Shown: positions 1-56,153 of the stretch, one piece after another | How positions within the stretch are numbered: the first letter of the stretch is position 1 | Layout of the letters: the number at the start of each line of letters is the position of its first letter | NCBI RefSeq assembly: GCF_000337215.1 | Contig: NZ_AOHZ01000035.1 | Span: 37,387 to 93,539, forward strand | Reading direction: 5' to 3' | Source: Natronolimnohabitans innermongolicus JCM 12255 | GTDB lineage: Archaea; Halobacteriota; Halobacteria; Halobacteriales; Natrialbaceae | DNA length: 56,153 bases | The notes under the pieces: model-generated | What the model was told of the DNA's origin: nothing | Database searches by the model: none | The model's input: the letters and a program-made list of their open reading frames with translations, nothing else | Program-made: the position numbers and the translations under genes

Positions 1-1722
1 TGCACCTTCGTGGTAGTCTCTGTAGGCCCGGTCACGGCCGATCGGTTGGTGATCAATCGATCCATCGCCAGCTAGTCGGACGTCGAAGGTGTTTCCGCCG
101 GAGGAGTACAGGCTGATCGCATCCTGTGGGCGGTCGCGATGGGCGTACATCACACCGCTATCGAGCGATCCTTCGAGGTCGCCCTTACGTCGGCCGTATT
201 CCACGGCACGTTCCAGTCGTTCCTCGCCTCCGAAATCCTCTGCATCATCGCGTGTGAGGGGTAGTTCCTGCGCGGCGCAGTTGAGTTGCTGGAGGTACAC
301 GGGATTGTTGTCGAGGTCAACGACGGCGCTCTCGTGATCTTCTTCGAGGACGTACTCCGGGTGCTGGAGAATGTACTGGTCGAGCGTGGAGTGGCTCGGG
401 ACGAACACAGAGAGCGCATCTCGCGTTCCTCTGCCCGATCGACCGATTCGTTGCCAGAACGACTGGCGCGACCCCGGATAGCCCATGAGGACAGTCCCAT
501 CGACGCCGCCGATATTGATACCGACTTCCAGGGCACTCGTCGTCGAGACGCCGTCGAGGTGTCCTTCCTTGAGTTGGTACTCCGTCCCCCGACGGGACTG
601 TTTGCCGTGTCCGGCATGGTAGGATGCGAGGTCCGGTCTTCCCTGATATCGGTTCTCCGGGTCGCTGATGAACCGCTTCGCACGGTTGACAGACAGTTCG
701 GTGAGCTTCCGCGAGTCACAGAACAGGAGCGACTGAACGTTCTTCTGGCACATATGCGCCCACACTTCTGGGGCTTCGACCGTCGCAGGACGCTTCGAAA
801 GCGCCGGAGAGTCAATGTCGTCAGTGAGACCGTCGTCACCACTCATCGGGGGGTCCCAGAACACGAGGTGACGGATGCCTCGCGGTGATCCGTCTTCGTC
901 GACGACTGCCGCGGGCTCACCAGTGAGTGCGAGAGCGTGTTCTGTGGGATTGCCGATCGTCGCCGTCGTGAGAACGTACTGCGGATCGCCGCCGTAGTAA
1001 TCGATGATCCGTTGGGCGCGTCGGAGGATCCAGGCGACGTGCATCCCGCCGAGGCCAGTCCACATGTGAGCTTCGTCGATAACCACTAGCGAGCAGTTCG
1101 AGTGGAAGTCTGCCCACAGGTGGTGACTCTCCAGATACTGATTCAGCCCGACGAAGTTCGTGATTACGACGTTGCACTCATCGCGGATGCGAGACTTTTC
1201 CTCGCTCTTCGTGTCACCGTCGTAGACGCCGACACTGATCTCCAGTCCAAGCGTGTTACGAAGGAACTCGTTGAGTTCTTGCTCCTGGTCGCGACTGAGC
1301 GCCTTCGTCGGATAGACGATAAGCGACCGCGTCTCCGGGTCCTCAAGGTATTGACGAGCGATGTGAAGACCGTAGACCAGCGTCTTCCCCGAGGATGTAC
1401 TGGTCGCTACACACACGTTGTCACCGCGGTCGAGTACCTGGAGAGCCTCTGCTTGGTGGCTCCACGGGTCGAATTCGAGGTTTCGAGCGATCTTGGGCGG
1501 AAGCACGTCCCCTGCTGGAACAGTCTCTTCCTCACGAGCGGGAATATCGAAGTTCTCGTGAACCTGCCCGAAGTAGCGGTTATTCGGGTAGGTACTCTCG
1601 AGCTCCTCGCCAGTGAGTTGGAGGATGTCCGTCTCGATATCGATGTCACCGTTGTTGGTGTTGTCCTCCGGGTTGGTCGTGAGGTCTGTCTGGCTGTGGT
1701 CGGTATCGTGGTCGTCGTGCAT
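1..1722 (-). CDS. MrfA/YprA-like DEAD/DEAH helicase, 3' end beyond the window
   Basis: This is an uninterrupted reading frame from ATG at 1722 down to base 1, so the C-terminus is missing. It reads as a superfamily 2 helicase of the COG1205 (YprA/MrfA) type. A disordered acidic N-terminus comes first, then Walker A ATSTSSGKT near residue 110, the DEAH box in VVIDEAHMW near residue 215, the TTATIGNP motif III, and RIGRSGRG as motif VI. The missing part would be expected to hold the DUF1998/four-Cys zinc domain seen in the second helicase at 3435-5912. The start lies 2 bp after the stop of the exonuclease gene, so the two form an operon. This pair matches bacterial mrfA-mrfB (helicase plus 3'-5' exonuclease) in family content and order is helicase-adjacent. 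The role here, repair or defence, is inferred. Confidence 0.88.
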   Translation of the reverse strand, partial: MHDDHDTDHSQTDLTTNPEDNTNNGDIDIETDILQLTGEELESTYPNNRYFGQVHENFDIPAREEETVPAGDVLPPKIARNLEFDPWSHQAEALQVLDRGDNVCVATSTSSGKTLVYGLHIARQYLEDPETRSLIVYPTKALSRDQEQELNEFLRNTLGLEISVGVYDGDTKSEEKSRIRDECNVVITNFVGLNQYLESHHLWADFHSNCSLVVIDEAHMWTGLGGMHVAWILRRAQRIIDYYGGDPQYVLTTATIGNPTEHALALTGEPAAVVDEDGSPRGIRHLVFWDPPMSGDDGLTDDIDSPALSKRPATVEAPEVWAHMCQKNVQSLLFCDSRKLTELSVNRAKRFISDPENRYQGRPDLASYHAGHGKQSRRGTEYQLKEGHLDGVSTTSALEVGINIGGVDGTVLMGYPGSRQSFWQRIGRSGRGTRDALSVFVPSHSTLDQYILQHPEYVLEEDHESAVVDLDNNPVYLQQLNCAAQELPLTRDDAEDFGGEERLERAVEYGRRKGDLEGSLDSGVMYAHRDRPQDAISLYSSGGNTFDVRLAGDGSIDHQPIGRDRAYRDYHEGA

Positions 1723-1724
1723 TG

Positions 1725-3182
1725 TTAGAAGTCCATGAGTCCGGTCTGTGTGGTGTTTTCATCAGCAGGAACGCTGGCACGCTTGTGGCCGGGCGTCGCC
1801 TCAGCAATCGATTCGTAGACTGCAGCCAGCTCACGGACGTCTGCCTCACAGTATGCCCGTGCAGTGTCCCAGTCTACGTCTCGAGCGCCCTCTGGAGATA
1901 CGAGAAGCCGCTGGATGGTCTTCGCCAGTGATTTCCCATCCACGGCGGCAGCAGCCGAGTCGCGCCCATGCCCGAGAGCCTCAGCGACGTCTTCAACCCG
2001 GTTCGTCCGACCGGGGAGGATGGCGTTGTCTTTTCGCACGGCCCAGTCGAACAGGTCGTACTCGAACACGGAGTCCGACCAGTAGTCTGCGTACTCCGGT
2101 GCGTGTCCTCGGATGAATCGGCTGAGGTGTTTGAAGTCGAAGTTGTGGCCGTTCCACGCGATGAGGGACGTGCGATCGTACTCGCTGGCTAGCCACGCAA
2201 CAAACTCTCGAGTGGCTTTCCCTGGGTTGTCTCGTGACGGTTCCGTATCGATGAAGTCCACGTACTCGTCTGTTTCAGGGTCGTAGACTCCGATGAGCCA
2301 GATGATACTCGGGTTGAGGCTGTCAGTCTCGATATCAATGAATAGCGGACTGTAGTCTGCTGCGGGGACAGCTTCGTCTGTGAGACGGATCACGCATCCT
2401 TCGGACAACGCGTGGGCGCTCTGGCGGATGCTCTGCGCTTTCGACTCACCGATACCTCGAACCTCACGAAGATCGCGTTCCGTCGCGGCTGCGACGTCGT
2501 CACGCGTCTCATACCCATTCCGAGAGAGCTTCGGGGCGGTTCCCTTGCCCACACCCGAGAGCGCTCGGAGGCCGAATTTATCCGCCGGTGTCGTGGACAA
2601 AGCGATGCGGCCACCAGAATCAAGCGAAAGGCAGGCGAGTTCGGGTGCCCCTTGCCGACGGGTTGGAGCAAGCCCGCGGACGGGAAGGCGAATGCTCTCG
2701 TCGTCGACGTCGGCCTTCCACACGAAATCGTAACTGGCCTCCATGGCTCCGGTGAGGAACGTCGCTTCTCGGTCGGTTCGGTGTTGGAAGCGAGCGAGGT
2801 GTTTGAGGCCATCGAGCGAGACATCTAAAGAGACCGAGTCGGCGCTCGTCTGTATCTCATCACAAATGACGTAGTCGACGTCGTTTGGAATCTCCTGCCC
2901 GCTGGCGGTAGAGGCTCCACCAATGAAGTCGAGCGATCTGACGATGGACACGGTAATCCCGTCAACAGTCTCAGTGTGAACCGCGCTCCCCCGAGTGTAA
3001 ATTACCGGACACGAGGCGGTACGCTCGACAGTGCTTACGATTCGCATATCCAACTTTTCTTCGACAATGTAGATGAGATCCGCATCGAAGTAATCGACGA
3101 GATCTTCGATGGCGGTCGTCGTAGCGTCTACTAGCGCATCACACCGGAGAGCAAGCAGACGTACTCCAAGGTCGCCCGCCAT
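1725..3182 (-). CDS. MrfB/YprB-like DEDDy exonuclease with helix-hairpin-helix
   Basis: The protein has 485 residues. An N-terminal half of unknown fold (about 1-195) is followed by helix-hairpin-helix motifs at about 205-255 (LSGVGKGTAPKL and VRGIGESKAQSI), which normally bind DNA backbone. An RNase H-fold exonuclease of the RNase_H_2 type follows: Exo I FIDIETDS near 277, Exo II AWNGHNFDF near 345, and Exo III YCEADVREL near 450 with the Y-x3-D signature. All four acidic residues are present, so it should be an active metal-dependent 3'-5' exonuclease. It is directly upstream of an MrfA-like helicase, which suggests a helicase-exonuclease pair. ATG 3182 is preceded in frame by TGA-GAA and a 22-codon leader reading frame, so the N-terminus may have been longer in an ancestor. 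Confidence 0.85.
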   Translation of the reverse strand: MAGDLGVRLLALRCDALVDATTTAIEDLVDYFDADLIYIVEEKLDMRIVSTVERTASCPVIYTRGSAVHTETVDGITVSIVRSLDFIGGASTASGQEIPNDVDYVICDEIQTSADSVSLDVSLDGLKHLARFQHRTDREATFLTGAMEASYDFVWKADVDDESIRLPVRGLAPTRRQGAPELACLSLDSGGRIALSTTPADKFGLRALSGVGKGTAPKLSRNGYETRDDVAAATERDLREVRGIGESKAQSIRQSAHALSEGCVIRLTDEAVPAADYSPLFIDIETDSLNPSIIWLIGVYDPETDEYVDFIDTEPSRDNPGKATREFVAWLASEYDRTSLIAWNGHNFDFKHLSRFIRGHAPEYADYWSDSVFEYDLFDWAVRKDNAILPGRTNRVEDVAEALGHGRDSAAAAVDGKSLAKTIQRLLVSPEGARDVDWDTARAYCEADVRELAAVYESIAEATPGHKRASVPADENTTQTGLMDF

Positions 3183-3185
3183 TTC

Positions 3186-3254
3186 TCAGTGGGTGGTTGT
3201 TCCCTGTCCCGGTTGGCTATCAGCAGGTTGTCCCTCGTTTCGCGTGTTGGTCAT
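3186..3254 (-). other. 22-codon leader ORF or truncated N-terminus
   Basis: ATG at 3254 opens a 22-codon frame rich in Thr, Gln, Gly and Pro that ends in TGA at 3188-3186. One codon (GAA) separates that stop from the ATG of the exonuclease gene, and all three lie in the same frame. A TATA-like box lies about 28 nt before ATG 3254, the normal spacing for a leaderless haloarchaeal transcript. Either this is the original N-terminus cut by a CGA-to-TGA change with restart at 3182, or it is a short regulatory leader peptide. The sequence alone does not decide. Confidence 0.4.
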
Positions 3255-3277
3255 ATACTCACTATCGTAACCCTCTG

Positions 3278-3286
3278 GCTTATACT
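3278..3286 (-). promoter_or_regulatory. TATA-like promoter for the exonuclease-helicase operon
   Basis: On the minus strand this reads AGTATAAGC and is centred about 28 nt before ATG 3254. It is the clearest TATA-like element in the 250-bp gap between the two helicase operons. The rest of the gap (about 3290-3434) shows no gene. Confidence 0.45.
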
Positions 3287-3434
3287 TTCTGACTAGCAAC
3301 TCTGCGATGTCCCTATCTTAGGAATTAGACGAATTCAAAAGTGGATCTACTGGGGTCCGTGGGAGCTACCAATTACTATGCTCTCACCGGCCAGTGGATC
3401 TATAGAGTACTGAAATGACTGAGTATAGTCTTCC

Positions 3435-5912
3435 CTATGGCTGAACAGGAACCTCTAACAGTTGCTTCAGAAGACGGATTGCGAGCCGCTTGTTTAGCGT
3501 CCGATTCGCATTCCCACATTGCGGCGAGTGAACGCACGATGGACACCCGTCTTCACAGGGACAGCTAGAGAGCATTTCCAACGTGCGCTCAAGCATTGTC
3601 TCCAGCTTACCGAACGCTTCTCGAGTAAGTCCTACTCCACCTGGATGACCATCGTGGACGAAAATCGTGCTCCATCCAGTGTGTGGATGATACTCGGTCG
3701 AGAGCCCACCGACGTCGCGACGAGCACAGAGAATCTCGAGTGGGAACAAAGAGATCAGTGCGTGCTCCAGAGCGTGAATACTCGCGAGAAATCCGTCCTC
3801 TTCCTCACTCGCAGCTTTGATGTCCTGCTCGATCTGCGGCGGAATTGTGAAATAGAGCCCACGGGTGCGAATTGTCCGTTCAGGAAGCGGCTCGTCGAAA
3901 GCCCGCTCGACGCCGTCCTCATCTGATGGGTGGTCATAGAGCATGTATCCCGTCACTTCTTCGGCGACGGTGAGATCCGCAAATCCAACAGAGACAGTCT
4001 CCTGTGAGGCGAGACCGCCCGTCTTGAACTCCTCTTCGATAGTAATTCGTTTCTCAGTGAGTGGACGGGTATACCCCATCGTGTTCACTGACTTCAGGAG
4101 CACACGGTCAGCATCGAATTCTGCCTCCGTCACACGATACGACTCTTTTTGATGATGATAGATTGCACCGGGGTGTGCATCACGAAGCGCATCGCCAAAC
4201 GGTAGTGAGGTAAGTGTCCTATCACGCAGTCGATCATAAAGTTCGATTTGCCGATCATCGATAGAGCGGATGTCCATCGTGTGTTGCGGGCTGTCCTCTC
4301 CCATATACTTCCACCGGGGACCGGTTCGAGAACTAAATCGCTCTAATTGGTCCGCGTCATCAAGAGACGCAACAGTCGCCGGATATTCAGCGCCGAAGTA
4401 GGTGTCGTCACTGGTGCGCAGGAACAGCTCTTGAGCCGCACAGCAGACGTGATCGTCTAGTATTTGGGTGTTTGCGGGGTTGACTGCTGCTTGTTCAGGG
4501 TCGCCGTCGAACAGGAGATCCGGATTCGCCATACAGTACTGGTCTAACGGATTCGGGCTTGCTACGAGGACAACGAGGCTCGGATTCTCTCCACGTCCTG
4601 CCCGCCCCGCGCGCTGGAATGTGCTCATGCTCGTTCCTGGATGTCCGTCGAGAAGGACGACGTCAAGACTGCCGACGTCGATGCCGAGCTCGAGTGCATT
4701 CGTACTCCAGACACCTCGAATGGATCCATCGCGAAGCCCCGCCTCGATGGTGGTCCGACGCTCGTCCTGGAGTGCTGAGTGGTATGCAGTAACCTGGTCC
4801 GCTAGCTCATGTTCACCACGCTTTCGAAGCTTGCTATCGCACCAGTTTGCGTACTGCTCGGTTCCCTGTCTGGCCCGTGTGAAGACGAGCGTCTGATACC
4901 CTCGTTGAACAAGGTCACAGAACAACCGCACTGTTTCTGGGTGATGGGAACGGCGCTCTCCGCCGATAATCTCGTTGTGGTGGGATACTTCAACCGGGCC
5001 CGACGGTGGTTGGCTTGGTTCAGAATCACCCTCTGCTGTCGAGTCCGGTCCGTCAACCGTCACGGATTCTGTCCCTACTTCCTCTTCCTCCCTTAGCGGT
5101 GGATTCCAGAATACCCAGTGACGAGGGCCCGTCGCGCTGGCATCGTCGTCGATAAGCGAGAACTGAGTAGGAGGTTGTCCAGTGACCGCTGCTGCGTGCT
5201 CGACAGGATTCCCGATGGTAGCAGAACAACAGATGTACTGTGGAGTGGAATCATAGTACTCTGCCAACCGCGAGAGGCGACGGAACACTAAGGAGATGTG
5301 GCTTCCGAAGATCCCCCGGAACTCGTGTACTTCGTCGACGACAATCGTTTCAAGTTGCTGGAATAGCCACTTCCAATGTTTCGGCGATTTAGAATATGGG
5401 AGCAAACTTTTGTGAATCATATCAGGAGTAGTTAAGAGGACATCTGGTTGACGTGCCCAAACTTCGCGTTTCTCGGAGTCTGTCAATAACCCTGTGTATG
5501 TCGCTACATCGACGTTCTGATCACCCCGAAGGTCTGCGGTGATTTTAGAAATAGTATCCTTTTGGTCATTAATCAGAGCGTTCATCGGGGCAATATAGAG
5601 CGTTTTGCCGTGGTGATTAAGAGCGCGTTCGAGTGCTGGCACCGTATAGGCGAGACTCTTACCGCTAGCCGTCGGAGTAGCTAGTACGACGTGGTCTCCG
5701 TCCCGAACAGCTTCGATTGCGTCTGCTTGGTGTTGGAACGGTTCGTTGATATCGTGACAAGAAAGTGCACTCGCCAACCGGTGGTCAAGTTCGAGAGGTG
5801 ATGTTTCGGCAGGGTCCCCTGGCGTTCGTTCTTGATGGACAATTTGGCCTTCGTAGTAGGGGCGATCTCTCAACCACTCGATTGTCTTCTCTACGAATAA
5901 TTTTCGAGTCAT
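3435..5912 (-). CDS. MrfA/YprA-like DEAD/DEAH helicase with C-terminal zinc domain
   Basis: This complete 825-residue SF2 helicase belongs to the COG1205 family. Walker A ATPTASGKS lies near residue 80, DEVH in VVDEVHEFRG near 188, CCSATIGNP motif III near 235, and QRAGRAGRG motif VI near 440. The C-terminal domain ends with FVHDGHPGGVGL and the cysteine cluster CPCEDGCPSCVHSPQCGN (about 780-800), the zinc-binding signature of the MrfA DUF1998 region. Members of this family unwind DNA 3'-5' and are known in mitomycin-damage repair (MrfA). A DUF1998 helicase is also a core DISARM component. It starts 31 bp after the phospholipase-D/ATPase gene, so the two are probably co-transcribed. It is a diverged paralogue of the helicase at 1-1722. 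Confidence 0.93.
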   Translation of the reverse strand: MTRKLFVEKTIEWLRDRPYYEGQIVHQERTPGDPAETSPLELDHRLASALSCHDINEPFQHQADAIEAVRDGDHVVLATPTASGKSLAYTVPALERALNHHGKTLYIAPMNALINDQKDTISKITADLRGDQNVDVATYTGLLTDSEKREVWARQPDVLLTTPDMIHKSLLPYSKSPKHWKWLFQQLETIVVDEVHEFRGIFGSHISLVFRRLSRLAEYYDSTPQYICCSATIGNPVEHAAAVTGQPPTQFSLIDDDASATGPRHWVFWNPPLREEEEVGTESVTVDGPDSTAEGDSEPSQPPSGPVEVSHHNEIIGGERRSHHPETVRLFCDLVQRGYQTLVFTRARQGTEQYANWCDSKLRKRGEHELADQVTAYHSALQDERRTTIEAGLRDGSIRGVWSTNALELGIDVGSLDVVLLDGHPGTSMSTFQRAGRAGRGENPSLVVLVASPNPLDQYCMANPDLLFDGDPEQAAVNPANTQILDDHVCCAAQELFLRTSDDTYFGAEYPATVASLDDADQLERFSSRTGPRWKYMGEDSPQHTMDIRSIDDRQIELYDRLRDRTLTSLPFGDALRDAHPGAIYHHQKESYRVTEAEFDADRVLLKSVNTMGYTRPLTEKRITIEEEFKTGGLASQETVSVGFADLTVAEEVTGYMLYDHPSDEDGVERAFDEPLPERTIRTRGLYFTIPPQIEQDIKAASEEEDGFLASIHALEHALISLFPLEILCARRDVGGLSTEYHPHTGWSTIFVHDGHPGGVGLTREAFGKLETMLERTLEMLSSCPCEDGCPSCVHSPQCGNANRTLNKRLAIRLLKQLLEVPVQP

Positions 5913-5943
5913 GTGTGCGTGTGTTGTGATTATCTACTCCTAG

Positions 5944-8091
5944 CTACCGTGTCAGAAGGTTACGAGCGCGTGAGAGGTATCCTTCTCGTGGATCTTCTGT
6001 AGTTGTCTCACCAAGCCAGTCGAAGAACTCGTCCGGCGTTTTGATAATCAAATCGAGTCCTCGCTTTTCAATTCGAACTGTCATAGGAGGGTCGCGTTTG
6101 TACTCGTGGAGTTCGAAGTTCATCGATTCCGGGAAGGTCACCTGTAGCGTGTCACTGTCTTTAGCGATTTCGACGTCCTCTCGGTCGATGAGGTTTCGCC
6201 AGCGCTCTCTGCCAGTGTCATATGCTTGCTCAGCAGGTTCGGTGGGGAAGTAGTCCGGCAGCGGCCGATCGGCGTACTCATAGAGGTCCTGCATGGCCGC
6301 CCTCACTTCCCGAAGTGCGTCAGAGTCCGTTCCAAGTACGAGATCGCGGTTGAGGTACTCGTACCCAAACCACTGGAAAATCGGGTTCTCCGTGTCGATT
6401 AGACGGTTTACTTCAGCTTCACCCTGATGTGAGGTCATGAAATTCACATCGAATCGGAGGATCTTAGCACGGTTACGGAACCACTCTCCAGGGCGCTTAT
6501 CGTTCGAGATGAAGGCAAACATCGGATAGGCCGTTTCGCCGGTCCATCCACTCCAATAGTTTCGAAGGGTATCCAGCGAGTTCACCTTCTGCTTGGTGAT
6601 GTCGTCGACGACGACGGGGAACGACGTGTGTGCTGAACGCAAATTCCGTACTTTTCGCTTCCCAATTTCGTCTGCGTCGACGGGTGCTTCGACACGGTTT
6701 CCACTGATCAGCGACAGGGCAAATCGACAGAATGTCCCTTTTCCTCCGTTTGACTCGCCAAAGACGTAGAGGTACGGGAGAGCCTTGTCGAGGTTAATCC
6801 CGTGCTCACGGTAGAACGCGGCCTGTCGATTGGCGAACGGCGCCCAGAAGAACCAGAGTAGTGCTTCGTACATGTGGGCTTTGACCGCTGTTGGGTTGTT
6901 GGAATTCCCATAGTTGTCCACCGTCGCAAAGTAGTCCTCAATCTCGGCCAGCGCTTCGTCGACACGCTCTGGATTAGATGGGGGCTGCGTGACACGATAG
7001 ACCGTGCCGTCATAGTGGAACTTGAGTTCGTCCTTGGACTCGTTCAGGTGCATTGTCGGGACATCGAACACCTGTTGCGCATACCGCTGGAACGCATCTG
7101 GGGTCGTCGTCAAGGTATCATTCGACACGGTCGCATCGAAGTCAGTCATCTGCGACAATGTGTCAACTGTCGACTCTTCGTACCCGCGTAGAGACAAGGT
7201 GATACGGTCCTGTGGCGCATCTTCTAAGTCTGGATCCTTCTCGCTAGATTCGCCTTCTGAATCGAGCTCTGCCTCCTCTGATTCCTGTTCTGCGGCGGTA
7301 TCTGTACCTCCATCGAGTGCGAGATCCACTGTTTCAACTTCTGCATCGATATGGTCCGCCAGACGACCGTGAACCTCTCCCAGTTCGTCTTGTGTACCCA
7401 CACGTCCTTCGGTGTACAGTTTGATTACCTCTTCTCGGTCATCGTCCGAGAGTTCGAGTTGTTCGGAGAGATCTTCCAGGAAGGGTCCGCCACTGTTGTA
7501 TGAGTCTCGGTGATCGCGATAGAGTTCCTCGAATTCCCCGTAGAGCTTACTGTCCGTCATCGTATCATAGACGACGCCTACATTGGTCTGATTCGACCAT
7601 GCATTTCGCGAGAGATTCGGAGAGCCAACGATGACTTTTGCTGGTGTACCGTCATCGGTGTCCTCGAGTTCGGATTCACCCGTAGCCTTTCCGCCGAGGG
7701 TCATCTGATCTTTATCACCGTCCTCATCCTCTCCTTCTAAGACAGAGCCGTCGTACTCGATGAGATACAGCTTGGAGTGGACCTCCTTGTTCTCACAGAG
7801 GTAGATTACGAGCTTGCCTTCACTCCTGAGTTGTTCAAGCCGATCTGCGAGATCCGGCTTGTCGATGAGGCGCTCTCGGTAGTCGGAGACGTCCCCAACG
7901 ACCACCTCCAGGGACTCCAAGTCGTCGAGGTCTTCGAAGAGATCCAGAATAAACTCGGGGGAGTCACAATAGGTGACGACACGCATTCGTTTTGCGCCAT
8001 CGAATACGTCGGAGAATGACCGCCAGCTCTTGAAAATCTCGACGTGGCTGTGATCACTGCTTCTAGTATCGAGGGGAACGTCGAACTTCAT
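5944..8091 (-). CDS. Phospholipase-D-like nuclease fused to a P-loop ATPase
   Basis: The protein has 715 residues. The N-terminal third is a single PLD-like module: VHSKLYLIE (H-x-K-x4-E; the usual Asp is Glu) near 105-113 and GSPNLSRNAWSNQTNVG near 155-172, as in PLDc_2 nucleases. An acidic, probably disordered linker spans about 225-300. The C-terminal part has Walker A GESNGGKGT near 445 and Walker B FPVVVDDI near 493, followed by FISNDKRP. That arrangement resembles phage/plasmid SF3 or AAA-like ATPases. PLD proteins next to DUF1998 helicases occur in DISARM (DrmC with DrmA/DrmB), but a PLD-ATPase fusion is not the standard DISARM part. It probably cuts or binds DNA in an ATP-dependent way. 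It opens the operon with the downstream helicase. Confidence 0.82.
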   Translation of the reverse strand: MKFDVPLDTRSSDHSHVEIFKSWRSFSDVFDGAKRMRVVTYCDSPEFILDLFEDLDDLESLEVVVGDVSDYRERLIDKPDLADRLEQLRSEGKLVIYLCENKEVHSKLYLIEYDGSVLEGEDEDGDKDQMTLGGKATGESELEDTDDGTPAKVIVGSPNLSRNAWSNQTNVGVVYDTMTDSKLYGEFEELYRDHRDSYNSGGPFLEDLSEQLELSDDDREEVIKLYTEGRVGTQDELGEVHGRLADHIDAEVETVDLALDGGTDTAAEQESEEAELDSEGESSEKDPDLEDAPQDRITLSLRGYEESTVDTLSQMTDFDATVSNDTLTTTPDAFQRYAQQVFDVPTMHLNESKDELKFHYDGTVYRVTQPPSNPERVDEALAEIEDYFATVDNYGNSNNPTAVKAHMYEALLWFFWAPFANRQAAFYREHGINLDKALPYLYVFGESNGGKGTFCRFALSLISGNRVEAPVDADEIGKRKVRNLRSAHTSFPVVVDDITKQKVNSLDTLRNYWSGWTGETAYPMFAFISNDKRPGEWFRNRAKILRFDVNFMTSHQGEAEVNRLIDTENPIFQWFGYEYLNRDLVLGTDSDALREVRAAMQDLYEYADRPLPDYFPTEPAEQAYDTGRERWRNLIDREDVEIAKDSDTLQVTFPESMNFELHEYKRDPPMTVRIEKRGLDLIIKTPDEFFDWLGETTTEDPREGYLSRARNLLTR

Positions 8092-8366
8092 TGGATGCGG
8101 AATTGGGATTTTGTCATTTAGGCGTAATCTTGTTACTGTTCATTAGGACCACTTTCCGGACGATGATCGGAGCATTCGATCCACCCCCGCTGTGACCTCG
8201 GCTCTATCGTCGAATGAATGCCGATTTGTGTGGTCATATCTATCTTCTTTGAGGCCACCAATGCTCTGTCATGAAATAAACTTTCCGACTAGGGACATTA
8301 GGAAAACAGTATTGTGAAGATAAGGGCACCAAAAAGTAGTTATATATCTAGTCCGCTTGAGCTACT
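8092..8366. promoter_or_regulatory. Divergent promoter region with TATATAT box for the rightward gene
   Basis: This 275-bp AT-rich gap separates the leftward PLD-ATPase gene from the rightward exonuclease-like gene. TTATATAT at about 8340-8347 lies 20-27 nt before ATG 8367, fitting a leaderless transcript. On the other strand a weak CCTAAATG lies roughly 25-33 nt before ATG 8091. No other gene is visible. Confidence 0.5.
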
Positions 8367-9494
8367 ATGGCGCCAGACACCTTGACCGCGAATAATCTCG
8401 TTGCAGCGGAGCGAGATGGCGAGTACGGTCTTACAGTTCAATTACGGGTAGACAAGGTCGAACGAACCCCAGACCACGACTGGTGGGCGCAGCTTGTACA
8501 CTGTTCAGATGTGCTGGGGACGCACGTGAAGCTCACAGTTTTCGACGATGATGACTGCGATCTCGTTGACTACTCCTTTGAAGAAGGAACCTGGTATGAA
8601 TTCGACGACGTCAACCCTGATGTGTACCAGGGAACCATCGGTATCAAAGCAAAGTGGGATCGGCAGGTCCGCCAGCTCTCTGGTCGCCCAGAGATGTCGC
8701 CTTCGGACACGACTGGCATTGTTCGTCGACTTGGTGCAGTCGATGCTATTGCAGCACTCGACATCGAGACGATAACGACTGTTTCCGAGCGAGAACTCGA
8801 ACCACCGAATCCAGACCATCAAGAACTACTCTGTACCGGCGTTGGATACCGAGGTAGTCCGAGCGAGGAGATTGAGGCTGAGATCCTCTTCCGTGAAGAC
8901 GAGACGGCTTCTGCGGAACTCGATGCTATTGAGGCGGTTGTGAACTGGCTCGATGCGAGGGATGTCGATGTTCTCATCACCTTCGGGGGCGCCTGGTTCG
9001 ACCTCCCAGTCTTGGTGGGTCGTGCGGAACGGGCAGCTGCGGAAATCGGTGAGCCTGGACGAGCAGAGAATGTACGTACAGCACTCGAGTCCTACTACCA
9101 TGCCGACCTCTCGTCGGCAAAGAATCGGGTGCTGGGGGAAGGTTCACTTGAGGATATGGCTGAACATGTTGGATCGCCCGCACCGAAGACGCTCTGGACG
9201 GATTACGAAATTGGCCTTGAACCGCAGACGTGGCGCGAGAGTCAGTGGGAGATCATGCGAGAGGAAGACCGCGATCCCCCGTCTGACGATCTTGGGGATC
9301 CCACCGTATTCAATAGCGACGTTCCATACTTCGGTGAGGCGTGGCTAACGGCTAGCGCAGCAGGAGAGGACAACCGAGCCTTGAACCTGTACGCGTGTCT
9401 CGAAACCTATACGCTCGCAGACATCCATCCCTTGTTCGCTATAGCTGACGATGAGCGGTCGACCGGTCAACCGTCGTTCCCGATGACCTACTAG
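8367..9494 (+). CDS. OB-like domain plus RNase-H-fold (DnaQ/PolB-type) exonuclease homologue
   Basis: The 375-residue protein starts leaderless at ATG 8367. Residues about 1-105 look like a beta-rich nucleic-acid-binding (OB-like) domain. The rest resembles the 3'-5' exonuclease domain of family B polymerases: Exo I LDIETI near 130 and an Exo II-like segment TFGGAWFDLPVL near 210, where the usual Asn is Gly. The last motif, YACLETYTLADI near 350, has Glu where Y-x3-D is expected. One catalytic residue may therefore be changed, and activity is uncertain. It is the only rightward gene in the first 16 kb. Its stop codon shares a CTAG palindrome with the stop of the convergent AddA-like gene, so the two genes overlap by four bases. 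A companion role to the surrounding helicases is inferred from position only. Confidence 0.75.
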   Translation: MAPDTLTANNLVAAERDGEYGLTVQLRVDKVERTPDHDWWAQLVHCSDVLGTHVKLTVFDDDDCDLVDYSFEEGTWYEFDDVNPDVYQGTIGIKAKWDRQVRQLSGRPEMSPSDTTGIVRRLGAVDAIAALDIETITTVSERELEPPNPDHQELLCTGVGYRGSPSEEIEAEILFREDETASAELDAIEAVVNWLDARDVDVLITFGGAWFDLPVLVGRAERAAAEIGEPGRAENVRTALESYYHADLSSAKNRVLGEGSLEDMAEHVGSPAPKTLWTDYEIGLEPQTWRESQWEIMREEDRDPPSDDLGDPTVFNSDVPYFGEAWLTASAAGEDNRALNLYACLETYTLADIHPLFAIADDERSTGQPSFPMTY

Positions 9495-12400
9495 CGGCCT
9501 CCGTCTTCTTGACGCCACTCTTCCCCGCAGGGAAGGGAACTGTGCTGGCACCACCGACAGTGCTCCCCAGTCTCGTACCCGCTGAACGATGTCTCCTTGA
9601 TTCGATCCATCGTCGTCGACACCGCTGCTCGTACTGAATCTAGTTCACCCTCATCGAACGAACGGGCCTCGACTTTTGGACCGATATCGCCGACATAGGC
9701 GTATCCCGCGCGGGTAATCGGTTCCTCGTAGAGGTCACGACAGGCGAGCAGGTACAGTGGCAGCTGCTTGTTCTCGTCAATGTCTCGGTGACGCTCGGTG
9801 GCTTTGTAGTCGATGACGACCAACTCACCGTCCGGGGTCCGATAGACGGCGTCGATAAACCCGACAAGTTCGTGGCCATCCACTTCTAGCTGGAACTCTC
9901 GTTCAGCATCGACGATTTCCCAGCCGCTTAGATCGAGGTCGAAATACTGGTCGATGCATTCCTTCGCGACCGGTAATTCATCCGTGGCACGCCGTTGTCC
10001 GGCCAGCCGCTCACAAATAGCGTACCATTCTGCTCGCTCTGCTGCCTGTTCCTTCGCAGCGATCTCTGCGGTATCGTGAAACAGAAGCCCGACTATCCGC
10101 TGTGAGATACCGTCTCCGCCATAGCCGTTCTCGCGGTAGTCGGAGAACCCGTTGACGACGTAGTCCAGGAAGTGCTGTCGGGGGCACTCCTCGTAGGCCT
10201 CAAGTGAGGTGTAACTGTGCTGGAGTGCCGGGTTTGGGGTCATTGGCCCAGTCAGGGCGTCAATTGAAAATCGTCGGTTCTCAGGTTCTCTCTCTATTGA
10301 GCCTTCTATGAGCTTGTTTCCGAATGTGATCACCCGGTCTCGTCCGTCTGATGCTGAGAGCTTCTCAGAGCCGTACGTCACTTGTCCAGAGACATCCCCA
10401 ACTACCGTGCTCGCGAGAGAGGCTGTCCAATCAGCATGGTTCGATGGAAGGCACTCCTGTAAATCGCGCCAGATTGGGAGGTGACCGTTACTTGGCCGCC
10501 AGGGAACGGATTCTGGAAGGATGCTCTCGACAGCATCGTGTACGGGCCTTTCGTCGTCTGTGTCGTCTTCCTCTCTGCTTCCGTGGAGTACGAGTATCTC
10601 TTCGGCACGAGTGATCCCCACGTGAAGTATTCTGCGGGCCTCGTTGGCATCTTGAGCGACGAGATCTTTGTCGAACACTGATTCTGGACCTTCAGACAGT
10701 GCTGACTCGAATGTATCGTAGGTTCGTGACCCTGGTTCCCACTCGTCAGCGATCAACCGGGGCATCAGAACCACGGGAAAGTCGAGTCCCTTACTCTTGT
10801 GAATGGTCATGACGTTGACCGCGTCGTCGGCCAGTTCTGGCTGACTTGTCGGTGCCGACCCGCTCTCCTCGAGGAGCGAGTCATAATGCTGCAGCGAATC
10901 GATGAATTGCGGCGTGAGTGGGGGCTGTACAGCGTCGTTTCCATACTGGTCGATAATCTCGTCCAGCTGCGCCAGGTCACGACGCTCTTGCTCGCTGAGG
11001 TACCAGTCGATGTTGGTCAGGCGTTTGAGTTCCCGGTAAAGGTGGCTGAGGGAGGCTGTTTCACGTAGTTTGAGAAGGCGAGAAATGTGTTCTCGTACTT
11101 CCTGAATACGGTTGGGCTCATCGAATACTTCGAGGGGTTGGTTGCATATCCCAGCATATGCACCGTCATCGTGGCTATTGACACGACGCAGATCAGCATC
11201 GGTGAGACGGTAACGCATCGTCAGTACCCGGTTCCAGCTTACGTCGTCTTCTTCGGGACGTGCCAGCGCCTTTAGATAGGCGACGACGGTGCCGACCCCG
11301 ATTGATTCGGTGGAGAGGTCCCCCGCAACCTGATAGGGAATTCCTGCCTCGTCGAACCCTTCGAGAATTGGGGTTGCGTGGTCGTTATTCCGAACGAGGA
11401 GTGCGATTTCCCCCGGATCGTACGCCCGATCTAATGCTTCTGCATCACCACTCAGAAGATTTCGGGTGACAGTCACCAACTGCTCAGCTCGGTCGCCTTC
11501 GTCGTCGGCTTCCTCCACGACTGCGACCGTGTCTCCGTCGAAGTCGGGTTCGTGGACACGCGTGAGCGTTTTGGTACTCCGCCGATCCGCTAACCGCTCT
11601 AGTGCTTCATTTGCGAGGTCGAGAATGGGCTGACGTGACCGGAAGTTCTGTTCTAGCGGTTCGTCTTCGAGATCGGGCCCGAAGACGTCGTCGAGTTCGT
11701 CAGTGATGTTCGCGACGTTCGCGCCGCGCCATTCGTAGATTGCTTGGTCGTCATCGCCCACGACGAATAGGCGATCTTCTGAGACGAGGGACGTAATGAG
11801 GCCGAACTGGAGACGATCGGTGTCCTGGAACTCGTCACAGAAAACGTAGTCCCAGCGGTCGCCCAGACCCTTTCCGACGTCAGTCTGGAGCAGCTCTACT
11901 GTCTTAACCACGAGACCATCGAAGTCAAGTAGATTTCGCCGGTCGAGCTCTCGCTCGTATGCCTCATACCCTGCGTTCAAATCCAGGGCAGTTTTGCACT
12001 CGTCGAGAGCGTTTCGGAGGTAGTCTGTCAGTTCGAGCTTCAGGTCGTTTGGTATCCCGCCCGGAGCGCCACTACTGTACCCTCCAAGCAGATATTTCGG
12101 CAGCTTGTGTGCATCCTCGGGAAGCGACCGCTCACCAGCCTCATGCTCCTCAAACGCCACTTCGAGCGCGTCACAGAGGTCAACGAGTCGGTTGAGGAAG
12201 TCTTTGATACTCGCCTCTAATCCTTCATCGCGGAGGGTATCCCGTTCTGCGACGAGGTCGGCTCGTGTATCCGAAATGCCGTCGAGGACGGTCGAAACTG
12301 AACGGCCACCAAGATGGTCGCCTGCAATCTCCTCAATACGATTTGGCACAGCATCGAGTTCATAGACTTGTTCCGGTGATCCGAGATATTCCTCGATCTC

Positions 12401-12928
12401 TGCGGGCGAAATCCCACTTCGTTTCATCGACCCGATAAACGAGAGGAGTTTCGATGCGACGCCGCTCCCGTATGAATCTGGGCCGTAGACGTTGGGTTTG
12501 ACGGCACGGTATTCGATCTCGTCGAGGACATCGAGGACGATGACGTACTTTTCAGCATCCGTTGCGATCTCGAAGTCTGGATCTAATCCCGCGTCATAGG
12601 CATAGTCCGTCAGTATCTCGTTGCAGATAGAGTGGTATGTGTACGCGTCGACGTCGTAACCTGCTGGTCCGAGTTTTGCGTTGAGTTTCTCACGCATCGA
12701 ATCAGCGGCGTTGTTGGTGAAGGTCAACGCGAGAATCCGATCCGGAGAGACCCCGTGTTCATCGATGAGATTCTCGATTTTCCGGACCATCGTGAACGTC
12801 TTTCCAGTACCCGCACCCGCGAGTACTCGCATAGGATACCGCTCCGACTCGATTATCGTCCGCTGCTGTGGCTTCGGATCCTCATCGTCTTCGATGGTTG
12901 GGAGCCAGTCAGGCACGTCGTCGCTCAT
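9491..12928 (-). CDS. UvrD/AddA-like helicase with C-terminal PD-(D/E)XK Fe-S nuclease
   Basis: The protein has 1145 residues from ATG 12928, chosen because it gives an ATGA overlap with the upstream gene. SF1A helicase motifs are intact: VLAGAGTGKT near 37-44, FCDEFQDTD near 362, VVGDDDQAIYEWRGA near 392, and MTIHKSKGLDFPVV in the C-terminal half. The last 250 residues form a RecB-type nuclease: GFIDAVYR near 1022, VVIDYKA near 1040 and QLPLYLLA after it. Cys in YEECPRQ near 915 and HCRWCQHSSLPC near 1125 can coordinate a 4Fe-4S cluster, as in AddB and Cas4. The layout is that of AddA, the ATP-driven helicase-nuclease subunit for double-strand-break end processing. It is the last gene of the three-gene operon. 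Confidence 0.92.
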   Translation of the reverse strand: MSDDVPDWLPTIEDDEDPKPQQRTIIESERYPMRVLAGAGTGKTFTMVRKIENLIDEHGVSPDRILALTFTNNAADSMREKLNAKLGPAGYDVDAYTYHSICNEILTDYAYDAGLDPDFEIATDAEKYVIVLDVLDEIEYRAVKPNVYGPDSYGSGVASKLLSFIGSMKRSGISPAEIEEYLGSPEQVYELDAVPNRIEEIAGDHLGGRSVSTVLDGISDTRADLVAERDTLRDEGLEASIKDFLNRLVDLCDALEVAFEEHEAGERSLPEDAHKLPKYLLGGYSSGAPGGIPNDLKLELTDYLRNALDECKTALDLNAGYEAYERELDRRNLLDFDGLVVKTVELLQTDVGKGLGDRWDYVFCDEFQDTDRLQFGLITSLVSEDRLFVVGDDDQAIYEWRGANVANITDELDDVFGPDLEDEPLEQNFRSRQPILDLANEALERLADRRSTKTLTRVHEPDFDGDTVAVVEEADDEGDRAEQLVTVTRNLLSGDAEALDRAYDPGEIALLVRNNDHATPILEGFDEAGIPYQVAGDLSTESIGVGTVVAYLKALARPEEDDVSWNRVLTMRYRLTDADLRRVNSHDDGAYAGICNQPLEVFDEPNRIQEVREHISRLLKLRETASLSHLYRELKRLTNIDWYLSEQERRDLAQLDEIIDQYGNDAVQPPLTPQFIDSLQHYDSLLEESGSAPTSQPELADDAVNVMTIHKSKGLDFPVVLMPRLIADEWEPGSRTYDTFESALSEGPESVFDKDLVAQDANEARRILHVGITRAEEILVLHGSREEDDTDDERPVHDAVESILPESVPWRPSNGHLPIWRDLQECLPSNHADWTASLASTVVGDVSGQVTYGSEKLSASDGRDRVITFGNKLIEGSIEREPENRRFSIDALTGPMTPNPALQHSYTSLEAYEECPRQHFLDYVVNGFSDYRENGYGGDGISQRIVGLLFHDTAEIAAKEQAAERAEWYAICERLAGQRRATDELPVAKECIDQYFDLDLSGWEIVDAEREFQLEVDGHELVGFIDAVYRTPDGELVVIDYKATERHRDIDENKQLPLYLLACRDLYEEPITRAGYAYVGDIGPKVEARSFDEGELDSVRAAVSTTMDRIKETSFSGYETGEHCRWCQHSSLPCGEEWRQEDGGR

Positions 12929-13833
12929 CGCTGCACCCCCTCCGTGAGAGATTCTACGCACATCTCTCGGAACGTGCAGTCGGGACAGGCCTCATCGTGA
13001 ATGAGTGGGAATGGATCTGGGTCGTGAGAACCGCTCGTAATCCCTTCGTGTGCACGTCGCAGGAGATTCCATATCGTGTCATGATACTCTTCGTAGATGT
13101 CCGTCGTATCGCGTGGATAGCCCCGTACAGAGATTTCGTATCCGTCTGGTGTGCTTTCGAACGACGTCCGATTCAGGAGACCGTAGAAACTGAATCGAAC
13201 ATTCATCCCATCCTCGTAGAGGTCAGACTGTTTGACGCCCTCGATGTATGTGGCCGCCTGAAATGCGTTCCTGACTCTCTTCGGGTCATGATCCGTTCCG
13301 TTTAGGTGGTCCTCGAGGACGCTCGCAGTATACGACGTGATCACGTCATTGAGGTTCCGCTTGTAATCGATGACATGGAGACCTTCGTCAGTACGGAGGA
13401 TGTTGTCGGCTCTCCCGCGCAGTCCGAGCCCGTTCTCAACGCATTCGAGCCACTTCTCCGTCGCGATCGATTGACGAGCGTGATCAATGCCGTGGCCACC
13501 ATCCGGGTCAAAAAAGGTCTTGATAGCCTCTAGATTTTCAAGGCGCTGGTATTCCTGGTGGGCGCTGGACGCGTACTCATCCGGGTCGATATGCTCTCTC
13601 CATTGCTCTGGGAATGCCTCTACTGCCCGATCGTAGATGAGCTGGGCGTCATCTTCTGGACTAGTTGCTTCACAGACAACCTCGATTGTTCCGTGATAGG
13701 CACGCCCCTGATTCAGGTACAACCGTGTCTTCTCTGGGGTGTTGACCTTCTGTATGTACTCATAATCGAACTTCCGCTGGCAGTCCGCGTAGGTCGCAAG
13801 ACGCGACGGCGAAAGGAAGGTAACGTCAGTCAC
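12925..13833 (-). CDS. Cas4/RecB-like PD-(D/E)XK nuclease with Fe-S Cys motif
   Basis: This predicted nuclease has 302 residues from GTG 13833. That start overlaps the upstream stop by 8 nt and leaves the family-like opening FLSPSRLATYADCQRKF. A longer frame to ATG 13911 exists but runs 86 bp into the upstream gene. PD-(D/E)XK residues are visible in LRGRADNIL and HVIDYKRN (about 155-175). The first Cys (near 18) and the late CPDCTFREMC (near 285-294) form the four-Cys set of AddB/Cas4 nucleases. Since the upstream AddB-like protein ends without a nuclease domain, this gene probably supplies it in trans as a split AddB. Stop and start of the next gene overlap as ATGA. Confidence 0.88.
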   Translation of the reverse strand: MTDVTFLSPSRLATYADCQRKFDYEYIQKVNTPEKTRLYLNQGRAYHGTIEVVCEATSPEDDAQLIYDRAVEAFPEQWREHIDPDEYASSAHQEYQRLENLEAIKTFFDPDGGHGIDHARQSIATEKWLECVENGLGLRGRADNILRTDEGLHVIDYKRNLNDVITSYTASVLEDHLNGTDHDPKRVRNAFQAATYIEGVKQSDLYEDGMNVRFSFYGLLNRTSFESTPDGYEISVRGYPRDTTDIYEEYHDTIWNLLRRAHEGITSGSHDPDPFPLIHDEACPDCTFREMCVESLTEGVQR

Positions 13834-15898
13834 GACGAATCCCTCCGGCAGCGAACTCGATACGTGCTTGCAGCGCATCCCGAAGCTGCTCACCACGGGT
13901 TCCGCTTTCACTGAGGAGGTGCTGAATCTCCGAAAGTTCAGTTTCGACCTCGTCGAGAGAGACCGTCACATCCTGGCTGTGAGAGCGACGGACGTCTGCA
14001 AGGGCGTTGTCGATCCGAGAGAGCAGGTATTCTTCCGCTCTTCGCTCGCTCCTGATCTCTGGTTCTGTCGCCTCTTTCACCCACGGCAACTGCCGATAAG
14101 CGTCCGTGAGAAACCGCGACGGCTGAGCACGCTCTTCCAGTGCGGTGTCTTTGTGATTGTATAGACAGAAGTACAGGCGGTCGCCAGCAGCGGTTGCTCC
14201 GATGGCGAGCCGCCGCCGCGCGTGCTCTGCATGGTATCGTCGGAACGAGCGGCTTGACGCTGTCGAGGACGTCGGGAAGGTGTTGGTGACATCTTCCGCC
14301 TCGACCTGTGTTACGCCCGGATAGTCCGGCATCTCTGAGAGGCGTTCTTGGGAGAACAACCGAGTCAGGGAAGGTGATCCAGGGTACTCTTCGTCGACGA
14401 TGTCCAGCAAAAAGACTGCTCGGAAGGTTCCGTTTTTAATCGCCTGTAAGTGATCGACTCGGACACCTCCGTCAAGTTCGGTCGAACTTGTTTGGTTCTG
14501 TTGAGGGGCATACTCGTGAGCCCGTTCAAGCATCGAGGCGAACGACTTCCAGGTCGTTTCGATGAACGACGTGTCTTCTACGAACTCCGCCATAGCGAAC
14601 GCCCGCCGAACGTTCCCGAATTGGGCACGAACGTTCAGTGGGGACGTCTCCTCAGCAATTCGAACCTTCATGTTTGACTCAGTTGCCCACCGTCGGAGCG
14701 GACTCGAGAGGCCCTCCATCTGCTCGATAGAGGCCAGAATCGATTCGTCTAAGACCGAGGCTTCCAGCAGCTCTATTCGAATATCGTCATCATCGGCTGC
14801 CAGATAGCGAACGACTTGTAGTAGCTCTCGAATAGCGGGGTCATCGCCGAACCCCGTGACAGTCGAGGACTCTGTCGGAACCCCTGTCTGCTGGAAGGCA
14901 CGAAGCGTCTCGATTACTGCGGAACCGCTCTGTTTCAGTACGACGGCGAAATCCTCGTACTCCCAGTTCTCTCGATCTCTAAGCCGCTCGATTTCATCGG
15001 CGACTTTCTTGATCTGTTCGTCGGGGGTTTCTGTCGGAATAACGTTCACCTCCCCCGCCTCGGGATCTTCGTGAACGGTTTCATTCGCTAGGTACGCACC
15101 CGTCGCATCCGGACGAGATGGGGGCGCTGTCCTTGCAGTAGACTCTGTCCTCGAAAATGAGACGTAGTCAGTAATTGGCCCCGGCTCGATCCATGTACGC
15201 CGAACACTTGCGTTCTCTTCTGCTACACATACGAGTTCCAGCCCATTTGCTAAGGTAGCGAGATAGCGACGGTCAAGCGGTAAGAATTCCTCAAACTCGA
15301 CGGTGAGGATTGCCTCGACATCCACTACGTCGTCTCGTTTCTCGGTCTCCGACAGCGCCGCATTCGCCTCAGTGATTAGCTGGCCGCGTTCCAGGTGGTC
15401 ATGTTCGCTGAGCCATTTGTGGAACGCTTCCACGAGTTCTGCAACTTCGACTAGCTCTGGTGTCTTCTCAAAGGAAACATCCTGCCACGTGATAGTTTCC
15501 ATGAGCTGGGCGATATCACTCAGGAAGGAGGGTTGTTCGGCTGCACGCTGGAAATGCTCGCTGTCCCACTCTTGATCTTCGAGGAACCGATGGACGAGTT
15601 CGCGACGAATCGCGTCGGAGAGGATCGCCCGGTCATCGGTCTGGTTTACGACGTCGGTCGCTTGAACGACTAAAGACGTTACTCGCGGGACTGCTGCACC
15701 GGGTGTTGTATCTTCGAGTTCGTCCCGAAACGTATCCATGCTAGTTGGCGACCCGGTGATGACGAGGATGTCCTCTGGGCCGTATTCGTTGAGCAACGAC
15801 TCATACTGTTCAATTACCGTGGATATGAGATCTCCAGTGCCAAATGGAACGGTAATCAAAGTCCCCTCAAAGTACTGTACCTCAGACACGCTTGACAC
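13826..15898 (-). CDS. AddB/RecC-like inactivated helicase subunit
   Basis: The protein has 690 residues, with GTG 15898 as the longest start (another in-frame GTG is at 15889). It resembles AddB and other UvrD-fold proteins that lost ATPase motifs. The N-terminal position of Walker A reads VPFGTGDLIST without GK[ST]. The C-terminal half has FRAVFLLDIVDEEYPG, typical of the AddB/UvrD C-terminal fold, then an Arg-rich RRRLAIGATAAGDRLYF segment like the UvrD motif around VALTRA. It ends before any nuclease domain, which the next gene provides. First gene of the AddB-nuclease-AddA-like operon. A non-catalytic, DNA-scanning role as in AddB is inferred. No strong TATA box was found in the 230 bp upstream. 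Confidence 0.8.
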   Translation of the reverse strand: MSSVSEVQYFEGTLITVPFGTGDLISTVIEQYESLLNEYGPEDILVITGSPTSMDTFRDELEDTTPGAAVPRVTSLVVQATDVVNQTDDRAILSDAIRRELVHRFLEDQEWDSEHFQRAAEQPSFLSDIAQLMETITWQDVSFEKTPELVEVAELVEAFHKWLSEHDHLERGQLITEANAALSETEKRDDVVDVEAILTVEFEEFLPLDRRYLATLANGLELVCVAEENASVRRTWIEPGPITDYVSFSRTESTARTAPPSRPDATGAYLANETVHEDPEAGEVNVIPTETPDEQIKKVADEIERLRDRENWEYEDFAVVLKQSGSAVIETLRAFQQTGVPTESSTVTGFGDDPAIRELLQVVRYLAADDDDIRIELLEASVLDESILASIEQMEGLSSPLRRWATESNMKVRIAEETSPLNVRAQFGNVRRAFAMAEFVEDTSFIETTWKSFASMLERAHEYAPQQNQTSSTELDGGVRVDHLQAIKNGTFRAVFLLDIVDEEYPGSPSLTRLFSQERLSEMPDYPGVTQVEAEDVTNTFPTSSTASSRSFRRYHAEHARRRLAIGATAAGDRLYFCLYNHKDTALEERAQPSRFLTDAYRQLPWVKEATEPEIRSERRAEEYLLSRIDNALADVRRSHSQDVTVSLDEVETELSEIQHLLSESGTRGEQLRDALQARIEFAAGGIRRD

Positions 15899-16100
15899 CC
15901 CATAGGTTCACCTGTCCTTCCTTGATAGGTTTCGAACTGCTCCAGATTCCCGTTATCTGAGCGCTTGAGTCTGAATTAGGATACACTCTGAAAGAGGATC
16001 TTGCTGGATGAATATACATCATACTGAAAGGTCTCACATTCCACCTACAAGAACGTTCGTGCTACGCTAAAACTGAAAATTGGACCATTCAGATGGTACA

Positions 16101-16109
16101 TATTTATAC
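16101..16109 (+). promoter_or_regulatory. TATA box for the COG1373-like ATPase gene
   Basis: TATTTATAC is centred 27 nt before ATG 16132, the standard spacing for a leaderless haloarchaeal transcript. The stretch 15899-16100 is otherwise AT-rich and without a visible gene. Confidence 0.6.
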
Positions 16110-16131
16110 TATGCCAGAGTGAAGTTCCTAT

Positions 16132-17838
16132 ATGACAGACCCATCTGATGGTTCTGATTTCATTGCAGATGCTGAATGGCACAACGAATGGTGGGATACA
16201 GATGCTGGTTCATTATCTGAGTTAGAGGAAACCGCTTCTCTAGACCCTCGATCGGATTTGCTCAAGGTTCTTCAGTCAATTGACGAGGAGCGAGAGAACG
16301 GAACCAAGAGTCTCGTATATCCAATTTATGGGCCAACCGGAATCGGGAAGACGACGCTTCTCCAACAATTCATCGCTGCAATCCTTCATTCAGACATTGT
16401 CGAATTCTCTCCAGGACACCGTGATTTAGATATCGTTGGGTCTGTTGATCCACGTCAGATCCTCTATGTTCCTCTTGAGGATTCTCTCTACCATCTCGAA
16501 CCCTCGAGCAGTGCTGTGGAAAAATTAGAAAACGTTATCGACTACTTCCGTTCCCATGTGGCTCCCCGCCGAGGCCGCAAGTACATCATCCTCGACGATA
16601 TCGGTGCTCTACGACTCGATGAAAATGAACAGAGTGCGCTTCTGGATCTCGTAGACGATGATACCTATCTACTGCTGACCGGTATTGTAGAATCGCAGGT
16701 CGATCTGCGTGGTATCTCGGCTTCGAGCGAGCCCAAACTCAATTATCCTCGTGCGATGTTGCCGATGAAGTTCATAGACACAATCAAGCAGGGGGCATAT
16801 GATGATTCTGCGTTAATCGAGACAGACTCTGATTTTGCTCTTCGAGTGGAGTCTCATCAAACGAGGAGTATGGATGGTGAGTCGCTGATAAAGGATGTTC
16901 GTAGTAATTTGTCTGAATCGGATGACTTGGACGACGCAGTCGCTTCGTTGAATCAGCTTTACTTTGAGGTTTTCTCGGATGTTGAACGAGATGGGCTGTA
17001 TGAGGCCGCTCGTGAGTACCTGCAGAAAGGGGGAATCTTCCTACGCGCTAAGGAAACCCCGGTGAAAAACGAACTTATCCGATCTCATCTCCTCTTGTAT
17101 CTCTACAAGGAACTCGCAGAGTATGAATCGATTCAACGACCAGAGAACCTCCATCGCGTCGCTTCATTAGCTGCGAGCCAGGCAGGGAATGAACTCAGAT
17201 ATACGGACATCAGTGATCAATTAGAGGTTGACCGTCGGACTGTTGACTCGTACTTATCCGTGCTGGATGACGGACTTTCAGTTTCGGAATCCCACGACTT
17301 CTCACTTCAACGTCACCGTCGTACTCGACTTTATCTCCGGAATCCGCGCCACGTTGTACTTCTGTCTCAGCGTCAGGAGCACCACGGATTTGAAACATAC
17401 GAGAAGACCCGGTCGCTCAATCACGAGTTCGAGTATAAGCTAGCTCGAACCGTCGCATTCGACCATGCAAAACGACTGGCGTGGAGGGTTGGCGGCTCAG
17501 GTGACGAGGATCCTCAGGTCGAATACTTCGAAACTGAGTCAGGGACGGTCGATTACATCCTCCACAATGAGGATGGGTTAGTTGTCCCGTTCGTTCTCTC
17601 CTACCATCCACATGCTGGAAATGCCGACGAAATCGCAGCAGAATTTGACCCATCCGTTGGGAAACATCCGATACCCGGTGGGGAAGAACTTCGCGATCTC
17701 AATTATGAAGCGCCTTATCGGTTTATCATCACCGATAGCTTGCCAAAGGAAGTGACGAAGTCTGGTTCACTTGTCGTCGAGTATGATGGTGTCAAACTCT
17801 GTTATATCCCCTACTGGTTGTTCCTTCTCATTTGTTAG
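16132..17838 (+). CDS. AAA+ ATPase of the COG1373 (AAA/DUF4143-like) type
   Basis: The 568-residue protein has Walker A YGPTGIGKTTLLQQF near 66-75 and Walker B KYIILDDIGAL near 150. The sensor segment YLLLTGIVES comes near 183. A winged-helix-like stretch (YTDISDQLEVDRRTVDSYL) lies near 360-380. The C-terminal part begins FEYKLARTVAFDHAKRL, then VDYILHNEDGLVVPFVLSY, and resembles the restriction-endonuclease-like end of DUF4143 proteins, where a D-x(n)-ExK motif is often replaced. Such stand-alone ATPases are common on archaeal accessory DNA and are suspected of toxin, defence or regulatory roles. The gene has its own promoter and stands between the helicase island and the conjugation module. 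Confidence 0.72.
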   Translation: MTDPSDGSDFIADAEWHNEWWDTDAGSLSELEETASLDPRSDLLKVLQSIDEERENGTKSLVYPIYGPTGIGKTTLLQQFIAAILHSDIVEFSPGHRDLDIVGSVDPRQILYVPLEDSLYHLEPSSSAVEKLENVIDYFRSHVAPRRGRKYIILDDIGALRLDENEQSALLDLVDDDTYLLLTGIVESQVDLRGISASSEPKLNYPRAMLPMKFIDTIKQGAYDDSALIETDSDFALRVESHQTRSMDGESLIKDVRSNLSESDDLDDAVASLNQLYFEVFSDVERDGLYEAAREYLQKGGIFLRAKETPVKNELIRSHLLLYLYKELAEYESIQRPENLHRVASLAASQAGNELRYTDISDQLEVDRRTVDSYLSVLDDGLSVSESHDFSLQRHRRTRLYLRNPRHVVLLSQRQEHHGFETYEKTRSLNHEFEYKLARTVAFDHAKRLAWRVGGSGDEDPQVEYFETESGTVDYILHNEDGLVVPFVLSYHPHAGNADEIAAEFDPSVGKHPIPGGEELRDLNYEAPYRFIITDSLPKEVTKSGSLVVEYDGVKLCYIPYWLFLLIC

Positions 17839-17893
17839 CTCCTATTTTCCTGCATTGAATTGAGTAGGTTCCTCACAATCGTCTGTCGGAAGC

Positions 17894-18265
17894 CTATTTT
17901 GGATTTACTGGTGCAATGTACTCGTTTCTCCACGATTCGCCATCACGCCATTGCCAATAATAATAGTGATAGCCAGGTTTGGTCTCCTTGACGGTAATGT
18001 AAGCTCCACTCGTAGGCACTTTTTTGTAGTCTTTTGGATCAGTAGAGACATCACGATCTTCAAGGTTTTCGAGTTCGTCTGCATCTACTTCTTCTTCTGC
18101 TCGCTTCTGATCAAGTTCGTGATTACGCTTCTCTCGTTTCCAGGCTGCGAGGTTGTCAGCATACTCCGAAATCACATCGAGTCGCTCTGGTGATTGACTA
18201 TTAAGTGGGTCGAGAATATAGTCGGGTAACTCTGGTGTGGGTGGCATTGTTGGGTCGTCATTCAT
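17894..18265 (-). CDS. Small DUF6788-like hypothetical protein
   Basis: The 123-residue protein has an acidic, charged N-terminal half (coiled-coil-like around 45-72). Its compact C-terminal domain carries the aromatic pattern PGYHYYYWQWRDGE and ends near YIAPVNPK. That domain matches what I recall of DUF6788, a small domain frequent on haloarchaeal plasmids; function unknown. The start ATG lies inside one arm of a perfect 14-bp inverted repeat, suggesting autoregulation or a mobile-element boundary. Confidence 0.65.
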   Translation of the reverse strand: MNDDPTMPPTPELPDYILDPLNSQSPERLDVISEYADNLAAWKREKRNHELDQKRAEEEVDADELENLEDRDVSTDPKDYKKVPTSGAYITVKETKPGYHYYYWQWRDGESWRNEYIAPVNPK

Positions 18266-18311
18266 AGTTACCCCACGGGAGGAAACTTTTTCAATCTGTG
18301 GGGTAACTATG
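18263..18311. repeat. Perfect 14-bp inverted repeat over a start codon
   Basis: CATAGTTACCCCAC at 18263-18276 is repeated in reverse complement at 18298-18311, with a 21-bp centre containing GAAAAAG on the minus strand. The left arm contains the start codon of the DUF6788-like gene. The spacing fits a dimeric repressor operator covering a leaderless promoter, or the end structure of a small mobile element. The following stretch to 18599 is AT-rich and has no gene that I can support. Confidence 0.7.
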
Positions 18312-18599
18312 GTCTCAAATACAAGAAAATTTGACTTTCATTATATCTTTTCATTTTCTTGATTGGGTGGAAATATGTACGACAAGTCAATTAATTTCTA
18401 GAATCATTTAAGAAATACAGAAGATATATGCTCCATCTCGATAGATCGCCGTTCGATAATCAATGAGCAACTTAGGGAATCGAAATCAAAAATTCTCTCG
18501 AACAGGTTGGAGTTGGCACCTCCCGTTGAACAGTAGTTTCACCACAATTCTACACAGCGAGATTGGCCAATTTGGATCTAGTAGAGGTCAGATCTCTCT

Positions 18600-19010
18600 A
18601 TGACAGCAAGAGATCCTCCTACTGGTGAACAACAGAAACCCATTGCCCTTCGACAGCGAGTGGTACGTAGTGGTCTCGCATCGTTCCTTATTCTCTCGCT
18701 TGTCGCTGTAGACCCCGTTTTGGCTCAAGACAGCGTCGTGTGTGACGCTGAAGGCTTGCCAGACATGATCTCTGGATTCTTCCAGATTACGACTGCGCTC
18801 GGAATTATGGGATTGGTTGTGGTCTGGCAGGCTGATTCACTCGTCGAGATGTTCACGATGAACATCGAGCAGAAAAAGAGCCTCAAACAGCACAAGAGGA
18901 CGGCGATGAAGTCTGCTGTTATCCTCGTGATCCTTGGACCGCTGTACACGGTTGCTGGATCGGCAATGGGGCTGCCACTTGCCGAGTGTGTTGACCTCGT
19001 TCCGTGGTAA
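18600..19010 (+). CDS. VirB2/TrbC-like small membrane protein
   Basis: The protein has 136 residues. A hydrophobic segment at about 25-42 ends in Ala-Gln, consistent with a signal sequence. After a Cys-containing loop come two further membrane segments: about 62-80 (ALGIMGLVVVWQADSL) and about 105-125 (SAVILVILGPLYTVAGSAM), separated by a basic loop rich in Lys. Size, topology and position at the head of a VirB-like operon match VirB2/TrbC-type pilin subunits of archaeal conjugation systems. Sequence evidence for pilin identity is weak on its own. Confidence 0.6.
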   Translation: MTARDPPTGEQQKPIALRQRVVRSGLASFLILSLVAVDPVLAQDSVVCDAEGLPDMISGFFQITTALGIMGLVVVWQADSLVEMFTMNIEQKKSLKQHKRTAMKSAVILVILGPLYTVAGSAMGLPLAECVDLVPW

Positions 19011-19072
19011 CTCACCATCGCACTCTGGATTGTCTCTGATTCACTCCGCTCGTGCATCACACTCGTCCTCAC

Positions 19073-20749
19073 ATGGTTGCGGTGCTCGCTCTCGTTGCCG
19101 TCACGCTCACGTTTGCAGGGGTGACTGCCGTGAGTGCTGACTCTCCACCACGACCAGGCACTGACGACAGTGAGTTAGACGTTAACGAGACGGCGACGCT
19201 CTGGTCGAAAGCTCCGAATGAGTGTCTCAGTGATGCCGAGTACGAGGAACGATACGATGAGCAGCGAACGGCCATGCAGGAACTCGGCAATTGCACGGAT
19301 ATCACGTTCAAAGAACCTCCAGATACCGCTGAACGCTGGACCGCATATGATTACGAGTCACTCGAGGGTGGAAATGCAGAGACTTCGATCTATCCTACCC
19401 ATGCAGAGCTAACAGATTCTGTCCTCATCGCCGATGCACACGCGACGACGTTCTCGATCCAGCCGTCGACGAGAACACACATAGACGAAAATAGGACCGT
19501 TCACTACATTGCACCGGAAGGCGAACTCAGTGGATTCGTCGATTATCGTGTTCGTCTCGACAGCAACTCGTCAATCCAAGACCACGGAATCGACGCAGCC
19601 CGCCTCTTACACGATGGCGACGTGGTCGAGACCACAGGAGGAACACAGACTCCGACATTCGAATATGCACTCGATCGTGGTGGCCCGGCAACACTCACAC
19701 TCGAGGCGGATATCAGCGCTCGAGTCGAACGCGATCGTGGCAATGAGACGGAGGTCATCACCGACCAGGTGACCGTCTCTCAGGACCTCGATGTGGAGGT
19801 TTACGATCTACGGGCGTCGATCTACCACGCATCGTATCCAAACGGCGACAGCGGTGTTGCACTCTATCAGACCCAACCGTGGCATGGATACACGCTTTCG
19901 GATGATGGTGAGGCGAACGTCCGTGGTGTGTGGCGATACTACACGGCTCGAGATACCAACTGGGACGATCTCATACACTCGAACCGGGATGGCCGAGAGA
20001 CGACACAATCCGACGCTCTACCCGTATACGTCCACGCGTATCCATCCGAGCTAGGCCCACGTTCGGAACCTATCCGTGATGGTCCCGACATTCTCGAGAT
20101 CTGGGGGACAGAGAGTTCGTCTCCAGAACCCTCGATTCACGAGAATGTCGATATCGACGTCGTCTCCGAGTCCTACACCCGTTCTTCCGGTCTTGCTCTC
20201 CGGTACGATGGCATCGATCGAGATGCTATCAGGGTCGACGGGATTGTTCGCGGTGTCTCAGCAGAAATCATTGAACCCGATGGAGGGTCGGAACGGGAGA
20301 TACGCGAGAGTGACCTCTCTATCGAAATCATCGAATCGAATGCGACTGCAGTGACGTTGCAGATCGAGCTTCGTGATGCTGAGACGGGAGCGCCGATCAT
20401 GCTCGAGAGCCCGTTCGATGACCCTCGATTCTCACTGATTGGTGCTGCTTCGCGTGAGGGCTACATTACGATCGGCGATCAGCAGGTGCGAACGAACGCA
20501 GCTGGCATCGCTGAGGTAACTGTCCACCAGCCGGGCATCTACACCGCAGAGTACCATCCAGGTTCGTGGCGCTCGCACAACCCGGCCTATATCGGAGATA
20601 CAGCCACAGAAACGTGGCATCCGTTGGCCACCCCGACAGGCTGGTTCACACTGTTAGTCGATCTTATCCGGTATGCCATTCCCTTTGCTGTCGCACTGTA
20701 CGCAGCGAAGCGGATCGGCTCGTTCTTGAAAATGAGAGATACGTTATGA
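19073..20749 (+). CDS. Secreted/membrane-anchored conjugation-cluster protein
   Basis: ATG 19073 (558 residues) is preferred over GTG 19052 because it directly opens a signal peptide (VAVLALVAVTLTFAGVTAVSA). The mature part is acidic and beta-rich, probably Ig-like repeats, with several NxT/NxS sequons, and it runs on the outside of the cell. One membrane helix near the C-terminus (LIRYAIPFAVALYAAKRIGSF) anchors it. It lies between the VirB2-like gene and a lipoprotein gene and overlaps the latter by ATGA, so it is part of the conjugation operon. I do not recognise a named family. A surface contact or channel role is inferred from topology and context. Confidence 0.7.
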   Translation: MVAVLALVAVTLTFAGVTAVSADSPPRPGTDDSELDVNETATLWSKAPNECLSDAEYEERYDEQRTAMQELGNCTDITFKEPPDTAERWTAYDYESLEGGNAETSIYPTHAELTDSVLIADAHATTFSIQPSTRTHIDENRTVHYIAPEGELSGFVDYRVRLDSNSSIQDHGIDAARLLHDGDVVETTGGTQTPTFEYALDRGGPATLTLEADISARVERDRGNETEVITDQVTVSQDLDVEVYDLRASIYHASYPNGDSGVALYQTQPWHGYTLSDDGEANVRGVWRYYTARDTNWDDLIHSNRDGRETTQSDALPVYVHAYPSELGPRSEPIRDGPDILEIWGTESSSPEPSIHENVDIDVVSESYTRSSGLALRYDGIDRDAIRVDGIVRGVSAEIIEPDGGSEREIRESDLSIEIIESNATAVTLQIELRDAETGAPIMLESPFDDPRFSLIGAASREGYITIGDQQVRTNAAGIAEVTVHQPGIYTAEYHPGSWRSHNPAYIGDTATETWHPLATPTGWFTLLVDLIRYAIPFAVALYAAKRIGSFLKMRDTL

Positions 20750-21582
20750 CAATTCAACAGACATCACTTGATAGGCGCACGGTTCTCGGAAGCATACTCG
20801 TCGGGATCACTACTGGACTTGCTGGTTGTTCTGCGTTGAGTCATTCTGATGACGACCCATCGACAGACTCCGGTGGAGACATTCTCCAGAGTGTCGCGGT
20901 CGAAGGACTCGAGCTCGTGGTTGAACTCGAACGGGATGCGGTTGACCAGCTGAATCTCATCGATCCCTCTGGCGAGCTGTTTGCTCACCAAACGATTGAA
21001 TCGGGGGTATCCCGAACAACGCTCGAGATCGGGACGGACTATCCTATTGGCGAATACGAACTCATTGGGCTTGCAGACGAGGAGACCGTTGAGACGACGT
21101 CGATTACGCTCGAACCGGACCTCGAGTTAACAGAACTTCGGTTGGCCAGGAATCACCCTGAGGAGATGTACGAGGGTGCGAGAGACTCCAGTACGGAAGC
21201 AGAGGCGATACTCACTGTGACGAATCGGGGAACTGGGCCGACCGCAGCTACCGCGCTTCGGTTCGAAGGTGATGTCCCCTTCCCGTCACATGAGAGCTAC
21301 GATGAGGCGGGTGAGAGTGGGATCCACGATCCGGAGAGCGACTTTGGAGCGGATGCAGAGTCAATAGCTCTTCCTGCAGGTGAGACAGTACTGATCTACA
21401 GCAACACACTCCCCTTTTCGCCAGCGAGCACACGGTCGAAGTGTGACTCGATCGGACGGGATGGACAGTTCACCGTCCGCCTCTCTACAAGCCATGCTAT
21501 AGATCACTCCCTTGACTACGTTATCCACTATCTCGGCACCGGTCCTGATGATTGTGAGATTGAAATTGAGGGGCCATTGTAA
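20746..21582 (+). CDS. Tat-exported lipoprotein
   Basis: ATG 20746 overlaps the previous stop (ATGA) and gives 278 residues. The opening SLDRRTVLGSILVGITTGLAGC has the twin-arginine motif and a lipobox Cys, so this should be a Tat-exported lipoprotein facing the cell exterior. The mature part is acidic with beta-strand spacing and a later NRGTGPTAATALRFEG segment typical of Ig-like haloarchaeal lipoproteins. A longer frame upstream to 20566 overlaps the previous gene and is not needed. The stop overlaps the next start (TAATG). Confidence 0.8.
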   Translation: MTIQQTSLDRRTVLGSILVGITTGLAGCSALSHSDDDPSTDSGGDILQSVAVEGLELVVELERDAVDQLNLIDPSGELFAHQTIESGVSRTTLEIGTDYPIGEYELIGLADEETVETTSITLEPDLELTELRLARNHPEEMYEGARDSSTEAEAILTVTNRGTGPTAATALRFEGDVPFPSHESYDEAGESGIHDPESDFGADAESIALPAGETVLIYSNTLPFSPASTRSKCDSIGRDGQFTVRLSTSHAIDHSLDYVIHYLGTGPDDCEIEIEGPL

Positions 21583-22724
21583 TGTCGTGGTCACTCTCGG
21601 ATATCGGGATCAAGTGGTTCGAAGATGCAGTTGACAAACTCATCGAATGGTTTCAGGAGGGATTGGCAGATGGATATGATGCCGTCACGGCACAGGTTTT
21701 CGGCACGCCAACACCGGAGACGGATGGTGCATTCGTGTTTGGTCAGCCGTCGAACACACCGTGGGAAGAGATCCACGGCAATCTTGTTGCGGGGGAGATC
21801 ATGCTCGTCTCCCTGCTGTTGCTCGTGATGTGTGTCCAGGGCAGACATACGATCCGGATCTTCAATATCGGCAGTGCGTACGAGACGCGAAAGGCAAAGC
21901 GCAGTGCCTGGACAGGTGCGTTCCTGATCGTAACGTGGTACTGGGTCGCTGTGTTAGCGCTCTATCTCGTCGACGGCTTCACCATTGCCCTTATTCCAGA
22001 CATTTCGACAGTGACTGCCACAATGATTGAATTGCTCCGCTTAACCGTTTCAAACCCAGCGCTTGCTCTCTTCCTCACTGGAGTTGGAGCTATCGCCATG
22101 TGGATCTTGCAGGCACTGTTTTTCCTTCGCGAAATCCTGTTGTACATCTTGATCTATGCGATGCCAATCGGTATCGCATTGGCCTACGGGAATCTCCCCG
22201 TCGTCTCTCACATCGCCCGCACGGTCTGTATGAAGTTCGTACCGCTTGCGATTATGCCGATTCCAGTGGCGCTGCTGTTCAAAGGGTATGAACTCCTGTT
22301 CAGTGAGGGGACGGACTCGGCGCTTGTTCCGGATAGTTCGTTCCTGAGCTACCTCATCGCGGTTACGCTGCCACTCCTTTCGATCCTCATCGTCTGGAAG
22401 CTGTTCAAGTACGCCAGTCCGATGACGACGAAGATCATCGGAGCGACGACCAAGGGCGCAGTAACAGCTGGCGCAGCCGTTGGGGCCGGTGTTGTTGCAG
22501 GCCCTGCTGCAGCAGCCACGACTGCGGCGTGGGGACCGAAAGCGGCCGCTGGCTATACGGCTGCGTCGAAGATGCGCCAAGGCGGTGGCTCATCCCAACA
22601 GTCTGGAAACTCGAGCGGCGGCAGCGGAGGACGAACCGACCACGATAACGTTGCGACAGATGCGTACGGCCAGGAAGGCGTCCCGGCGTACCGTCGCACC
22701 GAGAACGATCCGGGGTATTACTGA
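21582..22724 (+). CDS. VirB6/TrbL-like polytopic membrane protein
   Basis: The 380-residue protein has about six to seven hydrophobic segments: near 68-86, 105-140, 148-190, 193-208, 220-236 and 250-270. A Gly/Ala-rich stretch (TKGAVTAGAAVGAGVVAGPAAAA) and a disordered Ser/Gly/Gln tail follow. This is the topology of VirB6/TrbL inner-membrane channel proteins of type IV secretion, and the gene sits immediately before the VirB3-like and VirB4 genes. The assignment rests on topology and gene order rather than a clear signature. Confidence 0.65.
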   Translation: MSWSLSDIGIKWFEDAVDKLIEWFQEGLADGYDAVTAQVFGTPTPETDGAFVFGQPSNTPWEEIHGNLVAGEIMLVSLLLLVMCVQGRHTIRIFNIGSAYETRKAKRSAWTGAFLIVTWYWVAVLALYLVDGFTIALIPDISTVTATMIELLRLTVSNPALALFLTGVGAIAMWILQALFFLREILLYILIYAMPIGIALAYGNLPVVSHIARTVCMKFVPLAIMPIPVALLFKGYELLFSEGTDSALVPDSSFLSYLIAVTLPLLSILIVWKLFKYASPMTTKIIGATTKGAVTAGAAVGAGVVAGPAAAATTAAWGPKAAAGYTAASKMRQGGGSSQQSGNSSGGSGGRTDHDNVATDAYGQEGVPAYRRTENDPGYY

Positions 22725-23825
22725 ATGACACGAGATCACGATGCAGCTGGCCGTCGAATCATGGATGAGCTGGGTGAAGAGAGTCGCATACCGATTCTGA
22801 ACATCGAGGAGGGAGACGTCTATGTACTCCTTGGCTTCCCGATCGCTGGCCTCCTCTTTGGTGGGCTCACGGGACTCGATGGTGCGATCTTACCGTTCGT
22901 CTTACTCGGTGTCGTCCTTGGTGGGTCGATCGTCTACGCGTCACCCAACCACCTCCCGGCGTCGACGTGGCTGGGAGACGTCTACCGTCACTACTGCAAG
23001 CGGCCTCGGTTTACGTACAGCACGGAGGCCACAGCAGAGTCCACTGAAGCGAGTACCGAGGGCGGACTCGTGAGCTATACGCCGTTCAAACCGGACGAGC
23101 GAACACAGGACCTCACGAACATCAGGCGAGCGTGGCCTGGTGCCGGTGCAATCGAGCGCTCAGATGGCGCGATGGAAGCCTACCTCGAGATCGATCCCGG
23201 GAACATGGACTTCGCGATGTCCGGTGACTGGGCACAGATTCAGCAACTCGGCGAGGAGTTCGCGAATAAGGAACTCGACTTCACGCTCAAATTCCACGCC
23301 ACGACGCGGTCGTTCCCAGTCGAGAAGCTGATCGAGCGAATCGATGGGCGGCTCACTGACAGCGACGTCAAGCAAAACCCGATCTTCAAAGAGTTACTCG
23401 AGGAGTATCGAGAGCAACGTCCGCGAGATCTCGAGGGGACCCAACAGGTACGGTATTTCATCGGCGTCGAAGTCGACCCCTTCGAGGTCTACGATCGGTA
23501 CCAGGACGAACAATCTCCTGCAGAGAAGCTCACCTCGTTTCCGGTGGTCGGCTTCCTGTTCAATCCGTTCGTGACCCGTCGCAGCGACATGACCGACGCG
23601 GAGATCCGGGCGGCCATGTTCGAGAAACTCGAGAACCGCTGCCACGGTCTCCAGACGGAATTCATCCAGAAGGCATCAGGATGGTCCGCTCATCGGCTTA
23701 CGACGGTCGAACTATTCGTCCTTTCACTGGACTTCTGGAACGGCGAGGAACACGAATACGACGATGGAGCGGATGCAATTCGTGATCATCCGACTATTGA
23801 TCATCAACGGAGGGTCGATCAGTGA
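22725..23825 (+). CDS. VirB3-like membrane protein
   Basis: The protein has 366 residues. Two adjacent hydrophobic segments near 30-47 and 52-68 sit close to the N-terminus (VLLGFPIAGLLFGGL and LPFVLLGVVLGGSIVYAS), as in VirB3/TrbD. The rest is a soluble, acidic domain that resembles the N-terminal part of VirB4-type proteins. It starts one base after the previous stop and ends with a GTGA overlap with the VirB4 gene, so the two are translationally coupled. VirB3 and VirB4 commonly act together or are fused. Confidence 0.6.
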   Translation: MTRDHDAAGRRIMDELGEESRIPILNIEEGDVYVLLGFPIAGLLFGGLTGLDGAILPFVLLGVVLGGSIVYASPNHLPASTWLGDVYRHYCKRPRFTYSTEATAESTEASTEGGLVSYTPFKPDERTQDLTNIRRAWPGAGAIERSDGAMEAYLEIDPGNMDFAMSGDWAQIQQLGEEFANKELDFTLKFHATTRSFPVEKLIERIDGRLTDSDVKQNPIFKELLEEYREQRPRDLEGTQQVRYFIGVEVDPFEVYDRYQDEQSPAEKLTSFPVVGFLFNPFVTRRSDMTDAEIRAAMFEKLENRCHGLQTEFIQKASGWSAHRLTTVELFVLSLDFWNGEEHEYDDGADAIRDHPTIDHQRRVDQ

Positions 23826-25960
23826 TCGACGCACTCCCCGATCCAGGGACGCAGGCTGGGATTGCCCTCTACATAGGTGCAACGGCATTGCTCACGCTTC
23901 TCGTGAAGTGGGGATGGGACCGCTGGCGAGCTGAAGACGTCGAAGAAGTCGAACTCGCGGATCTCCTCGAGGAGGCGACCGTCGAAGACGGCCTCGAAGA
24001 GGGTCAGGTCCTCGACGACATCGCAGAACATCATCAACACGTCGTCGCACCGGCGGCGATCGAGTGGGATACGCGGACCGCTCGCGTCGGTGATCAGTGG
24101 ACGTCCACACTCTACATCGCCGATTACCCGGATTACCCGAAAGACGGCTATCTGACCGAACTCTTCGAGCTCACGGACGTCGAGTTCGATCTGACGGTCC
24201 ATATCACCCCGAAGAGTCAGCAGCAGGCTCGAGACGAACTCCAGCGAGTGGCCGACGACCTCCAGGCCGATGCTGACCTCGAGAGTACTGTTCGCGGGAG
24301 CTATCTTCAGGAGCGAGCCAACGAGGCGCTCTCGACGTACAAGAGCGTCGAGAACGGGAGTCGGGTGTTCGAGCAAGGCATGTTCATCACGGTGCGATCG
24401 GAGTCACGTGATGAACTTCGTGACGCCGTCCGGACGGTTCGGAGCCGGCTTCGTGAACAACCCGCTGGGCTCTCGCCGAAGACAGCAATTTGCAAACAAG
24501 ACCTCGCCATCCAGGCTGCAGCCCCAATCGGTCCCAACCCGTTTGACCGGGAGGCCACAGCACTCGGTGGTGCGGTCGGTGCGTTGCTCGCGTCGCCACA
24601 CAACGCCACAATCCTTGAGGACGGCGGCGTCGAGTTCGGTGTTCACTGGAAGAACCAGAGCCCGGTCGTCATCGACCCGTTCGCTCGAGAGAACGGCTAT
24701 GCGATGTTCACGATCGGTGACCCAGGCTCTGGGAAATCGTTCGGCTCGAAACAGAACTTCATCCGCTCGATCGAGCAAAGCGAGGACCGAATCGGGATCA
24801 TCCTCGAGCCGCTGAACAACTGGGCCGGTGTCGCCGAAGCCCTCGGTGGTGAGCGAATCACAATCGGCGGGGAGATGGGTTTGAATCCCCTCGAGATCAA
24901 GCCCACTCCCGAGCGTGTCCAACGGGCGATGGGGAAGGACGCCAGCCCGTACCGTGAAAAGCTCGATAGCGTGATGAGCTTCCTCTCGAACTACTTCGCG
25001 CTTCGAGGGATCACGCTCGGTGACCGCCGGACGACGTTGGAGACGGCGATCGAGCGTGCCTATTCACGCAACGGCATCACCGACGATATCGCGACTCATC
25101 ACAACGAGAGCCCGACGATGCGGGACGTCCTCGACATCCTCGAGGAGATGGTCGAGACGCCGACGGAGTACGTCGTGCGGACAGACGAGGAAGCGACGAA
25201 GATCGGGGAAGACGCGACGTGGCTTATCGATCAGCTCCGCCCGTTCGCAGAAGACGGCCGATACGAGAACCTGGGTCGAGAGACCGAATTCGACATTCGC
25301 GACGAGAAGGTGATCTATCTCGACCTCGCCCAGCAGGAGGGTAGTCTCGGTGGAAGTACGAGTCTCGTCATGCAGTTGTTGATCTCACTGGTCTACGAGC
25401 GTGCGAAAGAGACGGACAAAGAGGTCGTCTTCGTCATCGACGAGGCTCGCTACATCATGCAGGACGCGGCGAGTCTCGAGTACCTCGAGATCGTCTTCCG
25501 TCACCACCGACATCACAACCTCTCGATCCGACTCGTCACACAGACTGTCGACGAGTTCTTCCAGCATCCAGAGTCGGAAGCGATCATCGACCAGTGTGCG
25601 ATCAAGCAGTTCCACCACCTCGACGGGATGGACCGCGAGTGGGCCAACGAGTTCGGCCTCAACTCGGCACAGATGCGCTTCGTCCAGGAGGCCGTTCCCG
25701 GCAACGACCGGACGGGCTATTCAGAGGCGCTCGTCGGCGTCGACGGTGAGTGGCGAGGAATCGAAGTTCGAGCGATGGAGGACGAGACGGCTGTGATCGA
25801 CTTCGATCCGAAAGCCCAGTCTCAAGCAGACCTCCCAGGACGATCCAGTGAGACATCTCGAGAGTTCTCCGAGAGTAGGGCGTTGTTCACTCCGTCACAG
25901 GTGACACAGCCGACCCAGACAGATGGCGGTGAGGCTGAAGGTGAGAACACGGATGACTAG
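23822..25960 (+). CDS. VirB4-like conjugation ATPase
   Basis: The start is GTG 23822 and the product has 712 residues. A membrane helix lies near 14-32 (IALYIGATALLTLLVKW). Walker A IGDPGSGKSFGSK comes near 297-309, Walker B VVFVIDEARYIM near 534-545, and a TQTVDEFF segment near 578 corresponds to the motif after Walker B in VirB4/TraC. VirB4 ATPases power assembly and substrate transfer in type IV secretion and associate with the inner side of the membrane. It is flanked by the VirB3-like and VirD4-like genes. This is one of the strongest assignments in the conjugation module. Confidence 0.92.
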   Translation: MIDALPDPGTQAGIALYIGATALLTLLVKWGWDRWRAEDVEEVELADLLEEATVEDGLEEGQVLDDIAEHHQHVVAPAAIEWDTRTARVGDQWTSTLYIADYPDYPKDGYLTELFELTDVEFDLTVHITPKSQQQARDELQRVADDLQADADLESTVRGSYLQERANEALSTYKSVENGSRVFEQGMFITVRSESRDELRDAVRTVRSRLREQPAGLSPKTAICKQDLAIQAAAPIGPNPFDREATALGGAVGALLASPHNATILEDGGVEFGVHWKNQSPVVIDPFARENGYAMFTIGDPGSGKSFGSKQNFIRSIEQSEDRIGIILEPLNNWAGVAEALGGERITIGGEMGLNPLEIKPTPERVQRAMGKDASPYREKLDSVMSFLSNYFALRGITLGDRRTTLETAIERAYSRNGITDDIATHHNESPTMRDVLDILEEMVETPTEYVVRTDEEATKIGEDATWLIDQLRPFAEDGRYENLGRETEFDIRDEKVIYLDLAQQEGSLGGSTSLVMQLLISLVYERAKETDKEVVFVIDEARYIMQDAASLEYLEIVFRHHRHHNLSIRLVTQTVDEFFQHPESEAIIDQCAIKQFHHLDGMDREWANEFGLNSAQMRFVQEAVPGNDRTGYSEALVGVDGEWRGIEVRAMEDETAVIDFDPKAQSQADLPGRSSETSREFSESRALFTPSQVTQPTQTDGGEAEGENTDD

Positions 25961-28900
25961 TCGTAAGTACCTGAAGATCACGCCGTCGTCCGAGCCCATT
26001 CAGCGAACGGACGTTCCAGCTACGTTGGAGAGCCTCCACAAGCTCTCGAACCCAGCTGCGACGAGCTTTTGGAACCGAGCGGATCCACGGGTAGACACTG
26101 CACCACCGACGTTTGAGTTCCTCGTCGTCTCTGCGGGGACTGACGAGCCAGTTGAGTTCTACTACGGGGTTGACCAGGAGGCACACGTCAAGACACTCGA
26201 GAAACGCCTCACGTCGATCTGTCCACACAGTTTCACCATCACGAAGACAGAGCTCGATCTCGAGGAAGCGCTCGTATCCGAGAGAGACATTTCACAAGAA
26301 GAGCACTCCGACCTCGAGCTGGACGAACAGCAGTCTTCGGGCGACGATTCTCTGGTCGGCCCGAAGGGAGACTACGAGCATGTCGAGCCTTCTCCGCTCG
26401 GAATCGAGTGGATGGGCAAAACCGGCCGCAAAGAAGACTGGATGACAACGATCACACCCTTCGTGATCGATGAACCGGACGAAGAATACGATGCAGAGCG
26501 TCCTCCGTTATCAGCGATTGTTGATGCACTGCACGAGATGACGGTGCCGACCACGTATCAAGTCGTCTGGCAACGCAAGCCGGACTGGCGAGACGACGCT
26601 GAAATCCGTAAATCGAATCTTCGCGATGGGCGCGACACGTGGACTGAAGACCTCATCGGCTCGTGGCTCGAACCCGTCGACGCCGATCCCGAAGAGCGTG
26701 AACTGTCTCAGGAGACCCAAAACCGGATTCGCCGAATCGAGAGCAAACATCCCCGGAGGACGTTCACTGTAAATGTGCGGGCAGTCGCGATGGGAGATCC
26801 AGACGATACTGATCTTCACGCAGAAATCGAGCAACTGAAGTCGTCGTTAGATCCGCTCGAGGGGCCGTTCTACGAACTCGTTGGCCGTCGAATTCGTGAG
26901 AAGAGTATCCTGTCGAGGCGGAAAGCAAAGCGAGCACAACGGCACCTCGAGCGAGTGCTCAATACGGAGGTCGTCACTGGTGGCAGGAAAACCCGGCCTG
27001 ATCTCGTGTTTAACGCCGACGAACTCGCGAATCTGGTAGTCGTTCCCGGCGGAGAGGACTTGACCGTCGACGGGTCACGTGGTGTGCGTTCAGAGCAGCG
27101 GTCGCGAAACCCACTGCCACGGCCAAACCCCGACCTGATGGAGCAGTTCCGTGAGGGGATGGCGATCGGGTACGCACTCGACGAAAACGGGACTCCAGAG
27201 GACGAACCGACGCGGATTCCACCACAGTTGCTCCCGACACACTACCTTCGAGCAGCAACCACCGGCGCTGGAAAGTCGAAAGCACTCATCAACGACATGC
27301 TCTCACTCTATGAGAGTACTGACGGGCCGATTATCCTCGTCGATCCGAAAGGCGACGGAATGACCGAAAACTACCTCCGGGCACATACTCGCCGCTACGG
27401 CGTCGACGACCTCGAGGAGAACGTCCTCCACTTTTCGGTCCCGGATATCCTCCCTGGGTTTTCGTTTTTCAATCTCACACCTGGACTCTCACACGGACAA
27501 CGGCGTGTCGATGCTGTCCAACGGAAAGCCGATCACTACGAGGAGATCCTGAAGCTCGTGATGGGGCGAGACCGATACGAACGGGCAACGGCTTCCCCAC
27601 TGTTGATCGAGGCACTGATCAAGACACTGTTCGACGAGGACCACGGTCGAGAAAACGGACGCCATCGTGCGTCTTCAGACTACTTCGCTCATCAGCAACT
27701 CGAGCACGCACTCGATCAGCTCTGGCAGGCTGGACCACCCAACCTGAACGAGGACGCAATCCCGAACTCGAGCGATCCGGAAGTCACCCGAACGGTACGC
27801 CGCCAGCTCCAGTCTGACGGGCGGACGTTTGCGAACGTGATGGGCGGAGTCAGTAATCGATTCGCCTACATCTCACAGGATTCACACCTCCGACGAATCT
27901 TCAACAACACCGATCCGCAGTTCGACTTCAGGGAACTCCTCGACGAGAATCAGATCGTACTGTTCGATCTTGGCGATCTCCGTGATGATGCTGCACGAAT
28001 GCTGACCGGCGTTATTCTCACATCACTTGAGGATGCACTTCGGACACACGAGGACGACCTTGGCCAACGATCCGACGACTACGTTGTGAACCTCCTTATC
28101 GATGAAGCAGCGTCAGTCGTCGTTTCTGACGTCCTCAACGACTTACTCGAGAAAGGGCGCAGCTTCCGTCTGTCGGTCGGGCTCTCGATGCAGTTCCCAG
28201 AGCAGATGCAAGCAGAGGGTGGCCGACGTGTGTATCTGAACGCGCTCAACAACATCGGGAGTCCGATCCTTGGCAAGGTGAACGTCGACCGTGAGCTAGC
28301 ACGGGCGATGGCACACGAGGATCTCGATCCGACGGCCTTCGCGAACCGGGTGCGGTCACTGCCTCGAGGTGAGTGGATTGCCCAGCTCCCGAGCCCTGTG
28401 TTTGGAGAGACGGGTCCGTATCCGTTCAGTATCAAACCACTCCCCATCCCACCAGGTCATCCAGAGAGTGACGACCCGCTCTCTGAGTACGAAGAGCGGC
28501 AATTCCAGCGAGCGCTTGCTCGAGTCCACGACCGGACCCGACGGGAGTTTGGTGTTCACGAGTCGGCTGCACCGACCGCGGAGGCTCCGGAACCACTCCA
28601 GGACGTTCTTGGGGCGGACAGTTCGGACCTCGATCACGCACTTGCACACATTATTCGGAATCTCCAGCTTCGAGAGGACTCCCGTGAGGACAACGGCTGG
28701 GTAGACGCAAAAACCGTCGATGTAGAGCTACGAACGGCATTTGAGGAGCAAAATGCAAATGCCGATCTCCCCTCTTTCGAGGACCTCGCTGATATCCGTC
28801 AGCGGTCTCGTCTCATCGAGGTGGGGTTGAGTCAGGCATCTCGTGACGTCGCTGTTCGGCTTACAGACGCTGGTGAATCTGTTGTAGCACTTGACACCGG

Positions 28901-30047
28901 TGAGAGCAGGGCAGCAGGTAGTATCCGCCATGACGAGGCGATCACACGGATCGACGCTGCACTGACGAAGATCGGCTGTACCGTCTCGGTTCCAAAACAG
29001 GATGGGAGCGAACAACCTGATGCGAAGGCGGTTCATCCTGACTGTGACTGCCCCTTCGCGGTTGAAGTGGAAACGACAACCCCTGATAACCCTGCTCAGG
29101 TACTGGCAAACCTTCGAAAAGCTCAGGACGCCGGCGAACACCCAATCTTCGTCGTCGAAGAGGCAACGCCGGAGACCTACTGGGCAGAGCGGGTCGATGG
29201 GATTCTCTCGTCCCCTGTCCGAGAGCTTTCGACCGGAGAGACACGCCTGTACACCAAAGATCGAGCACTCTCGTTCAACGGTGGCGCAACGACAGACGGT
29301 GGCGTAACGGCAGTCCGACCAGCCACCGAAGACAGCAAGCAGACCGTCTGGAAACGCCAAGACAGACGGATCATCCTCGAGAACGGTCAGGGCGACAGTC
29401 TCGTAGAGACAACATCGGTAGCAGAACTCTCGAGAGACCACGTACCTGCAGTGTACAGCTACGATCAAGCTGCTGGAGAGTACATCGTTTCCGAACAGGG
29501 GCTGCAGCATGTCTACGATTCGAAAGAGGCGTTTTCCGAGAACTGGACTCGAATCATGGAACCGTTCGTTCCCGAAGCCGAGCTTTCCTATCCCAACTAT
29601 GGTCCTGATGATTATTCGATCGTCGTTCTTCGAACCGATGGTCAACCGGTCGTCTACACAGATGGAGAGACTGCCGCACTTGAGACCCTGCTTGAACACG
29701 AAGACGTGTGTTCAGCGAGCAAGAGCAGTGATGAAGAGGAATCCTCGTTCGAGCCTAGCGAGTTGCTCCTAGCAGAGATTGCTGATGATGCAGATGCAGT
29801 TATTGGACGATTCGCGAGTCTGTACCTCACTGAGGAGTCGACCAGTACGGTCGCTGCCAGCACAGTTTACGATTGCTATGAACAGTGGGCCACACAGCAT
29901 GACATTGATCCAGATGGCAAGAGCTGGTTCGCTCGTCGGTTAGGAAACCACATTGAACTCAATCGAATAACGGAGCGACGTGACGGTGATCTTATCCGGT
30001 GTTACGAGGGTCTGCGACTGGATCACCAAGGGACACTCGAGGAATAG
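25953..30047 (+). CDS. VirD4/TraG-like coupling protein with long C-terminal extension
   Basis: ATG 25953 gives 1364 residues and overlaps the VirB4 stop by 8 nt; ATG 25923, ten codons earlier, is also possible. Walker A AATTGAGKSKAL lies near 434-445, ILVDPKGDGM near 462, and Walker B NLLIDEAASVV near 711. These define a VirD4/TraG coupling ATPase that feeds DNA to the transfer channel. Typical coupling proteins are near 600-800 residues. Here about 420 extra residues follow, including IGCTVSV then FAVEVETTT with an E-x-E near 1037-1041, which resembles a PD-(D/E)XK-type core. No separate relaxase is visible in the operon. The extension may bind or cut DNA; that is inference. Confidence 0.88.
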   Translation: MTSRKYLKITPSSEPIQRTDVPATLESLHKLSNPAATSFWNRADPRVDTAPPTFEFLVVSAGTDEPVEFYYGVDQEAHVKTLEKRLTSICPHSFTITKTELDLEEALVSERDISQEEHSDLELDEQQSSGDDSLVGPKGDYEHVEPSPLGIEWMGKTGRKEDWMTTITPFVIDEPDEEYDAERPPLSAIVDALHEMTVPTTYQVVWQRKPDWRDDAEIRKSNLRDGRDTWTEDLIGSWLEPVDADPEERELSQETQNRIRRIESKHPRRTFTVNVRAVAMGDPDDTDLHAEIEQLKSSLDPLEGPFYELVGRRIREKSILSRRKAKRAQRHLERVLNTEVVTGGRKTRPDLVFNADELANLVVVPGGEDLTVDGSRGVRSEQRSRNPLPRPNPDLMEQFREGMAIGYALDENGTPEDEPTRIPPQLLPTHYLRAATTGAGKSKALINDMLSLYESTDGPIILVDPKGDGMTENYLRAHTRRYGVDDLEENVLHFSVPDILPGFSFFNLTPGLSHGQRRVDAVQRKADHYEEILKLVMGRDRYERATASPLLIEALIKTLFDEDHGRENGRHRASSDYFAHQQLEHALDQLWQAGPPNLNEDAIPNSSDPEVTRTVRRQLQSDGRTFANVMGGVSNRFAYISQDSHLRRIFNNTDPQFDFRELLDENQIVLFDLGDLRDDAARMLTGVILTSLEDALRTHEDDLGQRSDDYVVNLLIDEAASVVVSDVLNDLLEKGRSFRLSVGLSMQFPEQMQAEGGRRVYLNALNNIGSPILGKVNVDRELARAMAHEDLDPTAFANRVRSLPRGEWIAQLPSPVFGETGPYPFSIKPLPIPPGHPESDDPLSEYEERQFQRALARVHDRTRREFGVHESAAPTAEAPEPLQDVLGADSSDLDHALAHIIRNLQLREDSREDNGWVDAKTVDVELRTAFEEQNANADLPSFEDLADIRQRSRLIEVGLSQASRDVAVRLTDAGESVVALDTGESRAAGSIRHDEAITRIDAALTKIGCTVSVPKQDGSEQPDAKAVHPDCDCPFAVEVETTTPDNPAQVLANLRKAQDAGEHPIFVVEEATPETYWAERVDGILSSPVRELSTGETRLYTKDRALSFNGGATTDGGVTAVRPATEDSKQTVWKRQDRRIILENGQGDSLVETTSVAELSRDHVPAVYSYDQAAGEYIVSEQGLQHVYDSKEAFSENWTRIMEPFVPEAELSYPNYGPDDYSIVVLRTDGQPVVYTDGETAALETLLEHEDVCSASKSSDEEESSFEPSELLLAEIADDADAVIGRFASLYLTEESTSTVAASTVYDCYEQWATQHDIDPDGKSWFARRLGNHIELNRITERRDGDLIRCYEGLRLDHQGTLEE

Positions 30048-30104
30048 CATGAGGTCTGCTGAAACCCGTCGAGAAGCCGTTGTACAGCATTCCCCGGGAG
30101 AATT

Positions 30105-30287
30105 ATGGCACAGAATGTGGAACCCGAACGTACGATCCGAAAAACGCCAGACGGGACGGTGTTACGGCAGATTGGAGTTTGCAGTAACACTGCTCTTTCG
30201 ACGAGGCAATGCCGTACGTTCTGTAGAGGCGTTACAGCACAGGAATTCCCCCGATTCGGGGGTCCTGTTACGGCAAAAACCAAGTGA
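30105..30287 (+). CDS. Possible small Cys-containing protein
   Basis: ATG 30105 opens a 60-codon frame with a coherent composition: an acidic/basic start, three Cys (GVCSNTALSTRQCRTFCRG) and ending PRFGGPVTAKTK before TGA. It begins 57 bp after the coupling-protein stop on the same strand. No promoter or homologue is recognised. The same stretch contains the GTTAC repeat cluster, so it could instead be non-coding origin DNA; a longer overlapping frame (30050-30462) looks less protein-like. Confidence 0.35.
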   Translation: MAQNVEPERTIRKTPDGTVLRQIGVCSNTALSTRQCRTFCRGVTAQEFPRFGGPVTAKTK

Positions 30288-30389
30288 GAAAGAACGGGGG
30301 GTACCCATTGGAACTGCTGTTGGTCGACTGGGAAGGGAAGAACCTGCGCCGAATGGTGGTGCGACCTCGAGTGCGCCTTCTGTAACGCG
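30160..30389. repeat. Cluster of GTTAC-type repeats and a palindrome
   Basis: The core GTTAC occurs about five times in 230 bp: GTTACGGC at 30161, GTTACTGC on the minus strand at 30181-30188, GTTACAGC at 30231, GTTACGGC at 30267 and GTTACAGA on the minus strand near 30379-30386. An odd palindrome CCCCCGATTCGGGGG lies at about 30248-30262. The cluster stands between the coupling-protein gene and the primase-like gene. That position suits a transfer or replication origin. The count is by eye. Confidence 0.35.
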
Positions 30390-30466
30390 GTCTCCTTGTG
30401 TGCGGTTTGTTGGACTGGTGAACAATGGCAGCCAGCGCACTGGAATAGAGTGTGGCTGTTGAATCT

Positions 30467-31696
30467 ATGATTGACAAGTCAATTTTACCGACGGAGATGT
30501 GCGGTCGCGAGCAGTGGATCTGCTGGCGAGAAGAGACCCGAAATGGCGACACAACGAAGGTCCCAGTTGATCCGGAGACCGGTGACTTTGCATCGTCGAC
30601 GGATGACCGTACGTGGAGTGATCTCGGGACGGCTCTCGAGTATGCATCCACTGGTAGAGCAGATGGGATCGGGTTCGTGTTTACGCGGACGGATCCACTC
30701 GTCGGCATCGACCTCGATAAGTGCCGAGATCCAGAGACGGGAAGGCCGGATCCGGAAGCAAAGGAGATCATCCAGCAACTCGAGTCCTACACGGAAGTCT
30801 CCCCATCTGGAACGGGCTATCACGTCCTCGTTCATGGTGAGCTCCCGGACGGGAGAAACCGGCGTGGAGGTATCGAGATGTACGACCAGTCTCGCTTCTT
30901 CACCGTGACTGCAGACCACGTCGACGGGACGCCGACGTCGATCAACGAACGCCAGGACGCCCTCGAGGAAGTTCACGAGGAGTTCGTCGCTGAAGACGAT
31001 ACCGACGACGGTATCGACGCCACTACTGGCGGTCGACGTGATGACGCGAGTCAGAGCCAGACGCTCGATCTCGAGGACGAGGTACTGCTCGAAAAAGCCC
31101 GCACAGCGGGCAACGGCGACAAGTTTGATCGGCTGTGGCGAGGAAACATCAGTGGATACGACAGCCAGTCAGAAGCCGATATGGCACTGTGCTGTCTGCT
31201 GGCGTTCTGGACCGGTGGAAATCGGATGCAGATGGATCGGCTGTTTCGACAGTCAGGGCTCATTCGAGGGAAATGGGACGACGTCCACCACGCCGATGGA
31301 TCGACATACGGGGAGAAGACCCTCGAGCGCGCGATCGCGGCGACGGGTGATTTTTACGAGCCGACGGCGTCTACTGTGGAGACGTCAGTGGATACTGATT
31401 CAGATACTGCTTCGACTCTCGAGGCAGGTATTGCGGAACCGGGCTCTGTAGGGGGAGATCGAGTGTACCTCGAGGAAAAGAACGACCTTCTCGAGGCTCG
31501 TATCGACGAGCTGGAGCAGACCGTTGCAGATCAACGTGATCAAATCGAACAACTCACAGCAGAGCGCCAGCAGTTGCGATCGATCGTTGAACAGCAAGAG
31601 AGCGACCTCGAGGGTACCACTGCGTCACCTTCGAAGAAAGATGAGGGGTCGTCATCACTCCGAACACGGATGCAGCGATTGTGGCGTCGAAGCTGA
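30467..31696 (+). CDS. Prim-Pol/NrS-1-type replication protein
   Basis: ATG 30467 gives 409 residues; a GTG five codons earlier is the alternative. Residues about 1-165 resemble the archaeo-eukaryotic primase-polymerase fold of phage NrS-1 type: REQWICWREETRNGD at the start, VGIDLDKCRD as a likely metal-binding segment near 85, and EVSPSGTGYHVLVHG near 115-130. Residues about 205-285 (FDRLWRGNISGYDSQSEAD, then RLFRQSGLIRGKWD) match the helix-bundle domain found after such Prim-Pol domains. The C-terminal end is a coiled coil (about 325-385). There is no helicase domain. It probably primes plasmid or element replication or synthesises DNA after transfer; the neighbouring repeats support an origin nearby. 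Confidence 0.72.
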   Translation: MIDKSILPTEMCGREQWICWREETRNGDTTKVPVDPETGDFASSTDDRTWSDLGTALEYASTGRADGIGFVFTRTDPLVGIDLDKCRDPETGRPDPEAKEIIQQLESYTEVSPSGTGYHVLVHGELPDGRNRRGGIEMYDQSRFFTVTADHVDGTPTSINERQDALEEVHEEFVAEDDTDDGIDATTGGRRDDASQSQTLDLEDEVLLEKARTAGNGDKFDRLWRGNISGYDSQSEADMALCCLLAFWTGGNRMQMDRLFRQSGLIRGKWDDVHHADGSTYGEKTLERAIAATGDFYEPTASTVETSVDTDSDTASTLEAGIAEPGSVGGDRVYLEEKNDLLEARIDELEQTVADQRDQIEQLTAERQQLRSIVEQQESDLEGTTASPSKKDEGSSSLRTRMQRLWRRS

Positions 31697-31807
31697 TCTC
31701 CGTAGGAAATGCAGCTTTTTGTACGAGTAGTCGTCGTTATCGGTGGTCCACGGCGGAGCCGAAGCGTGACGCGTCAGTCAGTGAACCAGACACCGTCGCG
31801 CAACCTC

Positions 31808-31849
31808 TTAACCAACATGTCGGATCATTCTCCACATCGTGTTGGTTAA
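31808..31849. repeat. Short inverted repeat TTAACCAACA...TGTTGGTTAA
   Basis: Ten-bp perfect arms at 31808-31817 and 31840-31849 flank 22 bp. It lies in the 294-bp gap between the Prim-Pol gene and a convergent hypothetical gene, so it may be a terminator hairpin or operator. The rest of this gap shows no gene. Confidence 0.5.
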
Positions 31850-31990
31850 TTCTGTACCGCCTGAGTTCTTTCCCTTGACCTCCACCCGCTGCCCAGTCTC
31901 TCGAGTCAAATAGGAATTAGCATGGATTCTCACACTTTCCAACGTAGCAAGTCACAGATGTGATGAAATTTAAATAGAACTGATATCAGG

Positions 31991-32500
31991 CTACTTGCCG
32001 AACAGATCCTTACGAATCCTTCGTTTGCTCTCTGCGTCGGGGTCTAGCTGGCTCGGATTTGAGACTCTGTTTGAACGGCGGCGTTGTGGTGTGTATTCTT
32101 GATTTGAGTTCGTAGCGTTGTCTGAATCAGGGCCATTGCTATCATCATCGGTACGATCAGCTTCGTAGCGATTCCATCCATTCCCGTCTTTACCCCAGTG
32201 CTGGTCCCGGTGCCTGATTTCGGCTTTTGCGGCTTCTAATTCGGTGTTCTCTGATGTTGTCTCAGAACCGACCACCACTTTTGCTGCCAGCTCAGCGTCC
32301 CCTGTCCAGAACATCATCATCCCCTCAAGGCTTGCTCGTGCATCTTTGCCATCTATATCGTCAGTAAGTGCCCGCCTGAATTTCGCTGGGTTCGCTTTCT
32401 GACTGAACCGATCGCAGATCATTTCAATCTCGTCCTGAGTCAGGCCGTTATCTTGCTGTGATAGTACCTTCTCGATCGACTGGATGACGTTATCACTCAT
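31991..32500 (-). CDS. Hypothetical acidic protein
   Basis: The 169-residue protein is not recognised. The N-terminal half (about 1-95) is predicted helical (SIEKVLSQQDNGLTQDEIEMI) and compact. The middle is a disordered Asp/Asn/Ser-rich stretch, and the last 30 residues are basic (RRRSN and SKRRIRKDLFGK), which could touch nucleic acid. It is convergent with the Prim-Pol gene and sits 90 bp from a large inverted repeat. That makes a replication or copy-control role possible, but nothing in the sequence shows one. Confidence 0.55.
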   Translation of the reverse strand: MSDNVIQSIEKVLSQQDNGLTQDEIEMICDRFSQKANPAKFRRALTDDIDGKDARASLEGMMMFWTGDAELAAKVVVGSETTSENTELEAAKAEIRHRDQHWGKDGNGWNRYEADRTDDDSNGPDSDNATNSNQEYTPQRRRSNRVSNPSQLDPDAESKRRIRKDLFGK

Positions 32501-32591
32501 TGTATGATTTTACTCGATTGTCGCAGCGGTCGCTTGCAGTTCGGTACGACTCTGGCTGTTAGAATGCCGACGACACAGCAGGAAGCGTCGA

Positions 32592-32808
32592 ATCTCCCTT
32601 AACAATCCCTCTAGATGCTACTAGCTACTAGTCATTCTAACAACTATGCTTAAATACGATTTTTGTGAGAGTATGTCTTGGGCCGAGCGAAGCGAGGCGC
32701 AAGATTTACCTCACAAAAATCGATGCGGTGTGGTAAGGAAGGGAGAGACTCTAGAGAGGGATGGTTATTAATCTACTGATCTAGATAAGAGGGATTGTTA
32801 AGGGAGAT
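32592..32808. repeat. Large nested inverted repeat (21-bp outer, 13-bp inner arms)
   Basis: The outer arms, 32592-32612 and 32788-32808, are perfect reverse complements of 21 bp around TCTCCCTTAACAATCCCTCT. Inner arms CGATTTTTGTGAG at 32657-32669 and its complement at 32710-32722 are perfect over 13 bp, and TCTTG/CAAGA pairs inside those. The spacer is AT-rich with many CTAG words. No open reading frame fills it. Possible identities: replication origin, ends of a very small non-autonomous element, or a structured RNA. Confidence 0.75.
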
Positions 32809-32829
32809 GAATATCCGATCCTTCGAGCC

Positions 32830-33102
32830 TTATTCGTCTGCTGCCGCGATCAGCATCCGTACAATAGCCGGCGGAAGATCGGGACCGTATGGTAATCGCC
32901 CGTTCTTATCGTCCCAAGCCCAAAACCGTTCGTAGCCCTTCTCCAGTTTGATCAAGGCTTTGTAGAACTGGCGATCATTGGTCTGTTCAACTACGCCTAC
33001 GTGTTCAACAGCTTCTGAAGATAGATCTACCCAACTAGGTGCTTCTGTTCGGAATTCAAACCGATCCAATTGCTTTGTCTGACATTGCAAGCCACTACTC
33101 AC
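32830..33102 (-). CDS. Small hypothetical protein
   Basis: This frame has 90 codons from GTG 33102, but the start is uncertain. A strong TATTTAAATA box at 33113-33122 is only about 15 nt upstream of that GTG, so a leaderless transcript would begin inside the frame, near 33090. The product is not recognised. It has helical charged segments with GYERFWAWDDKNGRLP and PPAIVRMLIAAADE near the end. It flanks the nested inverted repeat on the right. Confidence that it is translated is moderate. Confidence 0.45.
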   Translation of the reverse strand: MSSGLQCQTKQLDRFEFRTEAPSWVDLSSEAVEHVGVVEQTNDRQFYKALIKLEKGYERFWAWDDKNGRLPYGPDLPPAIVRMLIAAADE

Positions 33103-33112
33103 GCACTATTGG

Positions 33113-33122
33113 TATTTAAATA
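33113..33122 (-). promoter_or_regulatory. TATTTAAATA box
   Basis: A symmetric TATA-like element with the archaeal consensus. It could serve the leftward hypothetical gene; nothing rightward starts at a fitting distance. Confidence 0.45.
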
Positions 33123-33732
33123 ACTGAGTTGGGTGTTGACGAACCGCAGCACCTGGAGGCAAGTCGTATTCAGCACTGAGATGCTCGTTGGCTGTGCCTT
33201 CTGTGACGCTTCACCGGCAGATTGTTGAATCATTTTACGGCTCAAATCGGCAGCTAGGCTCTGAAAGCCCCTGACGCGCCCTAGTCCCGCGACTCGCTGC
33301 GCGCCTCACCACGTTCGGTGCTTGCGTCGTCGGGGTTCCCCGGCCGCGTCAGCCCCTTTCGATCCCACCCACGTGGACTAATCAGTTGGCTGTCGAAGGT
33401 GTCTGTCCCCTCCTCAAAGACGGCACGTCTCGCTCGTCGCTTCTGATCTCCACTCACTCTCGCTCTTCGGATGCCAGTATTAAGCGCGCTTTCGGTCATC
33501 GCTCGCGCTCAGACGCGAAAACGGCTTAAAACTGGCCGCTCGCTCCGATTGAAGCGCCGCGCGTTACTGGTTGTATCTGTCATCGGCGCGTCTCGCTCGC
33601 GCCCTGACGGGCGCTTGCGAAGGCGCGAGCGAGACGCGTGTGATGGATGAGTTGGACAGCGAGAGAGCCAGGGCTGGAGAGTCGTGGTGTCGGAAAGACG
33701 CCGAGTGAGCGCCTTTGGAAGTTAGAATTCCA
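33123..33732. other. Gene-free GC-rich intergenic stretch with hairpin
   Basis: About 600 bp rich in CGCG and CTCGCTCG words, with no convincing gene. A 72-codon minus-strand frame at 33281-33499 looks like chance coding in GC-rich DNA. A perfect 17-bp inverted repeat (33587-33603 and 33622-33638) flanks an 18-nt loop, and GCGCCC/GGGCGC inside it can form an alternative stem. It lies about 95 bp before the OB-fold gene. Confidence 0.6.
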
Positions 33733-34581
33733 ATGTCTAGTAAGAAGTCAGCTAGTAAGGTCGTTTCGGTCGATGAACAGGCGTACGAGCAGGAAGCGGA
33801 TCGAGCGGAGCACGAAGACGTCGTCGACGAGACTCCGGAGTTCCGTGCCACGGTGGAGATGGAGATTCAGGCGAAGGTCGATGCAAACCACCCAGACGGG
33901 ATCGTCGACACGAGCGAGGATCGGATCTACGGCGTGACCTTGGCCCAGGAAGAGCGCATTCGGGCCAGAGAGGAAGAACTCGAGCGAATCAGTGCACAGG
34001 CAGCGTTCGGTCGACAGGAAGGACGAGCGGAGCGAACGAGAGCAGTGGTTGAACAGGCACGCCGGGAGCAGCGGCCGGTCAAGAAAGTCGATCCTCGAGA
34101 GAAACTCGGACGAGCGACGTTGGGTCAGGTCAATCGGCAGGCACAGCGGTTGTCAGAAGACGTCAACAGTGGGTACACGCGAGCGGTCATCGCGAAGCGG
34201 ATCGCCAGCCGGGTTCTCGAGGGCGCGGATATGTTCGAGGCGGTGATGGATACGAAAGAAGAGATGCACCACGAAGCAGGGACGATCGTGCCGATCGGAA
34301 GGCTCGAGGAGATCAGGAGAGGCGAGGTCACTGTGGAAGGTCGTGTGCTTGAACTGTGGGAGCCCTCAAGTTCAGCAATTCAACAGGTTGGGCTGCTTGA
34401 GGACGAGACTGGTCGAACGAAGTTCACAATCTGGACGAAAAGCAATCAGACGATGGTTCGTGAGGGTGAGCGAGTCCGATTCAGGGCGGCGGCGAAGAAC
34501 TGGTATAATGGGCGGTGCTCAATCGCGCTGACTCACTGGTCGGAAATTGTCTTCCCAGAGCGCGGTCGGTGGTGGGAGTAG
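33733..34581 (+). CDS. OB-fold single-strand DNA-binding protein (plasmid type)
   Basis: ATG 33733 gives 282 residues; an upstream TTG would add six. The N-terminal two thirds is helical and highly charged (about 60-160). The C-terminal domain (about 190-275) reads as an OB fold of the RPA type: GEVTVEGRVLELWEPSS, then VGLLEDETGRTKFTIWTKS and RFRAAAKNWYNGRCSIALT. Such proteins are common on haloarchaeal plasmids and are taken to bind single-stranded DNA in replication or transfer. Neighbouring inverted repeats and the Prim-Pol gene support that setting. The N-terminal region has no recognised domain. Confidence 0.8.
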   Translation: MSSKKSASKVVSVDEQAYEQEADRAEHEDVVDETPEFRATVEMEIQAKVDANHPDGIVDTSEDRIYGVTLAQEERIRAREEELERISAQAAFGRQEGRAERTRAVVEQARREQRPVKKVDPREKLGRATLGQVNRQAQRLSEDVNSGYTRAVIAKRIASRVLEGADMFEAVMDTKEEMHHEAGTIVPIGRLEEIRRGEVTVEGRVLELWEPSSSAIQQVGLLEDETGRTKFTIWTKSNQTMVREGERVRFRAAAKNWYNGRCSIALTHWSEIVFPERGRWWE

Positions 34582-34586
34582 TCGAA

Positions 34587-34599
34587 CAAGTTCTCTTTT
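34587..34599 (+). terminator. T-rich terminator-like tract
   Basis: AAGTTCTCTTTTTTG follows the stop of the OB-fold gene by a few bases. Poly-T tracts terminate archaeal transcription; no hairpin is needed. Confidence 0.4.
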
Positions 34600-34941
34600 T
34601 TGCTGGTGCCCGATCACCCACTACCCACCACCCCACCCACTTCCACGTTCCGGGCAGCTCACGACCTACGGCCGTTTAGCTGCCGGGCTTTCGCAAATAT
34701 GTCCAAAATAACACCGGCTGGGTCTGTTGAAACCCCCAGAAGATGATAAGTGCTGACTGGTGAATATAGAGGACGTGTCCATCATGCACCCTCTGGGGAG
34801 AAAAATATTTGAACTGTCAGCACCGAAGTGAAAGATATAGTCTCGACCGCTAGAAGGCCGGGATCGACGAGTGATTAGTTTCGCAGCTTGTAGACATGTC
34901 GAGGAGCAGATCACTAATTCTGAAGTGAGACCTTCGCCTCG
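34600..34941. other. Intergenic stretch, possible insertion-sequence remnant
   Basis: No gene is visible in these 340 bp. GGGTCTGTTGAAACCC near 34720-34735 resembles terminal repeats of haloarchaeal insertion sequences that I remember only loosely, and GTGATTAGT/ATCACTAAT pairs occur near 34870-34918. No transposase frame and no second terminal repeat were found. The stretch separates the conjugation module from McrBC. Confidence 0.3.
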
Positions 34942-36189
34942 TTACAGTAGGGCTTCGGCCTTCACGAGCGACTCGGGAAGGTTGTTTCGAATCGCCGCCT
35001 CGACAGTCTGTACAAACTGATCGTAGCTCGCCCCATCTCCCGTTTCGATTTCAATCGACCGTAACTTGCCTCGACCGGCGTCCGTTCCGCTCCCCGTTGC
35101 GTACGTATACGTATCCCTCATCGCTCCGTCTACGTCTGGGTAAACTAATACCCCTGGTGTACCGTGTTTGGCCTGGTACGCAGCGATCTGGTAGAAATCG
35201 TTTCGACTTGGATCCGTACCCGTCTTCCACTTTGCGTCGCCAACCAAGACGACATCCTCCGTCCGATTTCGTATCCAGAAGTCCGGATACATGGAGAGGA
35301 GTCCTTCTTCCGATTCGGACCGAGTAAGATAGCCGATCGAATCGTTCCTAACGTCATAGTACTCCGTATCAACGACGGTTTTCACTGCTCGGTACACAAC
35401 TCTCTCGAACGTACTCTCCATGTCGATCAGCAGTGATTGGACACGTCGATTACGCCCACTAAGCTCTGCTACGAACGCCTGCTCGAAAATCAACTTTACG
35501 AGCCGAAGTGCGTCTCCGTAGTACTCGTTGAGGCGAGTCAGTGAAACTCTCTCTATATCGCGAAGTGACATCCGTTCGTAAGAAACGTACTGTTGTAGTC
35601 GTCCGTAGTACCGATTCACGTCACTACGAACCGAACTGTTGGTAACGAGTGGGCGCAGTCTGTGAAGCCCATCTAACAAGATTTTGTTGAGACGGGTTTC
35701 GGTAGAGAGTTCATCGTATCGACACTCAAATTTCTTCGGGGCTACGCCTTGCCGTTGGAGTTGTTGCTGAAGATCGAGCTGGCCTCGGAGGTGCTTCTCC
35801 GACGATTCTTCTACGAGATACTCTCGATTCAGGCCCCGTTTCAGAACCGCATCGACCTCGTGCAGGTACAGCTGCGCGATCAGATCTACGAACGAACCGT
35901 CAATTAACACACTGGCGTCGGTTCCTCGAACGAGCTCGTCGTCGATATCGCCGATGTAGGCGAGATAGTGGAGAAGATTACAGGGCGCCTTCGGGCGTAT
36001 CTCTAATAGCTTACCGGACGGCAATCCGACGACACCGACGTGGTTCGAAACGGATACACACGGTTGTCCACTGCCACTCCGTTTGACTTCGATTTCGTCG
36101 AAAGAGGCCAAGTGACGTAGATCCTCCTCCGGGAGATCGAACTCCTTCTCGTCTCGCTCCGCAATTCGTAGCGATTGGCTACTACTCAT
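34942..36189 (-). CDS. mcrC: McrC, nuclease subunit of a McrBC restriction system
   Basis: The 415-residue protein matches McrC. The N-terminal region (VSNHVGVVGLPSGKLLEIRPKAP, about 50-72) is the McrB-binding part typical of the family. The PD-(D/E)XK core is YPDFWIRN near 307 followed by VLVGDAKWK near 320, with Asp-Ala-Lys as the catalytic triad end. It overlaps mcrB by ATGA and is translated after it. McrC cuts DNA when the McrB ring translocates from modified sites. With mcrB it forms a type IV restriction system that attacks modified foreign DNA. Confidence 0.93.
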   Translation of the reverse strand: MSSSQSLRIAERDEKEFDLPEEDLRHLASFDEIEVKRSGSGQPCVSVSNHVGVVGLPSGKLLEIRPKAPCNLLHYLAYIGDIDDELVRGTDASVLIDGSFVDLIAQLYLHEVDAVLKRGLNREYLVEESSEKHLRGQLDLQQQLQRQGVAPKKFECRYDELSTETRLNKILLDGLHRLRPLVTNSSVRSDVNRYYGRLQQYVSYERMSLRDIERVSLTRLNEYYGDALRLVKLIFEQAFVAELSGRNRRVQSLLIDMESTFERVVYRAVKTVVDTEYYDVRNDSIGYLTRSESEEGLLSMYPDFWIRNRTEDVVLVGDAKWKTGTDPSRNDFYQIAAYQAKHGTPGVLVYPDVDGAMRDTYTYATGSGTDAGRGKLRSIEIETGDGASYDQFVQTVEAAIRNNLPESLVKAEALL

Positions 36190-38876
36190 GTTGGGTGCAA
36201 GTAGGGTTGATCAGTTCGCTCCAGTAGTCGCTCGAGTTCCGCGTTGAGCGTCTCGATATCGAAGTCTGCGATCTTTCTGTTCTGTATGTCGAAGAGGTCA
36301 CAGTCTTCTGTCTCGAAGACGGAGGCCTGCAGCCGACCGAGCTCTTCGAAATAGTACTCCTCAAGGAGGGGTAGAATATTGTAATACCACGCGTCTCGGA
36401 CGTCCTTCGCCGAATTCAACCCCAGAAGATAGGAGTGACCGATCCGTTTTCCCTTCCCGAGTTCGCCCGAGTCCAGGATGTTGGCGTTGATGACTTGGAG
36501 CGCTGCGATAGAATTTTCTAAAATCTGATGGAATCGCGGAGAGTCGTCGAGAAATTCGTTGACTCCCACAGATCCGAAATCGTACTCTTCGGTGAACACG
36601 TCGTAGTTCGGTGGGAATGAGAAGAAGCTGAATCGCCGGCGCAACGCAGCATCAACGAGCGCGATAGAGCGATCGGCCGTGTTCATTGTCCCGATAACGT
36701 AGAGATTCGGAGGGATTCCGAACTCGTCTCCCGAGTGTGCCAACTCGACGATCACTTCTTCGTCGGCTCCGAGTCGCTTGTTTCGCTCGAGCTGTGTGAT
36801 CGTCTCTCCGAAGATCTTCGCGAGGTTACCTCGGTTGATTTCGTCGATGATGAGAATATATGGGTCGGCTTCAGATGGATTGTCAGCGTCTCTGTAAGCC
36901 CGTTCCGCATCTCGACAGATCCGTTTGAATATCCCGTCTTCGATATCGTAGGTGACTGTGCCCGTCTCGTCTTGCTTGGCAGTGAGTCCTTCGAGGAAGT
37001 CCTCGTAATTGAACGAGGGGTGGAATGTGACGACTCGAAGTTGCTCTTCTGTAGGCTGTTCCAGTTGGTCGTTCAGCCACCATCGGGAAAACTTCCGAGC
37101 AGTGTGCGTTTTTCCCGTTCCCGGGGGACCATGGAAGATGACCTGGCCCGTGGACACTAGCTGTGACGCGATTTCGTCTGCCCGGTTCGGTGATTCTTCT
37201 TCTGGCAATACGTCGATCTCGTCACGGTCGTACTCGATCTTAGTGACACGTGTGGAGAATTTATCTAAGACCCACTCGACGAGTTCTTCGTTCTCGGCTT
37301 TCTCGACGTGCAGATCGACTAGGACACTGACGACCGGGAAATCACTCCCCCTGAGTTCTTGGGATCTCTCTTTGAGTGTTTCGTGTGGGATCCGATCTCG
37401 TTTGATCGCCGCGATCTCTGCTTCGATCGTACTATCCGGCTTTTCGTCGATCGAAGTGTCCAACTCGATTTCGGCAATGTCACAAGTGACGTACAATTCG
37501 TCGAACTCAACGATGTTCCGGTAGTCCGTGTTTCCGTGGAACTCGTTCCACCACCAGGATTCGTTTTTCGTCCGTTTGTTCGAAACGATACCACAGCCGA
37601 TCAAGCCTTTTCCTGGACTGCTGAGGTCATCATTCTTCGTATCCTGGGTAACATAGAAGACGACGACATCACCTCTGTCTATCTTGTCGAAATCGTCTTT
37701 CTGTGAGTCGGTAAATTGGATCGCGCCGTACTGATATATTGTTGGATAGTCATCACCGTGTGACGTGAATCGCCACACAGTGATCTCCTCACGATTGTTT
37801 TCGAAGTACTCCGCGATCGGAAATCCCTCGGCATCGTCTCCCGCTGCCTCTTCTGAATCTTCTTCACATTCAGAGTCGAGATTGAACTCGTTGCCACGTA
37901 AGTTGAGGAACTTCACGTGGTTCATGTTCACGGTGAGATCAAGTTTCGACTGCAGGTCACGAACGAGTACAATGAAGAGAGTCTCTGTAGGCGAGAGGTC
38001 TCCCACGGATCCTGTTCCGAGGTTGGATCGGAATTCTTCGAGTTCTGATTCAACCTGTTCGAAAAGCGTCTCAATCTGGTCGAAAACAAACACCTCTTCT
38101 GGAGACGGCTGCGTATTTGGTCCAAACCCTCGAAGTGCGGCCGTCCACTGCGACAAAATGCTGCGTGTGAGATGGGTATCGAGCCAGTTCTCGTGCCCTG
38201 ATTGCTTCAGCTTTGACCGAATTGCCTCCGTGGCGTCACTGATGCCATCGTACGAGTCGGGTTCCGAATTTGGTTCATCACCCGGAGTACTGCCGTTAGA
38301 CGCGTACTTTCGATACGTATCTACGATCGTTTTCAGGTCCTGAACGATTTGCTCATCGTCAGGTATCTCACCGAGTTCGTAGCGGTTGTAGAAGATCGTC
38401 CCAGGTCCATACAGGGAGTTTCGGCTTGAGGCATGTGGGAATTCGAGGTGACCGGCAGAGAATCCGGCCGGATCGAACTCTTTTCGCACGCTCCTGGCAG
38501 TCTCTTCGAGGTGGCGGCGTGCTTCTCTCGTACCGAGATCATTCTTTATTTCTGTAACACCTTGGTTAAGGGTGAGAGTCACCCGGTCCTCTTGTGGTTC
38601 GAATAGATAGACGACGTAAATTCCCTCTTGAATACTGTTCGTCTCACGCTGGTCGAGAATAGCGACCCACGGAATCGAGGTCCATCGGCCCTTCCCAGCC
38701 GAGGCTTTTACAACCAAATTCTCGTCGTCCAGGATCTGGCGAATTTGACTCGGTATTCTCTCTTCGATATCCGTGCGTATCTCGTGTTCTGAAATTCCCT
38801 GTCCGATCTGGTCGACTGGATACTCTGAAACGACTCTACGAAGCAACCCCGCGAACCCTGGAGAGGGCGAAGACAT
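36186..38876 (-). CDS. mcrB: McrB AAA+ GTPase-like protein with DUF3578 and EVE-like domains
   Basis: The protein has 896 residues. The order is: a DUF3578/MrcB-type N-terminal domain (about 10-205), a helical spacer, and an EVE/PUA-like domain (about 355-500, with VWRFTSHGD, GDVVVFYVTQ and GLIGCGIVSNK). The AAA+ motor follows, with Walker A GPPGTGKTHTARKF near 582, Walker B ILIIDEINRGNLAKIFGE near 667 and the McrB signature MNTADRSIALVDAALRRRF near 735. EVE domains read modified bases, so this McrB probably recognises modified cytosine or another hypermodified base in incoming DNA. It is leaderless: ATTTAAAT lies 27 nt upstream. It is paired with mcrC. Confidence 0.92.
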   Translation of the reverse strand: MSSPSPGFAGLLRRVVSEYPVDQIGQGISEHEIRTDIEERIPSQIRQILDDENLVVKASAGKGRWTSIPWVAILDQRETNSIQEGIYVVYLFEPQEDRVTLTLNQGVTEIKNDLGTREARRHLEETARSVRKEFDPAGFSAGHLEFPHASSRNSLYGPGTIFYNRYELGEIPDDEQIVQDLKTIVDTYRKYASNGSTPGDEPNSEPDSYDGISDATEAIRSKLKQSGHENWLDTHLTRSILSQWTAALRGFGPNTQPSPEEVFVFDQIETLFEQVESELEEFRSNLGTGSVGDLSPTETLFIVLVRDLQSKLDLTVNMNHVKFLNLRGNEFNLDSECEEDSEEAAGDDAEGFPIAEYFENNREEITVWRFTSHGDDYPTIYQYGAIQFTDSQKDDFDKIDRGDVVVFYVTQDTKNDDLSSPGKGLIGCGIVSNKRTKNESWWWNEFHGNTDYRNIVEFDELYVTCDIAEIELDTSIDEKPDSTIEAEIAAIKRDRIPHETLKERSQELRGSDFPVVSVLVDLHVEKAENEELVEWVLDKFSTRVTKIEYDRDEIDVLPEEESPNRADEIASQLVSTGQVIFHGPPGTGKTHTARKFSRWWLNDQLEQPTEEQLRVVTFHPSFNYEDFLEGLTAKQDETGTVTYDIEDGIFKRICRDAERAYRDADNPSEADPYILIIDEINRGNLAKIFGETITQLERNKRLGADEEVIVELAHSGDEFGIPPNLYVIGTMNTADRSIALVDAALRRRFSFFSFPPNYDVFTEEYDFGSVGVNEFLDDSPRFHQILENSIAALQVINANILDSGELGKGKRIGHSYLLGLNSAKDVRDAWYYNILPLLEEYYFEELGRLQASVFETEDCDLFDIQNRKIADFDIETLNAELERLLERTDQPYLHPT

Positions 38877-38899
38877 GGAACGATATATCCAAGGCTACA

Positions 38900-38907
38900 A
38901 TTTAAAT
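38900..38907 (-). promoter_or_regulatory. ATTTAAAT TATA box for mcrBC
   Basis: A symmetric TATA-like box centred 27 nt before ATG 38876 on the minus strand; a leaderless promoter for the mcrBC operon. Confidence 0.6.
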
Positions 38908-39547
38908 GCAACCGAAATTCAGTACTAAGCGATAATATTTTCGCGAATTAAACTGAGTCTCGTAATGGATTCGTGCTGTATTCACCTATGGAAACGCTGC
39001 TGACTGACCAGACCACTGCTGTCGATAAAATGGTTGAGCCGTAATGGGCCTCTCCCCCTGTCACACCCGGCAGGCGGTCGGAATCTTGGTGCGGTGCGGT
39101 CGCTGTCCGGCTATAGCAGTCGCCCACGCTGACACTGGCCAGCAACTGAGGATCACTGGGTTAGCGATCCGCAGATCTTCTGTGAGTCCCAGCTGAGATA
39201 GTGGTCTCGTCTCGGCTTCTCAATCAGTGTCTTCTCGAACGGGACGCCAGTGCGTGAACCAGAGGTTCACCTATTCGGACTTTCCCGGCTGCCGCGCGAC
39301 GCAGCAGCCAGACTGTAACGCCGATGATTCGGCTTTTTTCGCACTTGGACCAGTCAGCACGACGTGCTCGATGGCACGGAATACAGATCGGTCTCTTGCG
39401 CTCCATACTTGGTTCACGCTCTCAGGGCATACACCATTTCCATCGAGTCAGCAAGACTCCTGAAATACATCACTGATCAAGGGTTTCCTCAGAGCGCATC
39501 AGTCACAATTCCGCAAATTTACTTGACGCTCTCTCATAGAAGCGTTC
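38908..39547. other. Gene-free, structured intergenic stretch with candidate small RNA
   Basis: No convincing protein gene lies in these 640 bp. On the plus strand three hairpins occur in 90 nt: GTGAAC/GTTCAC at 39254-39270, GGCTGC/GCAGCC at 39287-39309, and GCCGA/TCGGC at 39320-39333 followed by six T. The last is terminator-like. This could be the 3' part of a non-coding RNA or just the terminator of a lost gene. A weak AAATTTAC box near 39515 may serve the PadR-like gene. Confidence 0.35.
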
Positions 39548-39829
39548 ATGTACGACCTGACCGGGTTTCAACGTGACCTTCTGTACGTGGCTGCTGGGCT
39601 AGACGATCCTCACGGACTTGCGATCAAAGACGAACTCGAGAACTACTACGAGAAGGAGATCCACCACGGCCGTTTGTATCCGAACCTTGACACCCTCGTC
39701 GATAAAGGGCTGATCGAGAAAGGTGAGGCCGACCGTCGGACGAACGTCTATTCCGTGACTCGTCGAGGACGTCGGGAGATCGAAGATCGACGACAGTGGG
39801 AAGACCAGTACGTCGACGATACGCTGTGA
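39548..39829 (+). CDS. PadR-like winged-helix regulator
   Basis: The 93-residue protein is one winged-helix domain: an opening helix FQRDLLYVAAGL, then GLAIKDELENYY, the recognition region GRLYPNLDTLVDKGLIEKG (near 43-61), and the wing RRTNVYSVTRRGRREIE. The G-R-L-Y-P-N-L signature is that of PadR-type regulators common in haloarchaea. It probably represses its own or neighbouring genes. It lies between McrBC and the ArdC-like gene and points toward the latter. Confidence 0.85.
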   Translation: MYDLTGFQRDLLYVAAGLDDPHGLAIKDELENYYEKEIHHGRLYPNLDTLVDKGLIEKGEADRRTNVYSVTRRGRREIEDRRQWEDQYVDDTL

Positions 39830-39971
39830 CTTTGGTGGAGACCGTTCTCCAAGGCTGCTGATCCTTCTCCTACTCGTCTACCGTCTCGACACTGACCGCA
39901 CGGTGGATTTTTCCAGACCCGCTGATGGCCAGCGGTCTTCTCGAGTTCGACTCGAGGGACATGAAGCGAAC

Positions 39972-40907
39972 ATGGCTACGAGCAACAGCACCCGGGAAAC
40001 GTTCGACGATTCGGATACCCGGCACGACGAGATGCACAGTACGATCGAAACGTGGCTCGAGGACCTCGTCTGTGAGGTCGACGACGCCGTCTCAAGCGAG
40101 CAGTTCAGAGAGTGGCTCGACGTCCAGAGTGAGTTCCACGACTACTCTCCTCGAAACACACTGCTGATCAAACTCCAGTGTCCGCACGCGACTCGAGTCG
40201 CCGGCTACAGAACGTGGCAAAACGAGTTCGATCGATGTGTGAGCGAAGGCGAGAAGGCGGTCTGGATCTGGGCACCGATCATCGCGAGGAAGTGCCCCGA
40301 GTGTGGGAACTCGTCGTCCTACCACGAACGGAGTGAGTGCGAATACGACGAAACTGAACCCGACGAGTGGAACAAGGGGCTTGTCGGCTTTCGGCCAGCA
40401 CCAGTCTTCGATATATCCCAGACGGAGGGGGAGCCACTCCCAGAACTCGAGACCGAGGCAATCGGGAATGCCGATGAGTTGGTGCCAGCACTCCTCGAGG
40501 CAGCGGTTGTCCTTGAGATAGAGGTTGAGATCGTATCTCCTCGAAAATGGTCTCACGGCAGCGCCAAGGGCGTCTGTCAGTATCGTCTGGAGAAACAGCC
40601 ACTCGTGGAAGTCCGTGATCGTGAAAACGAGGCTGATCTCGCCGTCACACTCGTTCACGAGTACGCTCACGCACTGCTGCACGGTGGTCTCGATACCGAC
40701 GACGAACGGTCAAAGCGTGAGCTCGAGGCCGAAGCAGTCGGCTATATCGTCGGTCGGTATTTTGGGCTGGACACAAGTGGGTCAGCGTTCTACCTCGCTG
40801 TCTGGAAGGGAGACGAGCCGGAGACACTCCTCGATCGGCTCGAGCGCATAAGCTCGACAGCTCAGAGAATCATCGACACCGTTAACAAGGTGATGAGCGA
40901 CGAGTGA
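39972..40907 (+). CDS. ArdC-like antirestriction/zincin protein
   Basis: ATG 39972 gives 311 residues; a GTG at 39903 would extend it. The N-terminal part resembles the ssDNA-binding ArdC domain: FHDYSPRNTLLIKLQCP and ATRVAGYRTWQNEFDRCVSEGEKAVWIW, then CPECGNSS with a Cys pair. A zinc-metallopeptidase motif follows in TLVHEYAHALLHGG near 226-239 and a helper Glu in LEAEAVGYIVG near 257. ArdC-family proteins protect incoming plasmid DNA from restriction, so its place beside McrBC and a conjugation module fits. The order (ssDNA-binding then zincin) is normal for the family. Confidence 0.82.
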   Translation: MATSNSTRETFDDSDTRHDEMHSTIETWLEDLVCEVDDAVSSEQFREWLDVQSEFHDYSPRNTLLIKLQCPHATRVAGYRTWQNEFDRCVSEGEKAVWIWAPIIARKCPECGNSSSYHERSECEYDETEPDEWNKGLVGFRPAPVFDISQTEGEPLPELETEAIGNADELVPALLEAAVVLEIEVEIVSPRKWSHGSAKGVCQYRLEKQPLVEVRDRENEADLAVTLVHEYAHALLHGGLDTDDERSKRELEAEAVGYIVGRYFGLDTSGSAFYLAVWKGDEPETLLDRLERISSTAQRIIDTVNKVMSDE

Positions 40908-41241
40908 CCGAACGCTTCTGCTCGAGATCAACAAGCTGTTGCAGCATCTTGTCGAATGCTGGCTGAGACATATTCTCCTGAAATCAGACATCACAGTGTA
41001 ACTATGGGACGTTCCGCAGCTCTACACAAGAGCACTATTATTTAACCTACAAGACTCACAAACCGACGGTCTGTTGGTTAACCCATTCGTGACGCCTGTC
41101 TGATTTGCAGTCCTAACTCCATACTGGCACTTGCAATTTCAGCGCTTCGTGATCGCGATTCTGTAAGCGCTCGTTTGATTGCTGTTCGACCTATACCATA
41201 GTCTGAAAGTTTTATCTCAATCGGTTCTGTTGACAGTACAT
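40908..41241. promoter_or_regulatory. Intergenic stretch with TATA-like box for the DUF262 gene
   Basis: About 330 bp without a visible gene. GTTTTATC at 41209-41216 is centred 29 nt before ATG 41242, fitting a leaderless start. TGTTGGTTAA at 41072-41081 repeats the arm seen at 31840, probably by chance. Confidence 0.4.
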
Positions 41242-43152
41242 ATGATGGAGACGCTTGAAGACTTTGTCTCAAAACTTAACGAGCGGGCGTTTCTGCCGGG
41301 CCTGCAGCGAGAGTTTGTCTGGGACGAAGAGCAGATTGCAATGCTCTTCGACTCATTCATTCGTGGGTACCCTGTCGGTCAGGTAACGCTGTGGGATGTC
41401 GATAGTGCTGAAGACAACTTCACCACGTACGAATTCATCCGCAAGTACATCGACGGCGATGGACGGGTACCTCGACGAGTTCGCGACCGTGATGCCCGAC
41501 GTTATAACAAGCGTGTTGCAGTTGAGGATATCATCTGTGATTATCTCGTCATTGATGGGCAACAGCGGCTCAATTCAGCATACGTTGGCCTCTGTGGTTC
41601 GTTGTTCACATACTCGGGTGGGAGTGCCGGCAGTCGAGCAGACGAACGGTTCTGGAGCGAGAAAGTTCTCTGTATCAATCTGCTCGGCAGCCCTGAGTAC
41701 CGCGACGCCGATGGGCTTAGACTCGCAGGCGACTACGAATTCGAGTTTCGGGCGACGGACAGTCTAGATCCCGAAAGCGAGATCGGCTACGAAAGGACAT
41801 TAACGAGCGACAGTGACGTCCATCGTTTGTGGTTTCCCGTTCACGAATTCGTCACCGAGAACGGAGCGGAACGAGAGACAAGCACAGTGGACCACGAAGT
41901 GGAACAACAGATTGAGAATCTAGAATTGAGTGCGACGGGGCCACAGAGACGGGCGCTGCACCGCGTGGCGCAACGGGTCGTCACGAAATTCCGCCAAAAT
42001 GTACTGGGCTACGAACTTCCGAGTACGACGGTCAAGTACTCTTCCCAAGAAGTTCACACGATCTTCTCGCGCATCAATCTAGCCGGAGAGAGTCCCCAAC
42101 CATACCAGTACACCCAGTCATTGCTAGCCACCTACTGTCCGTACACCGAAGAAGACGCGTTCCATCCACGCGAGAAGTTAAAATCACATATTGAAACACT
42201 GTCCGACCGTCATCCAGATTTCGAGACAGAGATTACGAGACAGTTCCTCACTCGCTGCTTGGTTTATTTGATTAACGAAGATCTCCTTCAGACTTCGGTC
42301 GAAGCTTTCTCGAAAGATGAGGAGGTAAAGGACATGCGCAACAAGTGGATCGCCCCCGATGACATGGGGAACCCACACGGCCGCTTCGAAACAGCCATCG
42401 ACAGAGGGTTTCAAACGGTCGGTAATGTCGGACTGACGCCGAAGTCGATGCCGAGTATACTTCTCGTCGCTCTCTTGGCGAAATTTTACTATGAAAATCC
42501 TGACGCCGAAGTCAACGAGGCGAACGAACGAGCTGCATTCCGCTTTGTTGCCAAGTCCCAGCTGCTCAATGCGTTAACCGGCTCACAGGCCCGATCTATG
42601 GCACAATCACTGTCTGATCTTCGGCCGGAAGACGGCTTTGAGACCTTCCCAGGTGATCAGTTGCTTGATGATATGGATCTCCACCTCACCGCCGAACACG
42701 TCGACAAAGCCGTCGAGAACGCACGCTACGACAATGGGGCGAGCGAGGGTGATACGTTCACCCACAAAGGCGTCGCGGCAATCCTCGCGCTGCTTGATGA
42801 AGGGCATGCCGATCTTGATATTGAGCGGCTCAGCGTGGATCATATATATCCGCAAGCATGTGCTGATGATATCCCAACGGTGGGCCCCGATAGTGGCGGA
42901 GTCAAGATCCACCGCATTGGTAATCTTCAGCTCCTCGACGCTGCAGAGAACCGTCGGAAAGGCAACACACTCCCCGAAGAATGGCTCAGCGGGCTTGGTG
43001 AGGCCGAAGCAGATCATTATCGCACTGTGAATCGCTACCCCGAGGGTATCACCCTGACACTAGAAAACTACCAAGAATTCGTCGAGCGACGAGAAGTTGC
43101 AATGAAAGAGGCGCTCAAGGAAAAATACGCCGTATCGGCGGTCGAACCTTAG
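41242..43152 (+). CDS. DUF262-DUF1524 nuclease (GmrSD/SspE-like)
   Basis: The protein has 636 residues from ATG 41242 (ATG 41245 also possible). The N-terminal DUF262 domain starts PGLQREFVWDEEQIAMLFDS and has the VIDGQQRLNSAYVGL motif near 103-117, where DGQQR is the ParB-like nucleotide site. The C-terminal DUF1524 HNH-type nuclease has DHIYPQA near 533 and HRIGNLQLLDAAENRRKGN near 557-575. This single-chain layout occurs in GmrSD, which restricts glucosylated-hmC phage DNA, and in SspE, which senses phosphorothioate DNA. No dnd/ssp modification genes lie in the window, so the GmrSD-like, modification-dependent reading is preferred. Confidence 0.88.
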   Translation: MMETLEDFVSKLNERAFLPGLQREFVWDEEQIAMLFDSFIRGYPVGQVTLWDVDSAEDNFTTYEFIRKYIDGDGRVPRRVRDRDARRYNKRVAVEDIICDYLVIDGQQRLNSAYVGLCGSLFTYSGGSAGSRADERFWSEKVLCINLLGSPEYRDADGLRLAGDYEFEFRATDSLDPESEIGYERTLTSDSDVHRLWFPVHEFVTENGAERETSTVDHEVEQQIENLELSATGPQRRALHRVAQRVVTKFRQNVLGYELPSTTVKYSSQEVHTIFSRINLAGESPQPYQYTQSLLATYCPYTEEDAFHPREKLKSHIETLSDRHPDFETEITRQFLTRCLVYLINEDLLQTSVEAFSKDEEVKDMRNKWIAPDDMGNPHGRFETAIDRGFQTVGNVGLTPKSMPSILLVALLAKFYYENPDAEVNEANERAAFRFVAKSQLLNALTGSQARSMAQSLSDLRPEDGFETFPGDQLLDDMDLHLTAEHVDKAVENARYDNGASEGDTFTHKGVAAILALLDEGHADLDIERLSVDHIYPQACADDIPTVGPDSGGVKIHRIGNLQLLDAAENRRKGNTLPEEWLSGLGEAEADHYRTVNRYPEGITLTLENYQEFVERREVAMKEALKEKYAVSAVEP

Positions 43153-43281
43153 TCAGAGCTCCTTATTGTTGGCTGAGTTGTGCGTGGAGAACATCTACGA
43201 CTGACGGAACGTTAGCAGCGGTATTTTTATTTGCCCCTGAAGGGTGCGGGGCTACTCAGAATTGCCTCGTGCTGATCGGAC

Positions 43282-43392
43282 ATGGTTACGAGAGACATCC
43301 CCAAGATGAGCTTCGGCGAACAGATCAGTAGAACAAATTCGGTTGCTACTCAGCTGGAATGGCTTGGAATCGAGCTTCAGGTGGAATTATGA
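43282..43392 (+). CDS. Possible 36-residue leader protein
   Basis: ATG 43282 opens a 36-codon frame whose TGA overlaps the ATG of the methylase-like gene (ATGA at 43389-43392), as in true coupled genes here. The peptide is mildly amphipathic (MSFGEQISRTNSVATQLEW). TATTTTTAT at about 43221-43229 lies upstream but 50 nt away. It may be a small protein, a coupling leader or chance. Confidence 0.3.
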   Translation: MVTRDIPKMSFGEQISRTNSVATQLEWLGIELQVEL

Positions 43393-44156
43393 GTTCTCAA
43401 ATCAAGCCGGAAATCCGTGAGATGGTGACAGATTCTTTGAACGAGATCTCTGTGAAGACTGGGGATTCGTCCTATCAGGTTTTCTCAGATTTTCTTGATC
43501 TCACTATCTCAAGTTTCTCCGGTGATGAACGGCAATACTCGGCTCAAATTGAACGATATCGTACTGATGGCCACGACATGGCCACCGTGAAGAATCTTCT
43601 TCAACTCCATGCAAAAGCTCTTAGCGGGCTTGTCGTTGGATTAGAGAAAACCAATGAAGATGTTCTTGGTGCTGTTTATGAACATTACTCAACTACCTCA
43701 GATAACTTTGCTCAGCACTTCACACCAGGCTCAGTTAGTGGTACAATGGCTGAAATAGCGTTTCCAGATGAGGACAAAATCCGTAATGCTTCCCCTGACT
43801 ACCCGCTTCTCATCGGTGATCTCAGTGGATGTGGAAGCGGAAGCCTTCTCTTGGAGAGTGCATATCGTCTTCAAAATATACGAAGAGATTGTCCAGCTAT
43901 CTACGTTGGATGGGATATTGATCCTGACTGCACGAAGATGTGTGTCATCAACTTCGTGTTGAATGGACTCCCAGGATATGTGTTTCAGGGAGACACGCTT
44001 CAAGTCCAAGTGAATCGATGCTGGAAAATCGAACCCACAAATCTGTCTCGAGAGAAAATGCCTGTTGCCGAAATACCCAACGGTGACACTGCTTACATCG
44101 AGGTCAAATCCAGTACACACGTTGATGATGGAACGGTCAAGTTTCCCGACCGGTAG
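43389..44156 (+). CDS. N6-DNA-methylase-like protein, C-terminus replaced by sfsA sequence
   Basis: ATG 43389 is favoured by the ATGA overlap (255 residues); ATG 43359 is ten codons earlier. The N-terminal domain is helical. FAQHFTPGSVSGTMAEIAF near 115-133, then LIGDLSGCGSGSLLLES and the Asp-rich YVGWDIDPDCTKMCVINF, correspond to the HsdM-like SAM-binding motifs (the first normally D-P-x-x-G-x-G). No NPP[YF] catalytic motif follows. After about residue 233 the frame continues as AYIEVKSSTHVDDGTVKFPDR, which is SfsA, not methylase, and then hits TAG. The gene is therefore a fusion to a pseudogene and may have been shortened. More AT-rich than its neighbours. Confidence 0.7.
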   Translation: MSSQIKPEIREMVTDSLNEISVKTGDSSYQVFSDFLDLTISSFSGDERQYSAQIERYRTDGHDMATVKNLLQLHAKALSGLVVGLEKTNEDVLGAVYEHYSTTSDNFAQHFTPGSVSGTMAEIAFPDEDKIRNASPDYPLLIGDLSGCGSGSLLLESAYRLQNIRRDCPAIYVGWDIDPDCTKMCVINFVLNGLPGYVFQGDTLQVQVNRCWKIEPTNLSREKMPVAEIPNGDTAYIEVKSSTHVDDGTVKFPDR

Positions 44157-44410
44157 ACTAAACGAGGCCGTCGTCATCTCTAAAATCTCGAAAAACTTCA
44201 TGAAGACGGGACGAAACCCATGTCGTCTTTATCGTCCAGCGTCCTGATGTCGAATGTTTCCGCCCATACCGGGATGTAGTTCCTGACTTCGCAGACCTAC
44301 TTTCCCGTGCGTAATGCGGGCGTCGAGGTACACGCCATCACAACCGTATTCGAACCACCCCGCTACCAATTTCAGAGCGACAAACTCCCGATTGACCTCG
44401 ACGAACTGTT
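44090..44410 (+). pseudogene. sfsA: sfsA fragment, broken by stops and frameshifts
   Basis: Read across frames, this strand gives the SfsA core: VEVKSSTHVDDGTVKFPDR, stop, TKRGRRHL, stop, then after a frameshift HVVFIVQRPDVECFRPYRD and PDFADLLSRA, then after another shift AGVEVHAITTVFEPPRYQF. SfsA proteins (sugar fermentation stimulation, nuclease-like fold) carry these motifs in this order. Stops at 44154 (TAG) and 44181 (TAA), plus shifts near 44218 and 44315, show decay. The N-terminal half is missing, replaced by the methylase-like gene. So this is a recombination joint in what was once chromosomal sequence. Confidence 0.8.
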
Positions 44411-44637
44411 TGTACTCGGGCGAGTGTCCGTCCTTCTTATCAATCTCACAATAAGAAATATCGAGCAACAGATAGGTATATGATTCTGAGTGGTTCCAAT
44501 TCCCAGTATCCGACGATAACAGGGGAAACAAACTCTCTAGCGCCGTGTTGAAAGATCGAAACAAAATAAGAAGGTGCCATTTTGTCACCGCAAGTACTAA
44601 GTGGTGTGCGGTCACACAACTTTCTGTGGCGGTAGAT

Positions 44638-45315
44638 ATGCGCGAAGGCGGAACACGGCTGGAAATCCTCTCCGTAGTCGCAACGCTAGAACGCGACCGA
44701 GAGAAGCCACCCCGCCAAAAAGACATCACAGAACAGGTCAGCGTAACACGAGGAACTGTCTCAAAGACGTGCACCTCGCTCGTCGAAGAAGGACAACTCC
44801 TCCTCGAAAACGGAGAATACCGTGTCAACGAGGAAATGCTCCTGCTCATCTACAAAGAGCATCTCGAAGGCTACCTCGTACGAGACTCTGCGAACAACGG
44901 GTTCGCGGACATAGTCGAAGCTCGCAACGAACTCCGAATACAGCTAAAAGGACAACTCCGTCAACTCGTGATGGACGGCGAAGAGGACGGCAGACGCCAG
45001 CTGATGGTGAACATCCTACGCGAAGTGCTGGTGTACGCGTCCACGTTCCGCGAGATCCAAACACTCCGTGACTACCTATTCACGGTCGATCACCTTGTCC
45101 GAACACTCGCCGCCCACATCACCACCAGCCCAGCCTTCGACAAAACCGTTGTCAAGCACTCGGACCCAATCCGCTTGCTGCTTCTCATCGCAGTAGCGCT
45201 TGACCGAGGATACAGCATGATGTCCAGCCTTCGCGCAACACACGAGGAACTCGACGAATTCCTCCCTGGAGAACCGGCAGAAGACCAGATGATCCGTTAC
45301 CTCAACCCACAGTAA
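44638..45315 (+). CDS. Winged-helix regulator of the type I restriction operon
   Basis: ATG 44638 gives 225 residues; an upstream in-frame start would add 31 poorly protein-like residues. Residues about 1-75 form a winged helix: LEILSVVATLERDREKPPRQKDI, the recognition helix TRGTVSKTCTSLVEEG, and the wing LLENGEYRVNE. The remainder is helical. It ends 5 bp before hsdM and is in the same operon, so it probably controls expression of the restriction genes, as similar haloarchaeal regulators beside hsd operons are thought to do. The 220 bp upstream hold no gene. Confidence 0.78.
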   Translation: MREGGTRLEILSVVATLERDREKPPRQKDITEQVSVTRGTVSKTCTSLVEEGQLLLENGEYRVNEEMLLLIYKEHLEGYLVRDSANNGFADIVEARNELRIQLKGQLRQLVMDGEEDGRRQLMVNILREVLVYASTFREIQTLRDYLFTVDHLVRTLAAHITTSPAFDKTVVKHSDPIRLLLLIAVALDRGYSMMSSLRATHEELDEFLPGEPAEDQMIRYLNPQ

Positions 45316-45320
45316 CCTAC

Positions 45321-46838
45321 ATGTCCGAAGAAGTTTACCACGACGTCACGCCAGAAGAGCTCGGTAAGAAACTGTACAGCTGCGCAGACGCGATCCGCGA
45401 CGCCGTCGACGAAACCCGGTACAAGAACTACATCCTCCCCTTGGTGTTCTACAAGAGCATCGATGACACCTTCGCCGACCGGTTGCAAAAGCAGAAGGAG
45501 CAGTTCGCCGGGGACGAAGAACTCGCACGGAAAGCGATCACCGGGATGTCCGTTCCCGACGACTACCGGTGGGAATCAGTCACCGAGCAGAGCGAGAACA
45601 TCGCACCCTACCTGGATGAAACGTTTGACGCTCTGGAACGAGAGAACGACCGTCTACGCGGGGTCGTCCGCGTCACGTACAGTGATGAAGAAGCGCTGGG
45701 TGACCAGCGACTTCGCGACCTAATCCAACGCATCAATAGGTTCGAGTTGAGCACGGAAAAAGTCGAGAAGGACTTCCTCGGCGAGGCGTACATGTACATG
45801 GTCGGGGAGTTCGCCAAGGACGAGGGTAAGGAAGGCGGCCAGTTCTTCACTCCACCGGACGTGGTCGACCTGATGATCCGTGTGCTCGCGAAGACCGGAT
45901 CCGAAGACGGGTTCGAGAAAGGTGCATCGTTCCACGACCCGACCTGTGGATCCGCAGGGTTCCTCGTCCACGCTGCCTCGTACTACCGCAACGAGCAGGG
46001 CGGCGACCCCAGTACGTGGAACGTCACCGGCCAGGAGCTGAACGCGGACATCGCCGCAATCGCACAGGTGAACACGTTCATGCACGGGCTCGAAGCCGAA
46101 ATCCGGCGGGAGGACTCCCTCTCTAACCCGCAGTTCCCGAACTACCTGGCAGACGACGAAGGATTCGACTACGTCCTCGCGAATTTCCCGTTCTCAGCTG
46201 ACTGGGCGAAAGACGACCTGAAAGACGACAAGTGGAACCGGTTCGACTGGGCAGACAAACTCCCACGAGCCGACCGAGGTGATTATGCCTTCATTATGCA
46301 CATCGCCAAACTGCTCAACGATCAGGGCAAGGCAGCGGTCGTTGTCCCCCACGGCGTTCTTTTCAGGAAACACGAGAGCAAATACCGAGAGCCCATGATC
46401 AAAGAGGATCTGGTGGAAGCCATCATCGAACTTCCCGGAAACCTCTTCCAGAACGTCTCCCTCCCAAGCGCAGTTCTCGTGCTAAACCGAAATAAAGAGG
46501 AAGAGAGGAAAGGAGAAGTTCAGTTCATCCACGCTGCCGACGAGCGGTTCTACGTCGAGCGAAGTAACCACAACGACCTGACTGATGAAGGGCGTGAACG
46601 TGTGGTCACAGCCTTCGAAAACTGGAGTACAGAGGAACGAATGTGCCGTACCGTTTCCATTGAGGAGATCACCGAGAACAATTATAATCTCAACTTATCC
46701 CTCTATGTTGACACCACCGAACCAGAAGAAGAAATCGACGCCACAAGGGAGCTGAAATTGTTGCGTGATTCACAAAAGAAGCGTGACAAAATAGAGGCTC
46801 GGATGACCCAGCACATGGAGGCGCTAAACTATGAGTGA
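45321..46838 (+). CDS. hsdM: HsdM, type I restriction-modification methylase
   Basis: The 505-residue protein has the HsdM N-terminal helical domain (about 10-135), then GGQFFTPPDVVDLMIRVL near 172-190, SAM motif I DPTCGSAGFLVHA near 205-218 and motif IV DYVLANFPFSADW near 283-295. The usual NPPF reads NFPF here; the first Pro is Phe. Such a change is unusual in HsdM and may matter for activity, though Asn and Phe that flip the base remain. HsdM with HsdS methylates adenine at the recognition site. The gene overlaps hsdS by 8 nt (ATGAGTGA). Confidence 0.95.
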   Translation: MSEEVYHDVTPEELGKKLYSCADAIRDAVDETRYKNYILPLVFYKSIDDTFADRLQKQKEQFAGDEELARKAITGMSVPDDYRWESVTEQSENIAPYLDETFDALERENDRLRGVVRVTYSDEEALGDQRLRDLIQRINRFELSTEKVEKDFLGEAYMYMVGEFAKDEGKEGGQFFTPPDVVDLMIRVLAKTGSEDGFEKGASFHDPTCGSAGFLVHAASYYRNEQGGDPSTWNVTGQELNADIAAIAQVNTFMHGLEAEIRREDSLSNPQFPNYLADDEGFDYVLANFPFSADWAKDDLKDDKWNRFDWADKLPRADRGDYAFIMHIAKLLNDQGKAAVVVPHGVLFRKHESKYREPMIKEDLVEAIIELPGNLFQNVSLPSAVLVLNRNKEEERKGEVQFIHAADERFYVERSNHNDLTDEGRERVVTAFENWSTEERMCRTVSIEEITENNYNLNLSLYVDTTEPEEEIDATRELKLLRDSQKKRDKIEARMTQHMEALNYE

Positions 46839-48231
46839 GGAAGCCTCACTGGACGACTTCGTAGAAGAAGAGTCACCTCCTAAGAATAAGACGCAAAGAG
46901 TAAGGCTTGGACCAATCAGTGCTAAGGTCCCCGTGGACTGGAGGGTCAAACCAATGAAATCCGTCTACCGAGAAACATCTATCGGAACCTCCGATAGAGG
47001 AAACGGAAATCAAGAGAATTTACCACTTATAAAGATGGGTGATATTAAGAGAGGTGATACATTCATTAGTGGGATAGATGAAGAAATAAAAAAGACCGAT
47101 GAACTACTTGAGGAACACTCTCTTAAGAAGGGCGATCTGCTCTTCAACACGAGAAACACTCCAGAATTAGTCGGAAAAACTGCGGTCTGGGACGGACATT
47201 GTACCGCGGTTTACGATAACAACATCTCTCGTGTTCGATTCAAATCCAATATTTCGACACTTTTTGTCAACTATTTCCTTTCATCAGAACTCGGATGGAG
47301 ACAACTGAGAGCGCGCGTCCAAGGCACAACAAGCGTGGCAGCGATTTATAACAGTGAGTTCGATAAATTCCAGATTCTACTCCCAAGTCTCGAGGAACAG
47401 CGAAAAATAAGTAGTGTTCTCTATACTCTCGATCAGGCGATCATACAAACAGAGGAGATAATCAACCAAGCAAATAAAGTAAAAGAAGCTGTCATTCAGG
47501 AATTCTACTCGGACGGTTACTATGACCATGACGAGTGGCAGGAGGGGAATAAGCAGGACGCTTATGTAATGACGCGAGCAGATGAGGTCCCCGCAGATTG
47601 GAAGATCTGTGAGGCGGATGAAATCGCTGACATTAAGACAGGGCACACGCCTTCAACGTCTGTCGATGAGTACTGGGGTGGAAGTATTTCATGGGTAGAC
47701 ATTCATGATTTGACTCAGTTAGAAAAGAACGTCATTACGACTACAGACGACACGATCACTGAGGAAGGCTTGGAAAACTCGGGTGCTAAGCTCCTACCAG
47801 AAGGTACGCTCGTTCTCTGCCGTACTGGTGCCATCGGAGAAACAGCCATCTTGGGGAAGGAGATGGCAACTGACCAAGACCAAGTGACGTTCGAGTGCGA
47901 TGAAGATGTAGTGCTCCCACAGTACCTCATGTACCTCTTCGAGTACGCAACCCCACAGCTCGAACGACTGTCTGCTGGGAGTACGCACGACAAGATCCAG
48001 CTGCACTTCTTCTCCGATCTGGAGATCCCACTCCCCAGCTTCGAGGAACAAGAGAAAATCGTGGAAGCAATCGAATCAGTCGATGACGTGGTAGTCACGA
48101 ACAAAGAACAACTAGAAAATCTACAACGCCTGAAAAAAGGCCTCGAGCAAGATCTTCTCTCGGGAGAAGTCCGCACAGCTGGCAAAGAGATCGACATACC
48201 CGACGAGGTCAAGCAATATGAGCCAGAGTGA
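46831..48231 (+). CDS. hsdS: HsdS, type I specificity subunit
   Basis: The 466-residue protein has two target-recognition domains. TRD1 spans about 30-185 and TRD2 about 245-405. Each is followed by a coiled-coil conserved region: EEQRKISSVLYTLDQAI at about 190-206 and FEEQEKIVEAIESVDDVV at about 405-422, and the last ends LLSGEVRT. It decides the bipartite DNA site. The first 700 bp use more AT-rich codons (AAATAAAAAAG-like runs) than the second half and its neighbours, so TRD1 probably came by horizontal exchange. It overlaps hsdM by 8 nt and hsdR by 14 nt. Confidence 0.94.
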   Translation: MSEEASLDDFVEEESPPKNKTQRVRLGPISAKVPVDWRVKPMKSVYRETSIGTSDRGNGNQENLPLIKMGDIKRGDTFISGIDEEIKKTDELLEEHSLKKGDLLFNTRNTPELVGKTAVWDGHCTAVYDNNISRVRFKSNISTLFVNYFLSSELGWRQLRARVQGTTSVAAIYNSEFDKFQILLPSLEEQRKISSVLYTLDQAIIQTEEIINQANKVKEAVIQEFYSDGYYDHDEWQEGNKQDAYVMTRADEVPADWKICEADEIADIKTGHTPSTSVDEYWGGSISWVDIHDLTQLEKNVITTTDDTITEEGLENSGAKLLPEGTLVLCRTGAIGETAILGKEMATDQDQVTFECDEDVVLPQYLMYLFEYATPQLERLSAGSTHDKIQLHFFSDLEIPLPSFEEQEKIVEAIESVDDVVVTNKEQLENLQRLKKGLEQDLLSGEVRTAGKEIDIPDEVKQYEPE

Positions 48232-51200
48232 CTTTCCCGAATTCAATGAGCAGAAAGTCGAGTACGCTCTACTCGAGTGGCTGGAAGACGCCGGATGGGA
48301 ATCCTACGGCGGACCCAATGAACCGGACGGCTGCACCCAACTCGACGCGAAATACGACCGCGAAGACAAAAGCGAAGTCATCTACTGGGAGCTACTGCGA
48401 CAGAAACTGATTGACCTCAACGACAAAGTCACCGACCACAACGTCGACGACGTCATCACATCACTCCGCCGCGACTTCGCAGGAGACGGGCTGATCGAAA
48501 CCAACCGTGATGTACACGAACTCCTGCAAAAAGGACGGCAAGTGACGCTCTCTAAATCCGATGGTACATCCGAGAGTGTAGTCGTCGACCTCATCGACTA
48601 CGAGAACACGGAGAACAACTCATTGATAGCCGCCAACCAGTTCCGAGTCCGTCAACACGAGCTGGTGATCCCGGACGTCCAACTGTTCGTTAACGGTATC
48701 CCCCTCGTCGTAACGGAACTGAAGTCACTCACACAAGACAGTACGGTCACCGACGCCATCAACGACCTAGATACTTACGAGGACGACGCACCCCGACTCT
48801 TCGGATCTGTCTTGTTCAACGTCGCTGCCGACCACGAGAAAGCACGGTACGGATCTGTCGGTGCACCAGAAACCCATTACAACCCGTGGGAACCTGAAGA
48901 TCCGATCGGTTCGTATAGCGAGTTGAAGGAGATGGCGTACTCCCTGCTCACACCAGGGACACTGCTCGACATCCTGAAACACTTCGTGTTCTACCAGCGG
49001 CAGCCGGGCGGGAACGTGAAGATCGTCCCACGGCACATGCAGTACCACGGCACCCGGGCGATCCTGCAACGAGTAGGCAGGGGTGAGTTCGAAAACGGTT
49101 TGATCTGGCACACGCAGGGGTCGGGGAAGTCGTTCACCATGTTCTTCACCGCGAGGAACCTGCTGTACCGGTCAGAGATCATCAAAACGCCGCAGGTTCT
49201 GATCCTGGTGGATCGGCAGAACCTTCGAGACCAGATGTCCGATGACCTGGGGAAACTCCTCGACTTCGAACATTACGAAGTAGTTACAGACGGAGCGAAG
49301 CAGTTACAGTCACTGATCGAAGAAGGACAGAGCCAGGTAGTCGTCACCACCATCCAACTGTTCCAAGACGTCGACAAAGACATCCAGAAGAACGATGAAA
49401 CCGTTGTCCTCTCCGACGAAGCACACCGGTTCATGGAAGCCAAACTCGGGAGCAAACTCGACGCCGCCCTCGACCACTACTATCACTTCGGATTCACAGG
49501 AACGCCGGTAAACGAAAACACCGAAGCCGGGCGAAACACCTTCCAGCACTACTCCGAACCACGAGACGAAGAAGGCTACCTCCACCACTACTCGATGGAA
49601 GCCGGGATCAACGACGACGTGATTCTCCCGGTTCACTTCGAACTTCGGCATTCCAACCGAGACTGGGAAATCAACGACGACGTGATGGACCAGGCGCATG
49701 AGGCAGCTACCGGCAGCCTCGACTACGACGAACGAGACGAACTCATAAGGGACACGATCAACCAGCAAACCCTCGCAGAACTTCGTCCACGTGTCGAAAC
49801 CATCGTAGAGGAAGTCGTCGAACACTACCAGAAAAAACTGGAGCCCAGTAACTGGAAAGGAATGGTCGTCACACCATCCCGGAAAGCTGCCGCACTCTAC
49901 GGCGAAGAACTGCAAAAATACCTTGACCCCGAAGAGGTAGAGGTCGTGATCTCGTCAGCAGGAAGATCCGACCCGATCACACGCACCTACCACACTTCGA
50001 AAAGTGAGCGAGAAAAGATCGTCGAAGAGTTCAAAGACGAGGATGGAGATCCGAAAATCCTCGTCGTCTGTAGCATGCTGCTGACCGGGTTTGACGCCCC
50101 GATCCTCAAAACGATCTACCTCGATCGACCGCTAACCAACCACAACCTGCTGCAAGCAATCGCACGAACCAACCGGCCTGACGATGGGAAACAGAACGGT
50201 GAGATCGTGGACTTCGCAGGCGTGTTCGCAGAAGGGAACGTCGACGAAGCACTGAGCTACTACCCGCCAAACGTTCGAGAAGCCGCAGCAGAAGACATCA
50301 ACGAACTCTTAGACAAGTTCGATCAAAAACTCGAGGAAGCACTCGAAATATTCAATCACATCGACGTCGAGGACAACCCGGAAGTGGTCGTCGAGTGCCT
50401 GACCTACCTGCGTAAAAACGCAGAGGCAAGACGCCGGTTCAAAGACTTGTACAGAGAGGTGGAGAACCTGTACGATACGCTGGCCCCGATGGGTGAGCTG
50501 GAAGACGAAAACACAGGCCGCCCGCAGAAATACAGCTGGCTAACACAGGTACACCTCGCGTATCAGCGGAGTATGAACCGGGAGAGCGAACCGGAGAAAC
50601 AGCTCCGTGAAAAGACGAAAGAGATCGTAGAGGACAACATCGATGTCGATCGGATGGAAGAGGACTTCGAGGTTGTAGAATTCGGGTCCGAACACCTTGA
50701 ACGGGTCCGAGACATGGATCCAGAGCAAGGGATCACCGAGGTTGCAGGTGCGGCTGACGATTACCTCGACGACCGATCCGAACACCACCCACGGTACCGG
50801 AAACTGAGTGAACGGGTTCGTGAAGTGGTCGATAAGTGGGAAAGCGACGAGGTTTCCGCTGACCGTGCGTACGAGGAGCTTGTTGAAATAGAAGAAGAGA
50901 TCCTGTCGGTGAAAGACGAAGCCGAAGAACGGGGAATGTCACAGTCTGGGCACGCACTGTTCACCGCATTGATGGATGAAAGTGAAGACGGGTTTGTAGA
51001 ATACGTTGACGGTGAAGACGAAGCTGAGTTCATCGCGAAACGAGTCGACGAAGAACTGGAGGAGCGGGTTGACACTGATTACGAGGACTGGCAGACCACG
51101 AAGCGAACACGTGAGGACATCCAGCAGCTTCTGCTCGAGGTGGTTGCGATTGAAGCAGAGAAACCTGAGCTGTGTAAGGATGACCGGTTCCTTGATGATG

Positions 51201-51238
51201 CTCGTGAATACCTTATCGAGAACTACGAGTCCGAGTAA
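48218..51238 (+). CDS. hsdR: HsdR, type I restriction endonuclease/translocase
   Basis: The protein has 1006 residues. The N-terminal PD-(D/E)XK nuclease has PDVQLFVNGIPLVVTELKS (about 152-170, Asp and Glu-x-Lys). The SF2 motor has IWHTQGSGKSFTMFF near 298-312, DEAHRF near 400, FTGTP near 425 and IARTNRP near 645. The C-terminal region is helical and acidic and should dock onto HsdM/HsdS. It starts inside the end of hsdS and completes the type I system. It pumps DNA and cuts at a distance when sites are unmethylated. Confidence 0.96.
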   Translation: MSQSDFPEFNEQKVEYALLEWLEDAGWESYGGPNEPDGCTQLDAKYDREDKSEVIYWELLRQKLIDLNDKVTDHNVDDVITSLRRDFAGDGLIETNRDVHELLQKGRQVTLSKSDGTSESVVVDLIDYENTENNSLIAANQFRVRQHELVIPDVQLFVNGIPLVVTELKSLTQDSTVTDAINDLDTYEDDAPRLFGSVLFNVAADHEKARYGSVGAPETHYNPWEPEDPIGSYSELKEMAYSLLTPGTLLDILKHFVFYQRQPGGNVKIVPRHMQYHGTRAILQRVGRGEFENGLIWHTQGSGKSFTMFFTARNLLYRSEIIKTPQVLILVDRQNLRDQMSDDLGKLLDFEHYEVVTDGAKQLQSLIEEGQSQVVVTTIQLFQDVDKDIQKNDETVVLSDEAHRFMEAKLGSKLDAALDHYYHFGFTGTPVNENTEAGRNTFQHYSEPRDEEGYLHHYSMEAGINDDVILPVHFELRHSNRDWEINDDVMDQAHEAATGSLDYDERDELIRDTINQQTLAELRPRVETIVEEVVEHYQKKLEPSNWKGMVVTPSRKAAALYGEELQKYLDPEEVEVVISSAGRSDPITRTYHTSKSEREKIVEEFKDEDGDPKILVVCSMLLTGFDAPILKTIYLDRPLTNHNLLQAIARTNRPDDGKQNGEIVDFAGVFAEGNVDEALSYYPPNVREAAAEDINELLDKFDQKLEEALEIFNHIDVEDNPEVVVECLTYLRKNAEARRRFKDLYREVENLYDTLAPMGELEDENTGRPQKYSWLTQVHLAYQRSMNRESEPEKQLREKTKEIVEDNIDVDRMEEDFEVVEFGSEHLERVRDMDPEQGITEVAGAADDYLDDRSEHHPRYRKLSERVREVVDKWESDEVSADRAYEELVEIEEEILSVKDEAEERGMSQSGHALFTALMDESEDGFVEYVDGEDEAEFIAKRVDEELEERVDTDYEDWQTTKRTREDIQQLLLEVVAIEAEKPELCKDDRFLDDAREYLIENYESE

Positions 51239-51271
51239 ACCCCGAATTCACGGTTTCTTCTCGTATAGCTG

Positions 51272-51502
51272 TTAGTCCGGTGTTTGAAGGTCGTCAAAAC
51301 GGAAGTCAGCAGAGTCCAAACTGGGGTCATCAAATTCTACGGTGTAGATGTTTCCTCTGCTTGGATTATCCATTACGTCCGAGAGATCGTCTTCCAAAAT
51401 ATCCACTACCCTGCCTGTTTTCCCGTGATACCGGTGCTCCGGATCATCCGGTTTTGGGATATAGGCTTCAACTCGGTCACCAACACTAAATTCAGATCGC
51501 AT
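51272..51502 (-). CDS. Small SH3/KOW-like protein
   Basis: ATG 51502 (76 residues) is preferred because it lies 4 bp after the upstream stop; a longer frame to 51517 overlaps it. The sequence FSVGDRVEAYIPKPDD, then YHGKTGRVVDIL and NIYTVEFDDP, has the beta-barrel pattern of SH3-like/KOW domains that bind nucleic acid or protein. It lies in an operon with the following coiled-coil protein and is convergent with hsdR, 33 bp away. Function unknown. Confidence 0.65.
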   Translation of the reverse strand: MRSEFSVGDRVEAYIPKPDDPEHRYHGKTGRVVDILEDDLSDVMDNPSRGNIYTVEFDDPSLDSADFRFDDLQTPD

Positions 51503-51506
51503 AGTT

Positions 51507-52280
51507 CTACTTGTCAACTAACGCTTCTCCTTCTTCCACCGTATCAACGTCCAACAGTTCCAAATACTCCGAATCCAGCTGGATACGATCCTCAGTCTCT
51601 TCTGGCTGCTCTTCACCTGTTAACGGGCAAGACGCACCTGCCCGGGGATTCGGATACCGTACCCTGACCGATTTCTGATTAACACGGACCACCCTTCCAA
51701 CTTGCAAACTTGGATTGCGGAATTTCACAACATCGTCTTTCTCTAACCGACTCCGCATTTCACCTCGCTGGCTCTCTCGTTCTTTCTTAGTTTGTTCACC
51801 GACAGAGGATCCAATCTCGTTCAAAGCACGTTGCTGCCCGCCACGTGCCGCTGCCCTTACACGGTCAATCTTCTCTTCTAATTCTTCTCTTGATTCTTGT
51901 TCTAACCGGCTTCGATTCTGCGCATTTTTTGTCGGGTAGTATGCTCGTCCAGCCTCAACTGGTGATGGCATTTCAGCCATCCGTCTACGTTTCCCCATCC
52001 AGTCATTGAATTGTCTTCGAGCACTGTTCACCCGGCGAAGCAGCATGTCATCTTGCAGGTAGTGGGGTTTCGCTTCGTCTGGAAGATCGCTGTACGCGGA
52101 TTCAATCGTTTCCACCGTTTCCCTAGGGGGAGACATGACTCTTGGAACCGAAATCTCGTCTACCGCCGATACAACATCCTCAATTGTTTCCGGGTTTTCT
52201 ACCGGTTCGAGCTCCTCTTTGTCTTCAACCGCTTGAAGCGCCTTTTTCCGGCCCGAACTGATTCCAAGAGGTTCGTCCAT
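51507..52280 (-). CDS. Hypothetical charged, helical protein
   Basis: The 257-residue protein is not recognised. Residues about 1-120 are helical. A strongly charged coiled-coil-like segment follows near 120-180 (LEQESREELEEKIDRVRAAARGG, then TKKERESQRGEMRSRLEKD). The C-terminal 75 residues look like a small beta domain: VVKFRNPSLQVGRVVRVNQKSVRVRYPNPRAG, again KOW/SH3-like, with acidic end. Two neighbouring proteins with a KOW/SH3-like domain suggest a shared nucleic-acid-linked task. It is the upstream gene of a two-gene operon. Confidence 0.55.
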   Translation of the reverse strand: MDEPLGISSGRKKALQAVEDKEELEPVENPETIEDVVSAVDEISVPRVMSPPRETVETIESAYSDLPDEAKPHYLQDDMLLRRVNSARRQFNDWMGKRRRMAEMPSPVEAGRAYYPTKNAQNRSRLEQESREELEEKIDRVRAAARGGQQRALNEIGSSVGEQTKKERESQRGEMRSRLEKDDVVKFRNPSLQVGRVVRVNQKSVRVRYPNPRAGASCPLTGEEQPEETEDRIQLDSEYLELLDVDTVEEGEALVDK

Positions 52281-52423
52281 TACCCGGATGCCTCTTTGTT
52301 GACATTAGGTACCTGGCAAATTTCCTTTAGGTAGATCTTCATAGATAACACCAACTCAGGTTGCTTCTTCCCTTGAAGATTCGTCCATAGCACAGAAGCA
52401 TAAATCCTCCCTGGATACACCGG

Positions 52424-52792
52424 TCAGTTTTGTTGGTTACGTAGCAGTTCTTCTAAAGCGATTTCTGCCTCTAATTCTCGTTTCTCCTGTTCCAAGTTTT
52501 GCAGGTCTCTCCAGCGTTCAGAATATCCTTCTCGCTTCACTCTGTACAACCGTTCCAACCTGTCACGTACTGTTTTCTCGTCGGGTTCGGGATTTCTCTC
52601 TGCTTGTTCGAAGCGCTTAGACTGTTTATAGATGGAGTCTTCCAGGTCCTAGATTCGTTCCCGTTCACGGATCTGCTGTTCTACTTGTCGGAGGTGGTCT
52701 CGCAGGGTTTCAATTCCTTCTCACTCAAGGCTCCGTCGAATACTGTCCGGAAAATTGTTGTTACGGTTGTCTTGTACGTCGAACCAGGTCAC
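52424..52792 (-). pseudogene. Decayed coiled-coil gene with two in-frame stops
   Basis: From GTG 52792 down to TGA 52426 one frame encodes a coherent, charged helical protein (IETLRDHLRQVEQQIRERER, then TVRDRLERLYRVKREGYS and LEQEKRELEAEIALEELL). It is interrupted by TGA at 52723 and TAG at 52651. Both could arise by single C-to-T changes from CGA and CAG, and the frame is otherwise kept, so decay is recent or the stops are read through. The true start may lie upstream. No active short frame is better supported. Confidence 0.6.
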
Positions 52793-52864
52793 CCAGTATA
52801 GTTGCAGAAAGTACTGAATAAACAAATGCTGAAACAGACTTATTAAAATTCGCAGTGTCAGAAT

Positions 52865-54355
52865 TCAGATCTCAATCGAGTCAGCAACAACATCCTGTCC
52901 ATACCCTTCGCACACCCATTTGTCCTCGTCTAAAAACGCAAGATCATCCCAGTCATCGTCCTCACCAACCAGGTCCAATAAACCTTCATCACTATCCACA
53001 AGCAGCTCACTTACCTCGGAAACTATTCTCTCAACGAAATCCACGATTGTACCGATTATCCCGTTCTCGATCTGCACAGCCAGACTGTTAACAACGTGAG
53101 CAAACAATCGAAGCCCTGCAAGCTGACGCACATAGCCCAGTACGAAAGTTTCTGCAGCCTGGATCGTAGACCGTTTTACCTGCCGGGCAACACCCAACTT
53201 CAAAAACGTGACCTGAACCACCAACCCGGCAACACTCATCAGCAAGTTTTCCACCTTCTCACCCATCTCATCATCAGGAAGATTAGAATCTGCGTTAGCG
53301 AGTTCGCATGACTTCTCCGCTACCGTAATTAAGGAAGCAATCACTGGGAGAGCGGTTGAACCCCAATTCAGCATCTTGCTCAGATAATTCGAAAAATCAG
53401 TCGGTGGATCTACCGGAAAATGCTCGTCAATATCAGTCATTAGATCGTCAGCAAAACTGGTATACTGGTCGAACCGCTGAACATCGTTGGAGAATTCGTC
53501 CACAGATTTGCTTGAGAGTTCACTGGTACTACCCGACTCACACACGTCCTGGGCAAACTTTTGAACACTGCCAACCGTTTCATCCGTAGAACTCGAATCA
53601 AGCTCAGAGAACCACTTATCAAACTCCTCCAAGACACTTTGTTGGGCAACTTTAGACGAATCCTCTAATAGACGGACCTTCGGCTCAAGATCCATCTGCA
53701 CAACACTCCGATTTCCATCTAATAATCCAGTATCAACCGCATCGGTCGGATCCACAACAAGCCAGAAATCAGTACCCGGAACCATGTAACGGACATATTT
53801 GGTTTCACCCGGCTCAATCACAAACACTTCTTCCTCAACACCACCGCTATGGTACTGCTCCAAATTTGGAGTACACTCTAACTCCCAGCTGTAACCAAAT
53901 ACAGGCCCGATTTCACGACAAATCTCAGGTCTCGCCTTCTCCCGGAACGCCTCCTCATTACGGTCAGAGATCAGAAACAACTCAGCCTTCTCACCATACA
54001 CTGGAACCTCTACCTCACACTCAAGAAAAAGACAATCACTGATACCCACCACATCCTCTCCACCAAGATCCTGAGGTGAAATCTTCTGCATCCAGTACGG
54101 CTGCTCATCATTTAACTCCAACAAACCACGCCACTCAGCTACCGTATGATCCTCGGTAAGAGTATAATCCTCTGCATCCAGCTCTTCCGGCTTTGACGGT
54201 TCATCACCGGAACCGCCTTCGTCATCTGTGTCAGAACTATTTGACGTAGAAGAATCATCCTCTAACGATTGTTCAGAACAACCAGCAAGACCCACCACTC
54301 CAAGAGAAGAACCAGCCTTGAGAAGACCCCGTCTATCAATACCGCCCTCTCTCAT
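52865..54355 (-). CDS. Tat-exported lipoprotein, family unknown
   Basis: The 496-residue protein opens with IDRRGLLKAGSSLGVVGLAGC: a twin-arginine motif, a hydrophobic stretch and a lipobox Cys near residue 26. An acidic Ser/Asp/Gly linker (about 30-60) follows. The outer domain has VRYMVPGTDFWLVVDPTDAV near 190-210, and its C-terminal half is helical with hydrophobic patches (AALPVIASLITVAEKS, GLVVQVTFLKLGVARQ). It should be exported by Tat and anchored at the outer face of the membrane. I do not recognise a family. It is followed after a 44-bp gap on the same strand by the nuclease-like gene upstream. Confidence 0.75.
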   Translation of the reverse strand: MREGGIDRRGLLKAGSSLGVVGLAGCSEQSLEDDSSTSNSSDTDDEGGSGDEPSKPEELDAEDYTLTEDHTVAEWRGLLELNDEQPYWMQKISPQDLGGEDVVGISDCLFLECEVEVPVYGEKAELFLISDRNEEAFREKARPEICREIGPVFGYSWELECTPNLEQYHSGGVEEEVFVIEPGETKYVRYMVPGTDFWLVVDPTDAVDTGLLDGNRSVVQMDLEPKVRLLEDSSKVAQQSVLEEFDKWFSELDSSSTDETVGSVQKFAQDVCESGSTSELSSKSVDEFSNDVQRFDQYTSFADDLMTDIDEHFPVDPPTDFSNYLSKMLNWGSTALPVIASLITVAEKSCELANADSNLPDDEMGEKVENLLMSVAGLVVQVTFLKLGVARQVKRSTIQAAETFVLGYVRQLAGLRLFAHVVNSLAVQIENGIIGTIVDFVERIVSEVSELLVDSDEGLLDLVGEDDDWDDLAFLDEDKWVCEGYGQDVVADSIEI

Positions 54356-54399
54356 TTTACATATCTAGAATTCAACTAAGCAGAAAAGACTTTCCCCCA

Positions 54400-55095
54400 C
54401 TACAGAACACCGTCAGCACACACTCCACGAACAATCTCCAAATCATCGGACCGAGGGAGATATACAACATCGACACGGCAACCCAACTCTCCAACTTTAT
54501 CTTCTAACTGCCGTAGATCCTTCTCAAAAGTGGTTTTACCGTACCCGTCCTGAGGCCACCAATCCATGAACACGAAATAACGCCTGCCCACCTCACCCGG
54601 ATATTCCGCCAATGCTTGGACATCGGTTTCACCACCGTTTCGGAATCGGCCGCTCATGTTCATCGAGTGCTTGATCTCGCACAGTACGGAGAGCTCGGTG
54701 TGCTCGATGTCTACGAAATTCCCGATGCCCTCTTTCTTACCCTGCATCACGACCTGATTTCCTCCCGGGAACACCACGAGATCGAAGTCGGTTTTCGCCC
54801 CACCCCAGATACCTTCGTCGTAGAAACGAACTTCTGGCCGGACACGCGGTATTTCCTGGTTTTCTCGTTCAATCCGTTTGAACATCTCCCGGTTCCGCCA
54901 GTCATCCATGTTGCTGTGATCTTGGCGATAGGTGAGTGGGGCTGTTTCTGGTGTTAGCTGTGTTCGAAGCCGCCGGTACAGCTCCGGCATGATCGGGTTC
55001 TCGTTTCCGTAGTGGAACGGGTGCTCTTGGAAATCTTGGTGTAGATCGCGTAGTGTGTCTTCAAAGAGTTGGATATCGCGGGTCTGTGAAGTCAT
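54400..55095 (-). CDS. Predicted PD-(D/E)XK-like protein
   Basis: The 231-residue protein shows, after a helical N-terminus, the order KTDFDLVVFPGGNQVVMQG near 100-120, then TELSVLCEIKHS near 130-141. The Asp and the Glu-x-Lys are spaced as in restriction-endonuclease-like folds. Its last part (VGRRYFVFMDWWPQ, later VDVVYLPRS) fits the remaining strands of such a fold. The family is not recognised, and the nuclease reading is an inference from the motif alone. It stands between the Tat lipoprotein gene and a small helical gene on the same strand; an operon of three is possible. Confidence 0.6.
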   Translation of the reverse strand: MTSQTRDIQLFEDTLRDLHQDFQEHPFHYGNENPIMPELYRRLRTQLTPETAPLTYRQDHSNMDDWRNREMFKRIERENQEIPRVRPEVRFYDEGIWGGAKTDFDLVVFPGGNQVVMQGKKEGIGNFVDIEHTELSVLCEIKHSMNMSGRFRNGGETDVQALAEYPGEVGRRYFVFMDWWPQDGYGKTTFEKDLRQLEDKVGELGCRVDVVYLPRSDDLEIVRGVCADGVL

Positions 55096-55131
55096 GTAGG
55101 GGTTAGAAGGGGTTTTCTAAACGGTGTCTGG

Positions 55132-55392
55132 TTATTTGTCGAGTAGGTCATCGACATTATCCAGGGCATCCTTGATCTGGTGGTGTTCTTCCCAAGTTTC
55201 GAATTCTACGTCTATAGCGAACTCCGCGAAAGTCTCGTACTCTTCTTGGAGTTCGGGGGAGTTCTCGAATTCACGGCTTGCCATTATGATGAAGTTGGTT
55301 GCAAGCTGTTTGGAGGATTTACCTGCCTTCTTCGCTTCTCTCGAGGCTTCGTTGCACTTTCCGACGAAGTCTTTGATCTCATGGTCAACCAT
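55132..55392 (-). CDS. Small helical hypothetical protein
   Basis: ATG 55392 gives 86 residues (an ATG six codons earlier also exists). The protein is almost entirely helical and charged: IKDFVGKCNEASREAKKAGK, then FENSPELQEEYETFAEFAID, ending VDDLLDK. No domain is recognised. It is 36 bp upstream of the PD-(D/E)XK-like gene on the same strand and probably co-transcribed with it. A small accessory or antidote role is conceivable but not shown. Confidence 0.55.
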   Translation of the reverse strand: MVDHEIKDFVGKCNEASREAKKAGKSSKQLATNFIIMASREFENSPELQEEYETFAEFAIDVEFETWEEHHQIKDALDNVDDLLDK

Positions 55393-55497
55393 TAGAAGTA
55401 GACAGTTCATCTACCGTTATCAAACCTGTTGGTGTAGAAGCTGTATCGTACGTTTTTCAGAGATCTGTGATTAGGAAGGGGAAGCCGATCAAAAGGA

Positions 55498-56153
55498 TCA
55501 GTACTGTGGATTCAGAATCAGTAGTGCGAGTGGTAGCCCGATCGATTCGAATACTTGTTGGAAGTGCTCAACGTTTTCAGGACTGGCTATTGTCTCTCAT
55601 GCTTGTTCTACTTCTTCGGCGGTCTGGTTAACTGTCGTTGTATGATTACCACTGGTCTCGTTCTCCACTGTTTCGTGTTCACCTGAACCAGAACAGGTTC
55701 CATATCCTTGTTAACTGGTTTTCAGAGCCGTCGGTGTCATCGCCGTTGCCAGGTTCGATTCATATCCGTTCCTTCAGTGAGTTCAGTGACCTCGAGAAGG
55801 CCTTCATCTGTTTCTTGGGTTTGGAGGGACCAGCCGAACTCTTCAGTGTCATCCAGTTACTCGGTGATATTGTAGCGTTGTTCTTGAGTAAACTGGACTG
55901 TAGTGTTGGCCTCGGGGTATGGCTGGATTTGGTGTTATACGAGGTCGAGTAGCATGGGGATCTGTCAGGCAATGGTTAGTCCTATTGTTGAGATTCCGGC
56001 GACTGCGATTCCTGCAGCTCCAAGGTAGAAGTACCCATCGTGCCGTTCCACGTGTTAGTGTTTTCGCTCTTCTGTAGGAGATTGTTGATACTGGTCAGCT
56101 GTCGCTGTGAAATCGAAGAGAGCAAGGACACCGCGTCAGCGGTGTCCGTTAGG
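55498..56153 (-). pseudogene. Decayed secreted/membrane protein gene(s)
   Basis: On the minus strand one frame from the window edge to 55739 encodes a membrane-protein-like sequence (HVERHDGYFYLGAAGIAVAG, then STIGLTIA) and an acidic outer part (PYPEANTTVQFTQEQRYNIT, FGWSLQTQETDEGLLEV). It is cut by stops at 56138 (TGA), 56057 (TAA), 55967 (TGA), 55937 (TAA), 55859 (TAA) and 55739 (TGA). Coding-like sequence continues in other frames to about 55498 (ETVENETSGNHTTT). Most stops fit single C-to-T changes of CAA or CGA. No intact gene of reasonable size is visible on either strand here. It may be two adjacent dead genes. Confidence 0.5.
56126..56147. repeat. Hairpin GGACACCGC/GCGGTGTCC
   Basis: A perfect 9-bp stem (56126-56134 and 56139-56147) with a GTCA loop, at the very edge of the window inside the decayed frame. 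It could be a terminator or protein site; no poly-T follows. Confidence 0.55.

What the first reader, a model, noticed from the sequence alone, without database searches (positions are those of the whole stretch)
1..15898. Helicase-nuclease island: a candidate undescribed multi-gene system
In 16 kb stand two MrfA-like helicases, an MrfB-like exonuclease, a PLD-ATPase fusion, an OB/RNase-H-fold protein and a split AddAB-like complex. Only one gene (8367-9494) faces the other way. Each family is known separately (MrfAB repair, AddAB end processing, DUF1998 helicase plus PLD in DISARM), but I know of no named system with this whole set. No methylase of DISARM type and no dnd/ssp genes are present. 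The position beside conjugation and restriction genes suggests defence.
Basis: partly seen in the sequence, partly recalled or inferred. Interest (0 to 1): 0.75.

Follow-up and report, generated by a model that had tools for sequence, protein, structure and literature searches.

The report
Argonaute-less AgaP nuclease defence island
A plasmid-borne gene island in salt-loving archaea carries a nuclease that normally works beside an Argonaute, but here no Argonaute is found and an exonuclease sharing the Argonaute's DNA-binding domain stands next to it instead, together with DNA-end-processing enzymes.

Summary
The key is the PLD-ATPase (P0003): 81-82% identical to AgaP of Natrinema pellirubrum, the PLD nuclease published as partner of a haloarchaeal Argonaute (APAP system); its C-terminal half models as an SF3 helicase. 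The window's genome shows no Argonaute match. The divergent gene P0004 fuses an OB domain, homologous to the N-terminal OB domain of these Argonautes, to a B-family-polymerase-type 3'-5' exonuclease. The cassette DUF4143 ATPase / AddB-nuclease-AddA / P0004 / AgaP recurs in nine sequences of at least seven genera; their AgaPs form one clade nested among Argonaute-partnered AgaPs, so one Argonaute-to-exonuclease swap is likely. Across 391 genomes of the class AgaP, Argonaute and this AddB type co-occur, and Ago/AgaP loci often carry AddAB or Mre11-Rad50-NurA-HerA. So it is an Ago-less variant of a known system with its own end-processing enzymes. Defence by this variant and replacement of Argonaute by P0004 are inferred. 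Against strict replacement: Ago and OB-exonuclease coexist in three other loci; half the AgaP loci examined lack such machines; AddAB and MrfAB also occur alone.

The parts
5944..8091 (-). AgaP homologue: N-terminal PLD nuclease (H105, K107 ... G156, S157, N159) and C-terminal SF3-type helicase/ATPase (Walker A 445-453, VVVDD 493-497, SND 529-531, RNRAK 539-543)
   Evidence: 82% / 81.4% identical to the N. pellirubrum protein; key residues invariant or nearly so in an alignment of 27, positions; model resembles Nuc 1byr and SF3 helicases 5dgk, 1svl, 7ola
8367..9494 (+). OB-exonuclease (P0004): Ago-type N-terminal OB domain fused to a B-family-polymerase-type DEDDy 3'-5' exonuclease
   Evidence: hhalign of residues 11-113 with residues 2-102 of Ago: prob 98.7, E 4e-16; D132, E134, D212 nearly invariant and Y348, D352 invariant in 14 sequences; model 125-373 aligns with PolB exonucleases, best Z 16.6, 2.4 A, 176 residues
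9491..12961 (-). AddA-like: UvrD-type helicase (AGAGTGKT) with C-terminal PD-(D/E)XK nuclease
   Evidence: Pfam UvrD-helicase 1.2e-60, PDDEXK_1 1.1e-26; motifs
12925..13911 (-). stand-alone PD-(D/E)XK nuclease, the split-off nuclease part of AddB; Cys positions resemble Fe-S nucleases (that resemblance is recalled)
   Evidence: PDDEXK_1 6e-21; motif and Cys positions; the nuclease is at the C-terminus of a 1159-residue protein in the same place in L092:2870-6349
13826..15898 (-). AddB-like helicase-fold scaffold without Walker A
   Evidence: UvrD_C 7.7e-05, below its cut-off; no GK[ST] motif; followed by the nuclease and AddA in the 13 loci where it was seen beside AgaP as a separate gene
3435..5912 (-). 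MrfA/YprA-like helicase 2 with MZB domain
1725..3182 (-). MrfB-like exonuclease (HhH plus RNase_H_2)
1..1722 (-). MrfA/YprA-like helicase 1, N-terminal 574 residues; the gene runs on left of the window to about -935
   Evidence: assembly join just left of the window
16132..17838 (+). AAA ATPase with DUF4143, boundary gene of the cassette
   Evidence: Pfam; relatives within 15 kb of 20 of 55 AgaP and 15 of 43 Ago ORFs in the fetched loci
8092..8366 (.). 275-base intergenic region between the divergent AgaP and OB-exonuclease genes; possible shared control region
   Evidence: sequence read; no promoter test made

Best explanation
The island is an Argonaute-less branch of the haloarchaeal Argonaute-AgaP (APAP-type) anti-plasmid/anti-virus islands. 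AgaP, a PLD nuclease joined to an SF3 helicase, is the effector. The place of Argonaute is taken by an OB-exonuclease (P0004) that carries the type of OB domain seen at the N-terminus of these Argonautes. Proposed working: AddB/nuclease/AddA, MrfAB and SbcCD open and resect ends or stalled structures of invading multi-copy DNA; P0004 binds the single strands through its OB domain, trims 3' ends and holds AgaP in check or hands it to the target; AgaP assembles on the opened DNA and cuts it. Shown here: homologies, intact catalytic motifs, conserved gene sets, co-occurrence, purifying selection, nesting of the Ago-less clade. Inferred: defence by this variant, every physical interaction, restraint of AgaP by P0004, order of steps.
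For: AgaP identity to the protein of the characterised N. pellirubrum locus, whose AgaP is toxic alone and restrained by its Ago (PMC11442185). No Ago match in the window's genome; of the 6 cassette genomes, G000, G046, G182 and G019 have no match, G113 has OB-only matches, and G100 has an Ago on another contig. The aligned part between P0004 and Ago is the OB domain. In the AgaP tree the 9 OB-exonuclease-partnered rows form one clade (100/99), sister to 4 Ago-partnered rows (one, G317, with an incomplete Ago ORF), with N. pellirubrum outside both (95/93), all in one clade (100/99) (rooting within it by the other AgaPs). Genome-level co-occurrence in 391 genomes: AgaP x Ago OR 13.4, p 8e-16; AgaP x AddB (58% identity or more) OR 9.1, p 3e-11; AgaP x OB-exonuclease OR 7.0, p 1e-4 (not corrected for phylogeny). 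22 of 45 AgaP rows, the window's included, have at least two genes of AddAB, Mre11-Rad50-NurA-HerA or SbcCD within 15 kb, while NurA of one of the two types is in 1 of 43 AgaP-negative genomes (no same-method search of AgaP-positive genomes was made). An MrfB-MrfA-SbcD-SbcC block 92-98% identical to cassette members lies beside another Ago in G065. dN/dS 0.05-0.24.
Against: 23 of 45 AgaP rows show no such machine within 15 kb or the stretch fetched. 63 of 97 AgaP loci have no Ago within 40 kb, and as only 11 of 18 OB-exonuclease loci lie within 40 kb of any AgaP or Ago, at least 52 of those 63 have neither, so AgaP can exist without both. Ago and OB-exonuclease coexist in G127, G151 and G003, so they are not strict alternatives. 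24 of 47 AddB loci and 7 of 18 OB-exonuclease loci lie more than 40 kb from any AgaP or Ago; Ago x OB-exonuclease co-occurrence is not significant (p 0.08). Host RPA-like proteins carry a related OB domain, and the OB tree does not resolve Ago from OB-exonuclease. P0004 is divergent from AgaP, not in its operon. The swap is one event, without replication.
Confidence: 0.6

Rival explanations
1. A DNA-repair or plasmid-maintenance island: AddAB, MrfAB and SbcCD repair or recombine the plasmid, and AgaP/P0004 serve replication-end processing rather than defence.
For: MrfAB acts in repair, and the MrfB-linked YprA branch is called repair-related (PMC12458937); MrfB-like matches are found in 375 of 391 genomes, many of them weak; AddAB modules occur free-standing.
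Against: The related AgaP is needed for plasmid restriction and strengthens virus immunity in the published work, and is toxic alone (PMC11442185); the window holds restriction genes to the right (McrBC, GmrSD, type I), and a DNA methyltransferase lies beside the cassette in three other plasmids; NurA of this type is rare in AgaP-negative genomes.
Confidence: 0.2
2. Several independent defence modules (AgaP/P0004, AddAB, MrfAB, SbcCD) stacked in one plasmid hot spot and not working together.
For: AddAB and MrfAB occur alone; gene-by-gene dS against the same relative varies widely (G182: AddB 0.02, AgaP 0.22, MrfB 1.20), so blocks recombine independently; an E1/JAB block is inserted in 6 of 9 cassettes.
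Against: The same kinds of module recur around Ago/AgaP in distant clades, and P0004 carries an OB domain of the Ago type.
Confidence: 0.25
3. A decayed APAP locus: Ago was lost and the rest is drifting.
For: No Ago; some relatives look broken (AgaP cut short in G176, Ago cut short in G318, Ago in pieces with a stop in G290).
Against: Open reading frames and catalytic motifs, dN/dS 0.05-0.24 for the eight genes tested, same order in nine sequences.
Confidence: 0.05

Closest known systems
APAP system (long-A pAgo + AgaP PLD protein), Natrinema pellirubrum pNATPE02, PMC11442185
   Same: AgaP 81-82% identical over the full length; HxK at 105 and GSxN at 156 here, 105 and 157 in the N. pellirubrum protein, the latter being the paper's numbers; DUF4143 ATPase gene nearby in both
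   Different: no Argonaute; an OB-exonuclease instead; AddAB, MrfAB and SbcCD present. The N. pellirubrum locus holds a 95-residue ORF matching only the OB part of P0004 beside its Ago
MrfAB (YprAB)
   Same: MrfA-like helicases with MZB/WHD_HRQ1 and an MrfB-like exonuclease next to each other
   Different: two helicases flank one exonuclease, inside a larger cassette
AddAB helicase-nuclease
   Same: UvrD helicase-nuclease plus a Walker-less partner and PD-(D/E)XK nuclease
   Different: AddB is split into two genes; modules of this type are within 20 kb of AgaP or Ago in 22 of 47 loci
BRIGADE / DISARM (YprA-family defence)
   Same: YprA-family helicases with a PLD nuclease
   Different: no 7-deazaguanine/Dpd genes or DrmB seen in what was scanned; the helicases stand beside an MrfB, as in the branch that PMC12458937 calls repair-related

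Membership tests
APAP | AgaP: PLD with HxK and GSxN about 50 residues apart | tested here: met
   HxK at 105 and GSPN at 156; 81.4% identity to the N. pellirubrum protein
APAP | catalytically active long-A Argonaute gene adjacent to agaP | tested here: not met
   no Ago match in G000; the neighbour of AgaP is P0004
APAP | plasmid or virus restriction; AgaP toxicity suppressed by partner | not testable with these tools
   needs expression in a haloarchaeon
MrfAB | MrfA (SF2 helicase with MZB) next to MrfB (RNase_H_2 exonuclease) | tested here: met
AddAB | AddA helicase-nuclease plus AddB with nuclease domain | tested here: met
   domains found, AddB split in two genes; NCBIfam AddA models matched, but below their cut-offs
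DISARM | drmA and drmB with drmC PLD and a methylase | tested here: not met
   among the nine window proteins scanned there is no methylase or separate DrmB; DrmA profiles match a part of the helicases only
BRIGADE | two YprA helicases with Dpd-like 7-deazaguanine genes | tested here: inconclusive
   two YprA-type helicases and a PLD are present; no 7-deazaguanine genes seen, but not every flanking gene was scanned
Dnd/Ssp phosphorothioate systems | dnd or ssp genes | tested here: inconclusive
   no such full match among the nine window proteins scanned; other flanking genes not all scanned; a Rad50-like protein of the relative G141 matches part of DndD
Hachiman, Druantia, BREX and Gabija helicases (PADLOC hits) | full-length match and partner genes | tested here: not met
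   matches are confined to helicase regions; no partner such as GajA or DruA-D among the nine proteins scanned

The most novel reading that the evidence does not exclude
Evolution replaced an Argonaute by a guide-free exonuclease that carries the Argonaute's type of ssDNA-binding OB domain, so the same PLD-helicase effector is now aimed by DNA structure (free or resected ends of multi-copy DNA) instead of by guides; and haloarchaeal Ago/AgaP islands often carry their own end-resection machine (AddAB, SbcCD or Mre11-Rad50-NurA-HerA), a candidate source of guides or single strands.
Probability: 0.4. Interest if true: 0.9.

Novelty: new variant of a known kind. Interest (0 to 1): 0.78.

Why it matters
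How Argonautes obtain guides, and how Ago-linked effectors are held in check and aimed, are open questions. Natural sister loci, some with Argonaute and some with an OB-exonuclease beside AgaPs 82-86% identical (78% in G317, whose Ago ORF is incomplete), let both be tested by swapping partners. The recurrent link with AddAB or Mre11-Rad50-NurA-HerA offers a genetic entry to guide making or target processing; work on CbAgo in E. coli already ties Argonaute interference to RecBCD (PMC10164581, passages seen). In the listings of the nine paper searches made I saw no paper that, by title or abstract start, reports this Ago-less form or this link; the library holds open-licence papers only.

Tried and rejected
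Tried: PADLOC and NCBIfam naming of the window proteins; P0003, P0004 and P0008 have no NCBIfam match, and PADLOC gave shared helicase, ATPase and nuclease domains. DISARM and BRIGADE were considered and set aside because partner genes were not seen. Phages: no match for AgaP in 50,697 records at E 1e-3. Profile search of AgaP against solved structures: none at E 0.1. Is the contig a closed circle: no terminal overlap found. OB-domain tree of Ago, OB-exonuclease and host RPA-like proteins: the RPA rows form one clade (100/100), Ago and OB-exonuclease interleave without resolution; one row (L146) was left out because its first part is not a plausible OB. MrfB as a specific marker was rejected: matches in 375 of 391 genomes. 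Decay of the locus was rejected on dN/dS and open frames. Strict alternation of Ago and OB-exonuclease was rejected because G127, G151 and G003 hold both.

Limits of the samples. The 45 AgaP rows are the window's own plus 44 hits: the strongest ones and a spread of weaker ones, not a random sample (G254 counts twice); one more fetched place (G314) gave no clustered AgaP ORF and was dropped; single-stretch loci reach only about 10 kb to each side. The 43 Ago ORFs come from fetched loci, some fetched because a partner was near. Of the 52 Ago loci, 11 were judged by coordinates alone, and G386 and G323 were fetched later. The 55 AgaP ORFs include 10 fetched or 48 with knowledge of a neighbour. 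The 44 loci overlap with these genomes. One search uses hits typed from the listings, which are cut at the weak end; the 52 Ago hits are those over 140 bits.
Full report
What is there. The window is G000:C35:37387-93539 of a 4.6-Mb draft genome. On the - strand, in transcription order: AddB-like scaffold, PD-(D/E)XK nuclease, AddA-like helicase-nuclease, then (after the divergent + gene P0004) a PLD-ATPase, MrfA-like helicase, MrfB-like exonuclease, second MrfA-like helicase, and beyond the window SbcD and SbcC. SbcD has GDxH, GDxxD, GNHD and GHxH motifs; SbcC has Walker A, LSxG and LLLDE motifs but no CxxC. A DUF4143 ATPase (16132-17838, +) closes the other end.

The effector. A class-wide search found matches of the PLD-ATPase in 95 of 391 genomes. 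A plasmid search named the best copies: Natronosalvus amylolyticus, Natrarchaeobaculum sulfurireducens, Haloprofundus halobius, Haloarcula litorea, Natribaculum longum and Haloplanus sp. GX21 at 94-98%, Salinirubellus salinus at 86%, and Natrinema pellirubrum pNATPE02 at 81%. The last lies in the ago-agaP locus of that strain, the subject of PMC11442185 (abstract, first of three parts of Results, and Discussion read): its coordinates equal those of G091, where a Piwi protein precedes it, and its HxK at 105 and GSPN at 157 are the paper's numbers. In that work a plasmid with agaP alone gave very few transformants, ago suppressed this, and H105, K107 and the remote GSxN were needed. P0003 has H105, K107 and GSPN at 156-159. 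The C-terminal half is an addition of this analysis: Walker A, Walker B, an SND motif and an arginine motif are conserved, and the model resembles SF3 helicases. The terms ATPase, HerA, Rad50 and NurA have no occurrence in the paper's main text.

The missing Argonaute and its neighbour. A class-wide search with a haloarchaeal Ago gave matches in 104 of 391 genomes, 52 of them over 140 bits (the weaker rows are largely OB-only or short), and none in the window's genome. P0004 residues 11-113 align with the N-terminal OB domain of Ago (hhalign prob 98.7, E 4e-16). Residues 118-374 model as a B-family-polymerase DEDDy exonuclease (best 5mdn, Z 16.6, rmsd 2.4 A, 176 residues) with the catalytic residues conserved. 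Host RPA-like proteins have a related OB too; they form a clade of their own (100/100) while Ago and OB-exonuclease interleave unresolved. A tree of 46 AgaPs puts the nine OB-exonuclease-partnered proteins in one clade (100/99), sister to four Ago-partnered ones, with N. pellirubrum outside (95/93). N. pellirubrum holds a 95-residue ORF matching only the OB part of P0004, next to its Ago. The simplest history is one swap of Ago for an OB-exonuclease.

The wider pattern. The same module kinds recur near Ago and AgaP in other clades: Ago-AgaP-AddB-nuclease-AddA (G010, G053, G254; G318 with a cut Ago), AgaP-Mre11-Rad50-NurA-HerA (G141, G135, G334, and G223; a small extra gene stands before HerA), Mre11-Rad50-NurA-HerA-AgaP (G242, G083, G011); MrfA-MrfB-Ago with Mre11-Rad50-NurA-HerA and AgaP (G151, G224, G374) and OB-exonuclease-MrfA-MrfB-Ago-AddAB-AgaP over about 40 kb (G127). 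Ago loci without AgaP also carry AddA with a fused AddB (G159, G100, G074, G355) or HerA-NurA-Rad50 (G279, G269). In fetched loci, 27 of 43 Ago ORFs and 31 of 55 AgaP ORFs have at least two genes of AddAB, Mre11-Rad50-NurA-HerA or SbcCD within 15 kb (not a random sample). Of the 16 Ago ORFs without, five showed none of the labelled genes at all within the stretch fetched (G179, G361, G283, G180, G052; G052 has the Mre11 set about 22 kb away; G283 and G180 lie on contigs under 8 kb). In the less selected set of 45 AgaP rows it is 22 with and 23 without. In 44 GTDB loci with 8-kb flanks, 13 have two or more Mre11-Rad50-NurA-HerA genes (overlapping genomes). NurA of one of the two types occurs in 1 of 43 AgaP-negative genomes.

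Statistics. On 391 genomes: AgaP x Ago 38 shared, OR 13.4, p 8e-16; AgaP x AddB (58% or more) 31 shared, OR 9.1, p 3e-11; Ago x AddB 21 shared, OR 8.5, p 5e-9; AgaP x OB-exonuclease 12 shared, OR 7.0, p 1e-4; Ago x OB-exonuclease 5 shared, OR 2.7, p 0.08 (not significant). Relatedness is not corrected for. 31 of 52 Ago loci have AgaP within 20 kb; 22 of 47 AddB loci are within 20 kb of AgaP or Ago and 24 are beyond 40 kb; 9 of 18 OB-exonuclease loci are within 20 kb and 7 beyond 40 kb; 63 of 97 AgaP loci have no Ago within 40 kb.

Conservation of the cassette. Seven genera are named; the window's own is not known. The MrfA/MrfB/MrfA block follows in them (in G019 it is split by the contig end: MrfB lies at C4:70362). 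An E1-JAB block stands between AgaP and MrfA in 6 of 9 and is absent from the window, N. amylolyticus and N. sulfurireducens. dN/dS of eight genes against five relatives is 0.05-0.24 in 39 of 40 possible comparisons (MrfB of G019 was outside the stretch), with dS so uneven between genes that blocks have probably recombined.

Mechanism. Best reading: end-processing enzymes expose single strands of invading multi-copy DNA, P0004 binds and trims them and controls AgaP, AgaP cuts. Support from outside: AgaP needs its partner to be tolerated (PMC11442185), and CbAgo interference works with RecBCD (PMC10164581, passages only). Every contact is inferred. YprA-family systems were compared with PMC12458937 (abstract, passages and one section read). 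PMC6299218, PMC4158269, PMC2743648 and PMC6114923 were seen as passages only.

Verdict. It is filed as an Ago-less variant that probably works like APAP but is not a member, since the defining Argonaute was tested for and not found.

Noticed in passing
just left of window position 1 (G000:C35:37386): A single N with an 89-base duplicated flank joins two assembly pieces inside the first MrfA gene, adding about 30 residues to it.
   Followed up: yes
L044:1311-3893: A block of two small genes and a ThiF/E1-JAB protein is inserted between AgaP and MrfA in 6 of 9 cassettes: a ubiquitin-like conjugation set beside a nuclease effector.
   Followed up: partly
window:34942-38876, 41179-43152, 45321-51238: McrBC, a GmrSD-type protein and type I restriction-modification genes follow on the same contig; a TraG-like and a HerA-domain-like (below cut-off) conjugation-type ATPase lie at 23822-30047.
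   Followed up: partly
L004:4835-9757: A 1640-residue protein with no Pfam match at E 1e-4, left of the island.
   Followed up: no
L153, L154, L155, L158: Argonautes without AgaP next to AddA and a fused AddB-nuclease of about 1100 residues.
   Followed up: partly
L130:5069-19001: In G065 a different Argonaute (PADLOC PprPIWI, E 7e-128; no Pfam match) stands beside an MrfB-MrfA-SbcD-SbcC block 92-98% identical to cassette members.
   Followed up: yes
L119-L122, L126, L129 (AddAB without AgaP): Free-standing AddB-nuclease-AddA modules in haloarchaea are often followed by a gene of about 454-463 residues.
   Followed up: no
L163: An AgaP relative (40%) in a contig binned as Bacteroidetes MAG QS_3_64_15, with none of the labelled genes nearby; mis-binning not excluded.
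   Followed up: no
L139:10978-13071: A PLD-family protein with an AgaP-like C-terminal half on an Arcobacter plasmid, near ParAB.
   Followed up: no
L047:18207-18905: A YdjM-like membrane protein gene lies between ago and agaP in G306 (Salinirubellus), G344 and, shorter, G240.
   Followed up: no

Follow-up and report, generated by a model that had tools for sequence, protein, structure and literature searches.

Results

Genes around the fused reading frame

The window, i.e. the entire stretch of DNA analysed (56,153 nucleotides), corresponds to positions 37387-93539 of a 93.5-kb contig of Natronolimnohabitans innermongolicus JCM 12255, the genome of which (4.59 Mb in 121 contigs) is 99.78% complete. 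The contig contains an ArdC-like gene with matches on plasmids of Natrinema, Natronorubrum, Natribaculum and relatives as well as transfer-like ATPase genes, which together suggest that it is a plasmid or an integrated plasmid. A comparison of the contig ends, as a check for circularity, found no overlap.

In the window, an intact DUF262/GmrSD-type gene (41239-43152, plus strand; PF03235/PF07510; PADLOC HEC-05, E=2.7e-70), which is co-inherited with the methylase-like gene, is followed on the same strand by the native part of the methylase-like gene (43389-44086), the 3' part of an sfsA gene (44087-44409), a spacer with no detected homologue (44410-44534), and a regulator-like gene with an HsdM-HsdS-HsdR type I restriction-modification (R-M) operon (44535-51238). 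The R-M block is 78-81% identical to a Halorussus block, in which its orientation relative to the methylase-like gene is the opposite. Beyond the operon, a reversed hypothetical gene (51507-52280, minus strand) is 66% identical to the gene that directly follows the methylase-like gene in Halorussus. A McrB-like/McrC-like pair (PF12102 and AAA_5, PF10117; 34942-38876, minus strand) represents another restriction system in the window. At the site of motif IV, normally NPPF/NPPY, the window's type I HsdM (45321-46838) and the HsdMs of both Halorussus plasmids have ANFPF. The first-pass annotation of the locus referred to defence DNA; this description is only partly apt, in that the methylase-like gene lies between the DUF262/GmrSD-type gene and the R-M operon, but most relatives of the gene adjoin VWA and hypothetical genes on plasmids.

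The fused reading frame extends from the ATG at 43389 to the TAG at 44154-44156 on the plus strand, comprises 255 codons, and encodes MSSQIK...VAEIPNGD-TAYIEVKSSTHVDDGTVKFPDR-stop. We used the start at 43389, which is common to the homologues, while a longer start at 43359 is not. A 37-codon frame (43282-43392), the stop of which overlaps the methylase ATG, was considered as a relic of the gene preceding the methylase in Haloplanus, gave no alignment, and was dropped. Codons 1-232 together with two bases of codon 233 make up the native part, which has a partial PF02384 match and 90.7-91.3% DNA identity to Halorussus; the 22 residues TAYIEVKSSTHVDDGTVKFPDR (44087-44153) are the SfsA-derived tail. 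The DNA match to Halorussus ends at 44086 and the match to sfsA starts at 44080, confirming the initial reading that the methylase-like frame runs unbroken into SfsA sequence and that the two meet, in frame, at a recombination joint through which the methylase-like gene has acquired a tail.

The methylase-like core

The Pfam N6_Mtase model (PF02384) matches the fused protein above its cut-off (E=6.4e-8; residues 89-206 against profile positions 2-117 of 311), and the motif I/SAM-binding core is retained as DLSGCGSG. When the family profile was compared with the PDB, the matches were HsdM subunits; similarly, the predicted fold of the protein is closest to HsdM, with 3lkd_A as the best match. 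Accordingly, the protein shares the SAM-binding Rossmann core with HsdM-type N6 adenine methyltransferases (EcoR124I M, 3lkd), but it is much shorter and lacks catalytic motif IV. A regular-expression scan for this motif ([NDS]PP[YFW]) found it in none of 29 homologues and not in the fused protein. The absence of motif IV is, therefore, not caused by the fusion and, because it characterises the whole family, the product is probably a protein with a SAM-binding fold that lacks the catalytic motif rather than a working methylase; in terms of function, the label methylase of the first-pass annotation is not supported. Searches with the protein gave no confirmed relative in a scan of genome contigs and none in the phage collection, while many were found by the genome-locus search and in the plasmid collection. 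The protein also matches PHROG 5696, of unknown function, over positions 15-222 of 250.

Two plasmid genes, one from Halorussus pelagicus and one from H. salilacus, are nearest to the window gene; their products are annotated as "N-6 DNA methylase" (WP_128478947 and WP_253484793; 244 and 245 aa). These genes have 84-88% protein identity to the window gene and the same partial N6_Mtase fold, and they are preceded by the same DUF262 gene, with the intervening DNA also shared. At the DNA level, the two plasmids are 88% and 91% identical to the window across the DUF262-methylase block, both matches stopping at window base 44086; the DUF262 gene alone is 91.8% identical to that of H. salilacus and 86.9% to that of H. 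pelagicus. By contrast to the window gene, both Halorussus genes have a native tail without SfsA sequence, ending in GDQKDIINKLTTI and SDQKEIIDELAITV, and on both plasmids the hypothetical and R-M genes follow the methylase in the opposite order.

The sfsA remnant

The closest relative of the right-hand sequence is the almost intact sfsA of genome G122 from the same family, which has 238 codons. Window positions 44080-44409 are 87% identical to its codons 129-238 (E ~1e-112), and an sfsA on a Halopiger xanaduensis plasmid (WP_013875815) has 70% DNA identity over the part remaining in the window. The gene in G122 (locus L054, 9350-10067, minus strand) itself contains a single in-frame stop (TAA, codon 134), three codons past where the joint would fall; the gene is flanked by a tyrosine-recombinase-like gene on one side and a UvrD/PD-(D/E)XK/AddB-like block on the other, with secY nearby.

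Relative to the SfsA DNA/RNA nuclease family (PF03749), the window retains only the 3' part (codons 131-238 of 238; 44087-44409, plus strand), which is a pseudogene. The PF03749 match (E=1.2e-13) covers only profile positions 44-136 of the C-terminal domain and is interrupted by stops and frameshifts. Neither this E value nor that of the DNA match to G122 is remotely attainable by chance. Read in register with sfsA of G122, the lesions are a TAG at 44154-44156, which ends the fused frame and is CAG (Gln) in the sfsA relatives; a TAA at 44181-44183 derived from CAA; a 1-bp deletion after 44210; and a 2-bp deletion after 44306. Thus, the two stops and two frameshifts initially counted here are exact. 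The native TAA stop has become GAA (44403-44405), and the similarity ceases within a few bases of it. SfsA sequence is present as first described, with its limits adjusted: it begins in the 8-bp overlap at 44079-44086 and ends at about 44409.

No match to the N-terminal OB-like domain of SfsA (PF17746) or to the 5' half of the G122 gene was detected anywhere in the genome. Similarly, no intact sfsA was found elsewhere in the genome, a search suggested by the first-pass annotation; the Pfam SfsA model matches this site only, and in pieces. That annotation also regarded sfsA as a once-chromosomal housekeeping gene. However, this view is not supported: only 6 of the family's 125 genomes have sfsA, the one congener has none, and in a sample of the class 11 of 391 pass the cut-off of the model. 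Because the gene is rare in the family, because one intact relative is on the Halopiger plasmid, and because the G122 copy lies beside an integrase-like gene, sfsA in these organisms is better described as an accessory gene.

The joint at base resolution

Across the joint, the sequence is CCC GAC GGT GAT C in H. pelagicus (codons 230-233), CCA GAC GGT GAC A in sfsA of G122 (codons 128-131), and CCC AAC GGT GAC A in the window. Relatives of both parents therefore share the 8-bp run GACGGTGA, which occupies the same phase at codon 231 of the methylase-like gene and codon 129 of sfsA and is flanked by unrelated sequence; the window has AACGGTGA at this site (44079-44086, plus strand). Base 44079 is A in the window and G in the relatives of both parents, and one of the 8 bp differs in H. 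salilacus. The microhomology is read from relatives of the two parents, not from the parents themselves. As the eight shared bases are read in one and the same phase in either gene, the reading frame crosses the joint, and 11-12 native C-terminal residues are exchanged for 22 SfsA-derived residues. A random joint between the two genes would fall in a shared run of at least eight bases with a frequency of about 0.0002, which supports microhomology-mediated joining.

Microhomology-mediated end joining is reported for Haloferax volcanii, where it was described as break repair in the laboratory (PMC7776575). There, as here, few bases are shared at a non-homologous joint and DNA is lost; for the window, the process is inferred from the sequence of the joint. 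In total, these observations support, without proving, microhomology-mediated joining, presumably by end joining (Mre11-Rad50-stimulated), although a recombinase or a replication slip could leave the same sequence.

Divergence on the two sides of the joint

When the two Halorussus plasmids are compared with each other, their blocks are evenly diverged (82.9-92.3% identity). By contrast, between the window and Halorussus the DUF262-methylase block has 86.9-91.8% identity, the regulator-HsdM-HsdR genes 77.7-80.8% and the hypothetical gene 66%. This unequal divergence to the left and right of the joint, set against the evenness of the Halorussus pair, indicates that the two sides have different histories. 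We infer that DNA was imported from a Halorussus-like plasmid and that its right-hand boundary lies at the joint.

Window positions 8721-17845 and 41210-44086 have 92.3% and 91% identity, respectively, to H. salilacus DNA; the two segments are 114 bp apart there and 23 kb apart in the window, pointing to an insertion or a rearrangement between the AAA ATPase gene and the DUF262 gene in the window. The imported piece would, thus, probably be at least 12 kb long and later have been split by about 23 kb.

Discussion

We consider it highly probable that illegitimate recombination connected codon 233 of the methylase-like gene to codon 131 of sfsA within the eight common bases GACGGTGA, resulting in an in-frame swap of the C-terminal tail followed by decay of sfsA. 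In this scheme, a Halorussus-type methylase-like gene was joined to sfsA and, since the two genes read the eight bases in matching phase, the frame continued into sfsA; the native residues were lost and the SfsA residues gained up to the point where CAG became TAG. The other half of sfsA would have been lost, and the remaining 3' half is decaying as a pseudogene. Two observations fit this scheme less well: its partner product, with the sfsA 5' half and the native methylase tail, did not turn up, and the split of the imported block by 23 kb implies that more rearrangement happened than the scheme accounts for.

An inversion is the strongest of the alternatives, although we regard it as unlikely. 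A Halorussus-like order of methylase-like gene, hypothetical gene, and oppositely oriented HsdR, HsdS, HsdM, regulator and sfsA genes would have flipped at inverted copies of the 8 bp, placing the sfsA 3' half, regulator, HsdM, HsdS and HsdR genes in line behind the methylase-like gene and the hypothetical gene, reversed, at the far end. Indeed, in comparison with both Halorussus plasmids, the segment 44535-52280, which holds the R-M genes and the hypothetical gene, has the reverse orientation to the DUF262-methylase pair. However, a simple inversion leaves the uneven divergence across the joint unexplained, and this unevenness speaks rather for an edge of imported DNA. Moreover, neither the sfsA 5' half nor the native methylase tail was found downstream of the hypothetical gene or elsewhere in the genome; the reciprocal product, in which the sfsA 5' half is joined to the native methylase tail, is thus missing. 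Finally, in the stretches of the Halorussus plasmids that were read, no sfsA annotation adjoins the R-M block.

It is still less probable that the fused protein was selected, with the SfsA-derived tail as a functional addition. The frame is open, 38 of 39 core columns invariant in eight homologues are kept (the sole change is A182T), pairwise dN/dS to Halorussus is 0.14-0.22, and the C-terminal tails of natural homologues are modular, all of which would fit selection. However, the tail is short and predicted to be mostly disordered (14 of 22 residues with pLDDT <50, positions 242-255), the joint peptide pattern has no second occurrence in genome or viral contigs, and the codon changes private to the window are 12 silent and 13 non-silent compared to 34 and 15 in the two Halorussus lineages (Fisher p=0.08), a hint that the methylase-like gene is under relaxed constraint in the window. 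Given the low pLDDT and this hint, we regard the tail as a by-product that is most likely without function, and the methylase-like gene itself may, at low confidence, be on its way out.

That the contig wrongly joins unrelated pieces at an 8-bp overlap is very improbable: the genome is a draft in 121 contigs, but eight bases are too few to deceive an assembler, the methylase-like and sfsA pieces are each single-copy in the genome, and the flanks run on to both sides in one 93.5-kb contig. We discount almost entirely that the methylase-like family naturally carries the SfsA-like stretch as a domain, since none of the homologues examined has an SfsA tail, the condition named in the first-pass annotation as refuting its reading, SfsA was found in only 2 of 35 loci, both being the window locus itself, and the last residues of the nearest homologues are QKDIINKLTTI and QKEIIDELAITV. 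Altogether, the joint is best attributed to ordinary illegitimate recombination and gene decay, and it is probably not a new kind of protein. As such, it documents illegitimate recombination in a plasmid-like haloarchaeal contig to the exact base, with relatives of both parents at hand, and it illustrates how eight shared bases allow one C-terminal tail to replace another without loss of frame.

The wider family has a different type of C terminus. Outside Halorussus (loci L061-L087 and L004-L007), 26 of 27 homologues end in an acidic linker and [QETN]xx[hydrophobic]xx[FYW], in 21 of them with Q (e.g. QAGFDEFA, QASLGAFEGSD and QAQFAAFTD); shuffled tails, which ignore relatedness, gave on average 0.3 (strict) and 1.2 (loose) such ends. 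These ends resemble the PIP box (QxxLxxFx) with which haloarchaeal proteins partner PCNA. Based on these patterns, we give about an even chance to the idea that the homologues form an undescribed haloarchaeal plasmid family with a SAM-binding core and no catalytic motif that attaches to the PCNA sliding clamp by a PIP box at the C terminus, carried on an acidic linker; in the Halorussus branch, ancestral to the window gene, the PIP tail is absent, and the stub of the window copy would then have been exchanged for SfsA sequence. An annotation as "N-6 DNA methylase" in this family need not mean methylation, and the wider family, with its likely clamp-binding tail and no catalytic motif, would be more useful for experiments than the joint.
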